Origin: a virus
Virus record (IMG/VR): IMGVR_UViG_3300032242_001702
Coordinates: 1 to 47,237 of that record
DNA: 47,237 nt
Strand: one strand, 5' to 3'
A program made the translations under genes and the position numbers. Shown piece after piece: positions 1 to 47,237 of the stretch. Under the pieces are notes generated by a model. It was not told the DNA's origin. It did no database searches and saw only the letters and a list, made by a program, of their open reading frames with translations. How positions within the stretch are numbered: the stretch's first letter is position 1; each line of letters begins with the position of its first letter.

Positions 1-2700
1 GCCGTCAAGACGATTGCGTGGGCGCTCAAGGGCGATCCCAAGGATCTCTATGTCTGCATGAGCGCACAAGCTCGAGCAGAAGCAAAGACCTCGAAGCGTG
101 GCTACCAGTATCTCAAGGCCATGCGTTCGCAGCAGGACGTTGTGGCATTGCGTTCACTCTTCATCGACATCGACGTGAAGGACGGCGCGTATGCCTCAAC
201 GAAGGAAGCGGGCGTTGCACTGAAGGATTTCATCACCGCATCAGGGCTACCTCAGCCTTCTGCGATGGTGGGTTCTGGTTCGGGTGGGTTCCACGTCCAC
301 TGGGCTCTCGACAAGGATCTCAGCAAGGACGAGTGGCAAATTCTCGCGAACGCGCTCGCCAAGGCGACGCAGGCTCACGGGCTCATGTGCGATACGCAAT
401 GCACCGTCGACTCGGCTCGCATCCTGCGTATCCCTGGAACCTTCAACCATAAGAGCGAACAACCTAAAGAGGTAAAGCTCTTGTGGTCTGGCAAGCGTGC
501 CAGCCTCGACCAGGTGCGTGCGTCACTCGGCAAATACATCGAAGCATCGAAGCCTGCCTTGGCGAAGGCAGTGGTCAGTGAATTCTCTGCTGGCCTCGAA
601 GCGAAAGCCAAGCCCGTGAAGATCGCGGACGTGGCCCGCTCGTGCAACTTCGTCAAGCGGACACTTGAGACGGGTGGGGCAGGGAACAGCAACCCTCTCT
701 GGCTCATGACGTCGGTCATCGCAAACTTCACCGAGGAAGGCGCAGAAGCCCTTCACCGGATGAGTGAGCAGCATCCGACATATAACCCTGTCGAGACCGA
801 TGCGCTGTTCCTACGTGTCAGAGACACACAGCAAAGGAAGAACTCCGGCTGGCCGCAATGCGAGAAGATCGCAGCTTTTGGTTGTGCGGAGTGTAAGACC
901 TGCCCGCTCCTCGCGCAGAAGAAGAGCCCGCTCAACTTCGCACTGCCGGCCGCGAACGACGACCCCAAGTCGCCGCTACCGGATAACTATCATCGTGATC
1001 CAGACGGCATCATCTACCGCCGCGTCGTCGATGACATGGGTGCAGTCCAGACCATCAAGCTGTGCTCGTATCCATTCTGGAATGCGTGGATGTCCAATAA
1101 TCCCTGGACGCTGCACGTCATCACAAAAACCGAGCGCGGCAACGAGACCAAGCTCGACATACCTACTGAGGTAATCACGGCCAAAGACGCACTGCCCAAA
1201 TACCTGGGTGCCCGCGGCATTTTCGTCAGCGAAAAAGTTTCAAAAATTCTCAAGGAGTTTCTCTTGTCCTGGATACAAAAATTACAAATCACAAAGGATG
1301 CAGTGATCTCATCCTCGCCATTCGGTTGGTCCGTCATCGACGGCAAGATCGAAGGCTTCTCGTATGGCGGCCGCTTGTGGATGCCTGAGGGCGATCGTCC
1401 TGCCGTCAACGCTGATCCCTATCTGGCGGCGCAATACACGCCGAAGGGCAGCATCGCACCGTGGAAGCAGATGGCCAAGATTGTTACAGATCAACGCCGT
1501 CCATCTCTCGATGCGATCATCGCAGCAGCCTTCGCTGCACCACTGGTGCGGTTCACCGGTCAGACGGGTGTGATGGTCAATGCGTACTCGAGCGAGTCCG
1601 GTATCGGTAAGACAACAGCGATGAAGATCGCTCAGTCCGTGTGGGGCGATCCGGTTCGCGCCATGCAGGGTCTCGACGATACGACCAACTCAGTCCTGAA
1701 GAAGATCGGCGACATCCGCCACCTGCCGCTCTTCTGGGATGAGCTCAAGACTGATCAGCAGACATCGAAGTTTGTGAACATGGCCTTTACCCTCACAGGT
1801 GGCCGTGAAAAGTCGCGCCTCACATCCGAGTCGCAGCTTCGTTCCGCCGGCACATGGCAGACCATGCTCGTGTCAGCATCGAACGACTCGATCATCGACG
1901 CGATGATCCGCGTGAACAAGTCAACCACTGCAGGTATCTACCGCACGTTCGAATACACGGTGCTCCCAGGTATCCAGAACGGCGACCACGTGCAGGTCAA
2001 TACCTTGTTAGGTAAGCTCAATGACCACCATGGCGAAGTGGGTCTCGAATACGCAAAGTTCCTCGGCAAGAATTGGAAGCGCATCGAGAGTGACATGGTT
2101 CACTTCTCGAAGGAAATTTACGCTAATCACGCTTTCACGAACGAAGAACGCTTCTGGCTCGCCTGCATCGTGTCGATCGTCATTGGTGCGCGCTACTCCA
2201 ACGAGCTCGGCTTCACAGACATCGACGCCGACGGCCTGTTCAAGTTCCTGATGGACGTGCGCAACAACATGCGTGGCGAGATCCAGAACAGCCCTGCAGA
2301 CCAGTCCAAGACGATCGCGGTGTCGACGATCCTCACGCAGTTCCTCGGGGCCATGCGCTCGCGTAACACGCTCGTGACGAACCGCATTTGGGTCAGCCCC
2401 GGCAAGCCTGCCAAGGACGCGATCAAGGTTCTCACAGATGCCAGCAAGCTCGACCATCTCAAGGTGCAAGTCGGCCGTGAGGACCACATGGTGCGCATCT
2501 CATCCACGGCATTCTCGGAGTGGATGGAGCAGCGTCAGTATTCGCGTCACGCCTTCACGAAGAAGATGGAGAGCGAGTTCGGAATGAAGAAGCCGTTCCC
2601 CGGTATCCTGGGCAGCGGGACAGCATTCTCGACGGGCACGAAGGAATATCTGATCGAGCTCAACCTTGCCGATCTGAGGTTGAAGGACATCGTGGAATGA
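1..2700 (+). CDS. Primase-polymerase / DUF927-type helicase fusion (5' partial)
   Basis: The frame is open from the first base, so the true start lies outside the window; the first internal ATG is at 58. Numbering from that Met: an archaeo-eukaryotic primase (PrimPol) domain carries the metal-binding pair in FIDID (D37, D39), the SGGFHVH motif (H79, H81) and a DSARILR motif (D118). A cysteine cluster of the form CxxxxxxxCxxCxxC follows before residue 300. The C-terminal half is a DUF927-type superfamily 3-like helicase with Walker A SGIGKTT near residue 513. The protein would synthesise primers and unwind DNA at the phage origin. Three copies of the dispersed inverted repeat lie inside the gene (460, 1159, 2000). 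Assignment of both domains is by recognised motifs. Confidence 0.9.
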   Translation, partial: AVKTIAWALKGDPKDLYVCMSAQARAEAKTSKRGYQYLKAMRSQQDVVALRSLFIDIDVKDGAYASTKEAGVALKDFITASGLPQPSAMVGSGSGGFHVHWALDKDLSKDEWQILANALAKATQAHGLMCDTQCTVDSARILRIPGTFNHKSEQPKEVKLLWSGKRASLDQVRASLGKYIEASKPALAKAVVSEFSAGLEAKAKPVKIADVARSCNFVKRTLETGGAGNSNPLWLMTSVIANFTEEGAEALHRMSEQHPTYNPVETDALFLRVRDTQQRKNSGWPQCEKIAAFGCAECKTCPLLAQKKSPLNFALPAANDDPKSPLPDNYHRDPDGIIYRRVVDDMGAVQTIKLCSYPFWNAWMSNNPWTLHVITKTERGNETKLDIPTEVITAKDALPKYLGARGIFVSEKVSKILKEFLLSWIQKLQITKDAVISSSPFGWSVIDGKIEGFSYGGRLWMPEGDRPAVNADPYLAAQYTPKGSIAPWKQMAKIVTDQRRPSLDAIIAAAFAAPLVRFTGQTGVMVNAYSSESGIGKTTAMKIAQSVWGDPVRAMQGLDDTTNSVLKKIGDIRHLPLFWDELKTDQQTSKFVNMAFTLTGGREKSRLTSESQLRSAGTWQTMLVSASNDSIIDAMIRVNKSTTAGIYRTFEYTVLPGIQNGDHVQVNTLLGKLNDHHGEVGLEYAKFLGKNWKRIESDMVHFSKEIYANHAFTNEERFWLACIVSIVIGARYSNELGFTDIDADGLFKFLMDVRNNMRGEIQNSPADQSKTIAVSTILTQFLGAMRSRNTLVTNRIWVSPGKPAKDAIKVLTDASKLDHLKVQVGREDHMVRISSTAFSEWMEQRQYSRHAFTKKMESEFGMKKPFPGILGSGTAFSTGTKEYLIELNLADLRLKDIVE

Positions 2701-2939
2701 ACCTTCAACGTGTGAAGCCATACACGGAGCTCATCAGTGAGCTCGGGTGTGAAGTCACGGACATCTCGGTAACCGGGTCTTGTCATTATAAGATCGCGGT
2801 TACCTCTCAGGGTAAGTCAAGGTTCTTTATAGCCCCGTTCTCGGGGTCTGACCGCCGTGGGTTGAAGAACTTCCGCGCCGACGTTAAGAGATGGATGAAG
2901 TCTATCTCTTACGTTGGTGGGGCCAATGACATTATCTGA
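2697..2939 (+). CDS. Small basic protein translationally coupled to the primase-helicase
   Basis: An 80-residue product whose ATG overlaps the primase-helicase stop (ATGA), so translation is probably coupled. The sequence has a GSCHYKI segment, a FIAPFSGSDRRG turn and a basic C-terminal helix. This is loosely reminiscent of HicA-like or other small double-stranded-RNA-binding folds, but I would not assign a function. A perfect copy of the dispersed inverted repeat (2800-2815) lies in the middle and encodes TSQGK. The 3' end overlaps the DUF1003 gene by 14 bases. Confidence 0.7.
   Translation: MNLQRVKPYTELISELGCEVTDISVTGSCHYKIAVTSQGKSRFFIAPFSGSDRRGLKNFRADVKRWMKSISYVGGANDII
2800..2815. repeat. 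Dispersed inverted repeat (perfect)
   Basis: TTACCT-CTCA-GGGTAA inside the small gene after the primase-helicase. One of the few copies with T at position 6 and G at position 11. Confidence 0.85.
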
Positions 2940-3438
2940 ACGTATTGCCGATCGAACCGCCGCAATCATTGGATCGTGGCGGTTCATTATTACCCAGTCA
3001 GGTATCCTGGTTATTTGGGTAATCTATAATTCAGTCGCCGCGGATCGCTTCGACGAATATCCCTACATTCTGCTGAACTTGTTTCTGTCGGTTCAGGCGG
3101 CCTTCTGTGGCCCGATCCTGTTGCTCGCGTCAAACCGTCAGTCGGAGATCGACCGCAAGCGAGCCATCAAAAATCTCATGATCGACCAAGAGGACCACGA
3201 GGTGATTATCCGTTTAGAACATCACCTCGACCGCCATTTTCATCGCTTGGCCGCAGAACTTAACGCCGACCGGACAGCCGCTTTTTACGCTTCCAAGTCA
3301 GATACTCTGCCGCCTCCTCGCAGTCCGAAAAGCACTTCAAAAAAGCCGGACCTTCAGCCTCAGGATCAAAAATCGCCGTTATCGAAGCCCCGTGCTGCTG
3401 CGCCCCGTAGCCAAGGTTCGAAGCGTAAGAGTCAATGA
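2926..3438 (+). CDS. DUF1003 family membrane protein
   Basis: A 170-residue protein with two membrane segments, at about residues 18-37 (ITQSGILVIWVIYN) and 45-67 (YILLNLFLSVQAAFCGPILL), followed by the family signature ASNRQSEIDRKRA. This pattern is typical of DUF1003, a cytoplasmic membrane protein family of unknown role. I chose the ATG at 2926 over a TTG at 2914. The C-terminal tail after about residue 110 is Pro/Ser/Lys rich and lies entirely opposite the 3' end of the convergent phosphoesterase gene (179-base overlap). It may be an unselected read-through of the antisense strand. A copy of the inverted repeat is at 2990-3005. Confidence 0.8.
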   Translation: MTLSERIADRTAAIIGSWRFIITQSGILVIWVIYNSVAADRFDEYPYILLNLFLSVQAAFCGPILLLASNRQSEIDRKRAIKNLMIDQEDHEVIIRLEHHLDRHFHRLAAELNADRTAAFYASKSDTLPPPRSPKSTSKKPDLQPQDQKSPLSKPRAAAPRSQGSKRKSQ

Positions 3439-4315
3439 ACTTGTAACCCCGTGCCTTGGCAGCCCAATAGACGTTGCCACGGTGCGGGTCTTCCGTTTCA
3501 TAGAGCGCCCAGTCGTGATGATGCCCTGAGATATAGAGATGGGCCTCGCCAGTGAACTGCGCCCGCTTCACGCTCGCATGGAGCGGGTTCCACATCGACG
3601 TTCCAGGGAACGAGTGAGCCGCCCAGATTTTCGCTTCGCGACCGTTGGGAAACTTCAACGCGATCTGCGCCTGCCAGTCGGCAACCGGACCTGAGCCCTG
3701 CGCCATCCAGTCAAACAATTTCTTGCCGAGCGTGCCCGACCAGAGATCGTGGTTGCCGCGGATGATCAAGAGCCACGGGATTTGTTCCATGAACCAATGC
3801 GCGAGCTCAAGCGCTGTCTCTTCGCTGGTATCCTGGTTTGCGTAGAGGCGCGCCAGACGGCCGATCCAGTTGTTGGTCGTGTCACCGATATTGGCACCGA
3901 ACATGCCCTCGGTCTTTTTCACGATATCAACATCGCGCTTGAGAAGCGGCCAGTTGCAACCATTGTCGTCGATATGGGGATCGCCGAACCATTGGATGCC
4001 GATGGGGCCGTCCATCTCAATTTTGATGGGACGCCACTTCTTGGCAAGCTCATATTCGTGACGACGCTTGAAAGCGTCTTCCATCATCTCGATGCGTTTC
4101 TCGACAGGGATGGACTTGGATGGAAGGGGATCGACTTTGAACCCCCTCTGAGGATTATCAATATTCAGATTACGCGCCTTGGCTGCGTGTACTCGATATT
4201 GCAATGTTTGACGTGAAAGGCCCAGCTCGCGTGCTGCTGCGGAAATAGAACCAAATGTATCGACAGCTTTCAGTGCGTCATAGAACATATCATTTTCAAA
4301 TGCTTGAGTCGCCAA
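3260..4315 (-). CDS. HTH domain fused to calcineurin-like metallophosphoesterase
   Basis: 351 residues from a TTG start just after the preceding stop; an ATG start at residue 10 is the alternative. Residues 13-45 form a Fis-like helix-turn-helix (SISAAARELGLSRQTLQYRV). From residue 105 on, all metallophosphoesterase motifs are present: GDPHID (111-116), GDTTNNW (144-150), GNHD (187-190), H234 and GHHH (264-267). The family hydrolyses phosphodiesters with a two-metal centre; phage members next to packaging or late genes may act on nucleic acid ends or nucleotides. It is the last gene of the minus-strand late operon and runs into the DUF1003 gene head-on with no visible terminator between them. 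Confidence 0.88.
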   Translation of the reverse strand: MATQAFENDMFYDALKAVDTFGSISAAARELGLSRQTLQYRVHAAKARNLNIDNPQRGFKVDPLPSKSIPVEKRIEMMEDAFKRRHEYELAKKWRPIKIEMDGPIGIQWFGDPHIDDNGCNWPLLKRDVDIVKKTEGMFGANIGDTTNNWIGRLARLYANQDTSEETALELAHWFMEQIPWLLIIRGNHDLWSGTLGKKLFDWMAQGSGPVADWQAQIALKFPNGREAKIWAAHSFPGTSMWNPLHASVKRAQFTGEAHLYISGHHHDWALYETEDPHRGNVYWAAKARGYKFIDSYASNLGYGAQQHGASITAIFDPEAEGPAFLKCFSDCEEAAEYLTWKRKKRLSGRR

Positions 4316-4321
4316 TTCATA

Positions 4322-4558
4322 TCACTGGCCTTTTCGCCAGCCCCTATTCTTACTCTGTGAGGTAACACGGAGGTTACTCTTTGAGTTGCCACCACCCGAA
4401 CGCAATGGCTTCTTGTGGTCGACGTCTTTCCCGTCGCCCTTTTGGACGCGACCTTCACGTGCCAGTTCACGCCGAGCGGCATTACGCTTGGCACGATTTT
4501 TCTTCTGCTCAGGTGTGCCCTGATATGTATCGTATTCGTGACGATAATCCCTGGTCAT
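4322..4558 (-). CDS. Small HNH-like protein
   Basis: A 78-residue, very basic protein. A run of Arg/Ala/Lys is followed by KGDGKDVDHKKPLRSGGGNS and KSNLRV, the layout of small phage HNH nucleases (DH, then a GG-N-SNL segment). The first HNH histidine is D-V-D-H; the protein is short for the family and could be a minimal nuclease or a degenerate derivative. Start ATG overlaps the stop of the upstream gene by four bases (ATGA). A near-perfect inverted repeat (4350-4365) lies in the 3' part. Confidence 0.7.
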   Translation of the reverse strand: MTRDYRHEYDTYQGTPEQKKNRAKRNAARRELAREGRVQKGDGKDVDHKKPLRSGGGNSKSNLRVTSQSKNRGWRKGQ

Positions 4559-4818
4559 GCTTTCCGAGCCCGATTGGTAAGTTGGTTATATTTATAGTCC
4601 GATGCCTTACCGCCATTCGCTTTGGCGGCACGGTCCTTTGCACGACCGGCTGCACCCATGTCCTCACGCTTTTTACCTTTCGGGGTAAGCTGCTGAGTTC
4701 CTGGTTTCAGATTGCCGCTTTTCTGGAGTGTCGAAGTCGCAACAGCAAATGCTTTGCTCTTCGGCATTCCCTTCGCTTCGAGCTGTGAGACAAGACGTTC
4801 AAGAAGTTTTGGCATCAA
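4555..4818 (-). CDS. Conserved phage protein, Lys-rich, unknown function
   Basis: An 87-residue protein starting MMPKLLERLVSQLEAKGMP, with an N-terminal amphipathic helix and a basic, Ala/Gly-rich C-terminus. Short proteins of this type sit beside internal virion genes in many podophages, and some are packaged, but nothing in the sequence gives an activity. Directly downstream of the 2299-residue gene with no gap. A perfect inverted repeat (4673-4688) encodes TPKGK in its middle. Confidence 0.7.
   Translation of the reverse strand: MMPKLLERLVSQLEAKGMPKSKAFAVATSTLQKSGNLKPGTQQLTPKGKKREDMGAAGRAKDRAAKANGGKASDYKYNQLTNRARKA
4673..4688. repeat. Dispersed inverted repeat (perfect)
   Basis: TTACCT-TTCG-GGGTAA, in coding sense TTACCC-CGAA-AGGTAA, encoding TPKGK. 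Confidence 0.85.
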
Positions 4819-7800
4819 TCAGCTCAGATTTTGTGCGCTCTCGAGTAAATAACGATTGCGCTTGTTAACAGGAATTCCGTTGACACGTTCTTGCTTACTA
4901 CGACGGCCCAAGGATTTGATCAACTCACCTTTGGTGATCTGAGCTTCTTTAGGCTTGTCAGCATTCCATTGCTGAATATGCGCCCACATATCATCGCGGT
5001 GTTCAGGCTTTGCCTTCTCCCACGACTGCATGAGCTCAGTGCGCTTCTGGTTGTAGCCCTGCGTCAGGTGATATGTTTCGTTCTTCTTCTCGTAATACTC
5101 AGCTTCACCTGCAGGGGTAAAGCCAAGCAGACGAGCAGCCTTGTCGCCGACACCATAAGCATAGCTGTCTGCTTGCTGCGAACCACCTGACCATGCACGC
5201 TCAACGTCGCGGAGGATCTGGAGAGGGAACGCCTTCTCCATGCCGCCCACGATGTCGCCGTTCGCCATCTGGTTCACACCCTTCAGTGTGTCCTCGACGA
5301 GACCAGCCGGCGCACCCAGTGCCGCCTTCGCGATGAACGCGTAGACGCTCTGGCTATCGAGCTTGTCGGGCATACCGAACGTGAAGAACGAGTTCAGACC
5401 GAGGCGGTGATGAACATCGACGCCCGCCTGACGGCCGAGCCCGTGCAGGATAAGTTCTGCGGCGTCCTTGCCCATCGACTTGTACAGATACTCAGACAGA
5501 CCCTGTTCAACATCGGACCAGTCACCGTCTGTAAGGCCGAGACCCTTCGACACCGTGCCTGCGATTTTGAATGCTTCGAGCGGGAGACCGCCAAGAACAC
5601 CAGTCATCATCGTGTGCATACCAAGGACTGCTGCGAGCGATGCGACGGCCTGAACCTTCGCTTCACGCGTCTCACCCTTGAATGCCTGCACCATTGTCTT
5701 GCCGAGCAGGTTGTAGATCATCTGCGGGAACTGGCGGAACTGCATGAACGGCTTCAAGAACTTGTTCTTGAAGAGCGGTGCAGCGTTCGTCGCGCTGTAG
5801 ACACCCTGCGTGTTGGCGATCACATTGCGCGCATATTCCATCGCGCCTGCGTGTGCTTCAGCCTGGCCTTTACCTGCACGGGTAAGTTTCTCGAACTCGA
5901 GGCGATACGCAGCCGTCGCGCCGACATAGCGGTTGATCGCTTCGGTCGCGTTCGTCAGGTGACGGAACACCGTGTCGAACTTGCCAAGGCCCGCATCGAG
6001 CGCACCAACCAGGCCACCCTTCTGAGTGGACGGCATATATTTCTGCAGCTCGATACCCGACTCCGGATGCAGAAGACCGATTTCCGAGAACGCGTCGAAC
6101 ATCTGCCCGAGGCGCTTGGCGTCCGGAGCATCCTTGAAGCTCTCTTTGAACAGGTCGTTGTAGTTGGTGCCCTTGTGCAACGAGTCGGAGATCGACTTTA
6201 CAAAGTCTTCACCGCCAGCACGATAAGCGCCAGTTGCCTCTTTCCAGGCTTTCAACATCGTACCGAACGCGCCGAAACCATGACGCCCCACCATGTAGGG
6301 AACCGTGATCATCGGAAGATGCGTTTGATGCAGGATCAAGTGCGATGGACGCATCATGCGGTCGATGTACGAGTACATCATCAGACGGCGTGACCAGTCT
6401 GTGTACTTACCTGTGTAGGTATTCGGATCTTGCGAGCGAGCACGGCGTTCGGTTTCGTTCGCCGCAGCCGACATGTCCGCATAGTCTGCAGAATGCCGAC
6501 GCCCCTCGACATGCTTCCACATGTCTTCGAGGTTGGAATTGATCACATCATCATATGCAAGCTTCGCCCGATAATTCGATGCTGAATTGTTGTAATCGTA
6601 GAGGTTACGCAACAGATCCTTGGACGCACCCTCGACGCGACGACGAGGAAGACGGCGCGACTGGACACGGTTGCCGGACATCGCACGGATGCCGGCTTCC
6701 TTGATCGCATTGCGGAACACTTCACGGTCCGACTCGCTGGACTTCTTGTAGGCGTCCTGCTGCTGGATCGAGTTGATCAGGCGCGCGACACCGCGACCCG
6801 TGAACTCTTCTTCCTGGTCTGCATACTGACGACGCTCGCCATGATTGAGCGTGTCGAACTGGTTCGTACCCTTGAGCTCCTCATACGAACGACGCGCGTC
6901 TGCGGCTGTCTCATGGAACTCGAGGTGCTTTTCCTGCAGCGTCACAAGGATGCGCTTCTCCGGACCGCCTGCGGTCGAGATCGCACCTTCCTTCGTCGAG
7001 CGCTTGCCGGTGAGCGGATCATAATAGACCGTCTCAGCCTTGAACTTCAGAGGCTGGCTTGTGGCGAACTTCTCAGCCTCGGCACGTGTCCGGAACTCGT
7101 ACTGGTTCTTCTCAGGACGCGCGAGTGCGCCCTTGCCTTCAGGCAATTTGTATTCGCCGATCACAACATGATCGCCGCGGCGCATCAGCGGAGCGTAGGG
7201 ACCATCCACCTTGCGGAAGTTATCCACTGCTTCGATCTGTGCGACGGCGTTGGAGCCCAACTCAGTGTTGAGGTGCTCACGAAGTTTGTCCGTGAGGCCA
7301 TTCTTGAACAAATCTTTCGCAACCGCCTTGCGGTCACCGGCATAGCCATAGGTGCGCAGGATGCTGTCGAGGATGCCCTTCGACATCTCGGAGTGGCTCT
7401 TGTCGTAGAACTTGAACAGAGACTTCTGGAGCTTCGCGTAATCAGGGTTGCGCGCTACCAGCTCAGCATACTTCGCCTTCAGGCCAGGGTACGCTGCACG
7501 CGCTTCCCATGTGTTGATGGCGTGCTCGCTGGCGAGATCTTCCTTCGAGCGACCATTGCGTTCGCGCGCACGGATATAGGCGTTGGTATCGAGGTGCTCG
7601 TTGAACCCCTTGCCAAGCTCTTCCGACGCATCGACGCCATACATGGTCTGATCATGGATAAAGTCTGAGAACGCTTCGAAGCCCTTCGGGTCCATTTTCT
7701 GGGCACGCCACAGCGCAGCCTCGATGTCGGAGCCTTCCTGCTTCAGCTTCTGAGCATGAACGCCCATGCGCTCCACGTTATCGAAGATGCTGCGGATCTG

Positions 7801-10800
7801 CGGGATCAGCTTCTCTTTGCGCTGGCGGAACTGGTCGTTCGTCTCGAGGGCGTTGCCGATGCGAGAAAGCATCGTGCCGCTCTTGGCGTTACGCGCTACG
7901 TCACGGGCCATGTTCGTCATGGTCTCGACGGGATTGCGCACCTTCTCCATAAGAGTGTCAGCGCCGCTCTTGACCGTATCTGCATTGCGCTTCAACGCAT
8001 CGCGAAGCGGCTCACGGAATGTGGAGCCAAGGTCATTCTGCTCGCGAGCATTACCTTGCGGGGTAAAGTCACCTACACGCATCGCATCATTGAGAGGGCT
8101 TTTGATCGCGCCAGACTTGATACCAAGCTCTGTCCCGGCCTGGCGAAGCTCTTCAGGATCGAAAGACGTCACGCGGTCAGTGAGATGAATGAGGTCGCTA
8201 AGTGCATTTGCCTCACCAGGCTTGACACCGAGCAAGTTACGAACTGTTTCGACGAATTTTGTGAAGATGTTTGTCTGGCCCTTTGTTTTGATCGAGCGCA
8301 GGAAGTCTTGCATCTCAGGGTTCGACATGCCCCACGCCAGCAGCTCACGGAGAGGCGCACCATTACCATTTGCATCGTTGCTGAGGGCATTATTTTTATC
8401 GGCCAAAATCTCCTTTTCGAAAGGAGTGAGCTCATATTTGCCGAGCTTTGACAACGCGACACGGCGGTTAAACTCGCGCACTACTTCGCTATGCAATTCT
8501 TTGAACGCGACATAATGCTTGTGCAGCTCGGAGCCAGGCGTCAACTGACCGATGCGCAGCGCAGCATTAGTGACCGCATGGAGGAGCTCATGCAACGTGA
8601 CATGATGATCCGTGCCATGTTTGTTGCTGGCGCTGTAATCGTGGCTATTCAGACTAACAGTCGTGTCAGTCAGAGAACCTTTGAAGAAATTTGTTGTTGC
8701 GACACCGCGGCCATTAGCAAGAGCATTGACGATATTGCTCGGGTGGCTTGTGTTTGGCCGAACAATATTGAGAAGGCCAAACTTCGCACCGATTGCTTCG
8801 AGCTCGAGGATACGATCACGAACGCGTTCAGCGATGACACGGTAAGATGGGTTCGTTGATGTCTTGGCGATATGATCGGCAACACCACTGAGAGGCTTGT
8901 TCTCGATTGCAGCCTGATACTCTGGACCTTCTTGTGCAACTGCTGCACGGCTTTCCTTGACAGGCTGGTTCTCATCGGCCCAGCCGAAGAGATCACCCTT
9001 CATCTGATCATTGATTTCGAGCAGGTTCGGTTCGTTCTCGGAACCTTTCTCGAGCTTTGCTTCACGACGGAACTTTTCGGCAGCGACACGCGCCTGCCGT
9101 TCAGCAAGTTTAGGAGCGAGACCCTTCTCCTTAGCGACTTCAATCGTCTTTTGATAAACATCAAGGACGCGCTCATCGAGTGACTTGCGACGTGCTTCAG
9201 CTTCGCCGATCTTGCGATCTTCTGCAACTTCCTTGCTCGAAGCAGCAGACCGCTTCGGGGCTTCCGCTTTTGGCTTTACAGCAGCGAGTCTCTTCTCGTC
9301 CTCGGCACTCAACTTCGGCTTACGGACCGGGCCCGGTGTAGCGTTCTCCGGATTATAGAGTTCAGGCTTAGAACGTGGTTTTGTGGTTGTAGCAATCTCC
9401 GGAGGGGCATCCTTCGTTTTTGCGCCCTCTTCTTCGTTGCCCGACATAGCATTAAAATCGACATTGACCGTATTCGACTGGCGGACCATATCGGTCGCGT
9501 CGTCTTTCGCTTGAGCCTTCTTGAGCTCATCGACCGTCATATCTTCAAGAGGCTTCGTGCGCTTCTTGCGCTCGACGAATGGCTTAGCCTTCTCACCCCC
9601 AGTTTTCTTACCAAGGAAAGACGCCATCTGCTGCGTTTCGAACGGGCTCAACTTCTCACCGCGCGCGCCCTTTTCGAGAGCGCCGATAACTTCGTTCGCG
9701 TTTGAACCAAGCACTTTGCGCAATTCAGCTTCAGCCTTCGCACGGCCTTCGTCGTTGCCATTGCGAACCGCTTCAGCAAACGATGCCGCTGCGCGCACCA
9801 AGTCAGCCTTTGACTTGGATGGCTGCTCCTTATCGAACTTGTCGCGAATGGCCTTGATCGCTGCCTTCGCTTCAACAAGCGGCAGCTTCTCGCGGAACGC
9901 ACCTTCGGCGCGCAAGATTGCGATCTTGTCCTTGGATGCCAGTGCAGAACGAAGCGCTACGGCTTCTTCGCGCATCGTAGACGGAACGCCTGCGGGCAGG
10001 CGCTCTTTGGCCTGCTTCTTTGGTGCAACGCTAAAGAGATCGTCAGCTTTTGGAAGAGTGGCTACAGTGGTGGGAGCCGGAGCCGGTTCCGGAGCCGACT
10101 CTGCAGGCTTCTCTTCTGCCTTCGCCTTGATGCGCTCCAGCAAGTCGCGTGTCTTTGGACCAGCACCATCCGGCAGGGGCGCAGGCGCAGTCCGATTACC
10201 CTTGGAGGTAAAGTCCTCAGGGTTCATCGAATAGGTTTCGCCAGGCTCGGAATGTTCAACGATCATACGATCAGCTTCCGCCGGCGACATCCTCTCCATG
10301 TCGTACGGGCTGATACCGATAGCACCGAGTTCGTTGACGACCTCAGGGTCCAGATGGCTCAGGTTAGGCTCACGCTCTTGCTCAGGCTCTGCCTGTGCCT
10401 GTTGCTCCTGTGGAGCCGTATCATCGAGCATCGCGCGGTGCGCTTCGCTCGGCGACATCTTCTCAATGTCCTGATCGCTGTAACCGATCTTGCGCAGCTC
10501 TTCGATCTGTTCAGGAAAGAGGTGATCAAGTGCAGGCTGACGCTCTCCACGCGGGGCTTCATTCCCCAGTTCGGAAGCGTGATCATTGATCATCTGATCC
10601 GCATCTTCGGGCGACATTTTCGCCATGTCGTGCGGATTGATGCCGATCGCACCAAGCTGATCGACATGTTCTGGCGTCAAATGACTAAGGTCAGGCTCAG
10701 CACCTGGATTGAGAGACGCATCGAGAGCAGCCTGCTGCTCATCCGTTACCTTGAGAGGTACACCCTCTTGCTCGACAGTGGTGCCGGTGAGCGCAGCAGT

Positions 10801-11718
10801 CTCTGCAGGGTCAGGAGCCTTTTCGCTATCGAGGCGAACGACTGGATCTTTGCCCTTGCCATGGAACGCGCCGAAGCCGCCACCGATGGCTGCGCCGAGG
10901 CCAGCACTCTTGAGTGTGTCGTTGATGATGGAGTCGTAGTCGATGCCCTGTTGTGCGCCGCCACGGACATTGGCTTCCTGCTGCTGGTAGTCACCCGCAG
11001 CGGTCATGCCGCCCATAGATGCCGCGCCCTCAGCGCCGCCCAGAGCGGCATTACCCAGGCGTCCAAGTCCAGGAGCCACACCCTTCATGATATGGCCAAA
11101 TGCGCCGCCAGTTGCAGCGCCGACGAGCCCCTGAAGAAGCAAGTCTTTATTGCTGACCAAAACCTTTTCAAAATCTCGACGTGCCGCTTCGCTCGCCTGG
11201 CGCGGCGACATTTGCTCCATGTTGCTTTGAAGCATCGAACCGTAGACCGGGAACCTCTGAGCGAGTTCTTGATCGTTCATTGAGTCCATGCCGGAGAGAG
11301 CGCTCTCCAACATCGAACCAACCTGCATCTGAGCACCGGCAGCGAACGGTGCAGCCGGACCCAAGACTGGAGCCAGCGCCGCTGTCTCACCGACGAACGC
11401 AGGAATGCCAGCGACGCCTTGCGCAATAGCGCCAAGCGGATGGTTGAGCGGATGCTCTTCTGTGTCTTTCGCCGCAGCAGAACGATACCCGCGAAGGTTC
11501 TCTGCACCAGTGTGCAAAGCCATCCCGAGATCACCAGAGACTTTACCCCACGGGCTTTCTGACTGATCTCCAGCATACTGCCCCTCGAAGAAGGGCTGTG
11601 AAACAGCACTCAGCGAATTTGCGCCAACGTCTTTGGCGAAATCAAGAGGCCCGTACCAACCCTTTTCGCCTTCGCTATTCGATTGAACATCGCTGAAAGG
11701 ATCGAAATAAGTCGCCAT
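4819..11718 (-). CDS. Large polyvalent internal virion protein with putative zinc metalloprotease domain
   Basis: A 2299-residue protein, the largest in the window. The N-terminal 330 residues are Gly/Ala rich with hydrophobic stretches. Three degenerate repeats of about 38 residues follow (near 340-380, 393-430, 450-490), each of the form L-x-HL-x-PE...L..IG....DM..MSP.EA. A charged linker region leads to an HELLH motif at 1043-1047, the HEXXH zinc-binding signature of metallopeptidases. The C-terminal 900 residues include a stretch (YIDRMMRPSHLILHQTH) typical of large polyvalent protein domains. Such giant proteins are usually carried in the capsid and ejected with the DNA. Seven or more copies of the inverted repeat lie inside (5105, 5870, 6407, 8051, 10196, 10746). 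Confidence 0.85.
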   Translation of the reverse strand: MATYFDPFSDVQSNSEGEKGWYGPLDFAKDVGANSLSAVSQPFFEGQYAGDQSESPWGKVSGDLGMALHTGAENLRGYRSAAAKDTEEHPLNHPLGAIAQGVAGIPAFVGETAALAPVLGPAAPFAAGAQMQVGSMLESALSGMDSMNDQELAQRFPVYGSMLQSNMEQMSPRQASEAARRDFEKVLVSNKDLLLQGLVGAATGGAFGHIMKGVAPGLGRLGNAALGGAEGAASMGGMTAAGDYQQQEANVRGGAQQGIDYDSIINDTLKSAGLGAAIGGGFGAFHGKGKDPVVRLDSEKAPDPAETAALTGTTVEQEGVPLKVTDEQQAALDASLNPGAEPDLSHLTPEHVDQLGAIGINPHDMAKMSPEDADQMINDHASELGNEAPRGERQPALDHLFPEQIEELRKIGYSDQDIEKMSPSEAHRAMLDDTAPQEQQAQAEPEQEREPNLSHLDPEVVNELGAIGISPYDMERMSPAEADRMIVEHSEPGETYSMNPEDFTSKGNRTAPAPLPDGAGPKTRDLLERIKAKAEEKPAESAPEPAPAPTTVATLPKADDLFSVAPKKQAKERLPAGVPSTMREEAVALRSALASKDKIAILRAEGAFREKLPLVEAKAAIKAIRDKFDKEQPSKSKADLVRAAASFAEAVRNGNDEGRAKAEAELRKVLGSNANEVIGALEKGARGEKLSPFETQQMASFLGKKTGGEKAKPFVERKKRTKPLEDMTVDELKKAQAKDDATDMVRQSNTVNVDFNAMSGNEEEGAKTKDAPPEIATTTKPRSKPELYNPENATPGPVRKPKLSAEDEKRLAAVKPKAEAPKRSAASSKEVAEDRKIGEAEARRKSLDERVLDVYQKTIEVAKEKGLAPKLAERQARVAAEKFRREAKLEKGSENEPNLLEINDQMKGDLFGWADENQPVKESRAAVAQEGPEYQAAIENKPLSGVADHIAKTSTNPSYRVIAERVRDRILELEAIGAKFGLLNIVRPNTSHPSNIVNALANGRGVATTNFFKGSLTDTTVSLNSHDYSASNKHGTDHHVTLHELLHAVTNAALRIGQLTPGSELHKHYVAFKELHSEVVREFNRRVALSKLGKYELTPFEKEILADKNNALSNDANGNGAPLRELLAWGMSNPEMQDFLRSIKTKGQTNIFTKFVETVRNLLGVKPGEANALSDLIHLTDRVTSFDPEELRQAGTELGIKSGAIKSPLNDAMRVGDFTPQGNAREQNDLGSTFREPLRDALKRNADTVKSGADTLMEKVRNPVETMTNMARDVARNAKSGTMLSRIGNALETNDQFRQRKEKLIPQIRSIFDNVERMGVHAQKLKQEGSDIEAALWRAQKMDPKGFEAFSDFIHDQTMYGVDASEELGKGFNEHLDTNAYIRARERNGRSKEDLASEHAINTWEARAAYPGLKAKYAELVARNPDYAKLQKSLFKFYDKSHSEMSKGILDSILRTYGYAGDRKAVAKDLFKNGLTDKLREHLNTELGSNAVAQIEAVDNFRKVDGPYAPLMRRGDHVVIGEYKLPEGKGALARPEKNQYEFRTRAEAEKFATSQPLKFKAETVYYDPLTGKRSTKEGAISTAGGPEKRILVTLQEKHLEFHETAADARRSYEELKGTNQFDTLNHGERRQYADQEEEFTGRGVARLINSIQQQDAYKKSSESDREVFRNAIKEAGIRAMSGNRVQSRRLPRRRVEGASKDLLRNLYDYNNSASNYRAKLAYDDVINSNLEDMWKHVEGRRHSADYADMSAAANETERRARSQDPNTYTGKYTDWSRRLMMYSYIDRMMRPSHLILHQTHLPMITVPYMVGRHGFGAFGTMLKAWKEATGAYRAGGEDFVKSISDSLHKGTNYNDLFKESFKDAPDAKRLGQMFDAFSEIGLLHPESGIELQKYMPSTQKGGLVGALDAGLGKFDTVFRHLTNATEAINRYVGATAAYRLEFEKLTRAGKGQAEAHAGAMEYARNVIANTQGVYSATNAAPLFKNKFLKPFMQFRQFPQMIYNLLGKTMVQAFKGETREAKVQAVASLAAVLGMHTMMTGVLGGLPLEAFKIAGTVSKGLGLTDGDWSDVEQGLSEYLYKSMGKDAAELILHGLGRQAGVDVHHRLGLNSFFTFGMPDKLDSQSVYAFIAKAALGAPAGLVEDTLKGVNQMANGDIVGGMEKAFPLQILRDVERAWSGGSQQADSYAYGVGDKAARLLGFTPAGEAEYYEKKNETYHLTQGYNQKRTELMQSWEKAKPEHRDDMWAHIQQWNADKPKEAQITKGELIKSLGRRSKQERVNGIPVNKRNRYLLESAQNLS
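5870..5885. repeat. Dispersed inverted repeat (perfect)
   Basis: TTACCT-GCAC-GGGTAA, sense TTACCC-GTGC-AGGTAA, encoding TRAGK in the polyvalent protein. Confidence 0.85.
8051..8066. repeat. Dispersed inverted repeat (perfect)
   Basis: TTACCT-TGCG-GGGTAA, sense TTACCC-CGCA-AGGTAA, encoding TPQGN in the polyvalent protein. Confidence 0.85.
10196..10211. repeat. Dispersed inverted repeat (perfect)
   Basis: TTACCC-TTGG-AGGTAA, encoding TSKGN on the minus strand. An exception to the orientation rule. Confidence 0.85.
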
Positions 11719-11724
11719 AAAATA

Positions 11725-14484
11725 TTACCTCGCGCCAGTACCAAACTGCGTACCAAGAAGATCACGTGCGTCAACAGTGGAAGAGTTAGGACTATAAGGA
11801 GTAGGCCGCTGTGGAATAACAGGCGGAGCTGTGTTGGGGATTGCACTTGCGGGGTTTGGTGTCGGCATAGACTGATAAATTGCCGATCCCGTGTCCCGTG
11901 CAGCTTTGCCAAGGTAGCCCATAACACCAGGCTTCTTGGCTTCCTCATCCGCTGTCTGCTTCAGAGAACCAAACTTCTTGCCCCAGTCGGTATGGACCTT
12001 CTGGATCTGCTTATAGGTCGAGACAGGGACCACGATCTGTTGGCCATTCTTCGCCTCAAGCACGACGTGGCGCTTGCCGACCGCATAACCGACCGGACGG
12101 AAATTCATATCCTTTGGATCGCTACCTGGTGAGGTAAGCGCCAGTGCCATCGTTGCAGATGATTTACCGGTGCGCAGCGACGGGTTGAAGGATGCGATGT
12201 CCTTGGCGATGTTATTGATCGACTCGACGTTCGATGTACCGATTGCGTTGTTGGCTTCCTCGGCACTCTTGAACGGCTTGCCAGTTGCCGGATTAGTGAC
12301 CTTCAAGATGTTCGCGCTTGTCGCGCTCTCAATACCAGACTCGAGAGCGTCGGCCTGATCCGGATGGAAATCATACGGCTTCGGGATCGCGTTCTTGCGG
12401 GCTTCTTTGACCGTGCCTGCGTCACGACCATACGCATCCTTCTGAGCATTATACTCACGAAGGATTTCCTGGTTCTGTGCAGCGATCGTTTCGCGGTAGC
12501 TCGTCTGCTCCTTCGGAGACATCTGAGACATCGCCTTTGGATCGACGCTCACATACTGAGGAGCTTTTGGCTCGGCCGGCATGGAAGGAACGCCTTCATC
12601 ATCGCCGCCTGCATAAACTTCACGAGTAGGAACGTCCCACGGATTGGCCTGCGGCTTCTCTCCCTGAGGCTGTCCTGCAGGTGCTGCCTGAGCCGGTGCT
12701 GGACCAGTTGTCGGAACAGCTTGGCTTTCACCTGGCTGAGTAGGTGCGTTACCTGCAGGGGTAGCACCCTGACTTGGGACAGCCTGCGGAGCTCCAGGTT
12801 GATTGCCGCCATAGAGGCGCGTCATCGCTTCCTGGTACGCCTGCGACGGCTGACCAGTGTTGCCAAGATATTTGTGCGCAGCCTGCGTGACTTCGTTGAA
12901 GAACAACGAGCCATCACTCAGACCCTGTGCAGCACCCATGAGCTGCTGCGGCGTGAACATCCCCTGCATGATGACATTACCATTGCCATCGCGCTGCACG
13001 ATTGAGCCGGAGCCATCCGCGTTTGCTTTCGCATCGACAGTGGCGTCGACCGGCACCTGGTTGTAGCCCTTTTTCAGGAGCTCAACTGCGGCAGGATAAT
13101 TGCCCGACTGAATGGCCGCTTTTGCCATGTCGCCGAAGGTCGCGGCTGTCTTGTTGGAATACTGGATCAGAGCGGCAGCCATGCTGTTCGCTTTATTGAT
13201 CTCGCCATGCTTGAGATAATGATCGTAAGTGGCTTCCATGCCTGCGATCGTACGGATCGAGTCATCGAGCTTGTCAGCACCAACGGCTTTGGTCAGTTCA
13301 TTGTAGGACTTTTCATCCATCGGGCCGTAGCCCTTCATCAGGAACTCGCGGCCGAGATCGCGACGTGGCTGCTGGCCAGTCGGAATGGCACCCTGCTGCT
13401 GTGGCTGTTCGCCAGCCTGCGCTTCGTTGATCCCGAATGCCTTCTGCAGGAACATGAGTCCGCCGTGCAGGGCCATGCCCAGAAGCGTATTGTCTTTGCC
13501 ACCTTCAGCAGGGGCAGCCTGCTTCGGGGCTCCCTGTGCAGGTGCATTACCTGCAGGGGTAGGAGCAGTCGGAATAGCCTGCTGAGGTGCGCCACCGGCA
13601 TCACCTTCATCAGCGTCGTCGTACATATCTTCTTGTGGAAGCTCTGCTTCGTCGAACGCGCCACCCTGAGCAAAGTGCGCAGCCGGACGGATCATGCCGC
13701 CCTTGGCAGCACCTTGAACGGGTACGTCATCGTCGTTGCCCGCATCAATCGGAAGAGCCTGCTGCTGGCCGCCAATGACTGCACGGTTCGCATTATAGTT
13801 CCCCGGTGTCGTCGGCTCGTAGCCATAATATTTGAAGATATCATTCGCATCGCGTGCGTTATTGACTTTCAGATTGTTCGGATCAACTTCACCCTTGCCA
13901 GTCAAGAGCGCGATAGCGCCACCTGAACCTTGCTGATGCGCAATGGCAAGTTCGCCCCAAGTCGGATCACGACCGAGTGCTTTCTTGAGTGTATTATAAT
14001 TGTCGCCTGTGAGCTTGACGAATGCCTTGGTGTTGAGCTCAGGATCAGTGCGCAAGTCGCCGTTCTGGCCGACAAGCCCATACTGTTTTCCAGTTCCACC
14101 TGTAAATTGGAACAAACCCGTTGCCCCGGTCGGCGATACGTCTTTTGGGTTGAAACTGCTTTCTTTCGCCGCCATGCGATACGCATAGTCGCGCAGCTCC
14201 GGAGGAGTATTGGCGTCAATGATTTTCTTGATGTCCGGAGGAGGGACAGGCGCACCAGCGCCCGAAGCTGCTGGGGCTGCCCCATCAGTTCCGCCAGCAT
14301 TGTTGTAGCCGCCCGTGAAGGCCGCATTCGCATCGTCCGTTTTGCCAGTCGCCCGCGAGTCATAATACTTGGCGCGCGCCTTATAGTATTCCTGCTGAGA
14401 CTGATGCAGATCCCTCTGCATCCCCAACTTGCGCTCTTCAGTATAATTTTGGACGAAATCTTTAAGTTCGCGGCTAAACGACAT
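11725..14484 (-). CDS. Virion lytic transglycosylase (SLT domain) protein
   Basis: 919 residues. After a helical N-terminus, residues 85-220 form an SLT-type lytic transglycosylase: AAKESSFNP with the catalytic Glu at 108, then GATGLFQFTGGTGKQYG and AIAHQQGSGGA. It would cut peptidoglycan during DNA ejection. The middle is Pro/Ala/Gln-rich and low in complexity, and contains two almost identical TPAGNAP segments, each encoded by a copy of the inverted repeat (12749 and 13547). The C-terminal part is mostly helical. It directly follows the structural gene at 14488 and precedes the polyvalent protein, the usual place for internal virion proteins. Confidence 0.87.
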   Translation of the reverse strand: MSFSRELKDFVQNYTEERKLGMQRDLHQSQQEYYKARAKYYDSRATGKTDDANAAFTGGYNNAGGTDGAAPAASGAGAPVPPPDIKKIIDANTPPELRDYAYRMAAKESSFNPKDVSPTGATGLFQFTGGTGKQYGLVGQNGDLRTDPELNTKAFVKLTGDNYNTLKKALGRDPTWGELAIAHQQGSGGAIALLTGKGEVDPNNLKVNNARDANDIFKYYGYEPTTPGNYNANRAVIGGQQQALPIDAGNDDDVPVQGAAKGGMIRPAAHFAQGGAFDEAELPQEDMYDDADEGDAGGAPQQAIPTAPTPAGNAPAQGAPKQAAPAEGGKDNTLLGMALHGGLMFLQKAFGINEAQAGEQPQQQGAIPTGQQPRRDLGREFLMKGYGPMDEKSYNELTKAVGADKLDDSIRTIAGMEATYDHYLKHGEINKANSMAAALIQYSNKTAATFGDMAKAAIQSGNYPAAVELLKKGYNQVPVDATVDAKANADGSGSIVQRDGNGNVIMQGMFTPQQLMGAAQGLSDGSLFFNEVTQAAHKYLGNTGQPSQAYQEAMTRLYGGNQPGAPQAVPSQGATPAGNAPTQPGESQAVPTTGPAPAQAAPAGQPQGEKPQANPWDVPTREVYAGGDDEGVPSMPAEPKAPQYVSVDPKAMSQMSPKEQTSYRETIAAQNQEILREYNAQKDAYGRDAGTVKEARKNAIPKPYDFHPDQADALESGIESATSANILKVTNPATGKPFKSAEEANNAIGTSNVESINNIAKDIASFNPSLRTGKSSATMALALTSPGSDPKDMNFRPVGYAVGKRHVVLEAKNGQQIVVPVSTYKQIQKVHTDWGKKFGSLKQTADEEAKKPGVMGYLGKAARDTGSAIYQSMPTPNPASAIPNTAPPVIPQRPTPYSPNSSTVDARDLLGTQFGTGAR
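12742..12764. repeat. Dispersed inverted repeat, extended copy A
   Basis: AGGTGCG followed by TTACCT-GCAG-GGGTAG; 22 of 23 bases match 13540-13562. Encodes TPAGNAP in the transglycosylase. Confidence 0.8.
13540..13562. repeat. Dispersed inverted repeat, extended copy B
   Basis: AGGTGCA followed by TTACCT-GCAG-GGGTAG. The longest near-identical pair among the copies and in the same gene as copy A; a local duplication is possible. Confidence 0.8.
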
Positions 14485-14487
14485 TAT

Positions 14488-15609
14488 TTACCCCACAGGA
14501 AGTGCCGACGGACGCGACGTGAAAGTTGGAGGAGCATCAATAGCTGGCTTCATCTCAGGCTTTGCCTGAACTTGCGCCTTGGCCTTACGGGCCTTTTCAA
14601 TTTCCTTCTGAGCCCATTCTTCGCCCTTCCATTGGACGACATCCTTGGGCAGGACGAACTCGCCAGCGGTCAGACGTGCCGGCACATCGTCGATAGCCTT
14701 GCCACCAGACGGCGAAGCAGCAGCCGAGACATTACCTCCAGGGGTAGTGTCAGGGATTGCACCGCCCTCAGCGGCGAACGTAAAGAGCTTACCAAAGCCA
14801 CCGGCGTTACCAGCAGCGCCAAGGACTGAGCCAAACAGGCCACCCAAGCCAGAGCTTGCATTCTGCTCTGCGTTGAACGCAGCGAGCTGGTTCGCATAGC
14901 CAGCGTTCATCGTGTTAGCTGCACCGCTCAGTGAGCCACCTGCGCCGCCGTACCACTGCGTCGGGCTGCCCATCGTGCTCGCGGCAGTCTGAGCATTGGC
15001 GAACATCGTGTTCGCGCCCTGATTGCCCGACTGAAGCGCTGTGCCATAGGTCTGAGCGATCTGGCCAGGATAGCCACGACCGACGTTGATTGCCTCGGAG
15101 CGCATCGCGCGGCCAAGACCTTCTGTCTGCATACGGGCCTGGTTGCCTGCTGCTGCACCCGCAGCCGCCTGCTGAACACGCATACCGGCATCGAGAGCTG
15201 CATAGCGTGTGGAGCTCGGGTCAACGCCAAAGCCCTCGAGGTTGCGAGCTGCTGCCTGGCGCTGCTGGTCGAACTGCTGCGAGACCTGCGCCTGCGCGCG
15301 GCCCATATCGTAATTCTCACGAGCCGGCGTCGCATACGAGTTTGCGTCGCTGACGAGCTGGTTCTCGAGCGGCTGAAATTCCTGCTGATACCGTGCGCGG
15401 TCCGATGCAGCGTTCTGATCGTTCGTCTTCTGACGATTGATTGCCGACTGTGCGATCTGGTCGATATATGGTTTGTTCTGGTTATACAGATCCTTTTGGA
15501 ACGCCATCTGTTCGCGACCAAGCTGAAGCTGGTCCTTCGACATCGAAATCTGCGCGTTCATAATAGGCGTATAATCAGGCGCTGGAGGAGGACTAGATTT
15601 GCCACCCAT
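14488..15609 (-). CDS. Putative internal virion / structural protein
   Basis: 373 residues. The N-terminal half is a long Gln/Ala-rich helical region (coiled coil likely), the middle is Gly/Ala/Asn rich, and the C-terminus carries DDVPARLTAGEFVLPKDVV, a segment often seen in podophage structural proteins. No enzyme motif is visible. The gene lies between the acetyltransferase and the transglycosylase genes and its stop is three bases from the next ATG. The TTPGGN segment is encoded by an inverted-repeat copy (14732). Confidence 0.75.
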   Translation of the reverse strand: MGGKSSPPPAPDYTPIMNAQISMSKDQLQLGREQMAFQKDLYNQNKPYIDQIAQSAINRQKTNDQNAASDRARYQQEFQPLENQLVSDANSYATPARENYDMGRAQAQVSQQFDQQRQAAARNLEGFGVDPSSTRYAALDAGMRVQQAAAGAAAGNQARMQTEGLGRAMRSEAINVGRGYPGQIAQTYGTALQSGNQGANTMFANAQTAASTMGSPTQWYGGAGGSLSGAANTMNAGYANQLAAFNAEQNASSGLGGLFGSVLGAAGNAGGFGKLFTFAAEGGAIPDTTPGGNVSAAASPSGGKAIDDVPARLTAGEFVLPKDVVQWKGEEWAQKEIEKARKAKAQVQAKPEMKPAIDAPPTFTSRPSALPVG

Positions 15610-16049
15610 TAGATAATCTCCTTACCGGTGCGAAGGCCGCGAGGTTTCATCTTGAGCCAGCGGCAGTCATCACGGTCGAGGGCTACGACGAACAGCGCTC
15701 CATCCGAGAAGACGTCATCAATCTTCGTTATGATCTTAAACCCAAGTTTCAGGTCAAATTCAAGTGCTTTGCTATTTGTTTCAGGTACTTGACCGAACAG
15801 TTTCTTACAGCCAAGTTGATTAAACGGGTAGTCAAACGTAACCCAAAGCATATCCCGATTGATCCAATCAGGTACAAAACCCGCTACGTGAAGACCAATA
15901 CTATGACCCGTGTAATTTTGAAAAATTACCCCGCCAAGTAAGAAATCATCATCGACACGAGCAATGCAGGTATCGCTCAACGGATTGAAAGAGGTTCCGG
16001 AAGCAACAGCGATTGTATGTCCATGGTTGATATCATTGAAGACGATCAT
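15609..16049 (-). CDS. GNAT-family acetyltransferase-like protein
   Basis: 146 residues. The order of a beta-rich N-terminus, RDMLWVTFDYPFNQL, then KKLFGQVPETNSKALEFDLKLGFKII and a final strand (GALFVVAL) is that of phage GNAT acetyltransferases that sit among tail genes. The N-S-K-A-L...LGF pattern is the usual acceptor side of the acetyl-CoA fold. The substrate cannot be told. ATG overlaps the upstream stop and its own stop overlaps the ATG of the next gene (TAATG), so it is translated as part of the late operon. Confidence 0.8.
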   Translation of the reverse strand: MIVFNDINHGHTIAVASGTSFNPLSDTCIARVDDDFLLGGVIFQNYTGHSIGLHVAGFVPDWINRDMLWVTFDYPFNQLGCKKLFGQVPETNSKALEFDLKLGFKIITKIDDVFSDGALFVVALDRDDCRWLKMKPRGLRTGKEII

Positions 16050-16321
16050 GTGGTTTTAATGGCCTGCCAAGTTTTACCGTCAAAATAAGAAAGCGTATTA
16101 TCGGTAGTATTGATCCAAAGAGAACCAATTTTCAAATAGTTTGCGCCTCTATTACCGCTAGAAGCAGGTGCTTTGGGTTGAATGTACATGAGCGGAACAC
16201 CGAAGCTCTCGCCACGGCGTTGCCCCGTCATGATCTCGACAGCTTCCTTCATAGAGCGGACAGAGGGTCCAAGGCTTTCAACCGAGCCATCGCTCTCGGG
16301 AATGGTAGGCCAATTAGACAC
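16046..16321 (-). CDS. Small virion-associated protein, unknown function
   Basis: 91 residues from a GTG start that overlaps the stop of the large structural gene upstream (GTGTCTAA); a further in-frame ATG at 16354 would add 11 residues deep inside that gene and is less likely. The C-terminus (GSLWINTTDNTLSYFDGKTW) resembles the small beta-hairpin segment found in tail and fibre proteins. Its stop overlaps the acetyltransferase start by four bases. Confidence 0.65.
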   Translation of the reverse strand: MSNWPTIPESDGSVESLGPSVRSMKEAVEIMTGQRRGESFGVPLMYIQPKAPASSGNRGANYLKIGSLWINTTDNTLSYFDGKTWQAIKTT

Positions 16322-18677
16322 TGCCGAGCTCCTTCGCCGCTGTAGCAAACTCAATCGAGTTGACCGTCACGACACCCTGAACTTCGACTTGCCAGAAAGT
16401 TGCCTTGAACCCTGATGGGAGACGTACAAAATCTCCTGACTGCGTAAGGGGCCGTGTCAAGACAAGGCGGTTATCAGCGTAGACGAGTACCGTAATTGGT
16501 ACAGTGTAGGTCGTGTTACCATCGGGTTCGCTGTAATAAATACGGAGCGCTTCCATGTTGCGGCGGTTTGGAGTTTCAAAAACCTTTGACCTCCACAGGT
16601 AAGGCGAGCGCGTCCGCTGCGTCGATACATCGAGCCAATAGACAGCACTGTCGCGGAAGAAGAACATTTCGCCCGTCCACGAGTCGGTCCAGACATTGAC
16701 CATCGGAGAGCTGTTGGTCAGTTCCGAAAACGCAACACGTTGGTCGTGGGGATCGAGATAGAGGCCACCGAAAGCACCAGTGTAATCAATATTCAGGAAG
16801 TCATCACTATTGAAGCCTGTCGAATAAATAATCGTGTGCGTCCCACTGCCAGCAGAAGCTGCTGTGATCGGAGCGCCACCAGGTGTCGCAGAGACTTGAA
16901 CCGAAGTAGAGGTCGATCCGGGCAAGATGTAATAGGTCGTGTTTGGCGAGAACCCTGAAGGAAGCGTGCCCGTCGTGGCCAAAATAAATCCGTCCCCTGC
17001 GGTGGATGGCAATCCGACACCAGAGATATTTGGGGAGCCATTAGTAAACGTGATCGTGAAAATAGATTGCGAGGACAAGAAACAACCTGGCTTGATCGTT
17101 CCCCAAACATAATAGCCGTTGGTGAGTTTGGCGGCACGCATTGTGTCGGCGTAGAGATAATCCTGCCACCGGTCTTTACTGATCAACTGCCGTGTAATGT
17201 TCTGAACGACGCCAGGCAGTGCCACGATCAACCCGTTGGGCGATGCGTAGAGCACACCTTCTTGCGACGACACGATTGAGCCACGCGACAAGCACGGCTC
17301 ATATGTTGCAATACGAGAGACTGCCATCGTCGCTGGATTGATACCGGTGATCGCGTGCGGGTATCCAGTCGTGCAGGCAATGAGGGACTGCCCGATCACG
17401 CCAAGCCCGACGACGGGGTATTCGACAGCGACTGCATACTGAACAGGCCAGGCGTGCGGCCGGTACGGTTCGCAGAACCAGATCTCGTTCCCGCGCCATC
17501 CTGCGACGATGCCATTTGGCATGGTGATCATGCCTTCGAGATCAGACGGCGGCGGCGTCCAAAAAGCAGATTGGAGAATATCGTTCTCTGAAACAACTGT
17601 GTCAGTGATGACGTCTGTGTAAATCGTCTGGCTGACAGGGATTTCATCGACAAAGAAATAGGTCGCAACGCCTGCGCTGCTGGTCACAGTGCGGTAGATA
17701 CGTGCTGTAGCTATGTTGCGATTTGTAGTGATAGTTGAGTTGGGAGCCGTGATTTTGATGACCCATGGATCGCCTGAATATGCTGTCTGCGACGTTGCAG
17801 GGCTCGGCGGTCCTTCTTCACCATAGGCCGAGACCCAGGTGTAAACATAGGCACGTGCCTCGAGGACACCCTGCCCAACATAGGGAGGAGTGCTGCCCTG
17901 CGGCTGCGCCGGCGTTCCGATTGTGATGACACCGGAGTCGGAGACCGTTACGCGCAGGGACGAGTTTGGAACGCTTGTGCCATAACGCAATTCGGCACGT
18001 TGCCCAGTTTGGTTGTACTGGTTTGCCCTAGCTGTCGAGTAGGACGGATACGGCGACTTATCGACGTTACCTTTGGTGCTCGACACGGCCGTTGTTGCGC
18101 CGGAACTTTGCGGAGCAACCGTGCTGACCATACCTTGAAGGCGTGCATCACGGTCGAGGGCGTAGCCATAGGCACGGTAAAGTACCGCAGCGCCTGCCGT
18201 GACAGAGTAATTCAAACCCGTTGCCGAGAGCGTATATGCGCCCGAAGCACGCGAGACGCTCGGTGCAATCAACGGTGCAGGGATACCAAGCGTCAGTGAT
18301 GGAAGGCCCGCAGCGATGCGCGCCCGTGTATTATACTGCGGAACGAGGGCGTCATACTTCTGGGAGCTGGCCCAATAGTAGCGCTCGTACTGATCTTCGA
18401 CAGTCGGAGAACGCACGACATCGGTATCGGGGTTCTGGAACTCGATCCAATAAGAGTCGGGAATATGCGCTTTGTCGTAGAAGCTTTTCGGAATACGAAA
18501 AACCTTCTTCGTCAAAGGATCTGTTGGCGTGTGAACTACAACCGGCGTATGAAATCCTTGAATTGCGCCGGTGTACACCCAAGCATTCTGAGCCAAGGCA
18601 GCCTGGTTCTGTGGCAGAAGACGATCGTCTACTGCCGGGATCATCCCGCCGAAGCTGTGAAGCTTGAGTGCAACCAT
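16314..18677 (-). CDS. Large tail structural protein (nozzle-like)
   Basis: 787 residues, beta-rich. It opens KLHSFGGMIPAVDDRLLPQNQAALAQNAWVY with Gly/Pro/Asp turns, a start shared by large podophage tail proteins thought to form the tail tube or nozzle. Fibronectin-like and Gly/Ser/Thr-rich segments fill the rest. No catalytic motif is seen. Assignment to a nozzle role (T7 gp12-like) is inference from position and opening sequence. The gene has no full inverted-repeat copy. Confidence 0.7.
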   Translation of the reverse strand: MVALKLHSFGGMIPAVDDRLLPQNQAALAQNAWVYTGAIQGFHTPVVVHTPTDPLTKKVFRIPKSFYDKAHIPDSYWIEFQNPDTDVVRSPTVEDQYERYYWASSQKYDALVPQYNTRARIAAGLPSLTLGIPAPLIAPSVSRASGAYTLSATGLNYSVTAGAAVLYRAYGYALDRDARLQGMVSTVAPQSSGATTAVSSTKGNVDKSPYPSYSTARANQYNQTGQRAELRYGTSVPNSSLRVTVSDSGVITIGTPAQPQGSTPPYVGQGVLEARAYVYTWVSAYGEEGPPSPATSQTAYSGDPWVIKITAPNSTITTNRNIATARIYRTVTSSAGVATYFFVDEIPVSQTIYTDVITDTVVSENDILQSAFWTPPPSDLEGMITMPNGIVAGWRGNEIWFCEPYRPHAWPVQYAVAVEYPVVGLGVIGQSLIACTTGYPHAITGINPATMAVSRIATYEPCLSRGSIVSSQEGVLYASPNGLIVALPGVVQNITRQLISKDRWQDYLYADTMRAAKLTNGYYVWGTIKPGCFLSSQSIFTITFTNGSPNISGVGLPSTAGDGFILATTGTLPSGFSPNTTYYILPGSTSTSVQVSATPGGAPITAASAGSGTHTIIYSTGFNSDDFLNIDYTGAFGGLYLDPHDQRVAFSELTNSSPMVNVWTDSWTGEMFFFRDSAVYWLDVSTQRTRSPYLWRSKVFETPNRRNMEALRIYYSEPDGNTTYTVPITVLVYADNRLVLTRPLTQSGDFVRLPSGFKATFWQVEVQGVVTVNSIEFATAAKELGSV

Positions 18678-18679
18678 TT

Positions 18680-18976
18680 TTATTTACCCAGAATTTTCTT
18701 CATCAATGCACGACCCGCAGTGATTTCTTCGCGGGTTTGCTCAGAGAGGAGTTCCCAAGCTTCCTTTGTGAACTCTTCAACGGCGTCTACCACCTTAACG
18801 ACGGCATCTTCGACTTCCGTAATGAATGTCATCTTAGGGGCTTCGGTTACCTCAGAGGTAATCGCGCCATTTGAGGTGTCCGGTGCCGGGGCGGGTGTTT
18901 CCACTTCGGTGGCCGGAACGGGATCTACCGTTACGTTTTCGTCTACCATTGTCACTTTCCTTGCTGCTCTCGCCAT
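18680..18976 (-). CDS. Small acidic protein, unknown function
   Basis: 98 residues: a Val/Pro/Thr/Glu-rich N-terminal half and a predicted amphipathic helix at the C-terminus (EDAVVKVVDAVEEFTKEAWE). A start at residue 10 (ATG 18949) is possible. The 15-bp form of the inverted repeat (18847-18861) lies in the middle and encodes TSEVT. It lies two bases upstream of the large tail gene and could be a small structural protein or chaperone. Confidence 0.65.
   Translation of the reverse strand: MARAARKVTMVDENVTVDPVPATEVETPAPAPDTSNGAITSEVTEAPKMTFITEVEDAVVKVVDAVEEFTKEAWELLSEQTREEITAGRALMKKILGK
18847..18861. repeat. Dispersed inverted repeat (5-nt loop form)
   Basis: TTACC-TCAGA-GGTAA: the arms keep their sequence with one base fewer between them. 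Confidence 0.75.
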
Positions 18977-18985
18977 ACTTAATGC

Positions 18986-19288
18986 TCACTTCTTCGTTTT
19001 CAGCCTTGAACTCATAGCCTTCGCCTTCGCTTTGGCATCGGCCTTTGAGGAGGCTCCCCAAACCTGAAGTGACTTCAGGAGGCGTGTAGGACGCCCCTTC
19101 TCGTCGTGCTCCGGCCCAGGCATGTTGCCCATGCGGGCCAGGAAGCTCGCACGGCGTGGGTTGTCCCCGTTTTTCACGGGGGGCTTCAAGTTGTGGCCTT
19201 CCGCTTTCGCGGAAGCACGGCCTTTTGAGTTGAGGCCGCCATTCGGGTTTTTGCCCTCTGACCGTTGCCACGCTGGAGACTTTGCCAT
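18986..19288 (-). CDS. Conserved basic podophage protein
   Basis: 100 residues: SPAWQRSEGKNPNGGLN, SAKAEGHNLKPPVKNGDNP and GNMPGPEHDEKGRPTRL. I recognise this as a widely distributed small phage protein (DUF6321-like) of unknown function found between portal and tail genes. It is rich in Lys and Asn and may bind nucleic acid or be carried in the virion. Its ATG overlaps the upstream stop (TAATG). Confidence 0.7.
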   Translation of the reverse strand: MAKSPAWQRSEGKNPNGGLNSKGRASAKAEGHNLKPPVKNGDNPRRASFLARMGNMPGPEHDEKGRPTRLLKSLQVWGASSKADAKAKAKAMSSRLKTKK

Positions 19289-19767
19289 TACTTCCGACCC
19301 CGATGACCATGCGAAGACAATACCTTCGAATGAATATGTTTAATACCCTTTACAAGCCCACCTTTAGCGAGACCTTCTGTCTGTTCCCGCGTGGTGAAAA
19401 ACTTACCTACCTTGTCTGACATATCTTCGTAGTCAGAGTCGGTTGGCTTATCGCTGTTCATGATCTTGCGGCCAGCGGCATCGGCGGCAGCATTGGCACG
19501 AGCAAGCTCTGTTGACTCAGACCGCGTGGTGTTTTTGGCCGGCGTCACTGGAGCTGGCGTGTCATCGACCGTATCGCGAGGCGCTGGAGAACGCTGGTAA
19601 GATGGCGCACTCGGAGGCGATGAAACGCTTCCACGACCACGAGCTGATGGCCCCGTTGTGGTTGGGGTCTTCAGGTCGCTGGAGTACGACTTACCTTGAA
19701 AGGTAAAGGCAGACTTCCCCGCTTTGCGGGCGTCCGCGTATGCTTGTTCAAACGGGGATAGTGCCAT
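19288..19767 (-). CDS. Low-complexity Ser/Pro/Lys protein
   Basis: 159 residues, starting MALSPFEQAYADARKAGKSAF, then Ser/Thr/Pro-rich, with a final GLVKGIKHIHSK segment. No domain can be assigned. Its start overlaps the stop of the small gene upstream and its stop overlaps the start of the next, so these small genes form a coupled cluster. A perfect inverted repeat (19691-19706) encodes TFQGK. Confidence 0.6.
   Translation of the reverse strand: MALSPFEQAYADARKAGKSAFTFQGKSYSSDLKTPTTTGPSARGRGSVSSPPSAPSYQRSPAPRDTVDDTPAPVTPAKNTTRSESTELARANAAADAAGRKIMNSDKPTDSDYEDMSDKVGKFFTTREQTEGLAKGGLVKGIKHIHSKVLSSHGHRGRK
19691..19706. repeat. Dispersed inverted repeat (perfect)
   Basis: TTACCT-TGAA-AGGTAA, encoding TFQGK; a full 6-bp stem with tetraloop. 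Confidence 0.85.
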
Positions 19768-19922
19768 TACTTCTTACTCGCGTTCATATTGTCGACCAGG
19801 TTCGGATAAGGCCGACCAGCCCGCTTGGCAGCAGCTTTGGCCGCCGACTTTTTGGCGGGGCTCAAGGGCTTGGATTTACCAAGCCCCTTAGGCCGCGACT
19901 TTTCCCAAGGGGCTTTTGCCAT
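19767..19922 (-). CDS. 51-residue Lys/Ala-rich peptide
   Basis: A small open frame beginning MAKAPWEKSRPKGLG, with the run KKSAAKAAAKRAGRPYPN. ATG and stop both overlap neighbours as TAATG, exactly as in the genes on either side, which supports it being real. The composition (about one quarter Lys/Arg, with Ala) suggests nucleic acid binding. It is shorter than the usual gene-calling limits. Confidence 0.65.
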   Translation of the reverse strand: MAKAPWEKSRPKGLGKSKPLSPAKKSAAKAAAKRAGRPYPNLVDNMNASKK

Positions 19923-20122
19923 TACTTCTTGCCCTTCTTAACCATGCCACCCTTCTTCATCATGGCCTTGGCACCAGCCTTGTCTTTCTTCATGTCTGCA
20001 GGGCTGTCTTCATACTTCTTCATGGACATGCCCGACTTCTTCGCAGCCGACTTGTCTTCCTTCATGTCCTTCTTAGAACCTTCGTACTTAGCCATTGCCA
20101 TCTTCATGTTCATCTTAGCCAT
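19922..20122 (-). CDS. Lys/Met-rich small protein with internal repeat
   Basis: 66 residues made of two similar halves (AKYEGSKKDMKEDKSAAKK and KKYEDSPADMKKDKAGAK), followed by MMKKGGMVKKGKK. Highly charged and with no hydrophobic core, so probably disordered or DNA-bound. An inverted-repeat copy (20128-20143) sits just upstream of the ATG and its right arm supplies the GGAG before the start. Confidence 0.65.
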   Translation of the reverse strand: MAKMNMKMAMAKYEGSKKDMKEDKSAAKKSGMSMKKYEDSPADMKKDKAGAKAMMKKGGMVKKGKK

Positions 20123-20148
20123 TGTAGTTACTCCGTGAGGTAATGAAA

Positions 20149-21642
20149 TCAGGACATTGCTTCCTGACAGATGATGTGCGCGCCGACGTTTGCAGCCGTG
20201 CCACCGGTAGTCACAGCAAGCGTCAGGATGTCTGGCGTGTTGCCGCGGATCGTGTTGTAGAGTGGGAAGAAGTTCGTGAGGTCAATCTGTTGCAGACCCG
20301 AGCCACCGGCCGGAGCTGTAAATGCCATGACCACTTCGCCGCTCGTCAAGGCTGTGGCGCTGATGTCGCGTTCGGCAAAGCTCTGAACCGAGCCCAAAGT
20401 GCTCAAGGCCACGAACGATGCGTTTGTAAGCGCAACTGGGCTTGTCGGTGTGCTCGAAATCAACTCGATGACCGCGATCGCATCCGAGGATACAAGGAGC
20501 GTCTGCGGAAGGATCTGGCCGCGGTTGATAAGTCCAATCGTGTAGTTCTGGCCAGCAACGGGAGCAACTGAAAGCGCGCCACCTGTGACAACATCAGCAA
20601 GCGTAAGAACCGTTGCCGAGTTTGTCGTGATACGCGCCGTGTAGGTTACCCCAGAAACAACATAGGAAACACAACGACCTTTCCACTGGTCGACTGTCCA
20701 AGTTGCCGTACCTGCCGTCAGCGATGTCGTCGTACCTGCTGTAATGGCAGCCGTAGCTTGCGTATATTCCTGCGTGCCCATGACGCGGTTGCGGATGGAC
20801 AAAACAGGATAGCGCGTTGAGTTCGAAGCTACGTTGCGGCGAGGCGCAGACGGGGCAAGGCCATACGAGTAAGTAAAGCCACGCTGCGTATCGACACGGC
20901 CTTCGACCATGACCGACACGCCATAGTGGATGAACGAGTTGTTGGCCGTCGTGGTACCCACGTTACGGCACTCGTAGCGAACCGGGAGGTTGCCCGTACG
21001 CGCCCAAGGAACAGTTTGGCCTTCCAAGTTACCAACAGCGACCTGATGGAGAATGACTGGCTCGCCATTGATGACGACACCCCAGCGCAACGCGCCAGCG
21101 CCGTACCAAGCGTACTCAAGGAAGAGCATTTGAATGCGGGTCCAGTCGAGCTTGGCTTTCATCGCCGAGTCGCCGTTCCACGCGGTCAGATCAATACGGT
21201 TATCGACTGGTAGGCCGCCCACGTCTGAACGAACGACAACGCCCATACCATAAGGATTACCTGCGGTCGGCGGGCCTTGCTCAAAGAAGATACCATTGGA
21301 GTCGTCGAAGTACCCAACCCGCTGGCGGTTATTTGTATCTGGCGTACCGAACAGGCAAGCCGACGCCATGTACATCGTTTTACCTGGCTGGTAACGGTGA
21401 TACGGACGGCTCTGGCGCACAACGGCATCGCCCGCAGCATTGGTTACCACGAGCTGCACGCCACCTTGGCTAGGCTTGTGTGCAAAGGAGCCTGAACCAG
21501 TCGTCAGGGTTTCCCAACGCAAAGGCTGCGGACCATACTCGAAATCCGCTTCGTAAATATTTTGGTGCATCGAGACTTTCAGACGTCCAACGACGTCCGT
21601 GCTCTGCGATGGAAATACCCGAGTTGCATTAGAGCCAAACAT
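20149..21642 (-). CDS. Beta-rich virion structural protein
   Basis: 497 residues. The central part has PYHRYQPGKTMYM, RVGYFDDSNGIFFEQG and LRWGVVINGEPVILHQV, characteristic of a concanavalin/jelly-roll type phage structural family found in many tail or neck proteins. The C-terminus is Gly/Ala/Thr-rich. GAGG lies eight bases before the ATG. A 5-nt loop form of the inverted repeat occurs at 21380-21394. A precise role is not clear. Confidence 0.7.
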   Translation of the reverse strand: MFGSNATRVFPSQSTDVVGRLKVSMHQNIYEADFEYGPQPLRWETLTTGSGSFAHKPSQGGVQLVVTNAAGDAVVRQSRPYHRYQPGKTMYMASACLFGTPDTNNRQRVGYFDDSNGIFFEQGPPTAGNPYGMGVVVRSDVGGLPVDNRIDLTAWNGDSAMKAKLDWTRIQMLFLEYAWYGAGALRWGVVINGEPVILHQVAVGNLEGQTVPWARTGNLPVRYECRNVGTTTANNSFIHYGVSVMVEGRVDTQRGFTYSYGLAPSAPRRNVASNSTRYPVLSIRNRVMGTQEYTQATAAITAGTTTSLTAGTATWTVDQWKGRCVSYVVSGVTYTARITTNSATVLTLADVVTGGALSVAPVAGQNYTIGLINRGQILPQTLLVSSDAIAVIELISSTPTSPVALTNASFVALSTLGSVQSFAERDISATALTSGEVVMAFTAPAGGSGLQQIDLTNFFPLYNTIRGNTPDILTLAVTTGGTAANVGAHIICQEAMS

Positions 21643-21649
21643 TATAACC

Positions 21650-22192
21650 TCATCCTACTTGAGAAAGCTTTGTTGCATCATTGGCAACCTGCCGGATACG
21701 CCTTGTCCAACCATAACCCCAATGATCGAAGTCATGAAATGTTTTATAGACGTCGACGCGGGCTGCCGAATACTTCGAAATAAAGTCTTTTTGGTTCATA
21801 GCCTGGATTGCGGCCATTGTTGCTGGGCCAAGGACGCCATCCTGAGAGACGCCAGCGACCTGCTGAGCAATCCGAATAGCGCGGCCAATCCCTGAATTGA
21901 CGCCGAAATCAAAGATGGCGTAGTCGATACCAGATGGGAGTTCATCCCCCCGTACGGCATCCCAGTACTTGCGCTTATAGAGTGGCGCGACACTGCTTTC
22001 CGTGAGGGCACGCATGTCATCCCAAGTTACCTGACGACCAACATAGGCTTCCCATTCAGCCTGTGTAACGCCACGCATGGTCGAGCCAGGCCGACCATCG
22101 GGAAGATGATTACCTGTATCCGAAGGATCAGTATCAAACCCGCCTTCGGAGATCATCAGTTTATCGAGTGCGAACTGCCAGTTCTTAAACAT
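21650..22192 (-). CDS. Endolysin, GH108-type muramidase
   Basis: 180 residues. The N-terminus ALDKLMISEGGFDTDPSDTG has the catalytic Glu (E16) in the EGG motif of glycoside hydrolase family 108 (ZliS-like) lysozymes, with the DPSDTG turn. Following segments (GVTQAEWEAY, YAIFDFGVNSG, AIRIAQQ, DGVLGPATMAAI) match the family, including the short peptidoglycan-binding helix bundle. It would degrade host cell wall at lysis. Next to the spanin and holin-like genes; no signal peptide, so it needs a holin. Confidence 0.88.
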   Translation of the reverse strand: MFKNWQFALDKLMISEGGFDTDPSDTGNHLPDGRPGSTMRGVTQAEWEAYVGRQVTWDDMRALTESSVAPLYKRKYWDAVRGDELPSGIDYAIFDFGVNSGIGRAIRIAQQVAGVSQDGVLGPATMAAIQAMNQKDFISKYSAARVDVYKTFHDFDHWGYGWTRRIRQVANDATKLSQVG

Positions 22193-22383
22193 TATTTCTT
22201 ACCGCAAATCTGCTGCCACTTGTCGTCATGCGACAGGATTGCACGAGCCGTCTTATCGGTGAGTTTGTCTTGCTTGGACACGAAAATCGGGTTCACCCAA
22301 GAACAGGACGTATCAACCACAGTCGGTTGAACAGTCGCACAAGCGCCAAGAAGCAAAGGTGCAATCAGAATAAGATACTTCAT
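22192..22383 (-). CDS. Rz1-like o-spanin lipoprotein
   Basis: 63 residues. A short signal peptide (MKYLILIAPLLLGAC) ends in a lipobox LLGAC with the acylated Cys at 15; the mature part is small and charged. This is the outer-membrane half of a spanin pair, which fuses the inner and outer membranes in Gram-negative lysis. Its stop overlaps the endolysin ATG (TAATG). The other half would be the gene directly upstream. Confidence 0.8.
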   Translation of the reverse strand: MKYLILIAPLLLGACATVQPTVVDTSCSWVNPIFVSKQDKLTDKTARAILSHDDKWQQICGKK

Positions 22384-22634
22384 TGCTCACTCCAGAATTG
22401 CTGCAACTGCCCCATCGGATCAGACAGTTTATTGATCGTGCTATCGACGTGATTAACCGTTTCGTCGACCTTGTTTTGATGCTCCGTTGCCACTTTGAGC
22501 ATGTCTGTTTTGCAAGACGCATAACCCAAATTACGCTCGTGCATGGCCCAGAAGCTATAACCAACAACGATCGCGGCAGCGAGAACAACGCCGCCGACAA
22601 ACCTACTGAGAAGAGGACTGAGAAGGGTCAACAT
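22380..22634 (-). CDS. Putative i-spanin (Rz-like)
   Basis: 84 residues. A single N-terminal membrane anchor (about 12-30) is followed by a periplasmic region rich in Glu/Asp/His/Asn with coiled-coil character (VDETVNHVDSTINKL). This is the layout of an Rz-like inner-membrane spanin, and it sits immediately next to the lipoprotein. It overlaps the holin-like gene by 32 bases. Confidence 0.7.
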   Translation of the reverse strand: MLTLLSPLLSRFVGGVVLAAAIVVGYSFWAMHERNLGYASCKTDMLKVATEHQNKVDETVNHVDSTINKLSDPMGQLQQFWSEQ

Positions 22635-22857
22635 GACTTGGCTCCGTTTTGGATTTGAGAGCGAGACTGCCCCCGCCCGCTGCTAGGATTGCGCCGGCAC
22701 CGATCGCCCATTGCTGCGGGTCGAATGCTCCCGCGTGATAAACCTGGTAACCAGAAATGACGCAGTAAACGACAGATGTCTTCGCCCAAAGGAGGCGGCC
22801 TAGATCCCAAGTTGCATTATCTGCACCAGTAAAGAGCTTTTTGATGAAGTCCGTCAT
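22603..22857 (-). CDS. Putative holin
   Basis: 84 residues with two hydrophobic stretches, about 27-43 and 49-68, the second Gly/Ala rich (AIGAGAILAAGGG), and a polar C-terminus. Size and position in the lysis cassette suit a class II-type holin that would let the endolysin reach the wall. There is no sequence motif to prove it. Confidence 0.6.
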   Translation of the reverse strand: MTDFIKKLFTGADNATWDLGRLLWAKTSVVYCVISGYQVYHAGAFDPQQWAIGAGAILAAGGGSLALKSKTEPSHVDPSQSSSQ

Positions 22858-23111
22858 TTTGTGGCGCTCTTAAAATAAATGACGGTTGAGATAAAAGTCA
22901 GGAGCCCTACAGTGAGGTATTGGAGAGCAATATTGCCAATAGTCCTTTTAGTCCCACGCCAGCCATCGAGAAGGCTGCGAAGATCATGAATATCTTTGCC
23001 AGCATCTTCATCGTGCAATCCGATACTTTCCAACGCCCGTTTCGCGCCGCGCTCGGCAGCTTGGTCAAGAAGCTGGGCAATATCATTAAGCTGAGATGGG
23101 TCAATCATCAC
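22854..23111 (-). CDS. Membrane-tethered protein of lysis region (DUF6127-like)
   Basis: 85 residues: a helical N-terminus (LLDQAAERGAKRALESIGL, DEDAGKDIHDLRSLLDGWR) and one C-terminal membrane segment (TVGLLTFISTVIY). The pattern is that of a family common in phages near lysis genes (DUF6127 is the one I recall). Its function is unknown. Its ATG overlaps the stop of the gene at 23108 by four bases. Confidence 0.6.
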   Translation of the reverse strand: MMIDPSQLNDIAQLLDQAAERGAKRALESIGLHDEDAGKDIHDLRSLLDGWRGTKRTIGNIALQYLTVGLLTFISTVIYFKSATK

Positions 23112-23401
23112 GCACTCCGGACAGTAAAAAGGACGGTATCCTCTTTGATCTGACCGCCCGAAGTCGTAGTCTTTACGTCAACGGTATAGGCTGATCCGGC
23201 ATCTCCGTAATTAACGAACATGACGACTTCAGTGCCCGACGCTGAAATTGAATAGGCGTCGATCTGGAGGGTGTTGGTGGTAGAAGGAGAAACAGCGAAT
23301 ACACAGCCTGTAATCGTCTCGCCTGAGTCAAGCCAGTCTGAATAGTCGATCGCGTACCGTTTGCGCTCTGCCGGGGTTTTGAAAAAATTAGCAAGTTTCA
23401 T
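23108..23401 (-). CDS. Small beta-rich tail/fibre adaptor-like protein
   Basis: 97 residues. An N-terminal DYSDWLDSGETI segment followed by regular beta strands (Ig-like) matches the small phage proteins described as fibre-tail adaptors. TAATG overlap with the upstream fibre gene puts it in the fibre module. Weak evidence for function. Confidence 0.6.
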   Translation of the reverse strand: MKLANFFKTPAERKRYAIDYSDWLDSGETITGCVFAVSPSTTNTLQIDAYSISASGTEVVMFVNYGDAGSAYTVDVKTTTSGGQIKEDTVLFTVRSA

Positions 23402-24795
23402 TATGCCCTCGACCTAGCTTCAGTCCCAACCGTCCGATCTTCAAAAAGTTCTTCGGAGGTCAAATCCTTTTGCAAAGTAACAATACGGTTCTCGCCAGCG
23501 ACCATAATATAATTGACCGCACTTGGCACGCGAATAATCTCGTTATCCTGGTAGAAGAACGAGGACTCATAGAGACGCGCTGAATATCCAATTTGAGAAT
23601 AAGATCCCAAATTTGTAAAAAAGTTGTAGCCATGAACCAGCGCGGCGTTGTTGCCAGTAACAACGTACGGGCCATAATCTGGGTAAAGCGCGCGGGTTGC
23701 TGTTAGTGAAGCGGGATACCCAATACTCAGATACGCGCCAACATCGGCATTGAATAGGAATGTCGCGCCTTCACTGATAAAGGCAATATCCGTAGCTTCA
23801 GTTGCCGCCATGGTGGCAAGCGTGACCGCACTAATAACTACAGAGGCAGTGTCAGTTGCCTCAGTTGTAGCTACAATAAGCGTGCCATAGATACCGGCGG
23901 AGATGGCAGCAGTGTCTGGTGCTTCGGTCGATGCAAGTGAAATAAACGAAATAAGCTGCGCGTTGACTGCGGCGGTATCGGCCGTTTCCGTCGCTGCAAC
24001 CTGAACGAGCGCGGACCGAAGGACGTTGAAAGCTGCAGTGTCGGTTGTTTCGGTTGCAGCAAGAACAAACTGATCTTTAGCATTGACTGCGAGAGTTGCG
24101 ACGTCGACGGGTTCCGTCGAGGCAAGGGCAGCGTTTGTGATGCTACTGACTGCGAACGCCGCAACGTCCTGCGGTTCAGTCGATGCCAATGAGCCAACGG
24201 CATTGATCGTGAAACTGACCTGGACGGCGTTGATCGTGTTCGATGCACTGAGAGTGATCGCACGAGACGTCGTTACGCCAGCAGTAGCTTGTGTTTCATC
24301 GTTGACTGACAAGCCGAAAATGGTCGTCGTCGGGTTTTGTGAAAACCGATTTGTCGTGCTGGCAGGATTGGTAATTGTGCCTGCTGCAGTACGGGAAACA
24401 CCGAAAATACTGAGAAGAAGATCGTTGGGCTGGGTTGTTGTTATCGTACCCGTTGCCAACGTAGTGCTGGCTACAGTGCCCACTAGACCAGCAACATCGA
24501 GAGCGGCTGTTGACCGGTAGGCCAACATGAGGAGAGAACCGCCAGTCGACGTAGTGGTTACAGTCGGAGCAGTTTCAGACGCGGATGTTGCAATTTTATA
24601 AAAGATAGCAAGATCAGGCGCTGATGCTGTACGAATTGCCGCTGTTGAATATCCAGTCGGTACTGTGAGGCCGGAAGTACCTACACCGACAAGAAGAAGG
24701 AGATCACCTGTGGTATAGCCAGCCGGAAGCGTCGCAGTAGGATTGGCTGCGGTGAAGTTATTAACCGTACCTGCTGCGACGAACGACCATGCCAT
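23401..24795 (-). CDS. Tail fibre-like protein with repeated LAxTExxDxA units
   Basis: 464 residues. Residues about 200-350 hold seven tandem units of 20-24 residues with the core LA(S/A)TE(P/T/A)xD(V/T)A. The N-terminal 200 residues are Thr/Ala-rich beta structure and the C-terminus has two similar YSQIGYxA/YLSIGYPA segments. This pattern fits a trimeric fibre or tail shaft built by repeat expansion. No enzyme motif. It is part of the fibre module, which has almost no copies of the inverted repeat. Confidence 0.7.
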   Translation of the reverse strand: MAWSFVAAGTVNNFTAANPTATLPAGYTTGDLLLLVGVGTSGLTVPTGYSTAAIRTASAPDLAIFYKIATSASETAPTVTTTSTGGSLLMLAYRSTAALDVAGLVGTVASTTLATGTITTTQPNDLLLSIFGVSRTAAGTITNPASTTNRFSQNPTTTIFGLSVNDETQATAGVTTSRAITLSASNTINAVQVSFTINAVGSLASTEPQDVAAFAVSSITNAALASTEPVDVATLAVNAKDQFVLAATETTDTAAFNVLRSALVQVAATETADTAAVNAQLISFISLASTEAPDTAAISAGIYGTLIVATTEATDTASVVISAVTLATMAATEATDIAFISEGATFLFNADVGAYLSIGYPASLTATRALYPDYGPYVVTGNNAALVHGYNFFTNLGSYSQIGYSARLYESSFFYQDNEIIRVPSAVNYIMVAGENRIVTLQKDLTSEELFEDRTVGTEARSRA

Positions 24796-24806
24796 CTAGG
24801 TCGCTC

Positions 24807-25217
24807 TTAGCCGTGTGTAATCGTGCCAGCCGTAACCGTCACTGTCTGACCCGACGAAATCGCAGTCGAGTTGATAATGATATCCGTGCCCGATGTACCG
24901 ACTGTGAGACCGGAGACCACCACAACACCTGCGTTGGTGCGAAGTTCGGCCAGAGCAGCCGTACCGGTTGCCGAGGCAACCGCCGAGAGTGGGACACCGG
25001 AGAGGGTCAGAACAGAACCCGACACAGTTGCAGGAGTCACTGCAAGGTTGATTGTCGCGAGAACACCTGTTGCGCCTGAGAGCGCAGATGTACCAATAAC
25101 CAGGGTGCCGGCCAGCGTACCCGTAACCGAGATGGTCGGGGCAGTAGCTGTACCAAGGGAATTAACAACCAAGTTGAGACGGTTGGTTTTGAGGGCAGCA
25201 AGATAAACGACGGCCAT
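24807..25217 (-). CDS. Small Ala/Thr/Val-rich structural protein
   Basis: 136 residues of very regular Thr/Val/Gly beta structure (TISVTGTLAGTLVIG), starting MAVVYLAALKTNRLNLV. The opening is seen in phage proteins placed next to fibre genes. Probably a small virion component such as a decoration or fibre subunit; nothing more specific can be said. Confidence 0.6.
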   Translation of the reverse strand: MAVVYLAALKTNRLNLVVNSLGTATAPTISVTGTLAGTLVIGTSALSGATGVLATINLAVTPATVSGSVLTLSGVPLSAVASATGTAALAELRTNAGVVVVSGLTVGTSGTDIIINSTAISSGQTVTVTAGTITHG

Positions 25218-25235
25218 TTTTAGTGCTCCTAGAAA

Positions 25236-25700
25236 TTAAAGAATTGCTGCAGCAATAAAGAAGTTATCGACGTCAGTCGAGGTCTTGCCTGCGGCAGTCA
25301 TGAGTTGATTAAGCAGTGGGTAATCGCGATCGTATGTGTACCGGGCAAAGTCGATCTGTGCCGTCACCTGATCTTCTGGCACAAGGGCGCTGATGAGCGA
25401 CATGAGCATAGCGGGCGGCGTTGCCACCGTAACCATGGCAACTGCCTCAGCGCCACTGATGAGCCCCATGAAAAGAAGCTGCTTGGCTGCTTGCGGACGT
25501 GTGATTGACGATGGAACAATAACAGGGGGAGAGATTGGATTGGGATCAATGAAAGAAGACCCATTGTAAACCCATCCAATATTTACAATCGCAGTGTCAT
25601 CCAAGACGATAGCCGTCAATGCGTTTGGAGCAACACAAGTGTCATCCCAAACGACAATATTTTCTACTGTTCCAGAGTTATTTATAAGAGCGGCTTTCAT
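25236..25700 (-). CDS. Tail fibre assembly-like protein
   Basis: 154 residues from the ATG at 25700, which overlaps the stop of the upstream fibre gene (TAATG); earlier in-frame starts are less convincing. The N-terminus MKAALINNSGTVENIVVWDD resembles the start of tail fibre assembly chaperones, and the C-terminal helical part (AAKQLLFMGLISG) fits an assembly factor. It lies next to the Gly-rich fibre gene. Confidence 0.6.
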   Translation of the reverse strand: MKAALINNSGTVENIVVWDDTCVAPNALTAIVLDDTAIVNIGWVYNGSSFIDPNPISPPVIVPSSITRPQAAKQLLFMGLISGAEAVAMVTVATPPAMLMSLISALVPEDQVTAQIDFARYTYDRDYPLLNQLMTAAGKTSTDVDNFFIAAAIL

Positions 25701-26380
25701 TATGCGTACTCCCAAACACGAATGACGCCAGCAGCGCCTGCGCCACCAGCAGAGCCGTTATTCCCGCCGCCGCCGCCGCCGCCATAGTTTCCACCGGTGC
25801 CCGAACTCGAGCGACCGCCGCCGCCGAAATATGAACCGCCGCCAGATGCGGCAAAATATGACGATGAGTATTGGGCCTGTTGCTGACCAGCCGAACCAGA
25901 AAAATTGAAATCACCGCCAGAACCAACGCCTCCGGTACCTGGTGCGCCGCCGTTATTGGGCTGCCCGCCAACACCGCCTGCAGCAGAAATCGTAGTGGCG
26001 CTAACAGTAAAAGTGGTCGTCCCGCCCGTTCCACCCGCAGAGCCGGACGCCCCAGCAGTTCCCGCCGCACCAATTGCGTAAGTATAAGAAGTGCTAGCAG
26101 ACACAGAAAAATATTTTGCGGAATACCCACCGCCCCCGCCGCCAGATGATGAGTTACCACTAGACGAGCCGCCGCCTCCGCCTCCGCCGCCAACTACTTC
26201 AACGTAGATTGAGTTGCAGTTCGCAGGAGTAGTATAGGATGTGCCAGATGTTAGGATTTGAGGAGCACGAAGAAGCCGCCCAAAGCCAACTGCGGCGGGA
26301 ATGTTTCCGTTGCTGTCAAGCGCCAACAGATTGTTTGCCGAAAGACCCGTACCTTTTGCGATATTTGCTGCTTGCGTCAT
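25700..26380 (-). CDS. Gly-rich tail fibre tip / adhesin-like protein
   Basis: 226 residues. The middle and C-terminus are made of long Gly/Ser/Asn runs (VVGGGGGGGGSSSG, YGGGGGGGNNGSAGG), followed by GVIRVWEYA. Such glycine-rich domains form polyglycine-type bundles in adhesin tips of phage fibres and decide receptor binding. The high glycine content explains the GC-rich codon runs here. Confidence 0.7.
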   Translation of the reverse strand: MTQAANIAKGTGLSANNLLALDSNGNIPAAVGFGRLLRAPQILTSGTSYTTPANCNSIYVEVVGGGGGGGGSSSGNSSSGGGGGGYSAKYFSVSASTSYTYAIGAAGTAGASGSAGGTGGTTTFTVSATTISAAGGVGGQPNNGGAPGTGGVGSGGDFNFSGSAGQQQAQYSSSYFAASGGGSYFGGGGRSSSGTGGNYGGGGGGGNNGSAGGAGAAGVIRVWEYA

Positions 26381-26387
26381 GGGTCAC

Positions 26388-27209
26388 TCAATACTTGATG
26401 ATATGGTTGAGAATAATGGATGGCTGCGTGTTGTTGTGAGGCAAACCGCCGCCGTTAGAACCGGTGCTAAGGCCAGATCCGTTGTTCCAAATTCCGTTGC
26501 CAGCGCCAGCGCCTACGGCAGACGAAGAAGTGGCACCGAGCGTATGGGTATGCGCCGGGATCTGGTTAATAGTAAGCGTCTGTGTTTCGGAGCCGCCGTT
26601 CGCACCGAGAGTTGTACCAGTAATACCCGAGCCAGCCGACGTAATACGGTTGGCCGCGGTGCCGCCCATATCGTCTTTACCCACCGAGGTACGACCGCGC
26701 ATGTCGGGGATGTTGAACGTGGTCGTGCCATCGCCAACGCCGTGCGTCGTCGAAAGCGCGCTAAAAAGATCTGAATAGACTGTACGACTGATGGCCTGGC
26801 CGTAGCAGAAAAGCCATCCTGTCGGAGCATTGATACCTGCATAAGGAACCAGAACACCTGCAGGGGTAACCGCGGCCACCGGAATATTAGCGACAGAAGC
26901 AAGTCCAATGACTTCGATAATATCACCGAGCGAAGCGCCAGTTGCAAGAACAACGGCTGTGCCTGTCGAGACGTCGACGTCTGAGCCATTCACTAGCTTG
27001 ACGCCGTTCTGGTAGACATCAACAAGGTTACGTTGATAACCGTTCGAGATTGTAAAAGTAGTTTGCCCTGCAGTCGCCGTGAACTGCAAGCGCACATAGC
27101 TCGAGGACTGGTAACCACTTGCCCAGCCGACGCCGTTAAAAGTCCATGTCTGACCATTGGCAGTATAGGTCTGCCCGGTCGTCGGAGATGAAGGAAAGTT
27201 GAGCGCCAT
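26388..27209 (-). CDS. Tail fibre with phage tail collar domain
   Basis: 273 residues. The C-terminal half carries VPYAGINAPTGWLFCYGQAISRTVYSDLF followed by NIPDMRGRTSVGKDDMGG, the signature of the phage tail collar domain found in fibre tips. The N-terminus is Thr/Gly-rich and includes FNGVGWASGYQ. A degenerate inverted repeat (26854-26869) encodes VTPAG just before the collar domain. Confidence 0.75.
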   Translation of the reverse strand: MALNFPSSPTTGQTYTANGQTWTFNGVGWASGYQSSSYVRLQFTATAGQTTFTISNGYQRNLVDVYQNGVKLVNGSDVDVSTGTAVVLATGASLGDIIEVIGLASVANIPVAAVTPAGVLVPYAGINAPTGWLFCYGQAISRTVYSDLFSALSTTHGVGDGTTTFNIPDMRGRTSVGKDDMGGTAANRITSAGSGITGTTLGANGGSETQTLTINQIPAHTHTLGATSSSAVGAGAGNGIWNNGSGLSTGSNGGGLPHNNTQPSIILNHIIKY

Positions 27210-27227
27210 GGTTAGGTTCCAATAATC

Positions 27228-27509
27228 TTACGGAGGAGAGAAATTGTTGAGGCGGTCAGCGACTTCCCCTTCGATTTCCGCCATATTCAGTTGTTTCGAG
27301 ACCCACTCATCCAGCATTTCCTGCGTGATTTGCTCAGGAGCCATACCTGCAGCCGGGTTTGGTTCAGTAAAAATGACTTCGCCATCCATTGCGGCAGTTA
27401 GTCCGTCTTTAATTCCAGTGCAAATCCACTTTGTTCCGACGACAGCGTTATACTGTCTGTCAGGGAGCAAAGTCAAAACGAACTGCGGAAAGGACCAATT
27501 GATCTGCAT
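27228..27509 (-). CDS. Small phage protein of the fibre region (DUF7936-like)
   Basis: 93 residues: SFPQFVLTLLPDRQYNAVVGTKWICTGIKDG and a helical C-terminus with EMLDEWVSKQL. The order, strand-rich half then acidic helices, is what I associate with a small phage protein family (DUF7936) of unknown function. The link is by memory of the pattern and not certain. Confidence 0.5.
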   Translation of the reverse strand: MQINWSFPQFVLTLLPDRQYNAVVGTKWICTGIKDGLTAAMDGEVIFTEPNPAAGMAPEQITQEMLDEWVSKQLNMAEIEGEVADRLNNFSPP

Positions 27510-27518
27510 GTTATTACC

Positions 27519-27929
27519 TTATACCAAAGATAACCCAATTAAAGTCACCTGACCGTTTGGAGAACTTGTCGCGTTACCAGAATAAAATCCATAGACATAA
27601 ACTATATTTGCTCCATCATAATAGTTTCTTGCATAAAATTGTTTTGTCCCTGTCGTGGGAGCTGTCGCATTACCTGCGGTTCCATAAGTAAACGTCGTTG
27701 ACAATGTATATGGTGATTGAAAGCCATTAGTGACTTTGCTCACCATCGTAAATTGCTTCCCTGTGTAAAGCTGTGTGGCCCAGAAAAATGAATAAAGGTT
27801 AAAATTCTGGGTCTGTACACCGTTGCCAAAAACACTCTGATAAAGTGCATCAGGGAATGAGAAGGAGCTCGGCACAGGCATCATGAAAGATGCTGCCGAG
27901 AGTGATCCGCGTGTAAGGAGCGTCGGCAT
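27519..27929 (-). CDS. Small structural protein, unknown function
   Basis: 136 residues, starting MPTLLTRGSLSAASF at an ATG with AAGGAG eight bases before; a TTG 18 bases earlier overlaps the preceding fibre gene and is not preferred. Aromatic and Gly/Ser-rich beta segments (SFFWATQLYTG, FYARNYYDG) suggest a small virion component. It follows the large fibre gene and belongs to the fibre module. Confidence 0.6.
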   Translation of the reverse strand: MPTLLTRGSLSAASFMMPVPSSFSFPDALYQSVFGNGVQTQNFNLYSFFWATQLYTGKQFTMVSKVTNGFQSPYTLSTTFTYGTAGNATAPTTGTKQFYARNYYDGANIVYVYGFYSGNATSSPNGQVTLIGLSLV

Positions 27930-27939
27930 CGAGTGCTCC

Positions 27940-28956
27940 TTATGCAAACTTCATCACAGAGCCAAACACACTGAATGTGGCGGCCGCTGTTTTGATGATC
28001 GTATAGGAATAGATATCGACTGCGCTTGGGTTACCTGCACCTGGGGCAGTTCCGTTCAGCCACTTCACAGTGACCGCGCTGCCGTCGATCTGGAAGGCGT
28101 TATTGTAATATGCGGTCGTACCATTGGTGCTGAGAAAAACGATGTTAATCGCCTGACCAATACCAAGAAGTGTGTTCAACGAATTTGTGGCGTTGCCACG
28201 CACGTTGAGGGTCCAGTTGGTAGCTGCTGCAGCGGTGTAAAAAAGGACCGACTGGGTTGTGACGTCAAAGTTCAAATTTCCGGAAATACCATAAGCATTT
28301 ACGGTTGCGGTTTCAGAGATGTTGTTGACAAGAGCACCGAGGCTGGCTGAGTTCCCAAGAGCAGTGAGCTTACCAGTCACGGTCTCATTGCCACCGATGG
28401 TCGAGTTACCTACGACTGCAACCGAATTGGCCGTCAGGAGAGCCGCGATTGTGGTATTTCCGTTGACCGTACCGCCGGCCACAGGAAGATAAGCATTACC
28501 GCCCGAGAATGCGTTCGCTACAACCCAGAAAAGATCAGTGCCATCGTTGTAATAGACATACATCTGACCTTCGTCAGACTTCCACCACAAGTCGCCCGCC
28601 TGAGGGGTTGAAGGCGCAGTATCGCCAATATAAGCGCCGCCGCCGATCGCGCCCCAGCTCGTTCCGTTATACTGCTCGAATTTCGAGAATGTGGTGTTGT
28701 AGCGGATCATGCCTGCAACAGGAGATGCAGGGCGCTGCGCCGTCGTTCCAGCCGGGGGTACCATGGCCTGACCACCTGGATCGAAAGCCAAAGGCAATTC
28801 CTGCACCGCCCCAGATGCTGACGTATCGCGCCCAAGCACTTTTCCCGCGGCAAGCGTGATTGCGTGCTCGTCGTTCCAGTTGGATGGCTGAACGATTGTT
28901 GAGTCCGTGCCGTCCGATTTGGCCGATGTAAACTTATGCTTGAGCGATACCGTCAT
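27940..28956 (-). CDS. Tail fibre / short fibre-like protein
   Basis: 338 residues. The start MTVSLKHKFTSAKSDGTDSTIVQPSNWNDEHAITL and the YNGTSWGAIGG segment with YIGDTAPSTPQAGDLWW are typical of phage fibre proteins, followed by repeating beta segments of Asn/Thr/Ala. Probably trimeric. It begins the group of fibre genes, whose codon use is rich in GTT/GGT and has few inverted-repeat copies. Confidence 0.7.
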   Translation of the reverse strand: MTVSLKHKFTSAKSDGTDSTIVQPSNWNDEHAITLAAGKVLGRDTSASGAVQELPLAFDPGGQAMVPPAGTTAQRPASPVAGMIRYNTTFSKFEQYNGTSWGAIGGGAYIGDTAPSTPQAGDLWWKSDEGQMYVYYNDGTDLFWVVANAFSGGNAYLPVAGGTVNGNTTIAALLTANSVAVVGNSTIGGNETVTGKLTALGNSASLGALVNNISETATVNAYGISGNLNFDVTTQSVLFYTAAAATNWTLNVRGNATNSLNTLLGIGQAINIVFLSTNGTTAYYNNAFQIDGSAVTVKWLNGTAPGAGNPSAVDIYSYTIIKTAAATFSVFGSVMKFA

Positions 28957-28967
28957 CGGTCATCCCC

Positions 28968-29381
28968 TTAGGAAATTTGGAAGATGCCGTTGGTGGCGTC
29001 GAAAGCGACTGTCAAAGTTTCCGTAGAGACCAAACTAATTGCTGAACCATAGTCCCACCAGGAGATCAGCGGGTTTGTTGCAGTCGTGGAATTATAGAGA
29101 ACCGCGTACTGAAATGGGCCAACTGCACCGGTTGCCGTGAAAACGACGTTCGATCCTGTGACCTTGGCGACACCAGACGTTGTGGTTTCAGTAATGGTCG
29201 TTGCAGTGCCACCGGCCGTATAGCCGTTGCCAGCGGTAATTTCGGTAATGTCGGTCTTGATTGCATTGGTCACAAGCGGCTGCGTGTTGGTCAACATGAC
29301 CTTGAACACGTTCGAAGAAAAGTTGTGCTTTCCGTCGATCAAGTCTTTCGTGAACGCTTGAAATTTATTGTAAGTGGCCAT
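28968..29381 (-). CDS. Small structural protein
   Basis: 137 residues: MATYNKFQAFTKDLIDGKHNFSSNVFKVML at the N-terminus, then strand-rich, ending VAFDATNGIFQIS. Small proteins with this opening are common between adaptors and fibre genes in podophages, and are thought to be virion components. No role is known to me. Confidence 0.65.
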   Translation of the reverse strand: MATYNKFQAFTKDLIDGKHNFSSNVFKVMLTNTQPLVTNAIKTDITEITAGNGYTAGGTATTITETTTSGVAKVTGSNVVFTATGAVGPFQYAVLYNSTTATNPLISWWDYGSAISLVSTETLTVAFDATNGIFQIS

Positions 29382-29399
29382 TCGATTTCTCCAACCAAG

Positions 29400-29415
29400 T
29401 TACCTTCCGAGGTAA
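29400..29415. repeat. Dispersed inverted repeat (perfect, intergenic)
   Basis: TTACCT-TCCG-AGGTAA between the adaptor-like gene and the next. A 6-bp stem with tetraloop. Confidence 0.85.
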
Positions 29416-29416
29416 C

Positions 29417-30046
29417 TTAGAACTTCACATAACGACGACGAGCAAAAGATTGCGGGAAACTCCAATTTTGCCCACGATATACGTTTTGATGCTGAGCTTC
29501 AACCTTCGCTTGACTAACAGACCCCTTGAATTGCCGGGCGTGAACTGCTGCCATTTGAGGATTGCTATAAGGTTTAGCGGTTTGCGACATCATGCGCGCA
29601 AGCACGCCATCGAGAATGTTGTTGCCGTACTTGTTCAAAATCCAGTTCGGGAACTCAGGGTAGCCTTCCTTGGTCACTGGATCAGTCACCGTCTTGGCAA
29701 TCCGCGCCGTGTAAATATCGTCAACGCTCGGAAGAAATTTAAGAACGATAAACCCCGGAGTTGCCATTGTGGCGGACTGCGGCACGCCCTGACTGTTTGC
29801 GACACCCAAGAGGCGGTTGAACACGCCGGTATTTTCAAGGACTTCGAACGTATAGGCATCCGGGTTATCGACGTAGCTGTCTGTTGATGCCGCAACAGCG
29901 AATGTTACGTCTTCGTACCAGATGTTGGAAGTTTGAAAGAACTCGTTGAGCACATAGAACAGTTCGTTCTGGATGGTACCTTCGAGTGCGCCTGGGAGCC
30001 GGATCTTAGCCGTATCCATGAGGCGGTTCATGTCAATGCTTGCCAT
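29417..30046 (-). CDS. Head-tail adaptor / tail tubular protein A-like
   Basis: 209 residues. The C-terminal part has GYPEFPNWILNKYGNNILDGVLARMM and ends in QNWSFPQSFARRRYVKF. Position directly after the 118-residue adaptor and next to tail genes fits a head-tail connector or tail tubular protein A-like component. This is inference by gene order. A perfect inverted repeat (29400-29415) lies directly after its stop. Confidence 0.65.
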   Translation of the reverse strand: MASIDMNRLMDTAKIRLPGALEGTIQNELFYVLNEFFQTSNIWYEDVTFAVAASTDSYVDNPDAYTFEVLENTGVFNRLLGVANSQGVPQSATMATPGFIVLKFLPSVDDIYTARIAKTVTDPVTKEGYPEFPNWILNKYGNNILDGVLARMMSQTAKPYSNPQMAAVHARQFKGSVSQAKVEAQHQNVYRGQNWSFPQSFARRRYVKF

Positions 30047-30053
30047 TTACCCC

Positions 30054-30410
30054 TCACGCAGCGACTTGCAAAAGTTGCGCTGTAAATTTGTTCAAGAAGA
30101 CCGATGCACGGCCGTCCTGGACGTTTTCGTCATCGCGGAGCTGAGCTTGACCGCAAATATAGTAGAGAAAAGCCACTCGGAACATCGGGTCAATAACCAC
30201 CGCCGTCGTTTTGGACGTGGCGCTATACGAGGGAAGGTTTGTCCGGAAATAGGCTTTGAAGAGATCGGGGCGGATACGACGAGCCTCGAGGATGCCCATA
30301 TTGAGCGCCTGAACGAGTTCATCATCTGAATAACGATAGCCGGCCGCGTAGGTATCGAGCAAAAGTACCCGAGCCCGGTCAATATAATCTTGAACAGTGT
30401 CGAGAGCCAT
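30054..30410 (-). CDS. Head-tail connector (phage adaptor) protein
   Basis: 118 residues: VQDYIDRARVLLLDT, AGYRYSDDELVQALNMGILEARRIRPDLF and a helical C-terminus. The YRYSD...LNxGxLEARRxRPDLF pattern is the recognised phage adaptor protein family (DUF6682 as I recall). It would sit between portal ring and tail. A perfect inverted repeat (30415-30430) lies directly upstream, and its right arm supplies the GAGG Shine-Dalgarno. Confidence 0.75.
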   Translation of the reverse strand: MALDTVQDYIDRARVLLLDTYAAGYRYSDDELVQALNMGILEARRIRPDLFKAYFRTNLPSYSATSKTTAVVIDPMFRVAFLYYICGQAQLRDDENVQDGRASVFLNKFTAQLLQVAA

Positions 30411-30414
30411 TGCT

Positions 30415-30430
30415 TTACCTCACAAGGTAA
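30415..30430. repeat. Dispersed inverted repeat (perfect, at a ribosome site)
   Basis: TTACCT-CACA-AGGTAA; on the minus strand GAGGTAAAGCA then ATG of the adaptor gene, so the hairpin would hide the ribosome site. Confidence 0.85.
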
Positions 30431-30451
30431 AAGAAGGGGGCCGAAGCCCCC
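30429..30451 (-). terminator. Rho-independent terminator with TTCG tetraloop
   Basis: Read on the minus strand the sequence is GGGGGC-TTCG-GCCCCC followed by TTCTTTT. The six-base stem with a UUCG loop is an unusually stable hairpin. It lies after the 145-residue gene and just before the adaptor start region, so it should reduce read-through from the capsid genes. It partly overlaps the inverted repeat at 30415-30430. Confidence 0.8.
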
Positions 30452-30456
30452 ATCAA

Positions 30457-30894
30457 TTACGAGACCTGAGCGATTGGATAGATTGTAACCGCTGGAGTAG
30501 CAACTGCAGTGACCACGCCGCGATAAACACGAGTTGTCGTAATGGCCTGAGCAGCCGTTGCGTAGGTGTTCGTCACGGTGACACCCGTGCCACCAGACAA
30601 TGTGGCTGTGCCCGAAGATGTGTGGCCGTTCTGGATGATGAGTTCAAATGCCTGACCGATCTGTGCGTTCGGAATAGCTGCAACGATATTTGTTGCAGTG
30701 TCCGTCGTCACAGTCTGAGCAGTCGTCTGACCAGAGAGAGTAACGATACCATTGACCATCTGAGCGGCGGTCAACGTCGGTGCGCTGGCAGTAACGCTGG
30801 CAACAGCCCGTTGATTGGAAGAGTTGGCAACGTCAACAGCCAGGTTGATTGCGTCACCAAGGCTGTACATAGTATTAGCAAAACGATTAGCCAT
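30457..30894 (-). CDS. Small head protein, likely decoration-type
   Basis: 145 residues of regular Thr/Ala/Val strands (ASVTASAPTLTAAQMVNGIVTL), directly downstream of the coat protein gene and flanked by two terminators. Position and beta-rich composition suit a capsid decoration or head-associated protein. No conserved motif proves it. Confidence 0.6.
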   Translation of the reverse strand: MANRFANTMYSLGDAINLAVDVANSSNQRAVASVTASAPTLTAAQMVNGIVTLSGQTTAQTVTTDTATNIVAAIPNAQIGQAFELIIQNGHTSSGTATLSGGTGVTVTNTYATAAQAITTTRVYRGVVTAVATPAVTIYPIAQVS

Positions 30895-30925
30895 AATTTG
30901 AGCCCTTGATGTGAAAATTGCAGGG

Positions 30926-30949
30926 AAAAAGGGGGGATTTAATCCCCCC
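30926..30949 (-). terminator. Rho-independent terminator after the coat protein gene
   Basis: On the minus strand the hairpin GGGGGGATT-A-AATCCCCCC (30931-30949) is followed by TTTTT. It lies 8 bases downstream of the coat gene stop and should isolate the coat message from the genes that follow, a common way to keep coat protein levels high. Confidence 0.85.
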
Positions 30950-30956
30950 TAATCAT

Positions 30957-31958
30957 TTAGCCCTTGAGCACAACCGCCTGTGCGAGTGCCTTACCGTCGA
31001 TGATCTGATAACCATAGACCTGCAAGCCGCGCAAGATCGTACCGAACGTGAGCTCGGAACGGAGAGTTTCGACCTTCGAAATCTGCGACGCGAAGGTGAG
31101 ACCGTGTGCATGGCCCGCGTAGAACGCGAACTGGTTGGCCGAGAGACCACCTGCAACGCCTGTAGGAAGCAAGTTCGACACGTAGATCGTGAAGCGGTCG
31201 ATCATGCCGATGCGGCCGTTACGGAGCGGAGTTGCCGCATCGCCCGTCAGGTATGCCTGGCGGAGATCCGAAAACTTCAGGTACTGAGCAGCCCAAGCCG
31301 GGATGATGAGCCAACGGCCATCTTCCGGAATGTTCTGTTCGTCGAGCACCTGGCCCATACGCAAGATCACGTCGAGAATTTCGGCCTGACCTGTCGAAGG
31401 CGAACGCGAGACAACCGTGAGCGGAGAACCAGTTGTACCAAGGTTGATCGAGCCGGTGATTGCACCTGCCGACAAACCACGGTTAGACGAGTTCATACCG
31501 CCGAGAATGCCGTTGAGAACGTCCGTATCAACAGTGATCTTGAGCTGCTGTGCGGCATCGTCCGACCAAATGCTGAGTGCATTGAGGTCCGACTGAACGT
31601 CGATCACATCGTCAAGGATCGTGTTGAAGTACTTGCCGTTACCGATATAGAGCTCGATGTTCGAGCCTTCAGGACGGTCAAGGGACAACGTACCGTCCGC
31701 GAGGTAGTTGCGGATGGTGATCGTTGGCTTCGTGCGGATCTTAACGCGGTCGCCCTGGTTACGAATTTCACCTTCGTAATCAGTATTGGAAATCGCCGAA
31801 AGAACCGTCGAGGCGTAGAACTTCTCAACGAGTTTGCCCGACCAGATTTCAGGAATAAATCCGTTCGACTGGAAGGCGTTACCGGTACCACCGGTAGGAT
31901 AGATTGCTGGCGAGGTAGCGCTGCCTGCGATACCGAAGCCACTGTTTGGAATAGCCAT
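30957..31958 (-). CDS. Major capsid (coat) protein
   Basis: 333 residues. MAIPNSGFGIAGS then GFIPEIWSGKLVEKFYASTVLSAISNTDYEG, a linker with RPEGSNIELYI, and C-terminal SKVETLRSELTFGTILRGLQVYGYQIIDGKAL are the features of podophage HK97-fold coat proteins. It lies between a scaffold-like gene and a strong terminator. Product of the late minus-strand operon; probably the most abundant virion protein. Confidence 0.85.
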   Translation of the reverse strand: MAIPNSGFGIAGSATSPAIYPTGGTGNAFQSNGFIPEIWSGKLVEKFYASTVLSAISNTDYEGEIRNQGDRVKIRTKPTITIRNYLADGTLSLDRPEGSNIELYIGNGKYFNTILDDVIDVQSDLNALSIWSDDAAQQLKITVDTDVLNGILGGMNSSNRGLSAGAITGSINLGTTGSPLTVVSRSPSTGQAEILDVILRMGQVLDEQNIPEDGRWLIIPAWAAQYLKFSDLRQAYLTGDAATPLRNGRIGMIDRFTIYVSNLLPTGVAGGLSANQFAFYAGHAHGLTFASQISKVETLRSELTFGTILRGLQVYGYQIIDGKALAQAVVLKG

Positions 31959-31984
31959 TTGCTAGGTTTCCTCAGAAAAGAGCA

Positions 31985-33007
31985 TTAACGGATGCGCCCT
32001 TCCCGCTGAGCCTCAAAAATCTGAGTCTCCATCTTCATTTTAACGTCGTCCCGTCCACGGTACTTACCGGCGGCAACTTCAGCGTAAAATGATGCGATCT
32101 GAGCGCGTGTGAAGATGGGCTTCTCAGCGGGGGTTCCATTTGAACCAGCCGCAGTCTTAGCTCTGCCTGGTGCCGCAAAGTTTTCGAGCGGGACTTTGGT
32201 AACGCGAGTTACCGAATTGTCCGGCTCACCCTTAGCGGGAGCCACAGCAGCCTCTTCAGCGAGGAAGCCGTTGAAAAAGGCAAGAACGCGGGAGGCATTG
32301 CCTTGCGCGTATGCCGCCTTCAGCATGTCATGACGAATAGCACCAGAAAATGGATCTGGCAACTTCAACCAATCAAGAAATTCTTCATTGGTGTTCAAGT
32401 CGCGCCAATTTGGCATCTTGGTATCAAGCGAAGAGAGTAACTTCGTGTGACTGTCCTGCGCTACAACACCAGTGAGACCCTGAAGACGGTTCTCGAGTTC
32501 AGCGATTTTCGCTTCGTATTGCTTGACCACAGGGGTCAGTTCTTCACGAGCTTTTTTACCGACGACCTTCAAGAAGTCATCGCCGTAGTCCTTGACTTCT
32601 TCGGCGGTGAGGAGGCTCTCGGCCTGGAGCTCGGGAATGCGCATCTGTGGCTGGGCCTGAAGCGTAGCGATCACGTTCTGCAGGTTGGTGATTTGATCCG
32701 ACATCTCGCGGAGCTGTTCGCTCTGGCGCACGTAGCGACCATGAACGGACTTGTACTTGTGCTCCCAAGACTGATCGTCTTCGCGCGGAGCCGGATCAAC
32801 CGGAGCCGGATCTTGCGACATCTGCCCGAAGTTCTGGGCGTTCAATTCTGGAGGTGGTTCGTTACCTGACGGGGTAACCGGCTCTGCAGGCTGTTCGCCC
32901 TGCGCCTTTACTGCGTCGAAGATCTGCTGAGAGCGGGCTGCGGCTTCGCGTACGGCCCGCGGGATCTTTACGGTATCGTCAATCTGAAGTGTAGGTTCCT
33001 TAGACAT
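31985..33007 (-). CDS. Scaffolding protein
   Basis: 340 residues, highly charged, Glu/Gln/Ala/Pro rich with helical coiled-coil segments (YVRQSEQLREMSDQITNLQNVIATLQ, EELTPVVKQYEAKIAELENRLQGL) and a basic C-terminus (REGRIR). Position directly upstream of the coat gene and this composition are the hallmarks of capsid scaffolds. A perfect inverted repeat (32862-32877) encodes VTPSGN in its N-terminal part. Confidence 0.8.
   Translation of the reverse strand: MSKEPTLQIDDTVKIPRAVREAAARSQQIFDAVKAQGEQPAEPVTPSGNEPPPELNAQNFGQMSQDPAPVDPAPREDDQSWEHKYKSVHGRYVRQSEQLREMSDQITNLQNVIATLQAQPQMRIPELQAESLLTAEEVKDYGDDFLKVVGKKAREELTPVVKQYEAKIAELENRLQGLTGVVAQDSHTKLLSSLDTKMPNWRDLNTNEEFLDWLKLPDPFSGAIRHDMLKAAYAQGNASRVLAFFNGFLAEEAAVAPAKGEPDNSVTRVTKVPLENFAAPGRAKTAAGSNGTPAEKPIFTRAQIASFYAEVAAGKYRGRDDVKMKMETQIFEAQREGRIR
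32862..32877. repeat. Dispersed inverted repeat (perfect)
   Basis: TTACCT-GACG-GGGTAA, sense TTACCC-CGTC-AGGTAA, encoding TPSGN in the scaffold. Confidence 0.85.
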
Positions 33008-33264
33008 TATTTACGTCCTTCGTATTGATCGGCCATGGACGTGCAATTATCGAAAAAGTGCTTCATGCGGGCAGTAGCGCGCGTGTAACCTTGTGCGACG
33101 TGCAGAGTGTCGATGGGCGATGCAACTAGGGTATCCAGTTGCTGCTGGTGGTAATCATTGAAAGCTGCGAGGAACTGACGCCATCCATCGGGGTTAGACC
33201 TGGCAAGATAGGCAGCAGCCCGAATAAGCTGTAATTCGGGCTGCACTGTTTTAACGGCCGCCAA
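33007..33264 (-). CDS. Small protein upstream of scaffold, unknown function
   Basis: Annotated from a TTG at 33264; an upstream in-frame start at 33309 would overlap the previous gene by 59 bases and a GTG at 33246 is also possible. The product (QPELQLIRAAAYLARSNPDGW, then QGYTRATARMKHFFD) is helical with no recognised motif. Its stop overlaps the scaffold ATG (TAATG). Confidence 0.55.
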   Translation of the reverse strand: MAAVKTVQPELQLIRAAAYLARSNPDGWRQFLAAFNDYHQQQLDTLVASPIDTLHVAQGYTRATARMKHFFDNCTSMADQYEGRK

Positions 33265-33529
33265 GATTGCGGCCCATCGCGAAGATATTTGTACCCATCG
33301 AACCAACACCGTTGGCGTCGGCAGGAGTCATCTTCGAGTAGTTATTCATCGAGCGTTGGATTGGATCACCGCCCGTAATCGTCGCACGAGCGTGCCGCGA
33401 AGGCAGGTTTTCGTGCGCAACTTGCTTTGCAGGCATCTCGCCCACATGAGCCAATTTCTTGTAACTCGGGGTCTGAGGATCATCAGAACCCGAGCTCATT
33501 CCCATTGGCCCGATCTTAAAATTAGCCAT
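33251..33529 (-). CDS. Small protein of head region, unknown function
   Basis: 92 residues, Gly/Ser/Met-rich, starting MANFKIGPMGMSSGSDDPQTP and ending GTNIFAMGRNLGGR. No domain. It sits in a run of small, low-complexity genes between portal and scaffold; these are common in podophages and may be virion proteins. Confidence 0.6.
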   Translation of the reverse strand: MANFKIGPMGMSSGSDDPQTPSYKKLAHVGEMPAKQVAHENLPSRHARATITGGDPIQRSMNNYSKMTPADANGVGSMGTNIFAMGRNLGGR

Positions 33530-33539
33530 GGATAACTCC

Positions 33540-33911
33540 TTATGCCGAAGCCAAGACGTTCCAGGTACCAGTTACAGCACAGATAAACGATGCCACCTTA
33601 CCTGCAGCTACTGCCTGCGAACCGTTCTGCGTTGCAGTCATGTATTCGCCAGTCGCAGGGAACACGTTCAGCGAGTTGGTTGCGGCCGCATTGATGACGT
33701 CGACGCGAGCACCAGCCGTTGCGGCCGGGAGCTTTACCGAGTCAGCCGCCGTAGCAACTGTGGTGACGCGGTTGATCGACGACGTAAGAGCCACTGCGTT
33801 GGTCTGGCCACCGCCGGCATAAGCCGTGATGGAATTGGTAACCGAGTCACGAGCAGCAATGACGCCTGCTACGTCACTTGCGTCAACGAAGAGTTTTGCA
33901 CTAACCGACAT
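33540..33911 (-). CDS. Small beta-rich head protein
   Basis: 123 residues, mostly Ala/Val/Thr strands (ASDVAGVIAARDSVTNSITAY, VKLPAATAGARVDVINAA). Composition and place suggest a small capsid-associated or decoration protein. The N-terminus MSVSAKLFVDASD is predicted to begin with a strand. No function can be assigned. Confidence 0.6.
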   Translation of the reverse strand: MSVSAKLFVDASDVAGVIAARDSVTNSITAYAGGGQTNAVALTSSINRVTTVATAADSVKLPAATAGARVDVINAAATNSLNVFPATGEYMTATQNGSQAVAAGKVASFICAVTGTWNVLASA

Positions 33912-33929
33912 ATTCTAATTCCTTTCAGA

Positions 33930-34274
33930 TTAACCGTTGCGAGGCGAAGACGTGCCTGGAAGGGCAGTATTTGCCGTCTGCTTGCCAAACATCTTCGTTG
34001 TGCCGCCCTTGACACCCCAATTCTGGGACGTACCAGCAGCGTGACCGGAAACACCGGGAGCCTGCGGATCAGCAGCCTGCTTACCGACCATCTTGCCCTT
34101 TCCGGTACCAGTCGGGATACCAAACTTGTTGTTTGGAGAACCTTTACCGTTTGCCGGAGACGATGTACCAGGCATTGCGGGGCTTGCGTCCTGCTGGCCA
34201 AACATCTTTGTCGAACCACCCTTTGCAAAGGTGTTGTCCGACTCCTTCTTTTCTTTACCCATTACGTTTGCCAT
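33930..34274 (-). CDS. Low-complexity repeat protein KMxGxQ
   Basis: 114 residues from the ATG at 34274, preceded by GAGG; an in-frame start 51 bases earlier is not needed. It contains three copies of a degenerate unit: TKMFGQQDASPAMPGTSSPANG, KMVGKQAADPQAPGVSGHAAG and TKMFGKQTANTALPGTSSP. Disordered by composition. Probably a packaged or head-associated protein, but this is inference. Confidence 0.65.
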   Translation of the reverse strand: MANVMGKEKKESDNTFAKGGSTKMFGQQDASPAMPGTSSPANGKGSPNNKFGIPTGTGKGKMVGKQAADPQAPGVSGHAAGTSQNWGVKGGTTKMFGKQTANTALPGTSSPRNG

Positions 34275-34284
34275 GATTTTAACC

Positions 34285-34566
34285 TCAATAGTTCTGACAA
34301 GAGATGACTTTGCCGCCCTTGCCATACTTCATGGCTTGGACTTTTCCACCCTTCGCAAGACCTTGAGTCGGAAGGTAGGAACTTGGACTGGCACTTGCGC
34401 CACCGGGGACGCGTGCGTCAGGAATTGGTTTGATGTTGTCGTCAGCGCGGGCGTCGAAGCCACTTTTGTTGAAACCACGACCGCGGATCTGAACAACCTT
34501 TTCGCCTTTCGGCATGTTGAGGCGCGGCACCCGCTGAAGCTGGCGAACCGTGGAGAAATTTTTCAC
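34285..34566 (-). CDS. Basic Gly/Lys-rich protein downstream of portal
   Basis: 93 residues from a GTG that overlaps the portal stop (GTGA). The N-terminal TVRQLQRVPRLNMPKGEKVVQIRGRGF is basic and the C-terminus holds two GKGGKV units. No domain is recognised; tight coupling to the portal suggests a head protein. Confidence 0.65.
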   Translation of the reverse strand: MKNFSTVRQLQRVPRLNMPKGEKVVQIRGRGFNKSGFDARADDNIKPIPDARVPGGASASPSSYLPTQGLAKGGKVQAMKYGKGGKVISCQNY

Positions 34567-36650
34567 TGTGAACCCCCTGAAATATTGGTGCGCGGACCCA
34601 TATCGCCGCTCTGACCTGAGCTCTGCTGTCCGCCCTGAGCATCGGCTGCGTTCTGCCCCATGCCGCCATGACCAGGGATGCCCTGCTGCATAGCTGCTGC
34701 CTGAGCCATCTTCTGCTGCTGCTCGATCTGTTCTTCCGACGGCACGATGTCGTTGCCAGGCAAACCAATGTCCTGAGCAACCGAGCGGAGGATCTCCGCG
34801 CGGCCCTTCGGACCGATGATCTGCATGTCCATCGGGTTCGCCGTGATCTGCAGGAACTCGAGCTGGCGAGCACGCTGCGTTTCGCGTTGCACGGCGACCG
34901 AGACGCCCATGACGCGGACCTTTTCCTCGCCTGTGAGAAGGCCCGACTGATCGGTGAGCATCACCATGTCGAAGAGGTTGGACAGCAACGGATCGAGCAC
35001 GTCGCGGTCGATATTCGCCGCAACGGTCTGGAGGATTTTGGATGCGTTGCCCATGAGCATCGCGAGGCCGGAGGCTGTACGACCTGCGCCGCCACCAGGG
35101 CCAGAACCAGAAAGATATTTGGGAATAGCCGAAAGATCGTCGGCCATGTTCACAAACTGCGAATAAACACTCAACAATTCCTGAGCGTTAGAGTTAGGCT
35201 GAAAGAAATCCACAGGCTTTTGGCTATTGTTACCCATTGGATCACTGGTCGTGTGCCAGCGCTTCCACGGATAAAGCTCTTCGCCGTCTTCGTCAGGGGA
35301 CAAGCGGTCATCGTTGATCGTGACCTGCGGACCTGATGCGATCGACATGTTGTTGATCAACGCGCGAAGCGTAGCATTACCCGCCTCTTGAATGTCGTTG
35401 AGAATGTCTGGAAGGCCGTTGCCCACTGGGGTACCGGGCACCTTCTCGAATGAAGTGATATAATAGGGGTGACGCTTGCGCGGCGAAGGCGCGAGCTGGC
35501 ACTTGATCACGTAATTGCCGATGATCCATGCCTGCACGTAATAGTCGCGCAGCGGATCAGGGATCTGTTTCTCGTCAAAGCCATAGTCGACCAGCATTTG
35601 GCCTTGTACGTTGCCCGTATATTCAAGGCAGGTGATGAGACCAGACTGGTTGAGCTGCGGGTTCTCGCGACTTTCCTGGACAGCACGCTCGGAGTCGGTC
35701 TGGTCCCAGTTATCCACAAGGCCGCCGCGACCATAGAGGCTAAGAACTTCTTTGATGGCTTCCTGGTTGTAACCAGGCAGGTCCAAAAGGTCGTTGAGGT
35801 CAGAGCGGGTCAAGCGCGTACGCTCGATCACCGAAGCATCTTCGATGTCCGAAACGCCTGGTGTCCACCAGATGTCAAACGGAGAAACGCGGCCCCAAGT
35901 CAGTTTAGGTGTCTGTTTAATCATGGCCGAGTTACCTTCCCAGGTAACGGTCGGAAGGATACGGACGACTGGGCCTTTGAGGACAGCGAACGGAAAAAGC
36001 GGCAAATCAGCAATAAATTCTGCCAATGCTTTATAGAAACCACCCTCTTTGAGGATCTCGTCAAGCTTATCTTCAGCGATGCGGGCCTGCTCTACGCCTT
36101 TTTTCTTGGCGGCCTGGCGCGCGGCTTCCACGAGCTGCATGGTGCGGTCGCGGATCTGGTCGATGTCCGGCTGTTGTCCGGACGCGCTCAGGCTCTGGAT
36201 TTCGGCTTGGGTAAGCTGTTGGATCGAAGCAATGATGTTTTGTGGAATGGTCGGATCGTCCGGAGCGTCGAGACCCCAAGGGCGATCAGGCGACAGATAG
36301 ACATCTCGCAACAAGCTCGAGGCACCGCGGCATTTCATTGCGACGATGCGAGCGTAGATCTCCGAACCACCAAAGCGCCGGATTTCGTTGAGCTTATTCG
36401 AGTCGTACTGACCGTTGAAAACACGCAGGGCATTAAGCAACCGGTCGGACCAGCCGGCCGCCGCGTTGTTGCGGTGGCGTTTGAACGTATCAAACTCGCG
36501 ATGAATAAAATTCGCGAGCCCGGTGAGCTCATCCGATGAATTAGCAGCATCTTGGGAGGCCGCAAGTTCCTCATCCCGTGCCTTGATCGCGGCACTGAGT
36601 TGAGGCTCGCCAACCACCCTGAGTACGCTGCCCATTGGTGTTACTGCCAT
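34563..36650 (-). CDS. Portal protein
   Basis: 695 residues. RRFGGSEIYARIVAMKCRGASSLLRDVYL, then WWTPGVSDIEDA, EYTGNVQGQMLVDYGFDEKQ, WIIGNYVIKCQ and the P-V-GNGLPDILNDIQEAGNATLRALINNM segment match podophage portal proteins (ring of the packaging motor and connector). First gene of the minus-strand late operon and divergent from the terminase genes. A perfect inverted repeat (35932-35947) encodes TWEGN. Confidence 0.85.
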   Translation of the reverse strand: MAVTPMGSVLRVVGEPQLSAAIKARDEELAASQDAANSSDELTGLANFIHREFDTFKRHRNNAAAGWSDRLLNALRVFNGQYDSNKLNEIRRFGGSEIYARIVAMKCRGASSLLRDVYLSPDRPWGLDAPDDPTIPQNIIASIQQLTQAEIQSLSASGQQPDIDQIRDRTMQLVEAARQAAKKKGVEQARIAEDKLDEILKEGGFYKALAEFIADLPLFPFAVLKGPVVRILPTVTWEGNSAMIKQTPKLTWGRVSPFDIWWTPGVSDIEDASVIERTRLTRSDLNDLLDLPGYNQEAIKEVLSLYGRGGLVDNWDQTDSERAVQESRENPQLNQSGLITCLEYTGNVQGQMLVDYGFDEKQIPDPLRDYYVQAWIIGNYVIKCQLAPSPRKRHPYYITSFEKVPGTPVGNGLPDILNDIQEAGNATLRALINNMSIASGPQVTINDDRLSPDEDGEELYPWKRWHTTSDPMGNNSQKPVDFFQPNSNAQELLSVYSQFVNMADDLSAIPKYLSGSGPGGGAGRTASGLAMLMGNASKILQTVAANIDRDVLDPLLSNLFDMVMLTDQSGLLTGEEKVRVMGVSVAVQRETQRARQLEFLQITANPMDMQIIGPKGRAEILRSVAQDIGLPGNDIVPSEEQIEQQQKMAQAAAMQQGIPGHGGMGQNAADAQGGQQSSGQSGDMGPRTNISGGSQ
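35932..35947. repeat. Dispersed inverted repeat (perfect)
   Basis: TTACCT-TCCC-AGGTAA in the portal gene, encoding TWEGN. Confidence 0.85.
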
Positions 36651-36682
36651 AAAAGAGACCCTTGCTCTCGACGTTTACAAAC

Positions 36683-36712
36683 TAAATACAGTATGATTGG
36701 TGTGGTTTGCAA
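36683..36712 (-). promoter_or_regulatory. Candidate promoter for the late operon
   Basis: On the minus strand TTGCAA (36707-36712) and TATTTA (36683-36688) are separated by 18 bases, close to sigma70 -35/-10 spacing. It lies in the only gap (36651-36738) between the divergent portal and terminase genes. No equally good plus-strand promoter was found there. Prediction by eye only. Confidence 0.4.
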
Positions 36713-36738
36713 CTATTCTAGATGGAGCGGAGCAGTAA

Positions 36739-37215
36739 ATGAATGCTCTTGTGGAGCACCACGCCAGCTTCGACAATGTAACTTTGTTGAAACTTGCACG
36801 TGAAATCGCGATGGATATTGCCCCTCTGGGGGATGTACTCAGCCGGTTACAAATTGATCAAAACGAGTGGGAAACCATCTCGAAACAACCCTCATTCCAG
36901 GGTCTACTCCGGAGTGAGCTGGAGGCTTGGCAGTCTGCAACCAACACTGCGGAACGGGTGAAATTGAAGTCACTTTCCATGGTCGAAGAGGTGCTGCCTG
37001 AAATGTATGCCCGGATGCACGATGGCCGGGAAAACCTCACCGCCAAGAACGAAGTCCTCAAAACGATCTCGCGTTTGGCCGGTATCGGGGGCTCAACAGT
37101 CGATGGTAGCGTCTCCGGAGAGCGTTTGTCTGTGACAATCAACCTTGGCGCTGACCACCAACTCAAGATCGAAAAAGATGTTACCCCAAAGGTAATTGAT
37201 GGAGAGTCTACATGA
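36739..37215 (+). CDS. Putative small terminase subunit
   Basis: 158 residues: helical N-terminus with LAREIAMDIAPLGDVLSRLQIDQNEWETI, a segment SSFQGLLRSELEAWQSATNTAERVKL and a C-terminal beta region. GGAG lies upstream of the ATG. Helix-rich and just before the large subunit with a small gene between, it is a good candidate for the DNA-recognition subunit, but no diagnostic motif exists. The 5-nt loop form of the inverted repeat (37181-37195) encodes TPKV near the C-terminus. Confidence 0.65.
   Translation: MNALVEHHASFDNVTLLKLAREIAMDIAPLGDVLSRLQIDQNEWETISKQPSFQGLLRSELEAWQSATNTAERVKLKSLSMVEEVLPEMYARMHDGRENLTAKNEVLKTISRLAGIGGSTVDGSVSGERLSVTINLGADHQLKIEKDVTPKVIDGEST
37181..37195. repeat. Dispersed inverted repeat (5-nt loop form)
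   Basis: TTACC-CCAAA-GGTAA in the small terminase-like gene, encoding TPKV in a different frame from most copies. Confidence 0.75.
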
Positions 37216-37463
37216 CTGAGATCATCGACTTCAAAAGTCGCACCAAACATCTTGCCGAACCAGACCAGACCGTAGTCGAGTTTTTGAAAGATATTATTGA
37301 AAAGAAATGGCTCGATGGAGCCGTCTCAGTTCTTGTAGTGACGATGGATGAAGCCGGTGTTGTCGAACTCTATGCCACCCAAAACCTTGCACCCATGGAA
37401 CAGCTCTGGATGGCGGAAATCGCCAAGCAGGATGCTGTCGCCCCCGAGGAAGAAGACGAATAA
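37212..37463 (+). CDS. Small acidic protein between terminase subunits
   Basis: 83 residues, starting MTEIIDFKSRTKHLAE; alternating helices and strands (VSVLVVTMDEAGVVELYA) with an acidic tail (VAPEEEDE). Overlaps both neighbours by one to four bases. Function unknown; probably expressed with terminase. Confidence 0.65.
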   Translation: MTEIIDFKSRTKHLAEPDQTVVEFLKDIIEKKWLDGAVSVLVVTMDEAGVVELYATQNLAPMEQLWMAEIAKQDAVAPEEEDE

Positions 37464-38902
37464 TGGCCTCTATCGTTTATACCGCGCCCCCAACATGTGC
37501 GCGCTTCATGAAATCGGACGCGTTCGGCCGGATGATTGCCGGTCCTGTGGGCTCCGGCAAAACGACTGCGTGTCTGTTTGAACTGTTTCGCCGCGCTCTC
37601 GAGCAGGAACCCGCCCCTGATGGGCTGCGCTATACCCGCTTTGCCATCGTGCGACAGACCTTGAAGCAGCTCCGCGACACGGTGCTCAAGGACATCGTGT
37701 CATGGCTCGACGGTGTGGCGACCTATAAGGTCTCCGAGAACACAATCTTCATCAATTTTGGTGACGTGCGGTCCGAGTGGCTGCTCATCCCGCTCGAGGA
37801 TCAAGAGGACCAGAGGCGTCTCTTGTCCATGCAGCTCACGGGCGCATGGATGTCGGAGTGCATCGAGATGGATGTGGGGATCATCTCCCCACTCGCCGGC
37901 CGTGTCGGCCGTTACCCGAAGTCGGGTGCCACCTGGATGGGCATCATCGCCGATACCAACATGCCTTCGATCGGTTCGCCCTGGCATGATTTTATGGAGC
38001 TCACCACGCCACCGGACTGGCAGGTGTTCATTCAGCCGTCGGGCATGAGCTCAGATGCTGAGAACCTGCAGTGGCTGACTCAGACCCCTGAGACGCTCAA
38101 GCTGCCGGAGACCCACGAGGAACGCATCGCGCAGGGGCGCAAATACTACGAGCGCTTCGTACGCTCGAACTCGCCGGAATGGTGCAAGAGGTATGTCTAC
38201 GCAGAATATGGCGACGACCCGTCGGGCACCGCCGTGTTCGGCAAGAGCTTCAAGATCACCTACCACGTCGCAGACGACGTACAGCCCATCTCAGGGTACC
38301 CGCTGCTGGTCGGCCTCGACTTCGGTCGCGACCCATGCGCCATCATCTGCCAGCCCGACCACAAGGGGCGCCTGCTCGTCCTCGAGGAGATCATCGCCGA
38401 GGACATCGGCCTCGAGCTCCAGATGCAGCGCGCGATCAAACCAGCACTGTTGCAAGAACGCTACATGGGTAGGGGCATCGTGATCGTCGGTGACCCTGCC
38501 GGCAAGCAGCGCTCGACCCTCTATGAGGAGACCTCCTTCGACCTGGTGAAGCGCGCAGGCTTCAACGCCTACCCGGCTCCGACCAACGATATCGACAAGC
38601 GGCTCGCCGCGGTCGAGGCGTGGCTCCTGGGACAGCGGGACGGCGGGCCTGCTGTCCTCATCGACGGGAAGCGCTGCCCCAAGCTGGTGCGTGGTCTCTC
38701 GGGCGGCTATCGCTATGGGAAGACGCGTGGGGGTATCAGGAGGGTTACACCCGACAAGAACGAGTACAGCCACGTCCTGGACGCCTTCCAGTACGCTTGT
38801 GTCGCTGCGCACGGCGGAATGGTGGACATGATCGCCAGCCGGCTCAAGACCCGCCGGGCACCACGTCAGGGCTCTCGGGTGTCGTCCTCCGCCTGGACCT
38901 AG
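37463..38902 (+). CDS. Large terminase subunit (packaging ATPase/nuclease)
   Basis: 479 residues. Walker A is GPVGSGKTT at 27-35; WMSECIE in the ATPase half is a Walker B-like segment. The nuclease domain starts with LVGLDFGRDP (D286), then VIVGDP and HVLDAFQYA with further acidic residues. The length and order fit terminase large subunits of podophages. It provides packaging power and cuts concatemers. Convergent with the short gene at 38899. Confidence 0.88.
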   Translation: MASIVYTAPPTCARFMKSDAFGRMIAGPVGSGKTTACLFELFRRALEQEPAPDGLRYTRFAIVRQTLKQLRDTVLKDIVSWLDGVATYKVSENTIFINFGDVRSEWLLIPLEDQEDQRRLLSMQLTGAWMSECIEMDVGIISPLAGRVGRYPKSGATWMGIIADTNMPSIGSPWHDFMELTTPPDWQVFIQPSGMSSDAENLQWLTQTPETLKLPETHEERIAQGRKYYERFVRSNSPEWCKRYVYAEYGDDPSGTAVFGKSFKITYHVADDVQPISGYPLLVGLDFGRDPCAIICQPDHKGRLLVLEEIIAEDIGLELQMQRAIKPALLQERYMGRGIVIVGDPAGKQRSTLYEETSFDLVKRAGFNAYPAPTNDIDKRLAAVEAWLLGQRDGGPAVLIDGKRCPKLVRGLSGGYRYGKTRGGIRRVTPDKNEYSHVLDAFQYACVAAHGGMVDMIASRLKTRRAPRQGSRVSSSAWT

Positions 38903-39093
38903 TGAACCCGCACGATGGTGACGGAGGACCATGCTTCCTGGATTTTCTCCCGGAGCTGCTGCATCACGGCGATCTCATAGGCGCAGTCCTCGCGAGCTTC
39001 TTCATCGTCTTCGGGGATAACATGCTCAAGCAGCACCTCGTGGCGCTCGATCATCGTATCCAGGACATCGAGGTAGTCCGCGACGCCTACCAC
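38899..39093 (-). CDS. Small acidic helical protein
   Basis: 64 residues from a GTG start next to the stop of the excisionase-like gene. A helix rich in Glu and Asp (IPEDDEEAREDCAYEIAVMQQLREKIQEA). The 3' end overlaps the terminase stop by four bases. It is the last gene of the integration operon; role unknown. Confidence 0.5.
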   Translation of the reverse strand: MVGVADYLDVLDTMIERHEVLLEHVIPEDDEEAREDCAYEIAVMQQLREKIQEAWSSVTIVRVH

Positions 39094-39094
39094 G

Positions 39095-39391
39095 TTACAC
39101 GCGCGTGACCGGGACTGTGTTGCGACGCATCCAGTCCTGCACGTCCTCGATGCGGTACATCACGCCCTTGCCCGTCTTCACATAGTCCGGACCCTGCTTA
39201 AGGCGACGCCACTCGCGCAGCGTATCCGGCGTAACATCGAGGACCAAAGCGAGCTGATCAATGGTCATGACACCGATTAATACGCGAAGTTTACCGGCAT
39301 CTTCCCCTTCCAATAGTGTCATATTCCAAGTGCCCCGATGATTATTTTCACAGACCGGAGCGGTTATAGGTCGCTTTGGTACATGTTTCAA
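39095..39391 (-). CDS. HTH excisionase-like DNA-binding protein
   Basis: 98 residues. Residues about 41-60 form a MerR/excisionase-like winged helix (MTIDQLALVLDVTPDTLREW) followed by a basic wing and MYRIEDVQDWM. Such small proteins next to an integrase act as excisionases or local regulators. SD-like AAGG is nine bases before the ATG. It follows the integrase gene in the same direction. Confidence 0.7.
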   Translation of the reverse strand: MKHVPKRPITAPVCENNHRGTWNMTLLEGEDAGKLRVLIGVMTIDQLALVLDVTPDTLREWRRLKQGPDYVKTGKGVMYRIEDVQDWMRRNTVPVTRV

Positions 39392-39415
39392 GCCTTACGA
39401 ATTTTTCTAACAGCC

Positions 39416-40462
39416 TTATTTCTGAATAATAGTAGGTCTCAAGTGGGTATAACGGGCGAGATGCTTCCATGTTTTGTGTCCTGAGATGGCCGCGACCTTA
39501 GGTATATCATACCCGGCCTCGAATAACCTTGATATCCCGTCATGTCGTAGGTCGTGAAAATGCAGATTTGTAATTGCACAATTAGTAGTCGCCCTCATGA
39601 AGCTATGGGTGACGGCGATTTCCCGTGGCTCAAAGACGTAATCCTTACCTGACGAGGTAAGCGCCCTCCGCTTGATGATTTCCACGGGGTCGATGACGCT
39701 TCCATGAAAACTGAAATGCCCTGTGACGAGAGGCACCACCTCGTCGCGACCGCCCGGCCGTCTCGGGTCTTTGCGTCCGCGAAGGAGCGCAGTTCGGTCT
39801 TGCAAATCGACGTCGCTAAACCGTAGCCCGCCCGGACCCGTGATCTCGCCGAGTCGCATACAGGTGGCTATCGCAAATAACACCATATCAGCCATCGGAA
39901 TGTCGGACCGCACCTGACCAAACCACGTCATGAGTTTGTGCAGCTCCTCCTCAGTGGGGCGACGATCGCGCTCCTCGGAACTCGCCACGACGCCAGCATG
40001 GCGCAGGCTCTTGACCGCAGCCGTCAGCTCGAGGCGCGCGAACTGTGCTTCCCGGTTCCCGGCCAGCACACCACCGTGCCCAAGTGTGACCCCGAGATAT
40101 GTGAGCTCCTGGAGAATGGTCGCTGGCTTCTTGCCGGCACGCGCCCGCTTCGCGGCGTAGGTGGAGATTGTGCCCGTGGTGATCTCGGTCATCCGGTATG
40201 TCCCCCAATATGGGAGTAGCACCCGCTCGATGGTCCGATGCTTGGTAGGGCTCACACGCATCAGGCGCTCGAAATAGTCCCCCACAAGTTCTGCAAATGT
40301 AAGGTTCGGGTTGTCTGACCGTGAGGTGGTCAGACGGTGTTCCTCGTCACGAGCCCAACGGACGGCATCGTTCTTGGTGGGGAAGATTTTGGAGACGGTG
40401 GGTTTTCCAGTGAGACGAACCTGAGCACGCCAACCTGACTGGATCTTATAGATGGAGGCCAT
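39416..40462 (-). CDS. Tyrosine recombinase (phage integrase)
   Basis: 348 residues from the ATG at 40462, with AGGG just before it. Catalytic residues are R203 (CMRLGEI), H303 and R306 (HDLRHDG), H329 (SGHKTW) and the nucleophile Y338 (ARYTHLRP). N-terminal part fits the arm-binding and core-binding domains. It would carry out integration and excision. The gene marks the phage as temperate or recently so. A perfect inverted repeat (39645-39660) encodes TSSGK. Confidence 0.9.
   Translation of the reverse strand: MASIYKIQSGWRAQVRLTGKPTVSKIFPTKNDAVRWARDEEHRLTTSRSDNPNLTFAELVGDYFERLMRVSPTKHRTIERVLLPYWGTYRMTEITTGTISTYAAKRARAGKKPATILQELTYLGVTLGHGGVLAGNREAQFARLELTAAVKSLRHAGVVASSEERDRRPTEEELHKLMTWFGQVRSDIPMADMVLFAIATCMRLGEITGPGGLRFSDVDLQDRTALLRGRKDPRRPGGRDEVVPLVTGHFSFHGSVIDPVEIIKRRALTSSGKDYVFEPREIAVTHSFMRATTNCAITNLHFHDLRHDGISRLFEAGYDIPKVAAISGHKTWKHLARYTHLRPTIIQK
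39645..39660. repeat. Dispersed inverted repeat (perfect)
   Basis: TTACCT-GACG-AGGTAA in the integrase gene, encoding TSSGK. Full 6-bp stem. Confidence 0.85.
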
Positions 40463-40470
40463 GGCTACCC

Positions 40471-40488
40471 TGTGCAATCCATGTGCAG
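40471..40488. repeat. TGTGCA direct-repeat unit 1
   Basis: TGTGCAA-TCCA-TGTGCAG. It lies directly before the integrase ATG, so a protein bound here could control integrase expression. The matching unit is 209 bases away. Confidence 0.6.
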
Positions 40489-40653
40489 TGAACCCTGCAC
40501 GAGACCCAATCTAGCCAGCGCGTACCCCATGTCAAACCAGGTAACGGCTTTATTCTAACTAGGTGAAACTGTTGGATTTTTCAGGGTTTTTAATGGCTTG
40601 GGTTTTTTCTGGTCTTGCAAATACTGGTATATGACGCGGCCTTAAAACACGTT

Positions 40654-40669
40654 TGGGATCAAAGGGTTA
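40654..40669. repeat. 16-bp direct repeat, copy 1
   Basis: TGGGATCAAAGGGTTA, identical to 41609-41624. The pair flanks the first two early genes. It could be an attachment core, an origin element or an early regulatory site. Confidence 0.5.
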
Positions 40670-40679
40670 GATGGTGTTA

Positions 40680-40697
40680 TGTGCAAGACCTGTGCAG
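40680..40697. repeat. TGTGCA direct-repeat unit 2
   Basis: TGTGCAA-GACC-TGTGCAG, the same direct hexamer pair and spacing as at 40471. Candidate arm-type site for integrase or excisionase, or an operator. Confidence 0.55.
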
Positions 40698-41004
40698 GGG
40701 CAGAAAATGCACCAAGGTGTCACCTAGGTAAAAATGCCAATTTTTTGGCCTAGGTATTTCTAAGGTACCTAAAAAGAAGGGGTGGGGGTGGCCCTGGCTG
40801 GTCCAGATGGGGGTGGGGGTAGGGGCCACCCTCGATGGCGCAGAACGGTGGCCGGTCCAACCGTCGCAACATCGAAAAATAGAATACTGCGATGATGACG
40901 CATTCGCGATCTTACGGATTAGCCTCGACGAGATTTTTTACCTGAACAGGTCATGTCCATTCCTTAATGCTTATATGTAAGGGGTTCAACAATAGGACAT
41001 GACC

Positions 41005-41208
41005 ATGAAACGGAAACAAACAAAAACAGTCAAAGGGCGCGATGCTTCGATGACGATACGGATTACAACATTCAAATATACAGTCGATGCGCAATTCGTT
41101 TTGTTCGGGCCAGTCGAGCAAGTTCAAAAGCCGGATGCGGTGCGCGGCGCGGCAAGCTCTCTTGATGATGTTCTCTCGCGCTATTACGGGACGGTGAGCA
41201 ATGGTTGA
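41005..41208 (+). CDS. Small early protein, unknown function
   Basis: 67 residues from the ATG at 41005, preceded by AGGA; an ATG six bases earlier is too close to the ribosome site. Basic N-terminus (MKRKQTKTVKGRD) and a strand-rich middle. The ATG lies at the right end of the inverted repeat GGACATGACC. Likely first gene of the early plus-strand operon. Confidence 0.55.
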   Translation: MKRKQTKTVKGRDASMTIRITTFKYTVDAQFVLFGPVEQVQKPDAVRGAASSLDDVLSRYYGTVSNG

Positions 41209-41425
41209 TTTATTTAACGGTCAATTACCTGATCAGGTCAAGCCGTTTGCTCGGCGCGATCTTCTAGCAATGCCGCGCGCGAATGATTGCGCGGCGCGGC
41301 TCCATCGGATGCCTGAGCCGAAACATGATCTCGGCGATTATCGTGAAGGCATGACGCGCTTCGAAGCGGCAAAGGCTGGTGTCTTGTTTGTAACATGCAA
41401 GCCGTCGAAGCGTTCGACGGTCTGA
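41201..41425 (+). CDS. Small early protein, unknown function
   Basis: 74 residues, overlapping the previous stop by eight bases. MVDLFNGQLPDQVKPFARRDLL and a C-terminal GMTRFEAAKAGVLFVTC segment. An inverted-repeat copy with a GATC spacer (41225-41240) begins 24 bases after the ATG and encodes LPDQV. Family not recognised. Confidence 0.5.
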   Translation: MVDLFNGQLPDQVKPFARRDLLAMPRANDCAARLHRMPEPKHDLGDYREGMTRFEAAKAGVLFVTCKPSKRSTV

Positions 41426-41758
41426 CGGCAAGGCGAGGGGGGCGGCAACGCTCTCCTCTCTCTCTCTTATTCTTTATTCTTTATTCTTTATTTTATACAT
41501 TTCAACTAACGGGCCACGGGCGGGACGGTGAGACGGTCGCGGCATAACATCATTTCTCTTTTTCACTGAAAAACAAAACAAAGAATAAAGAATAAGCGTC
41601 GACATGAATGGGATCAAAGGGTTACGGGTTTTATATTCTTTATTGCGCCTCGGCGCGTTAGTCCATTTCCGGACGATCTTGATCGGATGACCTGATCAGG
41701 TAACATAAACAAGGCGCGCCACCTATCACACCGCGCCGCATTTACAGGGGTTTAGACC
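41426..41758. other. AT-rich non-coding region with repeats
   Basis: 333 bases without a gene. Holds tandem TTATTCT/TTCTTTA runs (41467-41492), an exact 17-bp inverted copy (CTTATTCTTTATTCTTT at 41466 and its complement at 41580), the second copy of TGGGATCAAAGGGTTA (41609) and an inverted-repeat copy with GATC spacer (41688-41703). The AT-rich iterated repeats would suit a replication origin, but nothing proves it. Confidence 0.5.
41609..41624. repeat. 16-bp direct repeat, copy 2
   Basis: Identical to 40654-40669. Next to AT-rich repeats. Confidence 0.5.
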
Positions 41759-42466
41759 ATGACTGCACTTTCCAATAGCACAGCGCTTCTCGCACAGCGT
41801 GACGAATATTTTGCATCGGTCGACAAGTTCGCGGCGCAAGAGGCGCTCGGCGTCGACAGCCGTCCCAACTGGCTCAAGGCTACGGTCCGCGCGGCGCACA
41901 ACGGCGTGATCGCGGCTGACGAAAGCAAAGCGATCTATGAGCGTTACATTGAGCGCGTCTCAAAGAAGGCGGCGCATCTGCACAAGTCGCTGTCGGTCCG
42001 CGCAAGCGAATTGAAAGAGATCATTACCTATGCAGGTTTGAACACGGTCGACGCCGTCGCGGTGATCGACGGGGTGCAGGACATTATCCGTGACCGTCGG
42101 GACGCGAAGCTAGCTAGCAAAACATTTTGGCAATCAACTCTCGCGATCTCGAAGAAGCAAAACGCGAACGCAAAAATCGCGCTGACGGCGGATGAGATTG
42201 AGGCGTGCATTGCCACGGACGAAAAAGAAAAGACGCTCCTCACTGATCTGGAGGCTGATTACAAGCGCCTATTCAAGCGGGTTGCTGAGGCTGAGAAAGC
42301 TGACGGCGGCGCGGCTGATTATGTGAAGGACGCGCTCGCATCTGTCGGCAACGCTATCGTGGAAGCGGGCGGCGAATTGCCTGCAATGTCGAAAGACGAA
42401 AAGAAACTCCGCGCGGCTATGATCCTCGTCGCGCAAGCGCAGTCGCAAGGCTCGCTTCAAATCTGA
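41759..42466 (+). CDS. 235-residue helical early protein, unknown function
   Basis: Begins MTALSNSTALLAQRDEYF; long charged helices follow (YERYIERVSKKAAHLHKSLSVRASELKEII, LLTDLEADYKRLFKRVAEAEKADG), so a coiled-coil or helical bundle. Largest protein of the early region before the ATPase. AGGGG lies before the ATG. Possible roles are DNA-bound structural or host-interfering protein; no motif supports a choice. Two hairpins follow the stop. Confidence 0.6.
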   Translation: MTALSNSTALLAQRDEYFASVDKFAAQEALGVDSRPNWLKATVRAAHNGVIAADESKAIYERYIERVSKKAAHLHKSLSVRASELKEIITYAGLNTVDAVAVIDGVQDIIRDRRDAKLASKTFWQSTLAISKKQNANAKIALTADEIEACIATDEKEKTLLTDLEADYKRLFKRVAEAEKADGGAADYVKDALASVGNAIVEAGGELPAMSKDEKKLRAAMILVAQAQSQGSLQI

Positions 42467-42473
42467 CAAGTTA

Positions 42474-42501
42474 CGACGCGCGGCTTGGTCTCCGCGCGTC
42501 G
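42474..42501 (+). terminator. Strong hairpin after the 235-residue gene (terminator-like)
   Basis: CGACGCGCGG and CCGCGCGTCG form a 10-bp stem with an 8-base loop, seven bases after the stop. There is no T-run after it, so it could be a rho-dependent terminator, an RNA processing site or a stability element. Confidence 0.5.
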
Positions 42502-42512
42502 GCCCCTGCTGG

Positions 42513-42535
42513 CTGGTCGGATTTAATCCGGCCAG
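42513..42535 (+). terminator. Second hairpin (terminator-like)
   Basis: CTGGTCGGA and TCCGGCCAG form a 9-bp stem around TTTAA, with one G-T pair, just after the first hairpin. Again no T-run. The tandem pair suggests an mRNA end or protective structure. Confidence 0.45.
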
Positions 42536-42583
42536 TCGGTCGGCCATCAAATCATAAAATCTCGATATACATAAAACGTATAG

Positions 42584-42671
42584 CTATCATAAACGCTATG
42601 CGTATTTGGCTATCATCGAGCCTAACTATCATCGCGTTGCAAAAGCGGTCGGCTGTTCGCGTAACTATCAC
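42584..42671. repeat. Iteron-like CTATCAT repeats
   Basis: CTATCAT occurs at 42584, 42610 and 42626 and CTATCAC at 42665, in the non-coding 42536-42742 gap. The spacings (26, 16 and 39 bases) are not regular. A possible protein-binding cluster or origin element; weak. Confidence 0.35.
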
Positions 42672-42722
42672 GCGCTGCGAGGGCTGTCGGCTGTCTATGC
42701 GTTGCAGCGGCCTTCGGCTGCA

Positions 42723-42738
42723 TTACCCCGAAAGGTAA
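42723..42738. repeat. Dispersed inverted repeat (perfect, at a ribosome site)
   Basis: TTACCC-CGAA-AGGTAA; the right arm is the ribosome site of the 35-residue membrane peptide, ATG five bases after. Confidence 0.85.
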
Positions 42739-42742
42739 CATC

Positions 42743-42850
42743 ATGTCATCAACTACATTCATTCGATACATCACGGCCATATTCATTCTCATGGTGATCT
42801 ATGAGATCGCCATAACTGTGACGCTGCTGATCAACGCGGCCATTCGATAA
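42743..42850 (+). CDS. 35-residue membrane microprotein
   Basis: A very short frame: MSSTTFIRYITAIFILMVIYEIAITVTLLINAAIR. Almost all of it is one hydrophobic helix, so it is a single-span membrane peptide. Its ribosome site (AAAGGTAAC) is the right arm of a perfect inverted repeat (42723-42738). The stop lies at the start of the next inverted-repeat copy, so expression of the run of small genes is linked to the repeat. Role unknown. Confidence 0.55.
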   Translation: MSSTTFIRYITAIFILMVIYEIAITVTLLINAAIR

Positions 42851-42864
42851 CCTTTGGAGGTAAC

Positions 42865-43029
42865 ATGGAACTCGAAGCCACACATCTTCGCGACGACAAG
42901 TATTGCGTCCGTCCCAAAGGCCAGCTCGGCACAATGGGCTGGCATCCACGCCCGTGGACTGCCGTGTTCATTCGCGCCCGCAATCCGCAACATGCCGTGC
43001 TCAAAGCAAGCATTTACTTCCAAAGGTAA
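42865..43029 (+). CDS. 54-residue early protein
   Basis: MELEATHLRDDKYCVRPKGQ, then GWHPRPWTAVFIRARNPQHAVLKASIYF. Its ribosome site GGAGGTAAC is the right arm of the inverted repeat at 42848-42863, and its stop codon TAA is the end of the next copy (43014-43029). Short Trp/Arg-rich product of unknown function. Confidence 0.55.
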   Translation: MELEATHLRDDKYCVRPKGQLGTMGWHPRPWTAVFIRARNPQHAVLKASIYFQR

Positions 43030-43031
43030 CA

Positions 43032-43199
43032 ATGGATTTTGAATATTTCTCTTATGGCGCACTCATTACCCTCATGGGTATTGTCTGCCTCACATTGCTC
43101 TGGGCGGCATGGGAAGAAGGCGTGCTTCCCTATTTGATCGGGTTCGTTGTCATTAGCTATGTCGTCGGCCGGATCGCCAAGAATTACTTTGAGGGGTAA
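43032..43199 (+). CDS. 55-residue membrane protein
   Basis: Two hydrophobic segments: FSYGALITLMGIVCLTLLWAA and GVLPYLIGFVVISYVVG. AAAGGTAAC upstream is a repeat arm; the stop TAA is the end of the next repeat copy (43184-43199). An internal copy (43066) encodes ITLMG. Likely a small inner-membrane protein; early phage membrane peptides often interfere with host or superinfecting phages, but this is inference. Confidence 0.6.
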   Translation: MDFEYFSYGALITLMGIVCLTLLWAAWEEGVLPYLIGFVVISYVVGRIAKNYFEG

Positions 43200-43201
43200 C
43201 A

Positions 43202-43465
43202 ATGATGACTTTACCTGAAGAGGAAATTGCACAGCACGAGCTGCGTGCCGCTCTGATGCTGCTTCTAACGTCGACAACCCAAAACATGTTTATCGAGGCA
43301 TGTGCTGCTGTGCTTGACCAGATCTCTGCTCGGCAGATCGTCACGCAATACGACGTGACGCTGGCAAACGACATGTATCAGGGCTTGGCACGGCTCGCCA
43401 ATGCCAAACCTCGCGCCTTGCACACATACCAATTTCGATACTTACCCCACGAGGTAAAACCATGA
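43202..43465 (+). CDS. 87-residue early protein, unknown function
   Basis: MMTLPEEEIAQHELRAALMLLLTSTTQ, helical, ending RYLPHEVKP. GGGGTAACA before the ATG is a repeat arm. An imperfect repeat (43211) is within the gene and a perfect one (43442-43457) encodes LPHEV at the C-terminus and contains the next ribosome site. Stop overlaps the next ATG (ATGA). Confidence 0.55.
   Translation: MMTLPEEEIAQHELRAALMLLLTSTTQNMFIEACAAVLDQISARQIVTQYDVTLANDMYQGLARLANAKPRALHTYQFRYLPHEVKP
43442..43457. repeat. Dispersed inverted repeat (perfect, at a ribosome site)
   Basis: TTACCC-CACG-AGGTAA; the next ATG starts five bases later. The related copy at 43700 has the same spacer. Confidence 0.85.
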
Positions 43466-43614
43466 CATACATTGCATTAGCCAAAGGCAGGCGCATCGTC
43501 GTCGAGGCTGTCAATGAGACTGCTGCACGGCAGCAAGCGCAGAAGATCCTCAAAACCAAATCAATGCACGCAATCATTATCATGCTGCCTGAGCAGCCGC
43601 ACAAAGGGAGATGA
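43462..43614 (+). CDS. 50-residue early protein
   Basis: MTYIALAKGRRIVVEAVNETAARQQAQKILKTK, then a hydrophobic HAIIIML segment. GAGGTAAAACC precedes the ATG and is the repeat arm. No family recognised. Confidence 0.5.
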   Translation: MTYIALAKGRRIVVEAVNETAARQQAQKILKTKSMHAIIIMLPEQPHKGR

Positions 43615-43617
43615 GTG

Positions 43618-43746
43618 ATGCACAAGCGCGAACCCAAGTATGACGTCAAGTCTGTAGCTGATCGCTACTTCAAAGAACAATGCAAACGTCTGGGATCAAT
43701 TACCCCACGAGGTAGACCATGCAAGACAAAACCCAAAAGCGTATAA
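43618..43746 (+). CDS. 42-residue basic early protein
   Basis: MHKREPKYDVKSVADRYFKEQCKRLG. A GTG codon just upstream (43615) could be the start. It overlaps the following gene by 28 bases; the inverted repeat at 43700 encodes TPRG near the C-terminus. Real gene status uncertain. Confidence 0.4.
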   Translation: MHKREPKYDVKSVADRYFKEQCKRLGSITPRGRPCKTKPKSV

Positions 43747-43943
43747 CAATCAGATGCGAACAATGTAATGGCGACAGTATCTATGGCACAGCACAATGCA
43801 CATGGAGTGACGCCAACCAAAATTGGGAAATCCAAGATTGGGAACCAGAGAATATGTGCAACAAATGCGGCGAGACTACATTCAAAGAAGTCGAGTTGGT
43901 CTGGTCGAGCGAAATACCTCAGGAGGTAATGGATGGAGGATGA
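43719..43943 (+). CDS. 74-residue zinc-ribbon-like protein
   Basis: Two CxxC pairs, CEQC and CNKC, about 35 residues apart with Trp/Asp-rich strands between, are consistent with a small zinc ribbon. GAGGTAGACC before the ATG is a repeat arm. A copy of the repeat near the end (43914) provides the ribosome site for the next gene. May bind nucleic acid or a partner protein. Confidence 0.6.
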   Translation: MQDKTQKRITIRCEQCNGDSIYGTAQCTWSDANQNWEIQDWEPENMCNKCGETTFKEVELVWSSEIPQEVMDGG

Positions 43944-44235
43944 GTTAGCTCTCTATTACATCTGCCTTGATGAGGGGCATACAGGTGACGAACTAATCGT
44001 GTGGGCATCGAGTGCAAGCGAGGCTGTCTATCTGTTTGTCAAATACCGTATCACAGATAACGGCATCGAAAGTGACGAGTCTCGCACACCCAATTTTTGG
44101 CTCGGCCAGATCGCTATCGTATACCGATTACCTAAACAAGTAACAGGTATGTCGCGCGTGCTGCATTGGCACAACGACATCCAAAGAAAAGATTATCGCA
44201 AACCTAAATTTCTGGAGGTGCAAGAGGAGGAATAA
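43933..44235 (+). CDS. 100-residue early protein, unknown function
   Basis: MEDELALYYICLDEGHTGDELIVWASSASEAVYLFV, then WLGQIAIVYRLPKQVTG. Strand-helix mix. GGAGGTAATGG before the ATG is a repeat arm; an imperfect copy (44128) encodes LPKQV. Ends with AGGAGG, which serves the next gene. Confidence 0.55.
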   Translation: MEDELALYYICLDEGHTGDELIVWASSASEAVYLFVKYRITDNGIESDESRTPNFWLGQIAIVYRLPKQVTGMSRVLHWHNDIQRKDYRKPKFLEVQEEE

Positions 44236-44427
44236 TTGATCGCAGAGTTATTGGGTTTCTCTATCTACGCATTGCTCGTTTGGTTTTTGAGCGAGTCCCT
44301 TATCAAAGTTGTTCTTACCCAAGGAGGTAATTATGAAGGTCAAGATCTACCGGACTATTTCCGACATGTTCTACGCGATCGCGCGCACCGCGTTTCACTA
44401 CGCAATGCGGATGGCGGACAAGGCTGA
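44236..44427 (+). CDS. Small membrane protein with TTG start
   Basis: Starts at TTG immediately after AGGAGGAATAA. The first 30 residues (LLGFSIYALLVWFLSESLIKVVL) form a membrane segment; the rest overlaps the next gene in another frame by 95 bases and has unusual composition. The N-terminal part is credible; the tail is less so. Confidence 0.4.
   Translation: MIAELLGFSIYALLVWFLSESLIKVVLTQGGNYEGQDLPDYFRHVLRDRAHRVSLRNADGGQG
44315..44330. repeat. Dispersed inverted repeat (perfect, at a ribosome site)
   Basis: TTACCC-AAGG-AGGTAA, directly before the ATG at 44333; GGAGGT is a strong Shine-Dalgarno. Confidence 0.85.
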
Positions 44428-44551
44428 CGACGCAGCATGGAACAATATGTCACCTGAAGAACAGGAATGTATCGAAGCACTTACTGATGAAGCATATGCA
44501 AACATCATGGCTGCGGTCGAATACCCCACAGCACCACATCTTCCCTCGTGA
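44333..44551 (+). CDS. 72-residue helical early protein
   Basis: MKVKIYRTISDMFYAIARTAFHYAMRMADKADDAAW and MSPEEQECIEALTDEAYANIMAAVEY. GGAGGTAATT before the ATG is the right arm of a perfect inverted repeat (44315-44330). The next inverted repeat (44541) overlaps its stop. Function unknown. Confidence 0.55.
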   Translation: MKVKIYRTISDMFYAIARTAFHYAMRMADKADDAAWNNMSPEEQECIEALTDEAYANIMAAVEYPTAPHLPS

Positions 44552-44558
44552 GGTAATC

Positions 44559-44726
44559 ATGACCCCCGATCTTATCCCTATTCGTTTTTTGATTATGCAA
44601 CTGCGTAAACAGATCGAGGAGTTGGAGTGGCAGGGCGATCATCCTTCGCTGCCCGTGCTTCGCTCGCAACTCGCGGACTGCCTGCGTGAACAGGCTGAGG
44701 GTAAGACCTACATGCCTACCTTTTGA
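44559..44726 (+). CDS. 55-residue early protein
   Basis: MTPDLIPIRFLIMQLRKQIEELEW, then SLPVLRSQLADCLREQAEG. GAGGTAATC upstream is a repeat arm (44541-44556), and the stop lies within the following copy (44716-44731). Helical, no domain. Confidence 0.55.
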   Translation: MTPDLIPIRFLIMQLRKQIEELEWQGDHPSLPVLRSQLADCLREQAEGKTYMPTF

Positions 44727-44736
44727 GGTAATGCGG

Positions 44737-44835
44737 GTGGCTTGCGTGACGCTGCTCTGCTTCGGCAAACCCAAGACTTGGAAGCAGCAGAAACAAGCCG
44801 CCCCGCCATCACAACATAACAGCATAGGAGATTAA
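44737..44835 (+). CDS. Possible 32-residue early peptide
   Basis: From a GTG eight bases after the GAGG of the repeat arm; an ATG at 44731 is too close to the ribosome site. VACVTLLCFGKPKTW start, then Lys/Gln/Ala-rich. Ends where the next gene begins (AGGAGATTAAAGTG). Weak. Confidence 0.3.
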   Translation: MACVTLLCFGKPKTWKQQKQAAPPSQHNSIGD

Positions 44836-44836
44836 A

Positions 44837-45253
44837 GTGAATATCGCTGAGACGATGATCCATAAAATACAAACCATGAACGACCAGTTTCTACTCAAGG
44901 GATACTTTGAAATGCCAGGCTGGGAGAGTGGCTATGAGATCCCGCACCAGTCCCTGCGCGCACTCATGCGTGTCGTGGCCAGACAAGAGGCGCGTCCGTT
45001 TATTTTCACTGCAGGGAACTGGTTGCATGTGCCGCGCACCAAAACCTGCTCGTTCATCTGGGCGCCACTTACCTTGGCAGGTAACGAGGTCAGTTATCGC
45101 TACGCCGCTACATCAAACCATCAAGACATCTCATATCGGGCTTACACCAAACACTTCGATTTCTATTTCAAGAGCAAGGAACTTCTCTATGATTACATGC
45201 GTCAGGTCATGTCTGACCCTGACGATCGCAAGAAACTCAAGTTACCTTGGTAG
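44837..45253 (+). CDS. 138-residue early protein, unknown function
   Basis: GTG start with AGGAG nine bases before. MNIAETMIHKIQTMNDQFLLKGYFEMPGWESG, then VARQEARPFIFTAGNWLHVPRTKTCSFIWAPL and a KHFDFYFKSKELLYDYM segment. Mixed alpha/beta fold; not recognised. A perfect inverted repeat (45069-45084) encodes TLAGN and another (45242) lies at the stop. Confidence 0.6.
   Translation: MNIAETMIHKIQTMNDQFLLKGYFEMPGWESGYEIPHQSLRALMRVVARQEARPFIFTAGNWLHVPRTKTCSFIWAPLTLAGNEVSYRYAATSNHQDISYRAYTKHFDFYFKSKELLYDYMRQVMSDPDDRKKLKLPW
45069..45084. repeat. Dispersed inverted repeat (perfect)
   Basis: TTACCT-TGGC-AGGTAA inside the 138-residue early gene, encoding TLAGN. Confidence 0.85.
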
Positions 45254-45258
45254 GTATT

Positions 45259-45492
45259 ATGAATTGGAAGAAGTTAGACCCGACCACATTAGATCGGGAT
45301 GAGCTCTTGGCTTTGGTCATCAACATGCGGACTGAGCTCAATCAGATTGAACGCCCGCACAACAAGGAGATCCGCTCGCTGAAGGTGCAGCTCGCCAACG
45401 AGAAGCGCAAAATCAAACTGGTCTATAAAAAATACAAGGCGTGGCGTATCAAGCATAGCCGCCGCCTGTCGGTTACCGAGAGGAGTAAGTAG
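45259..45492 (+). CDS. 77-residue coiled-coil protein
   Basis: MNWKKLDPTTLDRDELLALVINMRTELNQI then RSLKVQLANEKRKIKLVYKKYKAWRIKHSRR: a Lys-rich heptad pattern. AGGTATT before the ATG is the right arm of an inverted-repeat copy (45242-45257). Probably a small helical DNA or protein binding protein. Confidence 0.55.
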   Translation: MNWKKLDPTTLDRDELLALVINMRTELNQIERPHNKEIRSLKVQLANEKRKIKLVYKKYKAWRIKHSRRLSVTERSK

Positions 45493-45566
45493 ACAATAGG
45501 TAAAAGATAAATTACATTGACTACCATTCCAATCTTGATTGCATAACACCATCACAGGATACCACC

Positions 45567-45836
45567 ATGACAACTTCTATTGACGATATCCTTACCCAAC
45601 GGGGTAAGACGCATGGCGATTATAAAGACCATGCCAGCATTACACAGATGCTCAAGCAGATGATGCGTCGGGGTAAGAACTGGCCGACGCTTTACATGAC
45701 CGAGCAAGAGACGCTCGACATGATCGCACACAAGATCGGACGTATTCTCGCAGGTGATCCACACTTCCAGGATCACTGGGATGACATCGCAGGCTACGCC
45801 AAACTTGTAGCCAATGAACACCAAGGCAAGAACTAA
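45567..45836 (+). CDS. DUF6378-like early phage protein
   Basis: 89 residues: SIDDILTQRGKTHGDYKDHASITQMLKQMM, NWPTLYMTEQETLDMIAHKIGRILAGDPHFQDHWDDIAGYAKLV. The R-G-x-THGD...HW-DI-GYA pattern is a conserved small phage family (DUF6378 as I recall), with a fold similar to MazG-type nucleotide pyrophosphohydrolases. The gene stands before the AAA+ ATPase. A perfect inverted repeat (45592-45607) encodes TQRGK. Confidence 0.7.
   Translation: MTTSIDDILTQRGKTHGDYKDHASITQMLKQMMRRGKNWPTLYMTEQETLDMIAHKIGRILAGDPHFQDHWDDIAGYAKLVANEHQGKN
45592..45607. repeat. Dispersed inverted repeat (perfect)
   Basis: TTACCC-AACG-GGGTAA inside the DUF6378-like gene, encoding TQRGK. Confidence 0.85.
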
Positions 45837-45888
45837 TTACCTTTCCAAGTAACGCCCCCACCACGGGCTACACCCACAGGAGTCTACC

Positions 45889-46965
45889 ATGTATCTTTCT
45901 ACAGTGTCTAAGCGCGCCACCGCTATGTATCAGTCCGGCAAGTGCTTCTACTTCAAGTCCGGTCCTGGCATCGGCAAGACATCTACCGTCACTGCTGTTG
46001 TGCCAGAGATCGCTACCTCGCTAGGTAAATCTCTCGGCTTCGTTCTCATCAATGGTCCGCTGCTCACGCCTGCTGATGCTGTCGGGTATCTCGTGCCCAA
46101 GCACACTGACACTGGTCGTGTCGAGTCGGTCTACACCGATCCGTTCTGGTGGCGCACCTCGGAAGGTAAGCGTCTCGAGGAATACGACGGCGGCATCATC
46201 TTCGTCGACGAGGCTGACAAGATGGATACCGACGTCAAGAAGATCATCGGTGAGATGGCTCTGTCCGGTCGCTGCGGTCCGCATCAGGTTCCTGATGGCT
46301 GGGTCGTATGGATGGCGGGCAATCGTTCGCAGGATCGTTCGGGTTCAACCAAAGAACTCGATCACTTGATCAATCGTCGTTGCGAGATCGACGTGACCCC
46401 CGACCTTCCAGGCTGGGAGACATGGGCGCACAAGCACGGTGTGCATCCTGCTATCATCACGTTCGCGGCGCAGAACCCCAACGTCGTGTTCCCTGAAGGC
46501 GTGCCAGAAAAGCAAGGTCCGTTCTGCACGCCTCGTGCGCTCGTTGCGTGCGGCGAGATGCTGTCGCTCATGGCTGACGACGACGACAATCTGCCAACCG
46601 ACTCCGACGCTATCGAGCTTGCGTCTGGTTTCATCGGTGGTCCTGCGTCTGCTCAGTTGTTCGCGACCCTGCGCCTCGCTGCCGAGCTGCCGCCGTTCGA
46701 TCAGATCCTTACCTCTCCAGGTACGGTCAAGGTTCCGACCAAGCCGGATGCGCAGATGCTCGTTGCTTACAATCTTGCAGCGCGCACCGACGCTTCCACC
46801 CTCGGTCCGATCATCACCTATGTCGAGCGCCTGCCCGCTGACTTCGCAGTCACGTTCGCCAAGGCTGTCGTCACGCGCAACACAGCACTCGTTGCTCGTC
46901 CCGAGATGCTCGCGTGGGCCAAGCGTAACAACTCTCTGATGACGACGCTCGCGTTGCTCAAGTGA
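45889..46965 (+). CDS. AAA+ ATPase, MoxR/CobS-like
   Basis: 358 residues with AGGAG before the ATG. Walker A GPGIGKTS at 25-32; Walker B IIFVDEAD with D107/E108; ELDHLINRRCEI as sensor 2-like segment. The closest architecture is that of phage MoxR-like AAA+ proteins, which remodel partner proteins. A VWA-type partner often follows; none is visible before the window ends. Repeat copies lie at 46013 and 46709. Confidence 0.85.
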   Translation: MYLSTVSKRATAMYQSGKCFYFKSGPGIGKTSTVTAVVPEIATSLGKSLGFVLINGPLLTPADAVGYLVPKHTDTGRVESVYTDPFWWRTSEGKRLEEYDGGIIFVDEADKMDTDVKKIIGEMALSGRCGPHQVPDGWVVWMAGNRSQDRSGSTKELDHLINRRCEIDVTPDLPGWETWAHKHGVHPAIITFAAQNPNVVFPEGVPEKQGPFCTPRALVACGEMLSLMADDDDNLPTDSDAIELASGFIGGPASAQLFATLRLAAELPPFDQILTSPGTVKVPTKPDAQMLVAYNLAARTDASTLGPIITYVERLPADFAVTFAKAVVTRNTALVARPEMLAWAKRNNSLMTTLALLK

Positions 46966-47051
46966 ACTACAAAATGCGCAACAGCGATTTTTATGAGCGC
47001 ATCGAGGAAAAGTTCAATCGTGTTCGGTGGGGTCATCTCACCGAGCACTAG
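46962..47051 (+). CDS. Possible 29-residue peptide after the ATPase
   Basis: A GTG overlapping the ATPase stop starts a short frame, MNYKMRNSDFYERIEEKFNRVRWG; an ATG is four codons in. Coupled overlap supports it, but no family is known and the size is small. Confidence 0.4.
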   Translation: MNYKMRNSDFYERIEEKFNRVRWGHLTEH

Positions 47052-47099
47052 CAACACTATATGCAGATACTCAACAAACTAAAGGAATGGGATAATACC

Positions 47100-47237
47100 A
47101 TGACACGGAAAACTTATCGCATCGAACTCAAGATCGACTTCGAGGACGACGCGCGCCACGAGCATATGAACCAAGTGGCTGTCGGCGTCGCACAACAAAT
47201 GCTTGCCGCGGCAACTCTTCTCTGCGATGGGCGCAAA
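47100..47237 (+). CDS. Unknown early protein (3' partial)
   Basis: Starts MTRKTYRIELKIDFEDDARHEHMNQVAVGVAQQM and is open at the window end. AAAGGA lies before the ATG. The product begins with a strand-rich segment and a helix. No family recognised in the part seen. Confidence 0.55.
   Translation, partial: MTRKTYRIELKIDFEDDARHEHMNQVAVGVAQQMLAAATLLCDGRK

Follow-up and report, generated by a model that had tools for sequence, protein, structure and literature searches.

The phiC31 repressor binds conserved inverted repeats (CIRs), a palindromic operator that is repeated through the genome of this temperate phage. The C repressor of the rhizobial phage 16-3 accepts palindromic sites with varying spacer lengths, its operators being few, confined to one region and built on ACAA half-sites, and ParB/parS systems use 16-bp palindromic DNA sites that are bound by dimers. 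The stoperators of cluster A mycobacteriophages are more than 20 dispersed copies of a short site, found at promoters and in short intergenic positions, and from one related phage to another their motifs change along with immunity (PMC9283540, PMC6550527). Each is an asymmetric 13-mer to which a monomer binds, and its orientation follows that of transcription (PMC9283540).

Here we analyse a palindrome dispersed over a 47,237-nt phage fragment (IMG/VR record IMGVR_UViG_3300032242_001702; the window), whose relatives infect Rhizobium or sit as prophages in Bradyrhizobium. A literature search for the motif or for a dispersed palindromic system returned no relevant description.

A dispersed palindrome in the window

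The window holds 51 sites, comprising 16 perfect and 32 one-mismatch copies of TTACCYN4RGGTAA and 3 with a 3-nt spacer (2 perfect, 1 single-mismatch; Table 1); 7 copies carry two mismatches. A sequence-only reading had claimed about 50 copies across the window, which is borne out, and all the coordinates that it gave match the sequence. Its one-mismatch positions were correct but three were missing from the list, and the three copies that it described as TTACC-N5-GGTAA have a 3-nt spacer, with perfect arms at 18847 and 37181 and one mismatch at 21380. Fifty dinucleotide-preserving shuffles gave means of 0 perfect, 0.14 one-mismatch and 1.78 two-mismatch copies (maxima 0, 1 and 4), and synonymous-codon shuffling of 37 kb of coding sequence gave an expectation of 0.44 perfect and 2.5 single-mismatch copies against 10 and 17 observed; thus, neither control reproduces the site count. 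Near-perfect sites are enriched at spacers of 4 and 3 only, with spacers of 0–2 and 5–12 at background.

Table 1. Sites and selected genes of the window (positions in the 47,237-nt stretch; sites are 4-nt-spacer forms unless stated)
Feature	Position	Strand	Context
Perfect site	2800..2815	.	intergenic
Perfect site	4673..4688	.	intergenic
Perfect site	5870..5885	.	within 2299-aa gene 4819-11718
Perfect site	8051..8066	.	within 2299-aa gene 4819-11718
Perfect site	10196..10211	.	within 2299-aa gene 4819-11718
Perfect site	19691..19706	.	within gene
Perfect site	29400..29415	.	18 nt ahead of start of gene 28968-29381
Perfect site	30415..30430	.	overlaps ribosome-binding region of gene 30054-30410
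Perfect site	32862..32877	.	within gene
Perfect site	35932..35947	.	within portal-like gene
Perfect site	39645..39660	.	within integrase gene
Perfect site	42723..42738	.	ATG 4 nt downstream
Perfect site	43442..43457	.	ATG 4 nt downstream
Perfect site	44315..44330	.	right arm at expected ribosome-binding site of gene 44333-44551
Perfect site	45069..45084	.	within gene
Perfect site	45592..45607	.	ATG 5 nt downstream
Perfect, 3-nt spacer	18847..18861	.	
1 mismatch, 3-nt spacer	21380..21394	.	
Perfect, 3-nt spacer	37181..37195	.	16 nt upstream of gene 37212-37463
1 mismatch	1159..1174	.	position kept in two relatives
1 mismatch	2000..2015	.	
1 mismatch	2990..3005	.	
1 mismatch	4350..4365	.	
1 mismatch	5105..5120	.	
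1 mismatch	6407..6422	.	
1 mismatch	10746..10761	.	
1 mismatch	12122..12137	.	
1 mismatch	12749..12764	.	
1 mismatch	13547..13562	.	
1 mismatch	14732..14747	.	
1 mismatch	15926..15941	.	missing from earlier list
1 mismatch	16587..16602	.	missing from earlier list
1 mismatch	20128..20143	.	
1 mismatch	26677..26692	.	missing from earlier list
1 mismatch	40938..40953	.	divergent regulatory region
1 mismatch, core ACCTGATCAGGT	41225..41240	.	divergent regulatory region
1 mismatch, core ACCTGATCAGGT	41688..41703	.	55 nt upstream of gene A
1 mismatch	42848..42863	.	ATG 1 nt downstream
1 mismatch	43014..43029	.	ATG 2 nt downstream
1 mismatch	43066..43081	.	
1 mismatch	43184..43199	.	overlaps ribosome-binding region of gene 43202-43465
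1 mismatch	43211..43226	.	
1 mismatch	43700..43715	.	3 nt ahead of start of gene 43719-43943
1 mismatch	43914..43929	.	3 nt ahead of start of gene 43933-44235
1 mismatch	44128..44143	.	ATG 5 nt downstream
1 mismatch	44541..44556	.	2 nt ahead of start of gene 44559-44726
1 mismatch	44716..44731	.	
1 mismatch	45242..45257	.	1 nt ahead of ATG at 45259
1 mismatch	45837..45852	.	36 nt ahead of gene 45889-46965
1 mismatch	46013..46028	.	
1 mismatch	46709..46724	.	
HTH_17/excisionase-like gene	39095..39391	-	considered as cognate regulator, set aside
Tyrosine integrase gene	39416..40477	-	Pfam Phage_integrase E=2e-18; PHROG 1 E=8e-43
Gene A, 235 aa	41759..42466	+	first gene of rightward early operon; predicted all-helical
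AAA+ ATPase gene (MoxR-like)	45889..46965	+	early module; PHROG 1297 ATPase E=1e-66

A host signal, that is, the site of a host transcription factor or nucleoid protein, is refuted for Bradyrhizobium, and we give it next to no chance of explaining the repeat. We found no supporting evidence for it: 60 other Bradyrhizobium genomes are at background, with about 13 perfect copies where a reversed control gave about 20, and in two phage-bearing genomes all perfect copies fall in phage sequence. The site density of the phage is thus absent from host chromosomes, and enrichment indicating a host regulon was looked for in about 60 of them and not found.

Symmetry and placement of the sites

The earlier suggestion was a dimer-bound DNA site or an RNA stem. 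A hairpin that controls translation, its right arm hiding the ribosome-binding site, would fit the Shine-Dalgarno-like right arm just ahead of many early ATGs. However, G-U-compatible arm mismatches number 13 on the sense strand and 15 on the antisense strand, the sixth arm pair on the sense strand is C-A (16) in preference to T-G (9), and many sites lie within genes. Sense-strand pairing kept through G-U changes was looked for and not found. The RNA stem is disfavoured because G-U-type mismatches are equally frequent on both strands, and we consider translational control by hairpins very improbable. The arms are symmetric, with an almost invariant ACC core, and the spacer bases vary freely, which supports the other half of the suggestion, a putative dimer-bound DNA site.

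Twelve sites in the early region of the window end 1–5 nt ahead of an ATG, and site density is higher in the early operon. In the deposited annotation of the isolated Rhizobium phage RHph_TM3_14A, which has 58 sites in 61 kb, a start codon follows 11 of them at a distance of 12 nt or less (random placement, 1.4; maximum 7 in 2000 trials), and 20 of the 58 are not wholly in a CDS (random, 6.7), with 38 inside genes. The window, RHph_TM3_14A and the relative G026 show clear proximity to start codons, which is weak or absent in phages with TTACCG-N3 sites. The window also has sites deep within late genes on the opposite strand. Spacing is more even than random in four of nine genomes tested, with a gap CV in RHph_TM3_14A of 0.60 against 0.97 for random placement; such even spacing is also compatible with a structural role. 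A conserved gene retains about one site, mostly not at the same position: of 542 directed pairs, 38 are co-located where 2.3 would be expected. Turnover of sites is about one per gene.

In the reading that we consider probable, the phage encodes a DNA-binding protein that acts as a dimer, the repeats are its operators, and it blocks transcription at numerous places; we think repression the probable effect of binding. One subunit of the dimer would read each (G)TTACCY half-site, and flexibility of the dimer would accommodate spacers of either 3 or 4 bp. Such a protein would occupy about 50 sites, in the divergent early-promoter region, at the starts of many early genes and about once per gene elsewhere, and would block both initiation and elongation, so that a prophage or an incoming phage would be silenced as a whole. 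Alternatively, the sites could serve an activator or antiterminator-type factor for lytic early-gene expression, as their density directly ahead of early genes and their link to the early module would allow. We regard this as improbable, however, given the sites deep in oppositely oriented late genes and the palindromic form of the sites, which therefore carry no direction.

Re-coding among relatives and the gene A candidate

Related phages carry the same site or a re-coded one in about 28 near-complete genomes, that of RHph_TM3_14A among them, most with 8–68 exact copies that are often evenly spaced. The classes differ by lineage (TTACCY-N4, TTACCG-N3, TTACCG-N4, GTTACTT-N4, TTACTG-N3, TTACAG-N3 and TAACTAT-N2), the re-coding affecting inner bases and spacer while the geometry stays constant. 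In G107, a gene A carrier whose motif is invisible to a 5-mer search, counting of spacer-3 sites detected 2 perfect and 17 single-mismatch copies, the control having 0 and 1. Escape of phages from one another's immunity would be expected to lead to re-coding of the inner half-site bases and spacer.

A nucleoid- or partition-like phage protein that binds about once per kb and folds, marks, protects or segregates the DNA without acting directly on transcription would explain why the whole genome is covered, the evenness of spacing in the four genomes and the retention of about one mostly relocated site per conserved gene. We nevertheless judge it unlikely, if the most serious of the alternatives: sites are enriched in gaps and at gene starts and are denser in the early operon, the promoter or the beginning of gene A carries one in many phages, and lineage-specific re-coding is typical of immunity operators.

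The presence of sites across relatives is linked to the left-hand portion of the early module. Gene A, which is EVB41_028 in RHph_TM3_14A, occurs in 28 of 28 site-bearing early modules and in none of four site-free ones, and 8 of 27 phages have an exact site in the 60 bp that precede it (about 0.7 expected by our estimate). It neighbours the ATPase gene and a VWA gene, the three almost always occurring together, and their divergence follows that of the site to a similar degree (partial r 0.44 for A, 0.54 for the ATPase and 0.55 for the VWA gene). Site-bearing G040 has a 150-aa form of gene A, and no ATPase or VWA gene was detected there. Two structure models of the gene A product gave no fold match in the PDB and matched only two unnamed phage proteins among viral models; the matches in a profile search of PDB sequences were all marginal, of helical or coiled-coil type, with E >= 0.0015, and no DNA-binding domain was recognised. 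Its distribution and position make the gene A product the strongest candidate for a site-binding protein, with a probability that we place slightly below even.

Other candidates fared less well. The HTH_17/excisionase-like gene is missing from many site-bearing relatives; the PhoB-like winged-helix protein C (RHph_TM3_14A 34654-34968) is missing in site-bearing G012, G013, G036 and G045 and is also found in site-free G042, G106 and G108; and gene B is missing in site-bearing G028, G029 and G030. When twelve gene families were compared with site class by nearest neighbours, no family gave a complete fit.

The integrase gene of the window points to a temperate lifestyle, and a site-bearing prophage in Bradyrhizobium sp. 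139 is flanked by host genes. With the window's integrase as query, no relative was found in bacterial genomes. No standard integrase was seen near the early promoter in site-bearing G001 and RHph_TM3_14A, and lysogeny is therefore not established for all carriers.

Taken as a whole, we tentatively propose a genome-wide silencing system of Rhizobiales phages that would combine an all-helical gene A protein, which has no known relatives, with about 50 palindromic sites per genome, lineages re-coding site and spacer genome-wide to give many mutually blind immunity groups. What the sequences suggest is an undescribed regulator, one that would hold the phage genome at many points simultaneously. 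This would be a second large, independent case of many-site phage genome control, in phages of Gram-negative soil bacteria relevant to nitrogen fixation; its sites are palindromes and come in at least seven related codes. How a phage alters the specificity of a regulator with about 50 target sites becomes a testable question, and the availability of the isolated Rhizobium phages RHph_TM3_14A and the near-identical TM27A/B and TM29 makes a bench test possible.

Comparison with described systems

The sequence-only reading had likened the repeats to stoperators and to phiC31 operators, and the many-site logic fits. Like the phiC31 CIRs, the sites are palindromes repeated through a phage genome, but they differ in sequence, have more copies, occur in an unrelated phage group and have a half-site that is re-coded by lineage. 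The phage 16-3 C repressor shares the variable spacer proposed here but has few operators rather than about 50 genome-wide sites. The 16-bp palindrome recalls parS, but the sites are genome-wide rather than clustered and their sequence is different; no ParA or ParB was found among the early-region proteins scanned.

The targets of the L5 repressor, the cluster A stoperators, share the presence of more than 20 dispersed copies. In contrast to those asymmetric, oriented sites (PMC9283540), the repeats here are 15/16-bp palindromes whose sense and antisense departures are balanced, and they occur in phages of Rhizobiales rather than in mycobacteriophages. Stoperators are concentrated in short intergenic intervals and near gene starts; RHph_TM3_14A shows enrichment there with most of its sites inside genes, and several relatives show the effect weakly. 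No L5-type repressor (N-terminal HTH plus stoperator domain) was recognised in a Pfam/PHROGs scan of early and regulatory-region proteins that covered part of the small ORFs. The best reading is of a system that is stoperator-like in its logic and is not a member of the stoperator family.

A palindromic DNA signal of phages rather than of their hosts

Every copy of the inverted repeat TTACCY-N4-RGGTAA (the site) listed in the sequence-only reading was found at its place, and the proposed excess withstood both composition controls. The window holds 16 perfect, 32 single-mismatch and 7 double-mismatch copies, whereas dinucleotide shuffles yield 0, 0.14 and 1.78; synonymous-codon shuffles of 37 kb of coding sequence yield 0.44 perfect and 2.5 single-mismatch copies against 10 and 17 observed. 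Only spacers of 4 and 3 nt are enriched. Between the two options of that reading, a DNA site or an RNA stem, arm symmetry in 80 sites pooled from the window and its close relative G001 favors the former: the ACC core is nearly invariant, G-U-type departures are equally common in sense and antisense (13 versus 15), and the sixth pair, read on the sense strand, is C-A in 16 sites and T-G in 9. Judged by these arms, the repeats are best read as a DNA signal, not an RNA one.

The repeats are also a phage signal rather than the host signal that had been considered. Two Bradyrhizobium genomes with phage sequence (8.7 and 7.9 Mb) have every perfect copy inside it, and 60 further genomes contain ~13 perfect copies versus ~20 for the reversed pattern. 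The phage of Bradyrhizobium sp. 139, divided between two contigs, is flanked by host genes (glyS and PPDK; ETF-QO and phosphoketolase) and is therefore a prophage. Relatives suggest that the window phage likewise has a Rhizobiales host. The window, a virus record of 47,237 bases, has its 5' end within a DUF927 primase gene. Near-complete relatives measure 57–69 kb, so at least 10 kb is probably absent between its two ends.

Features of the window and, in the last two lines, of two relatives
Feature	Position	Context
Major head protein	30957-31958	minus-strand capsid and tail module
Portal-like gene	34563-36650	minus-strand capsid and tail module
TerL	37463-38902	
Tyrosine integrase	39416-40477	
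Three sites with common extended core	40938, 41225, 41688	divergent regulatory region
Upstream repeats	~41550-41650	upstream of gene A
Rightward early module	from 41759	gene A, then small genes, AAA+ (MoxR-like) ATPase from 45889
MoxR-like ATPase	45889-46965	
PhoB-like small protein	5290-5661	G001 (sequence L165)
PhoB-like small protein	34654-34968	RHph_TM3_14A (sequence L184)

Re-coding and placement of the site

When relatives of the early module (helicase, 48–81% identity) were screened de novo for dispersed palindromes, the geometry proved to be kept and the inner bases to differ: the site is re-coded from lineage to lineage. Many phages carry TTACCY-N4; others carry TTACCG-N3 (G015, G034, G035, G041), TTACCG-N4 (G030), GTTACTT-N4 (G026, G028), GTTACTC-N4 (G008), TTACT of 15 or 16 bp (G043), TTACTG-N3 (G038), TTACAG-N3 (G039) or TAACTAT-N2 (G029), with 8 to 68 exact-pattern copies per genome. 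The panel includes some closely related phages, so its entries are not all independent, and its IMG/VR members are partly incomplete contigs with genes from our own ORF calls. Across eight early genes compared between different TTACCY phages, 38 of 542 directed pairs of sites are co-located (expected, 2.3). One or two sites are present in many of the eight, a pattern in which density seems to be kept while positions turn over. The site is present in most TerL relatives at ~57–80% identity, and many near 56% are without it.

Four near-identical isolated Rhizobium phages (RHph_TM3_14A, TM27A, TM27B and TM29) share the early module; RHph_TM3_14A, the genome examined for sites, has 58 per 61 kb. 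By its deposited annotation, 20 of the 58 lie at least partly outside any CDS (6.7 at random), and 11 precede a start by at most 12 nt (1.4 at random). In the window's early region, ATG begins 1–5 nt after the end of twelve sites; thus their right arm, which reads GAGGTAA in several, occupies the Shine-Dalgarno position. The divergent regulatory region contains three sites that resemble each other more than sites elsewhere do; they share the extended core ACCTGA(T/A)CAGGT and are possibly primary operators.

Spacing is more even than random in RHph_TM3_14A (gap CV 0.60 versus 0.97) and is also under-dispersed in G003, G002 and G013, but not in the window, G001 or G007. A structural, genome-organizing role, the main rival explanation, seems to us rather unlikely. 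We lean instead toward many-site operators: a dimeric phage protein would occupy many of them and silence both initiation and elongation of transcription. The site itself, its statistics, its phage specificity, its re-coding and its associations are demonstrated; binding, repression and the identity of the binding protein are what we infer here.

Genes that accompany the site

Sites associate with the early module and not with the capsid module: G018 and G020 share the major capsid protein and portal with the window but have neither early module nor site. Gene A, the leading candidate for the binding protein, is present in 28 of 28 site-bearing phages with a readable early module, G107 and G040 included; G042, G106, G108 and G109, which have the helicase and no gene A, carry no site in numbers clearly exceeding background. 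Gene A almost never occurs without ATPase and VWA genes. In G040 (a 45-kb contig), the site occurs with a 150-aa form of gene A, detected by profile only (E 5e-5), and neither of those two genes was detected. Divergence of A, ATPase and VWA follows site divergence beyond that of the helicase (partial r 0.44, 0.54 and 0.55); primase divergence follows it too, and that of the right-hand genes EXO, VRR and E does not. Such tracking does not single out gene A. In 8 of 27 phages, the 60 bp preceding gene A include an exact site. The better model of the gene A product is all-helical (pLDDT 88) with no match in the PDB. As site-binding regulators, the classical candidates HTH_17, winged-helix protein C and gene B all fail by presence and absence across phages.

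Other features of these operons were noted. Protein C, encoded by most early modules, is small and resembles a PhoB-family DNA-binding domain (profile match to PDB 5dcm, E 0.009), with no link to the site. The MoxR-like ATPase and the DUF2201 metallopeptidase/VWA protein that comes next in relatives form a conserved pair in these early operons. Upstream of gene A, the window has the repeats AAAGAATAAAGAATAAG and ATTCTTTATT; at the corresponding position, G001 and G017 each carry A+T-rich repeats of another sequence. These repeats may be a second, fast-changing operator set.

Other dispersed signals and known systems

A different signal, (A)CCGG-N5-CCGG(T), is dispersed in G018, G020, G034, G035, G038, G039, G041, G042, G106 and G108 (sequences L333-L336, for example), at 18–66 copies per genome with a spacer of exactly 5; other spacers are far fewer in nearly all. 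The window, RHph_TM3_14A and G032 lack it. It occurs with and without the TTAC-type site and may be either a further multi-site system or an effect of coding. In a Candidatus Magnetomicrobium contig (L092), 20.9 kb around a related capsid gene contain 18 copies of GTGCG-N4-CGCAC and 9 of GTGTG-N4-CACAC, which may represent a further dispersed palindrome, here in an unrelated host.

No published description of this site system was found in the literature searched, and none is known to us. In its proposed working it resembles the stoperator system. However, its sites are palindromes that carry no orientation, and the early and regulatory-region proteins scanned with Pfam and PHROGs included no recognizable L5-type repressor; for these two reasons, we do not count the system as a member of the stoperators.
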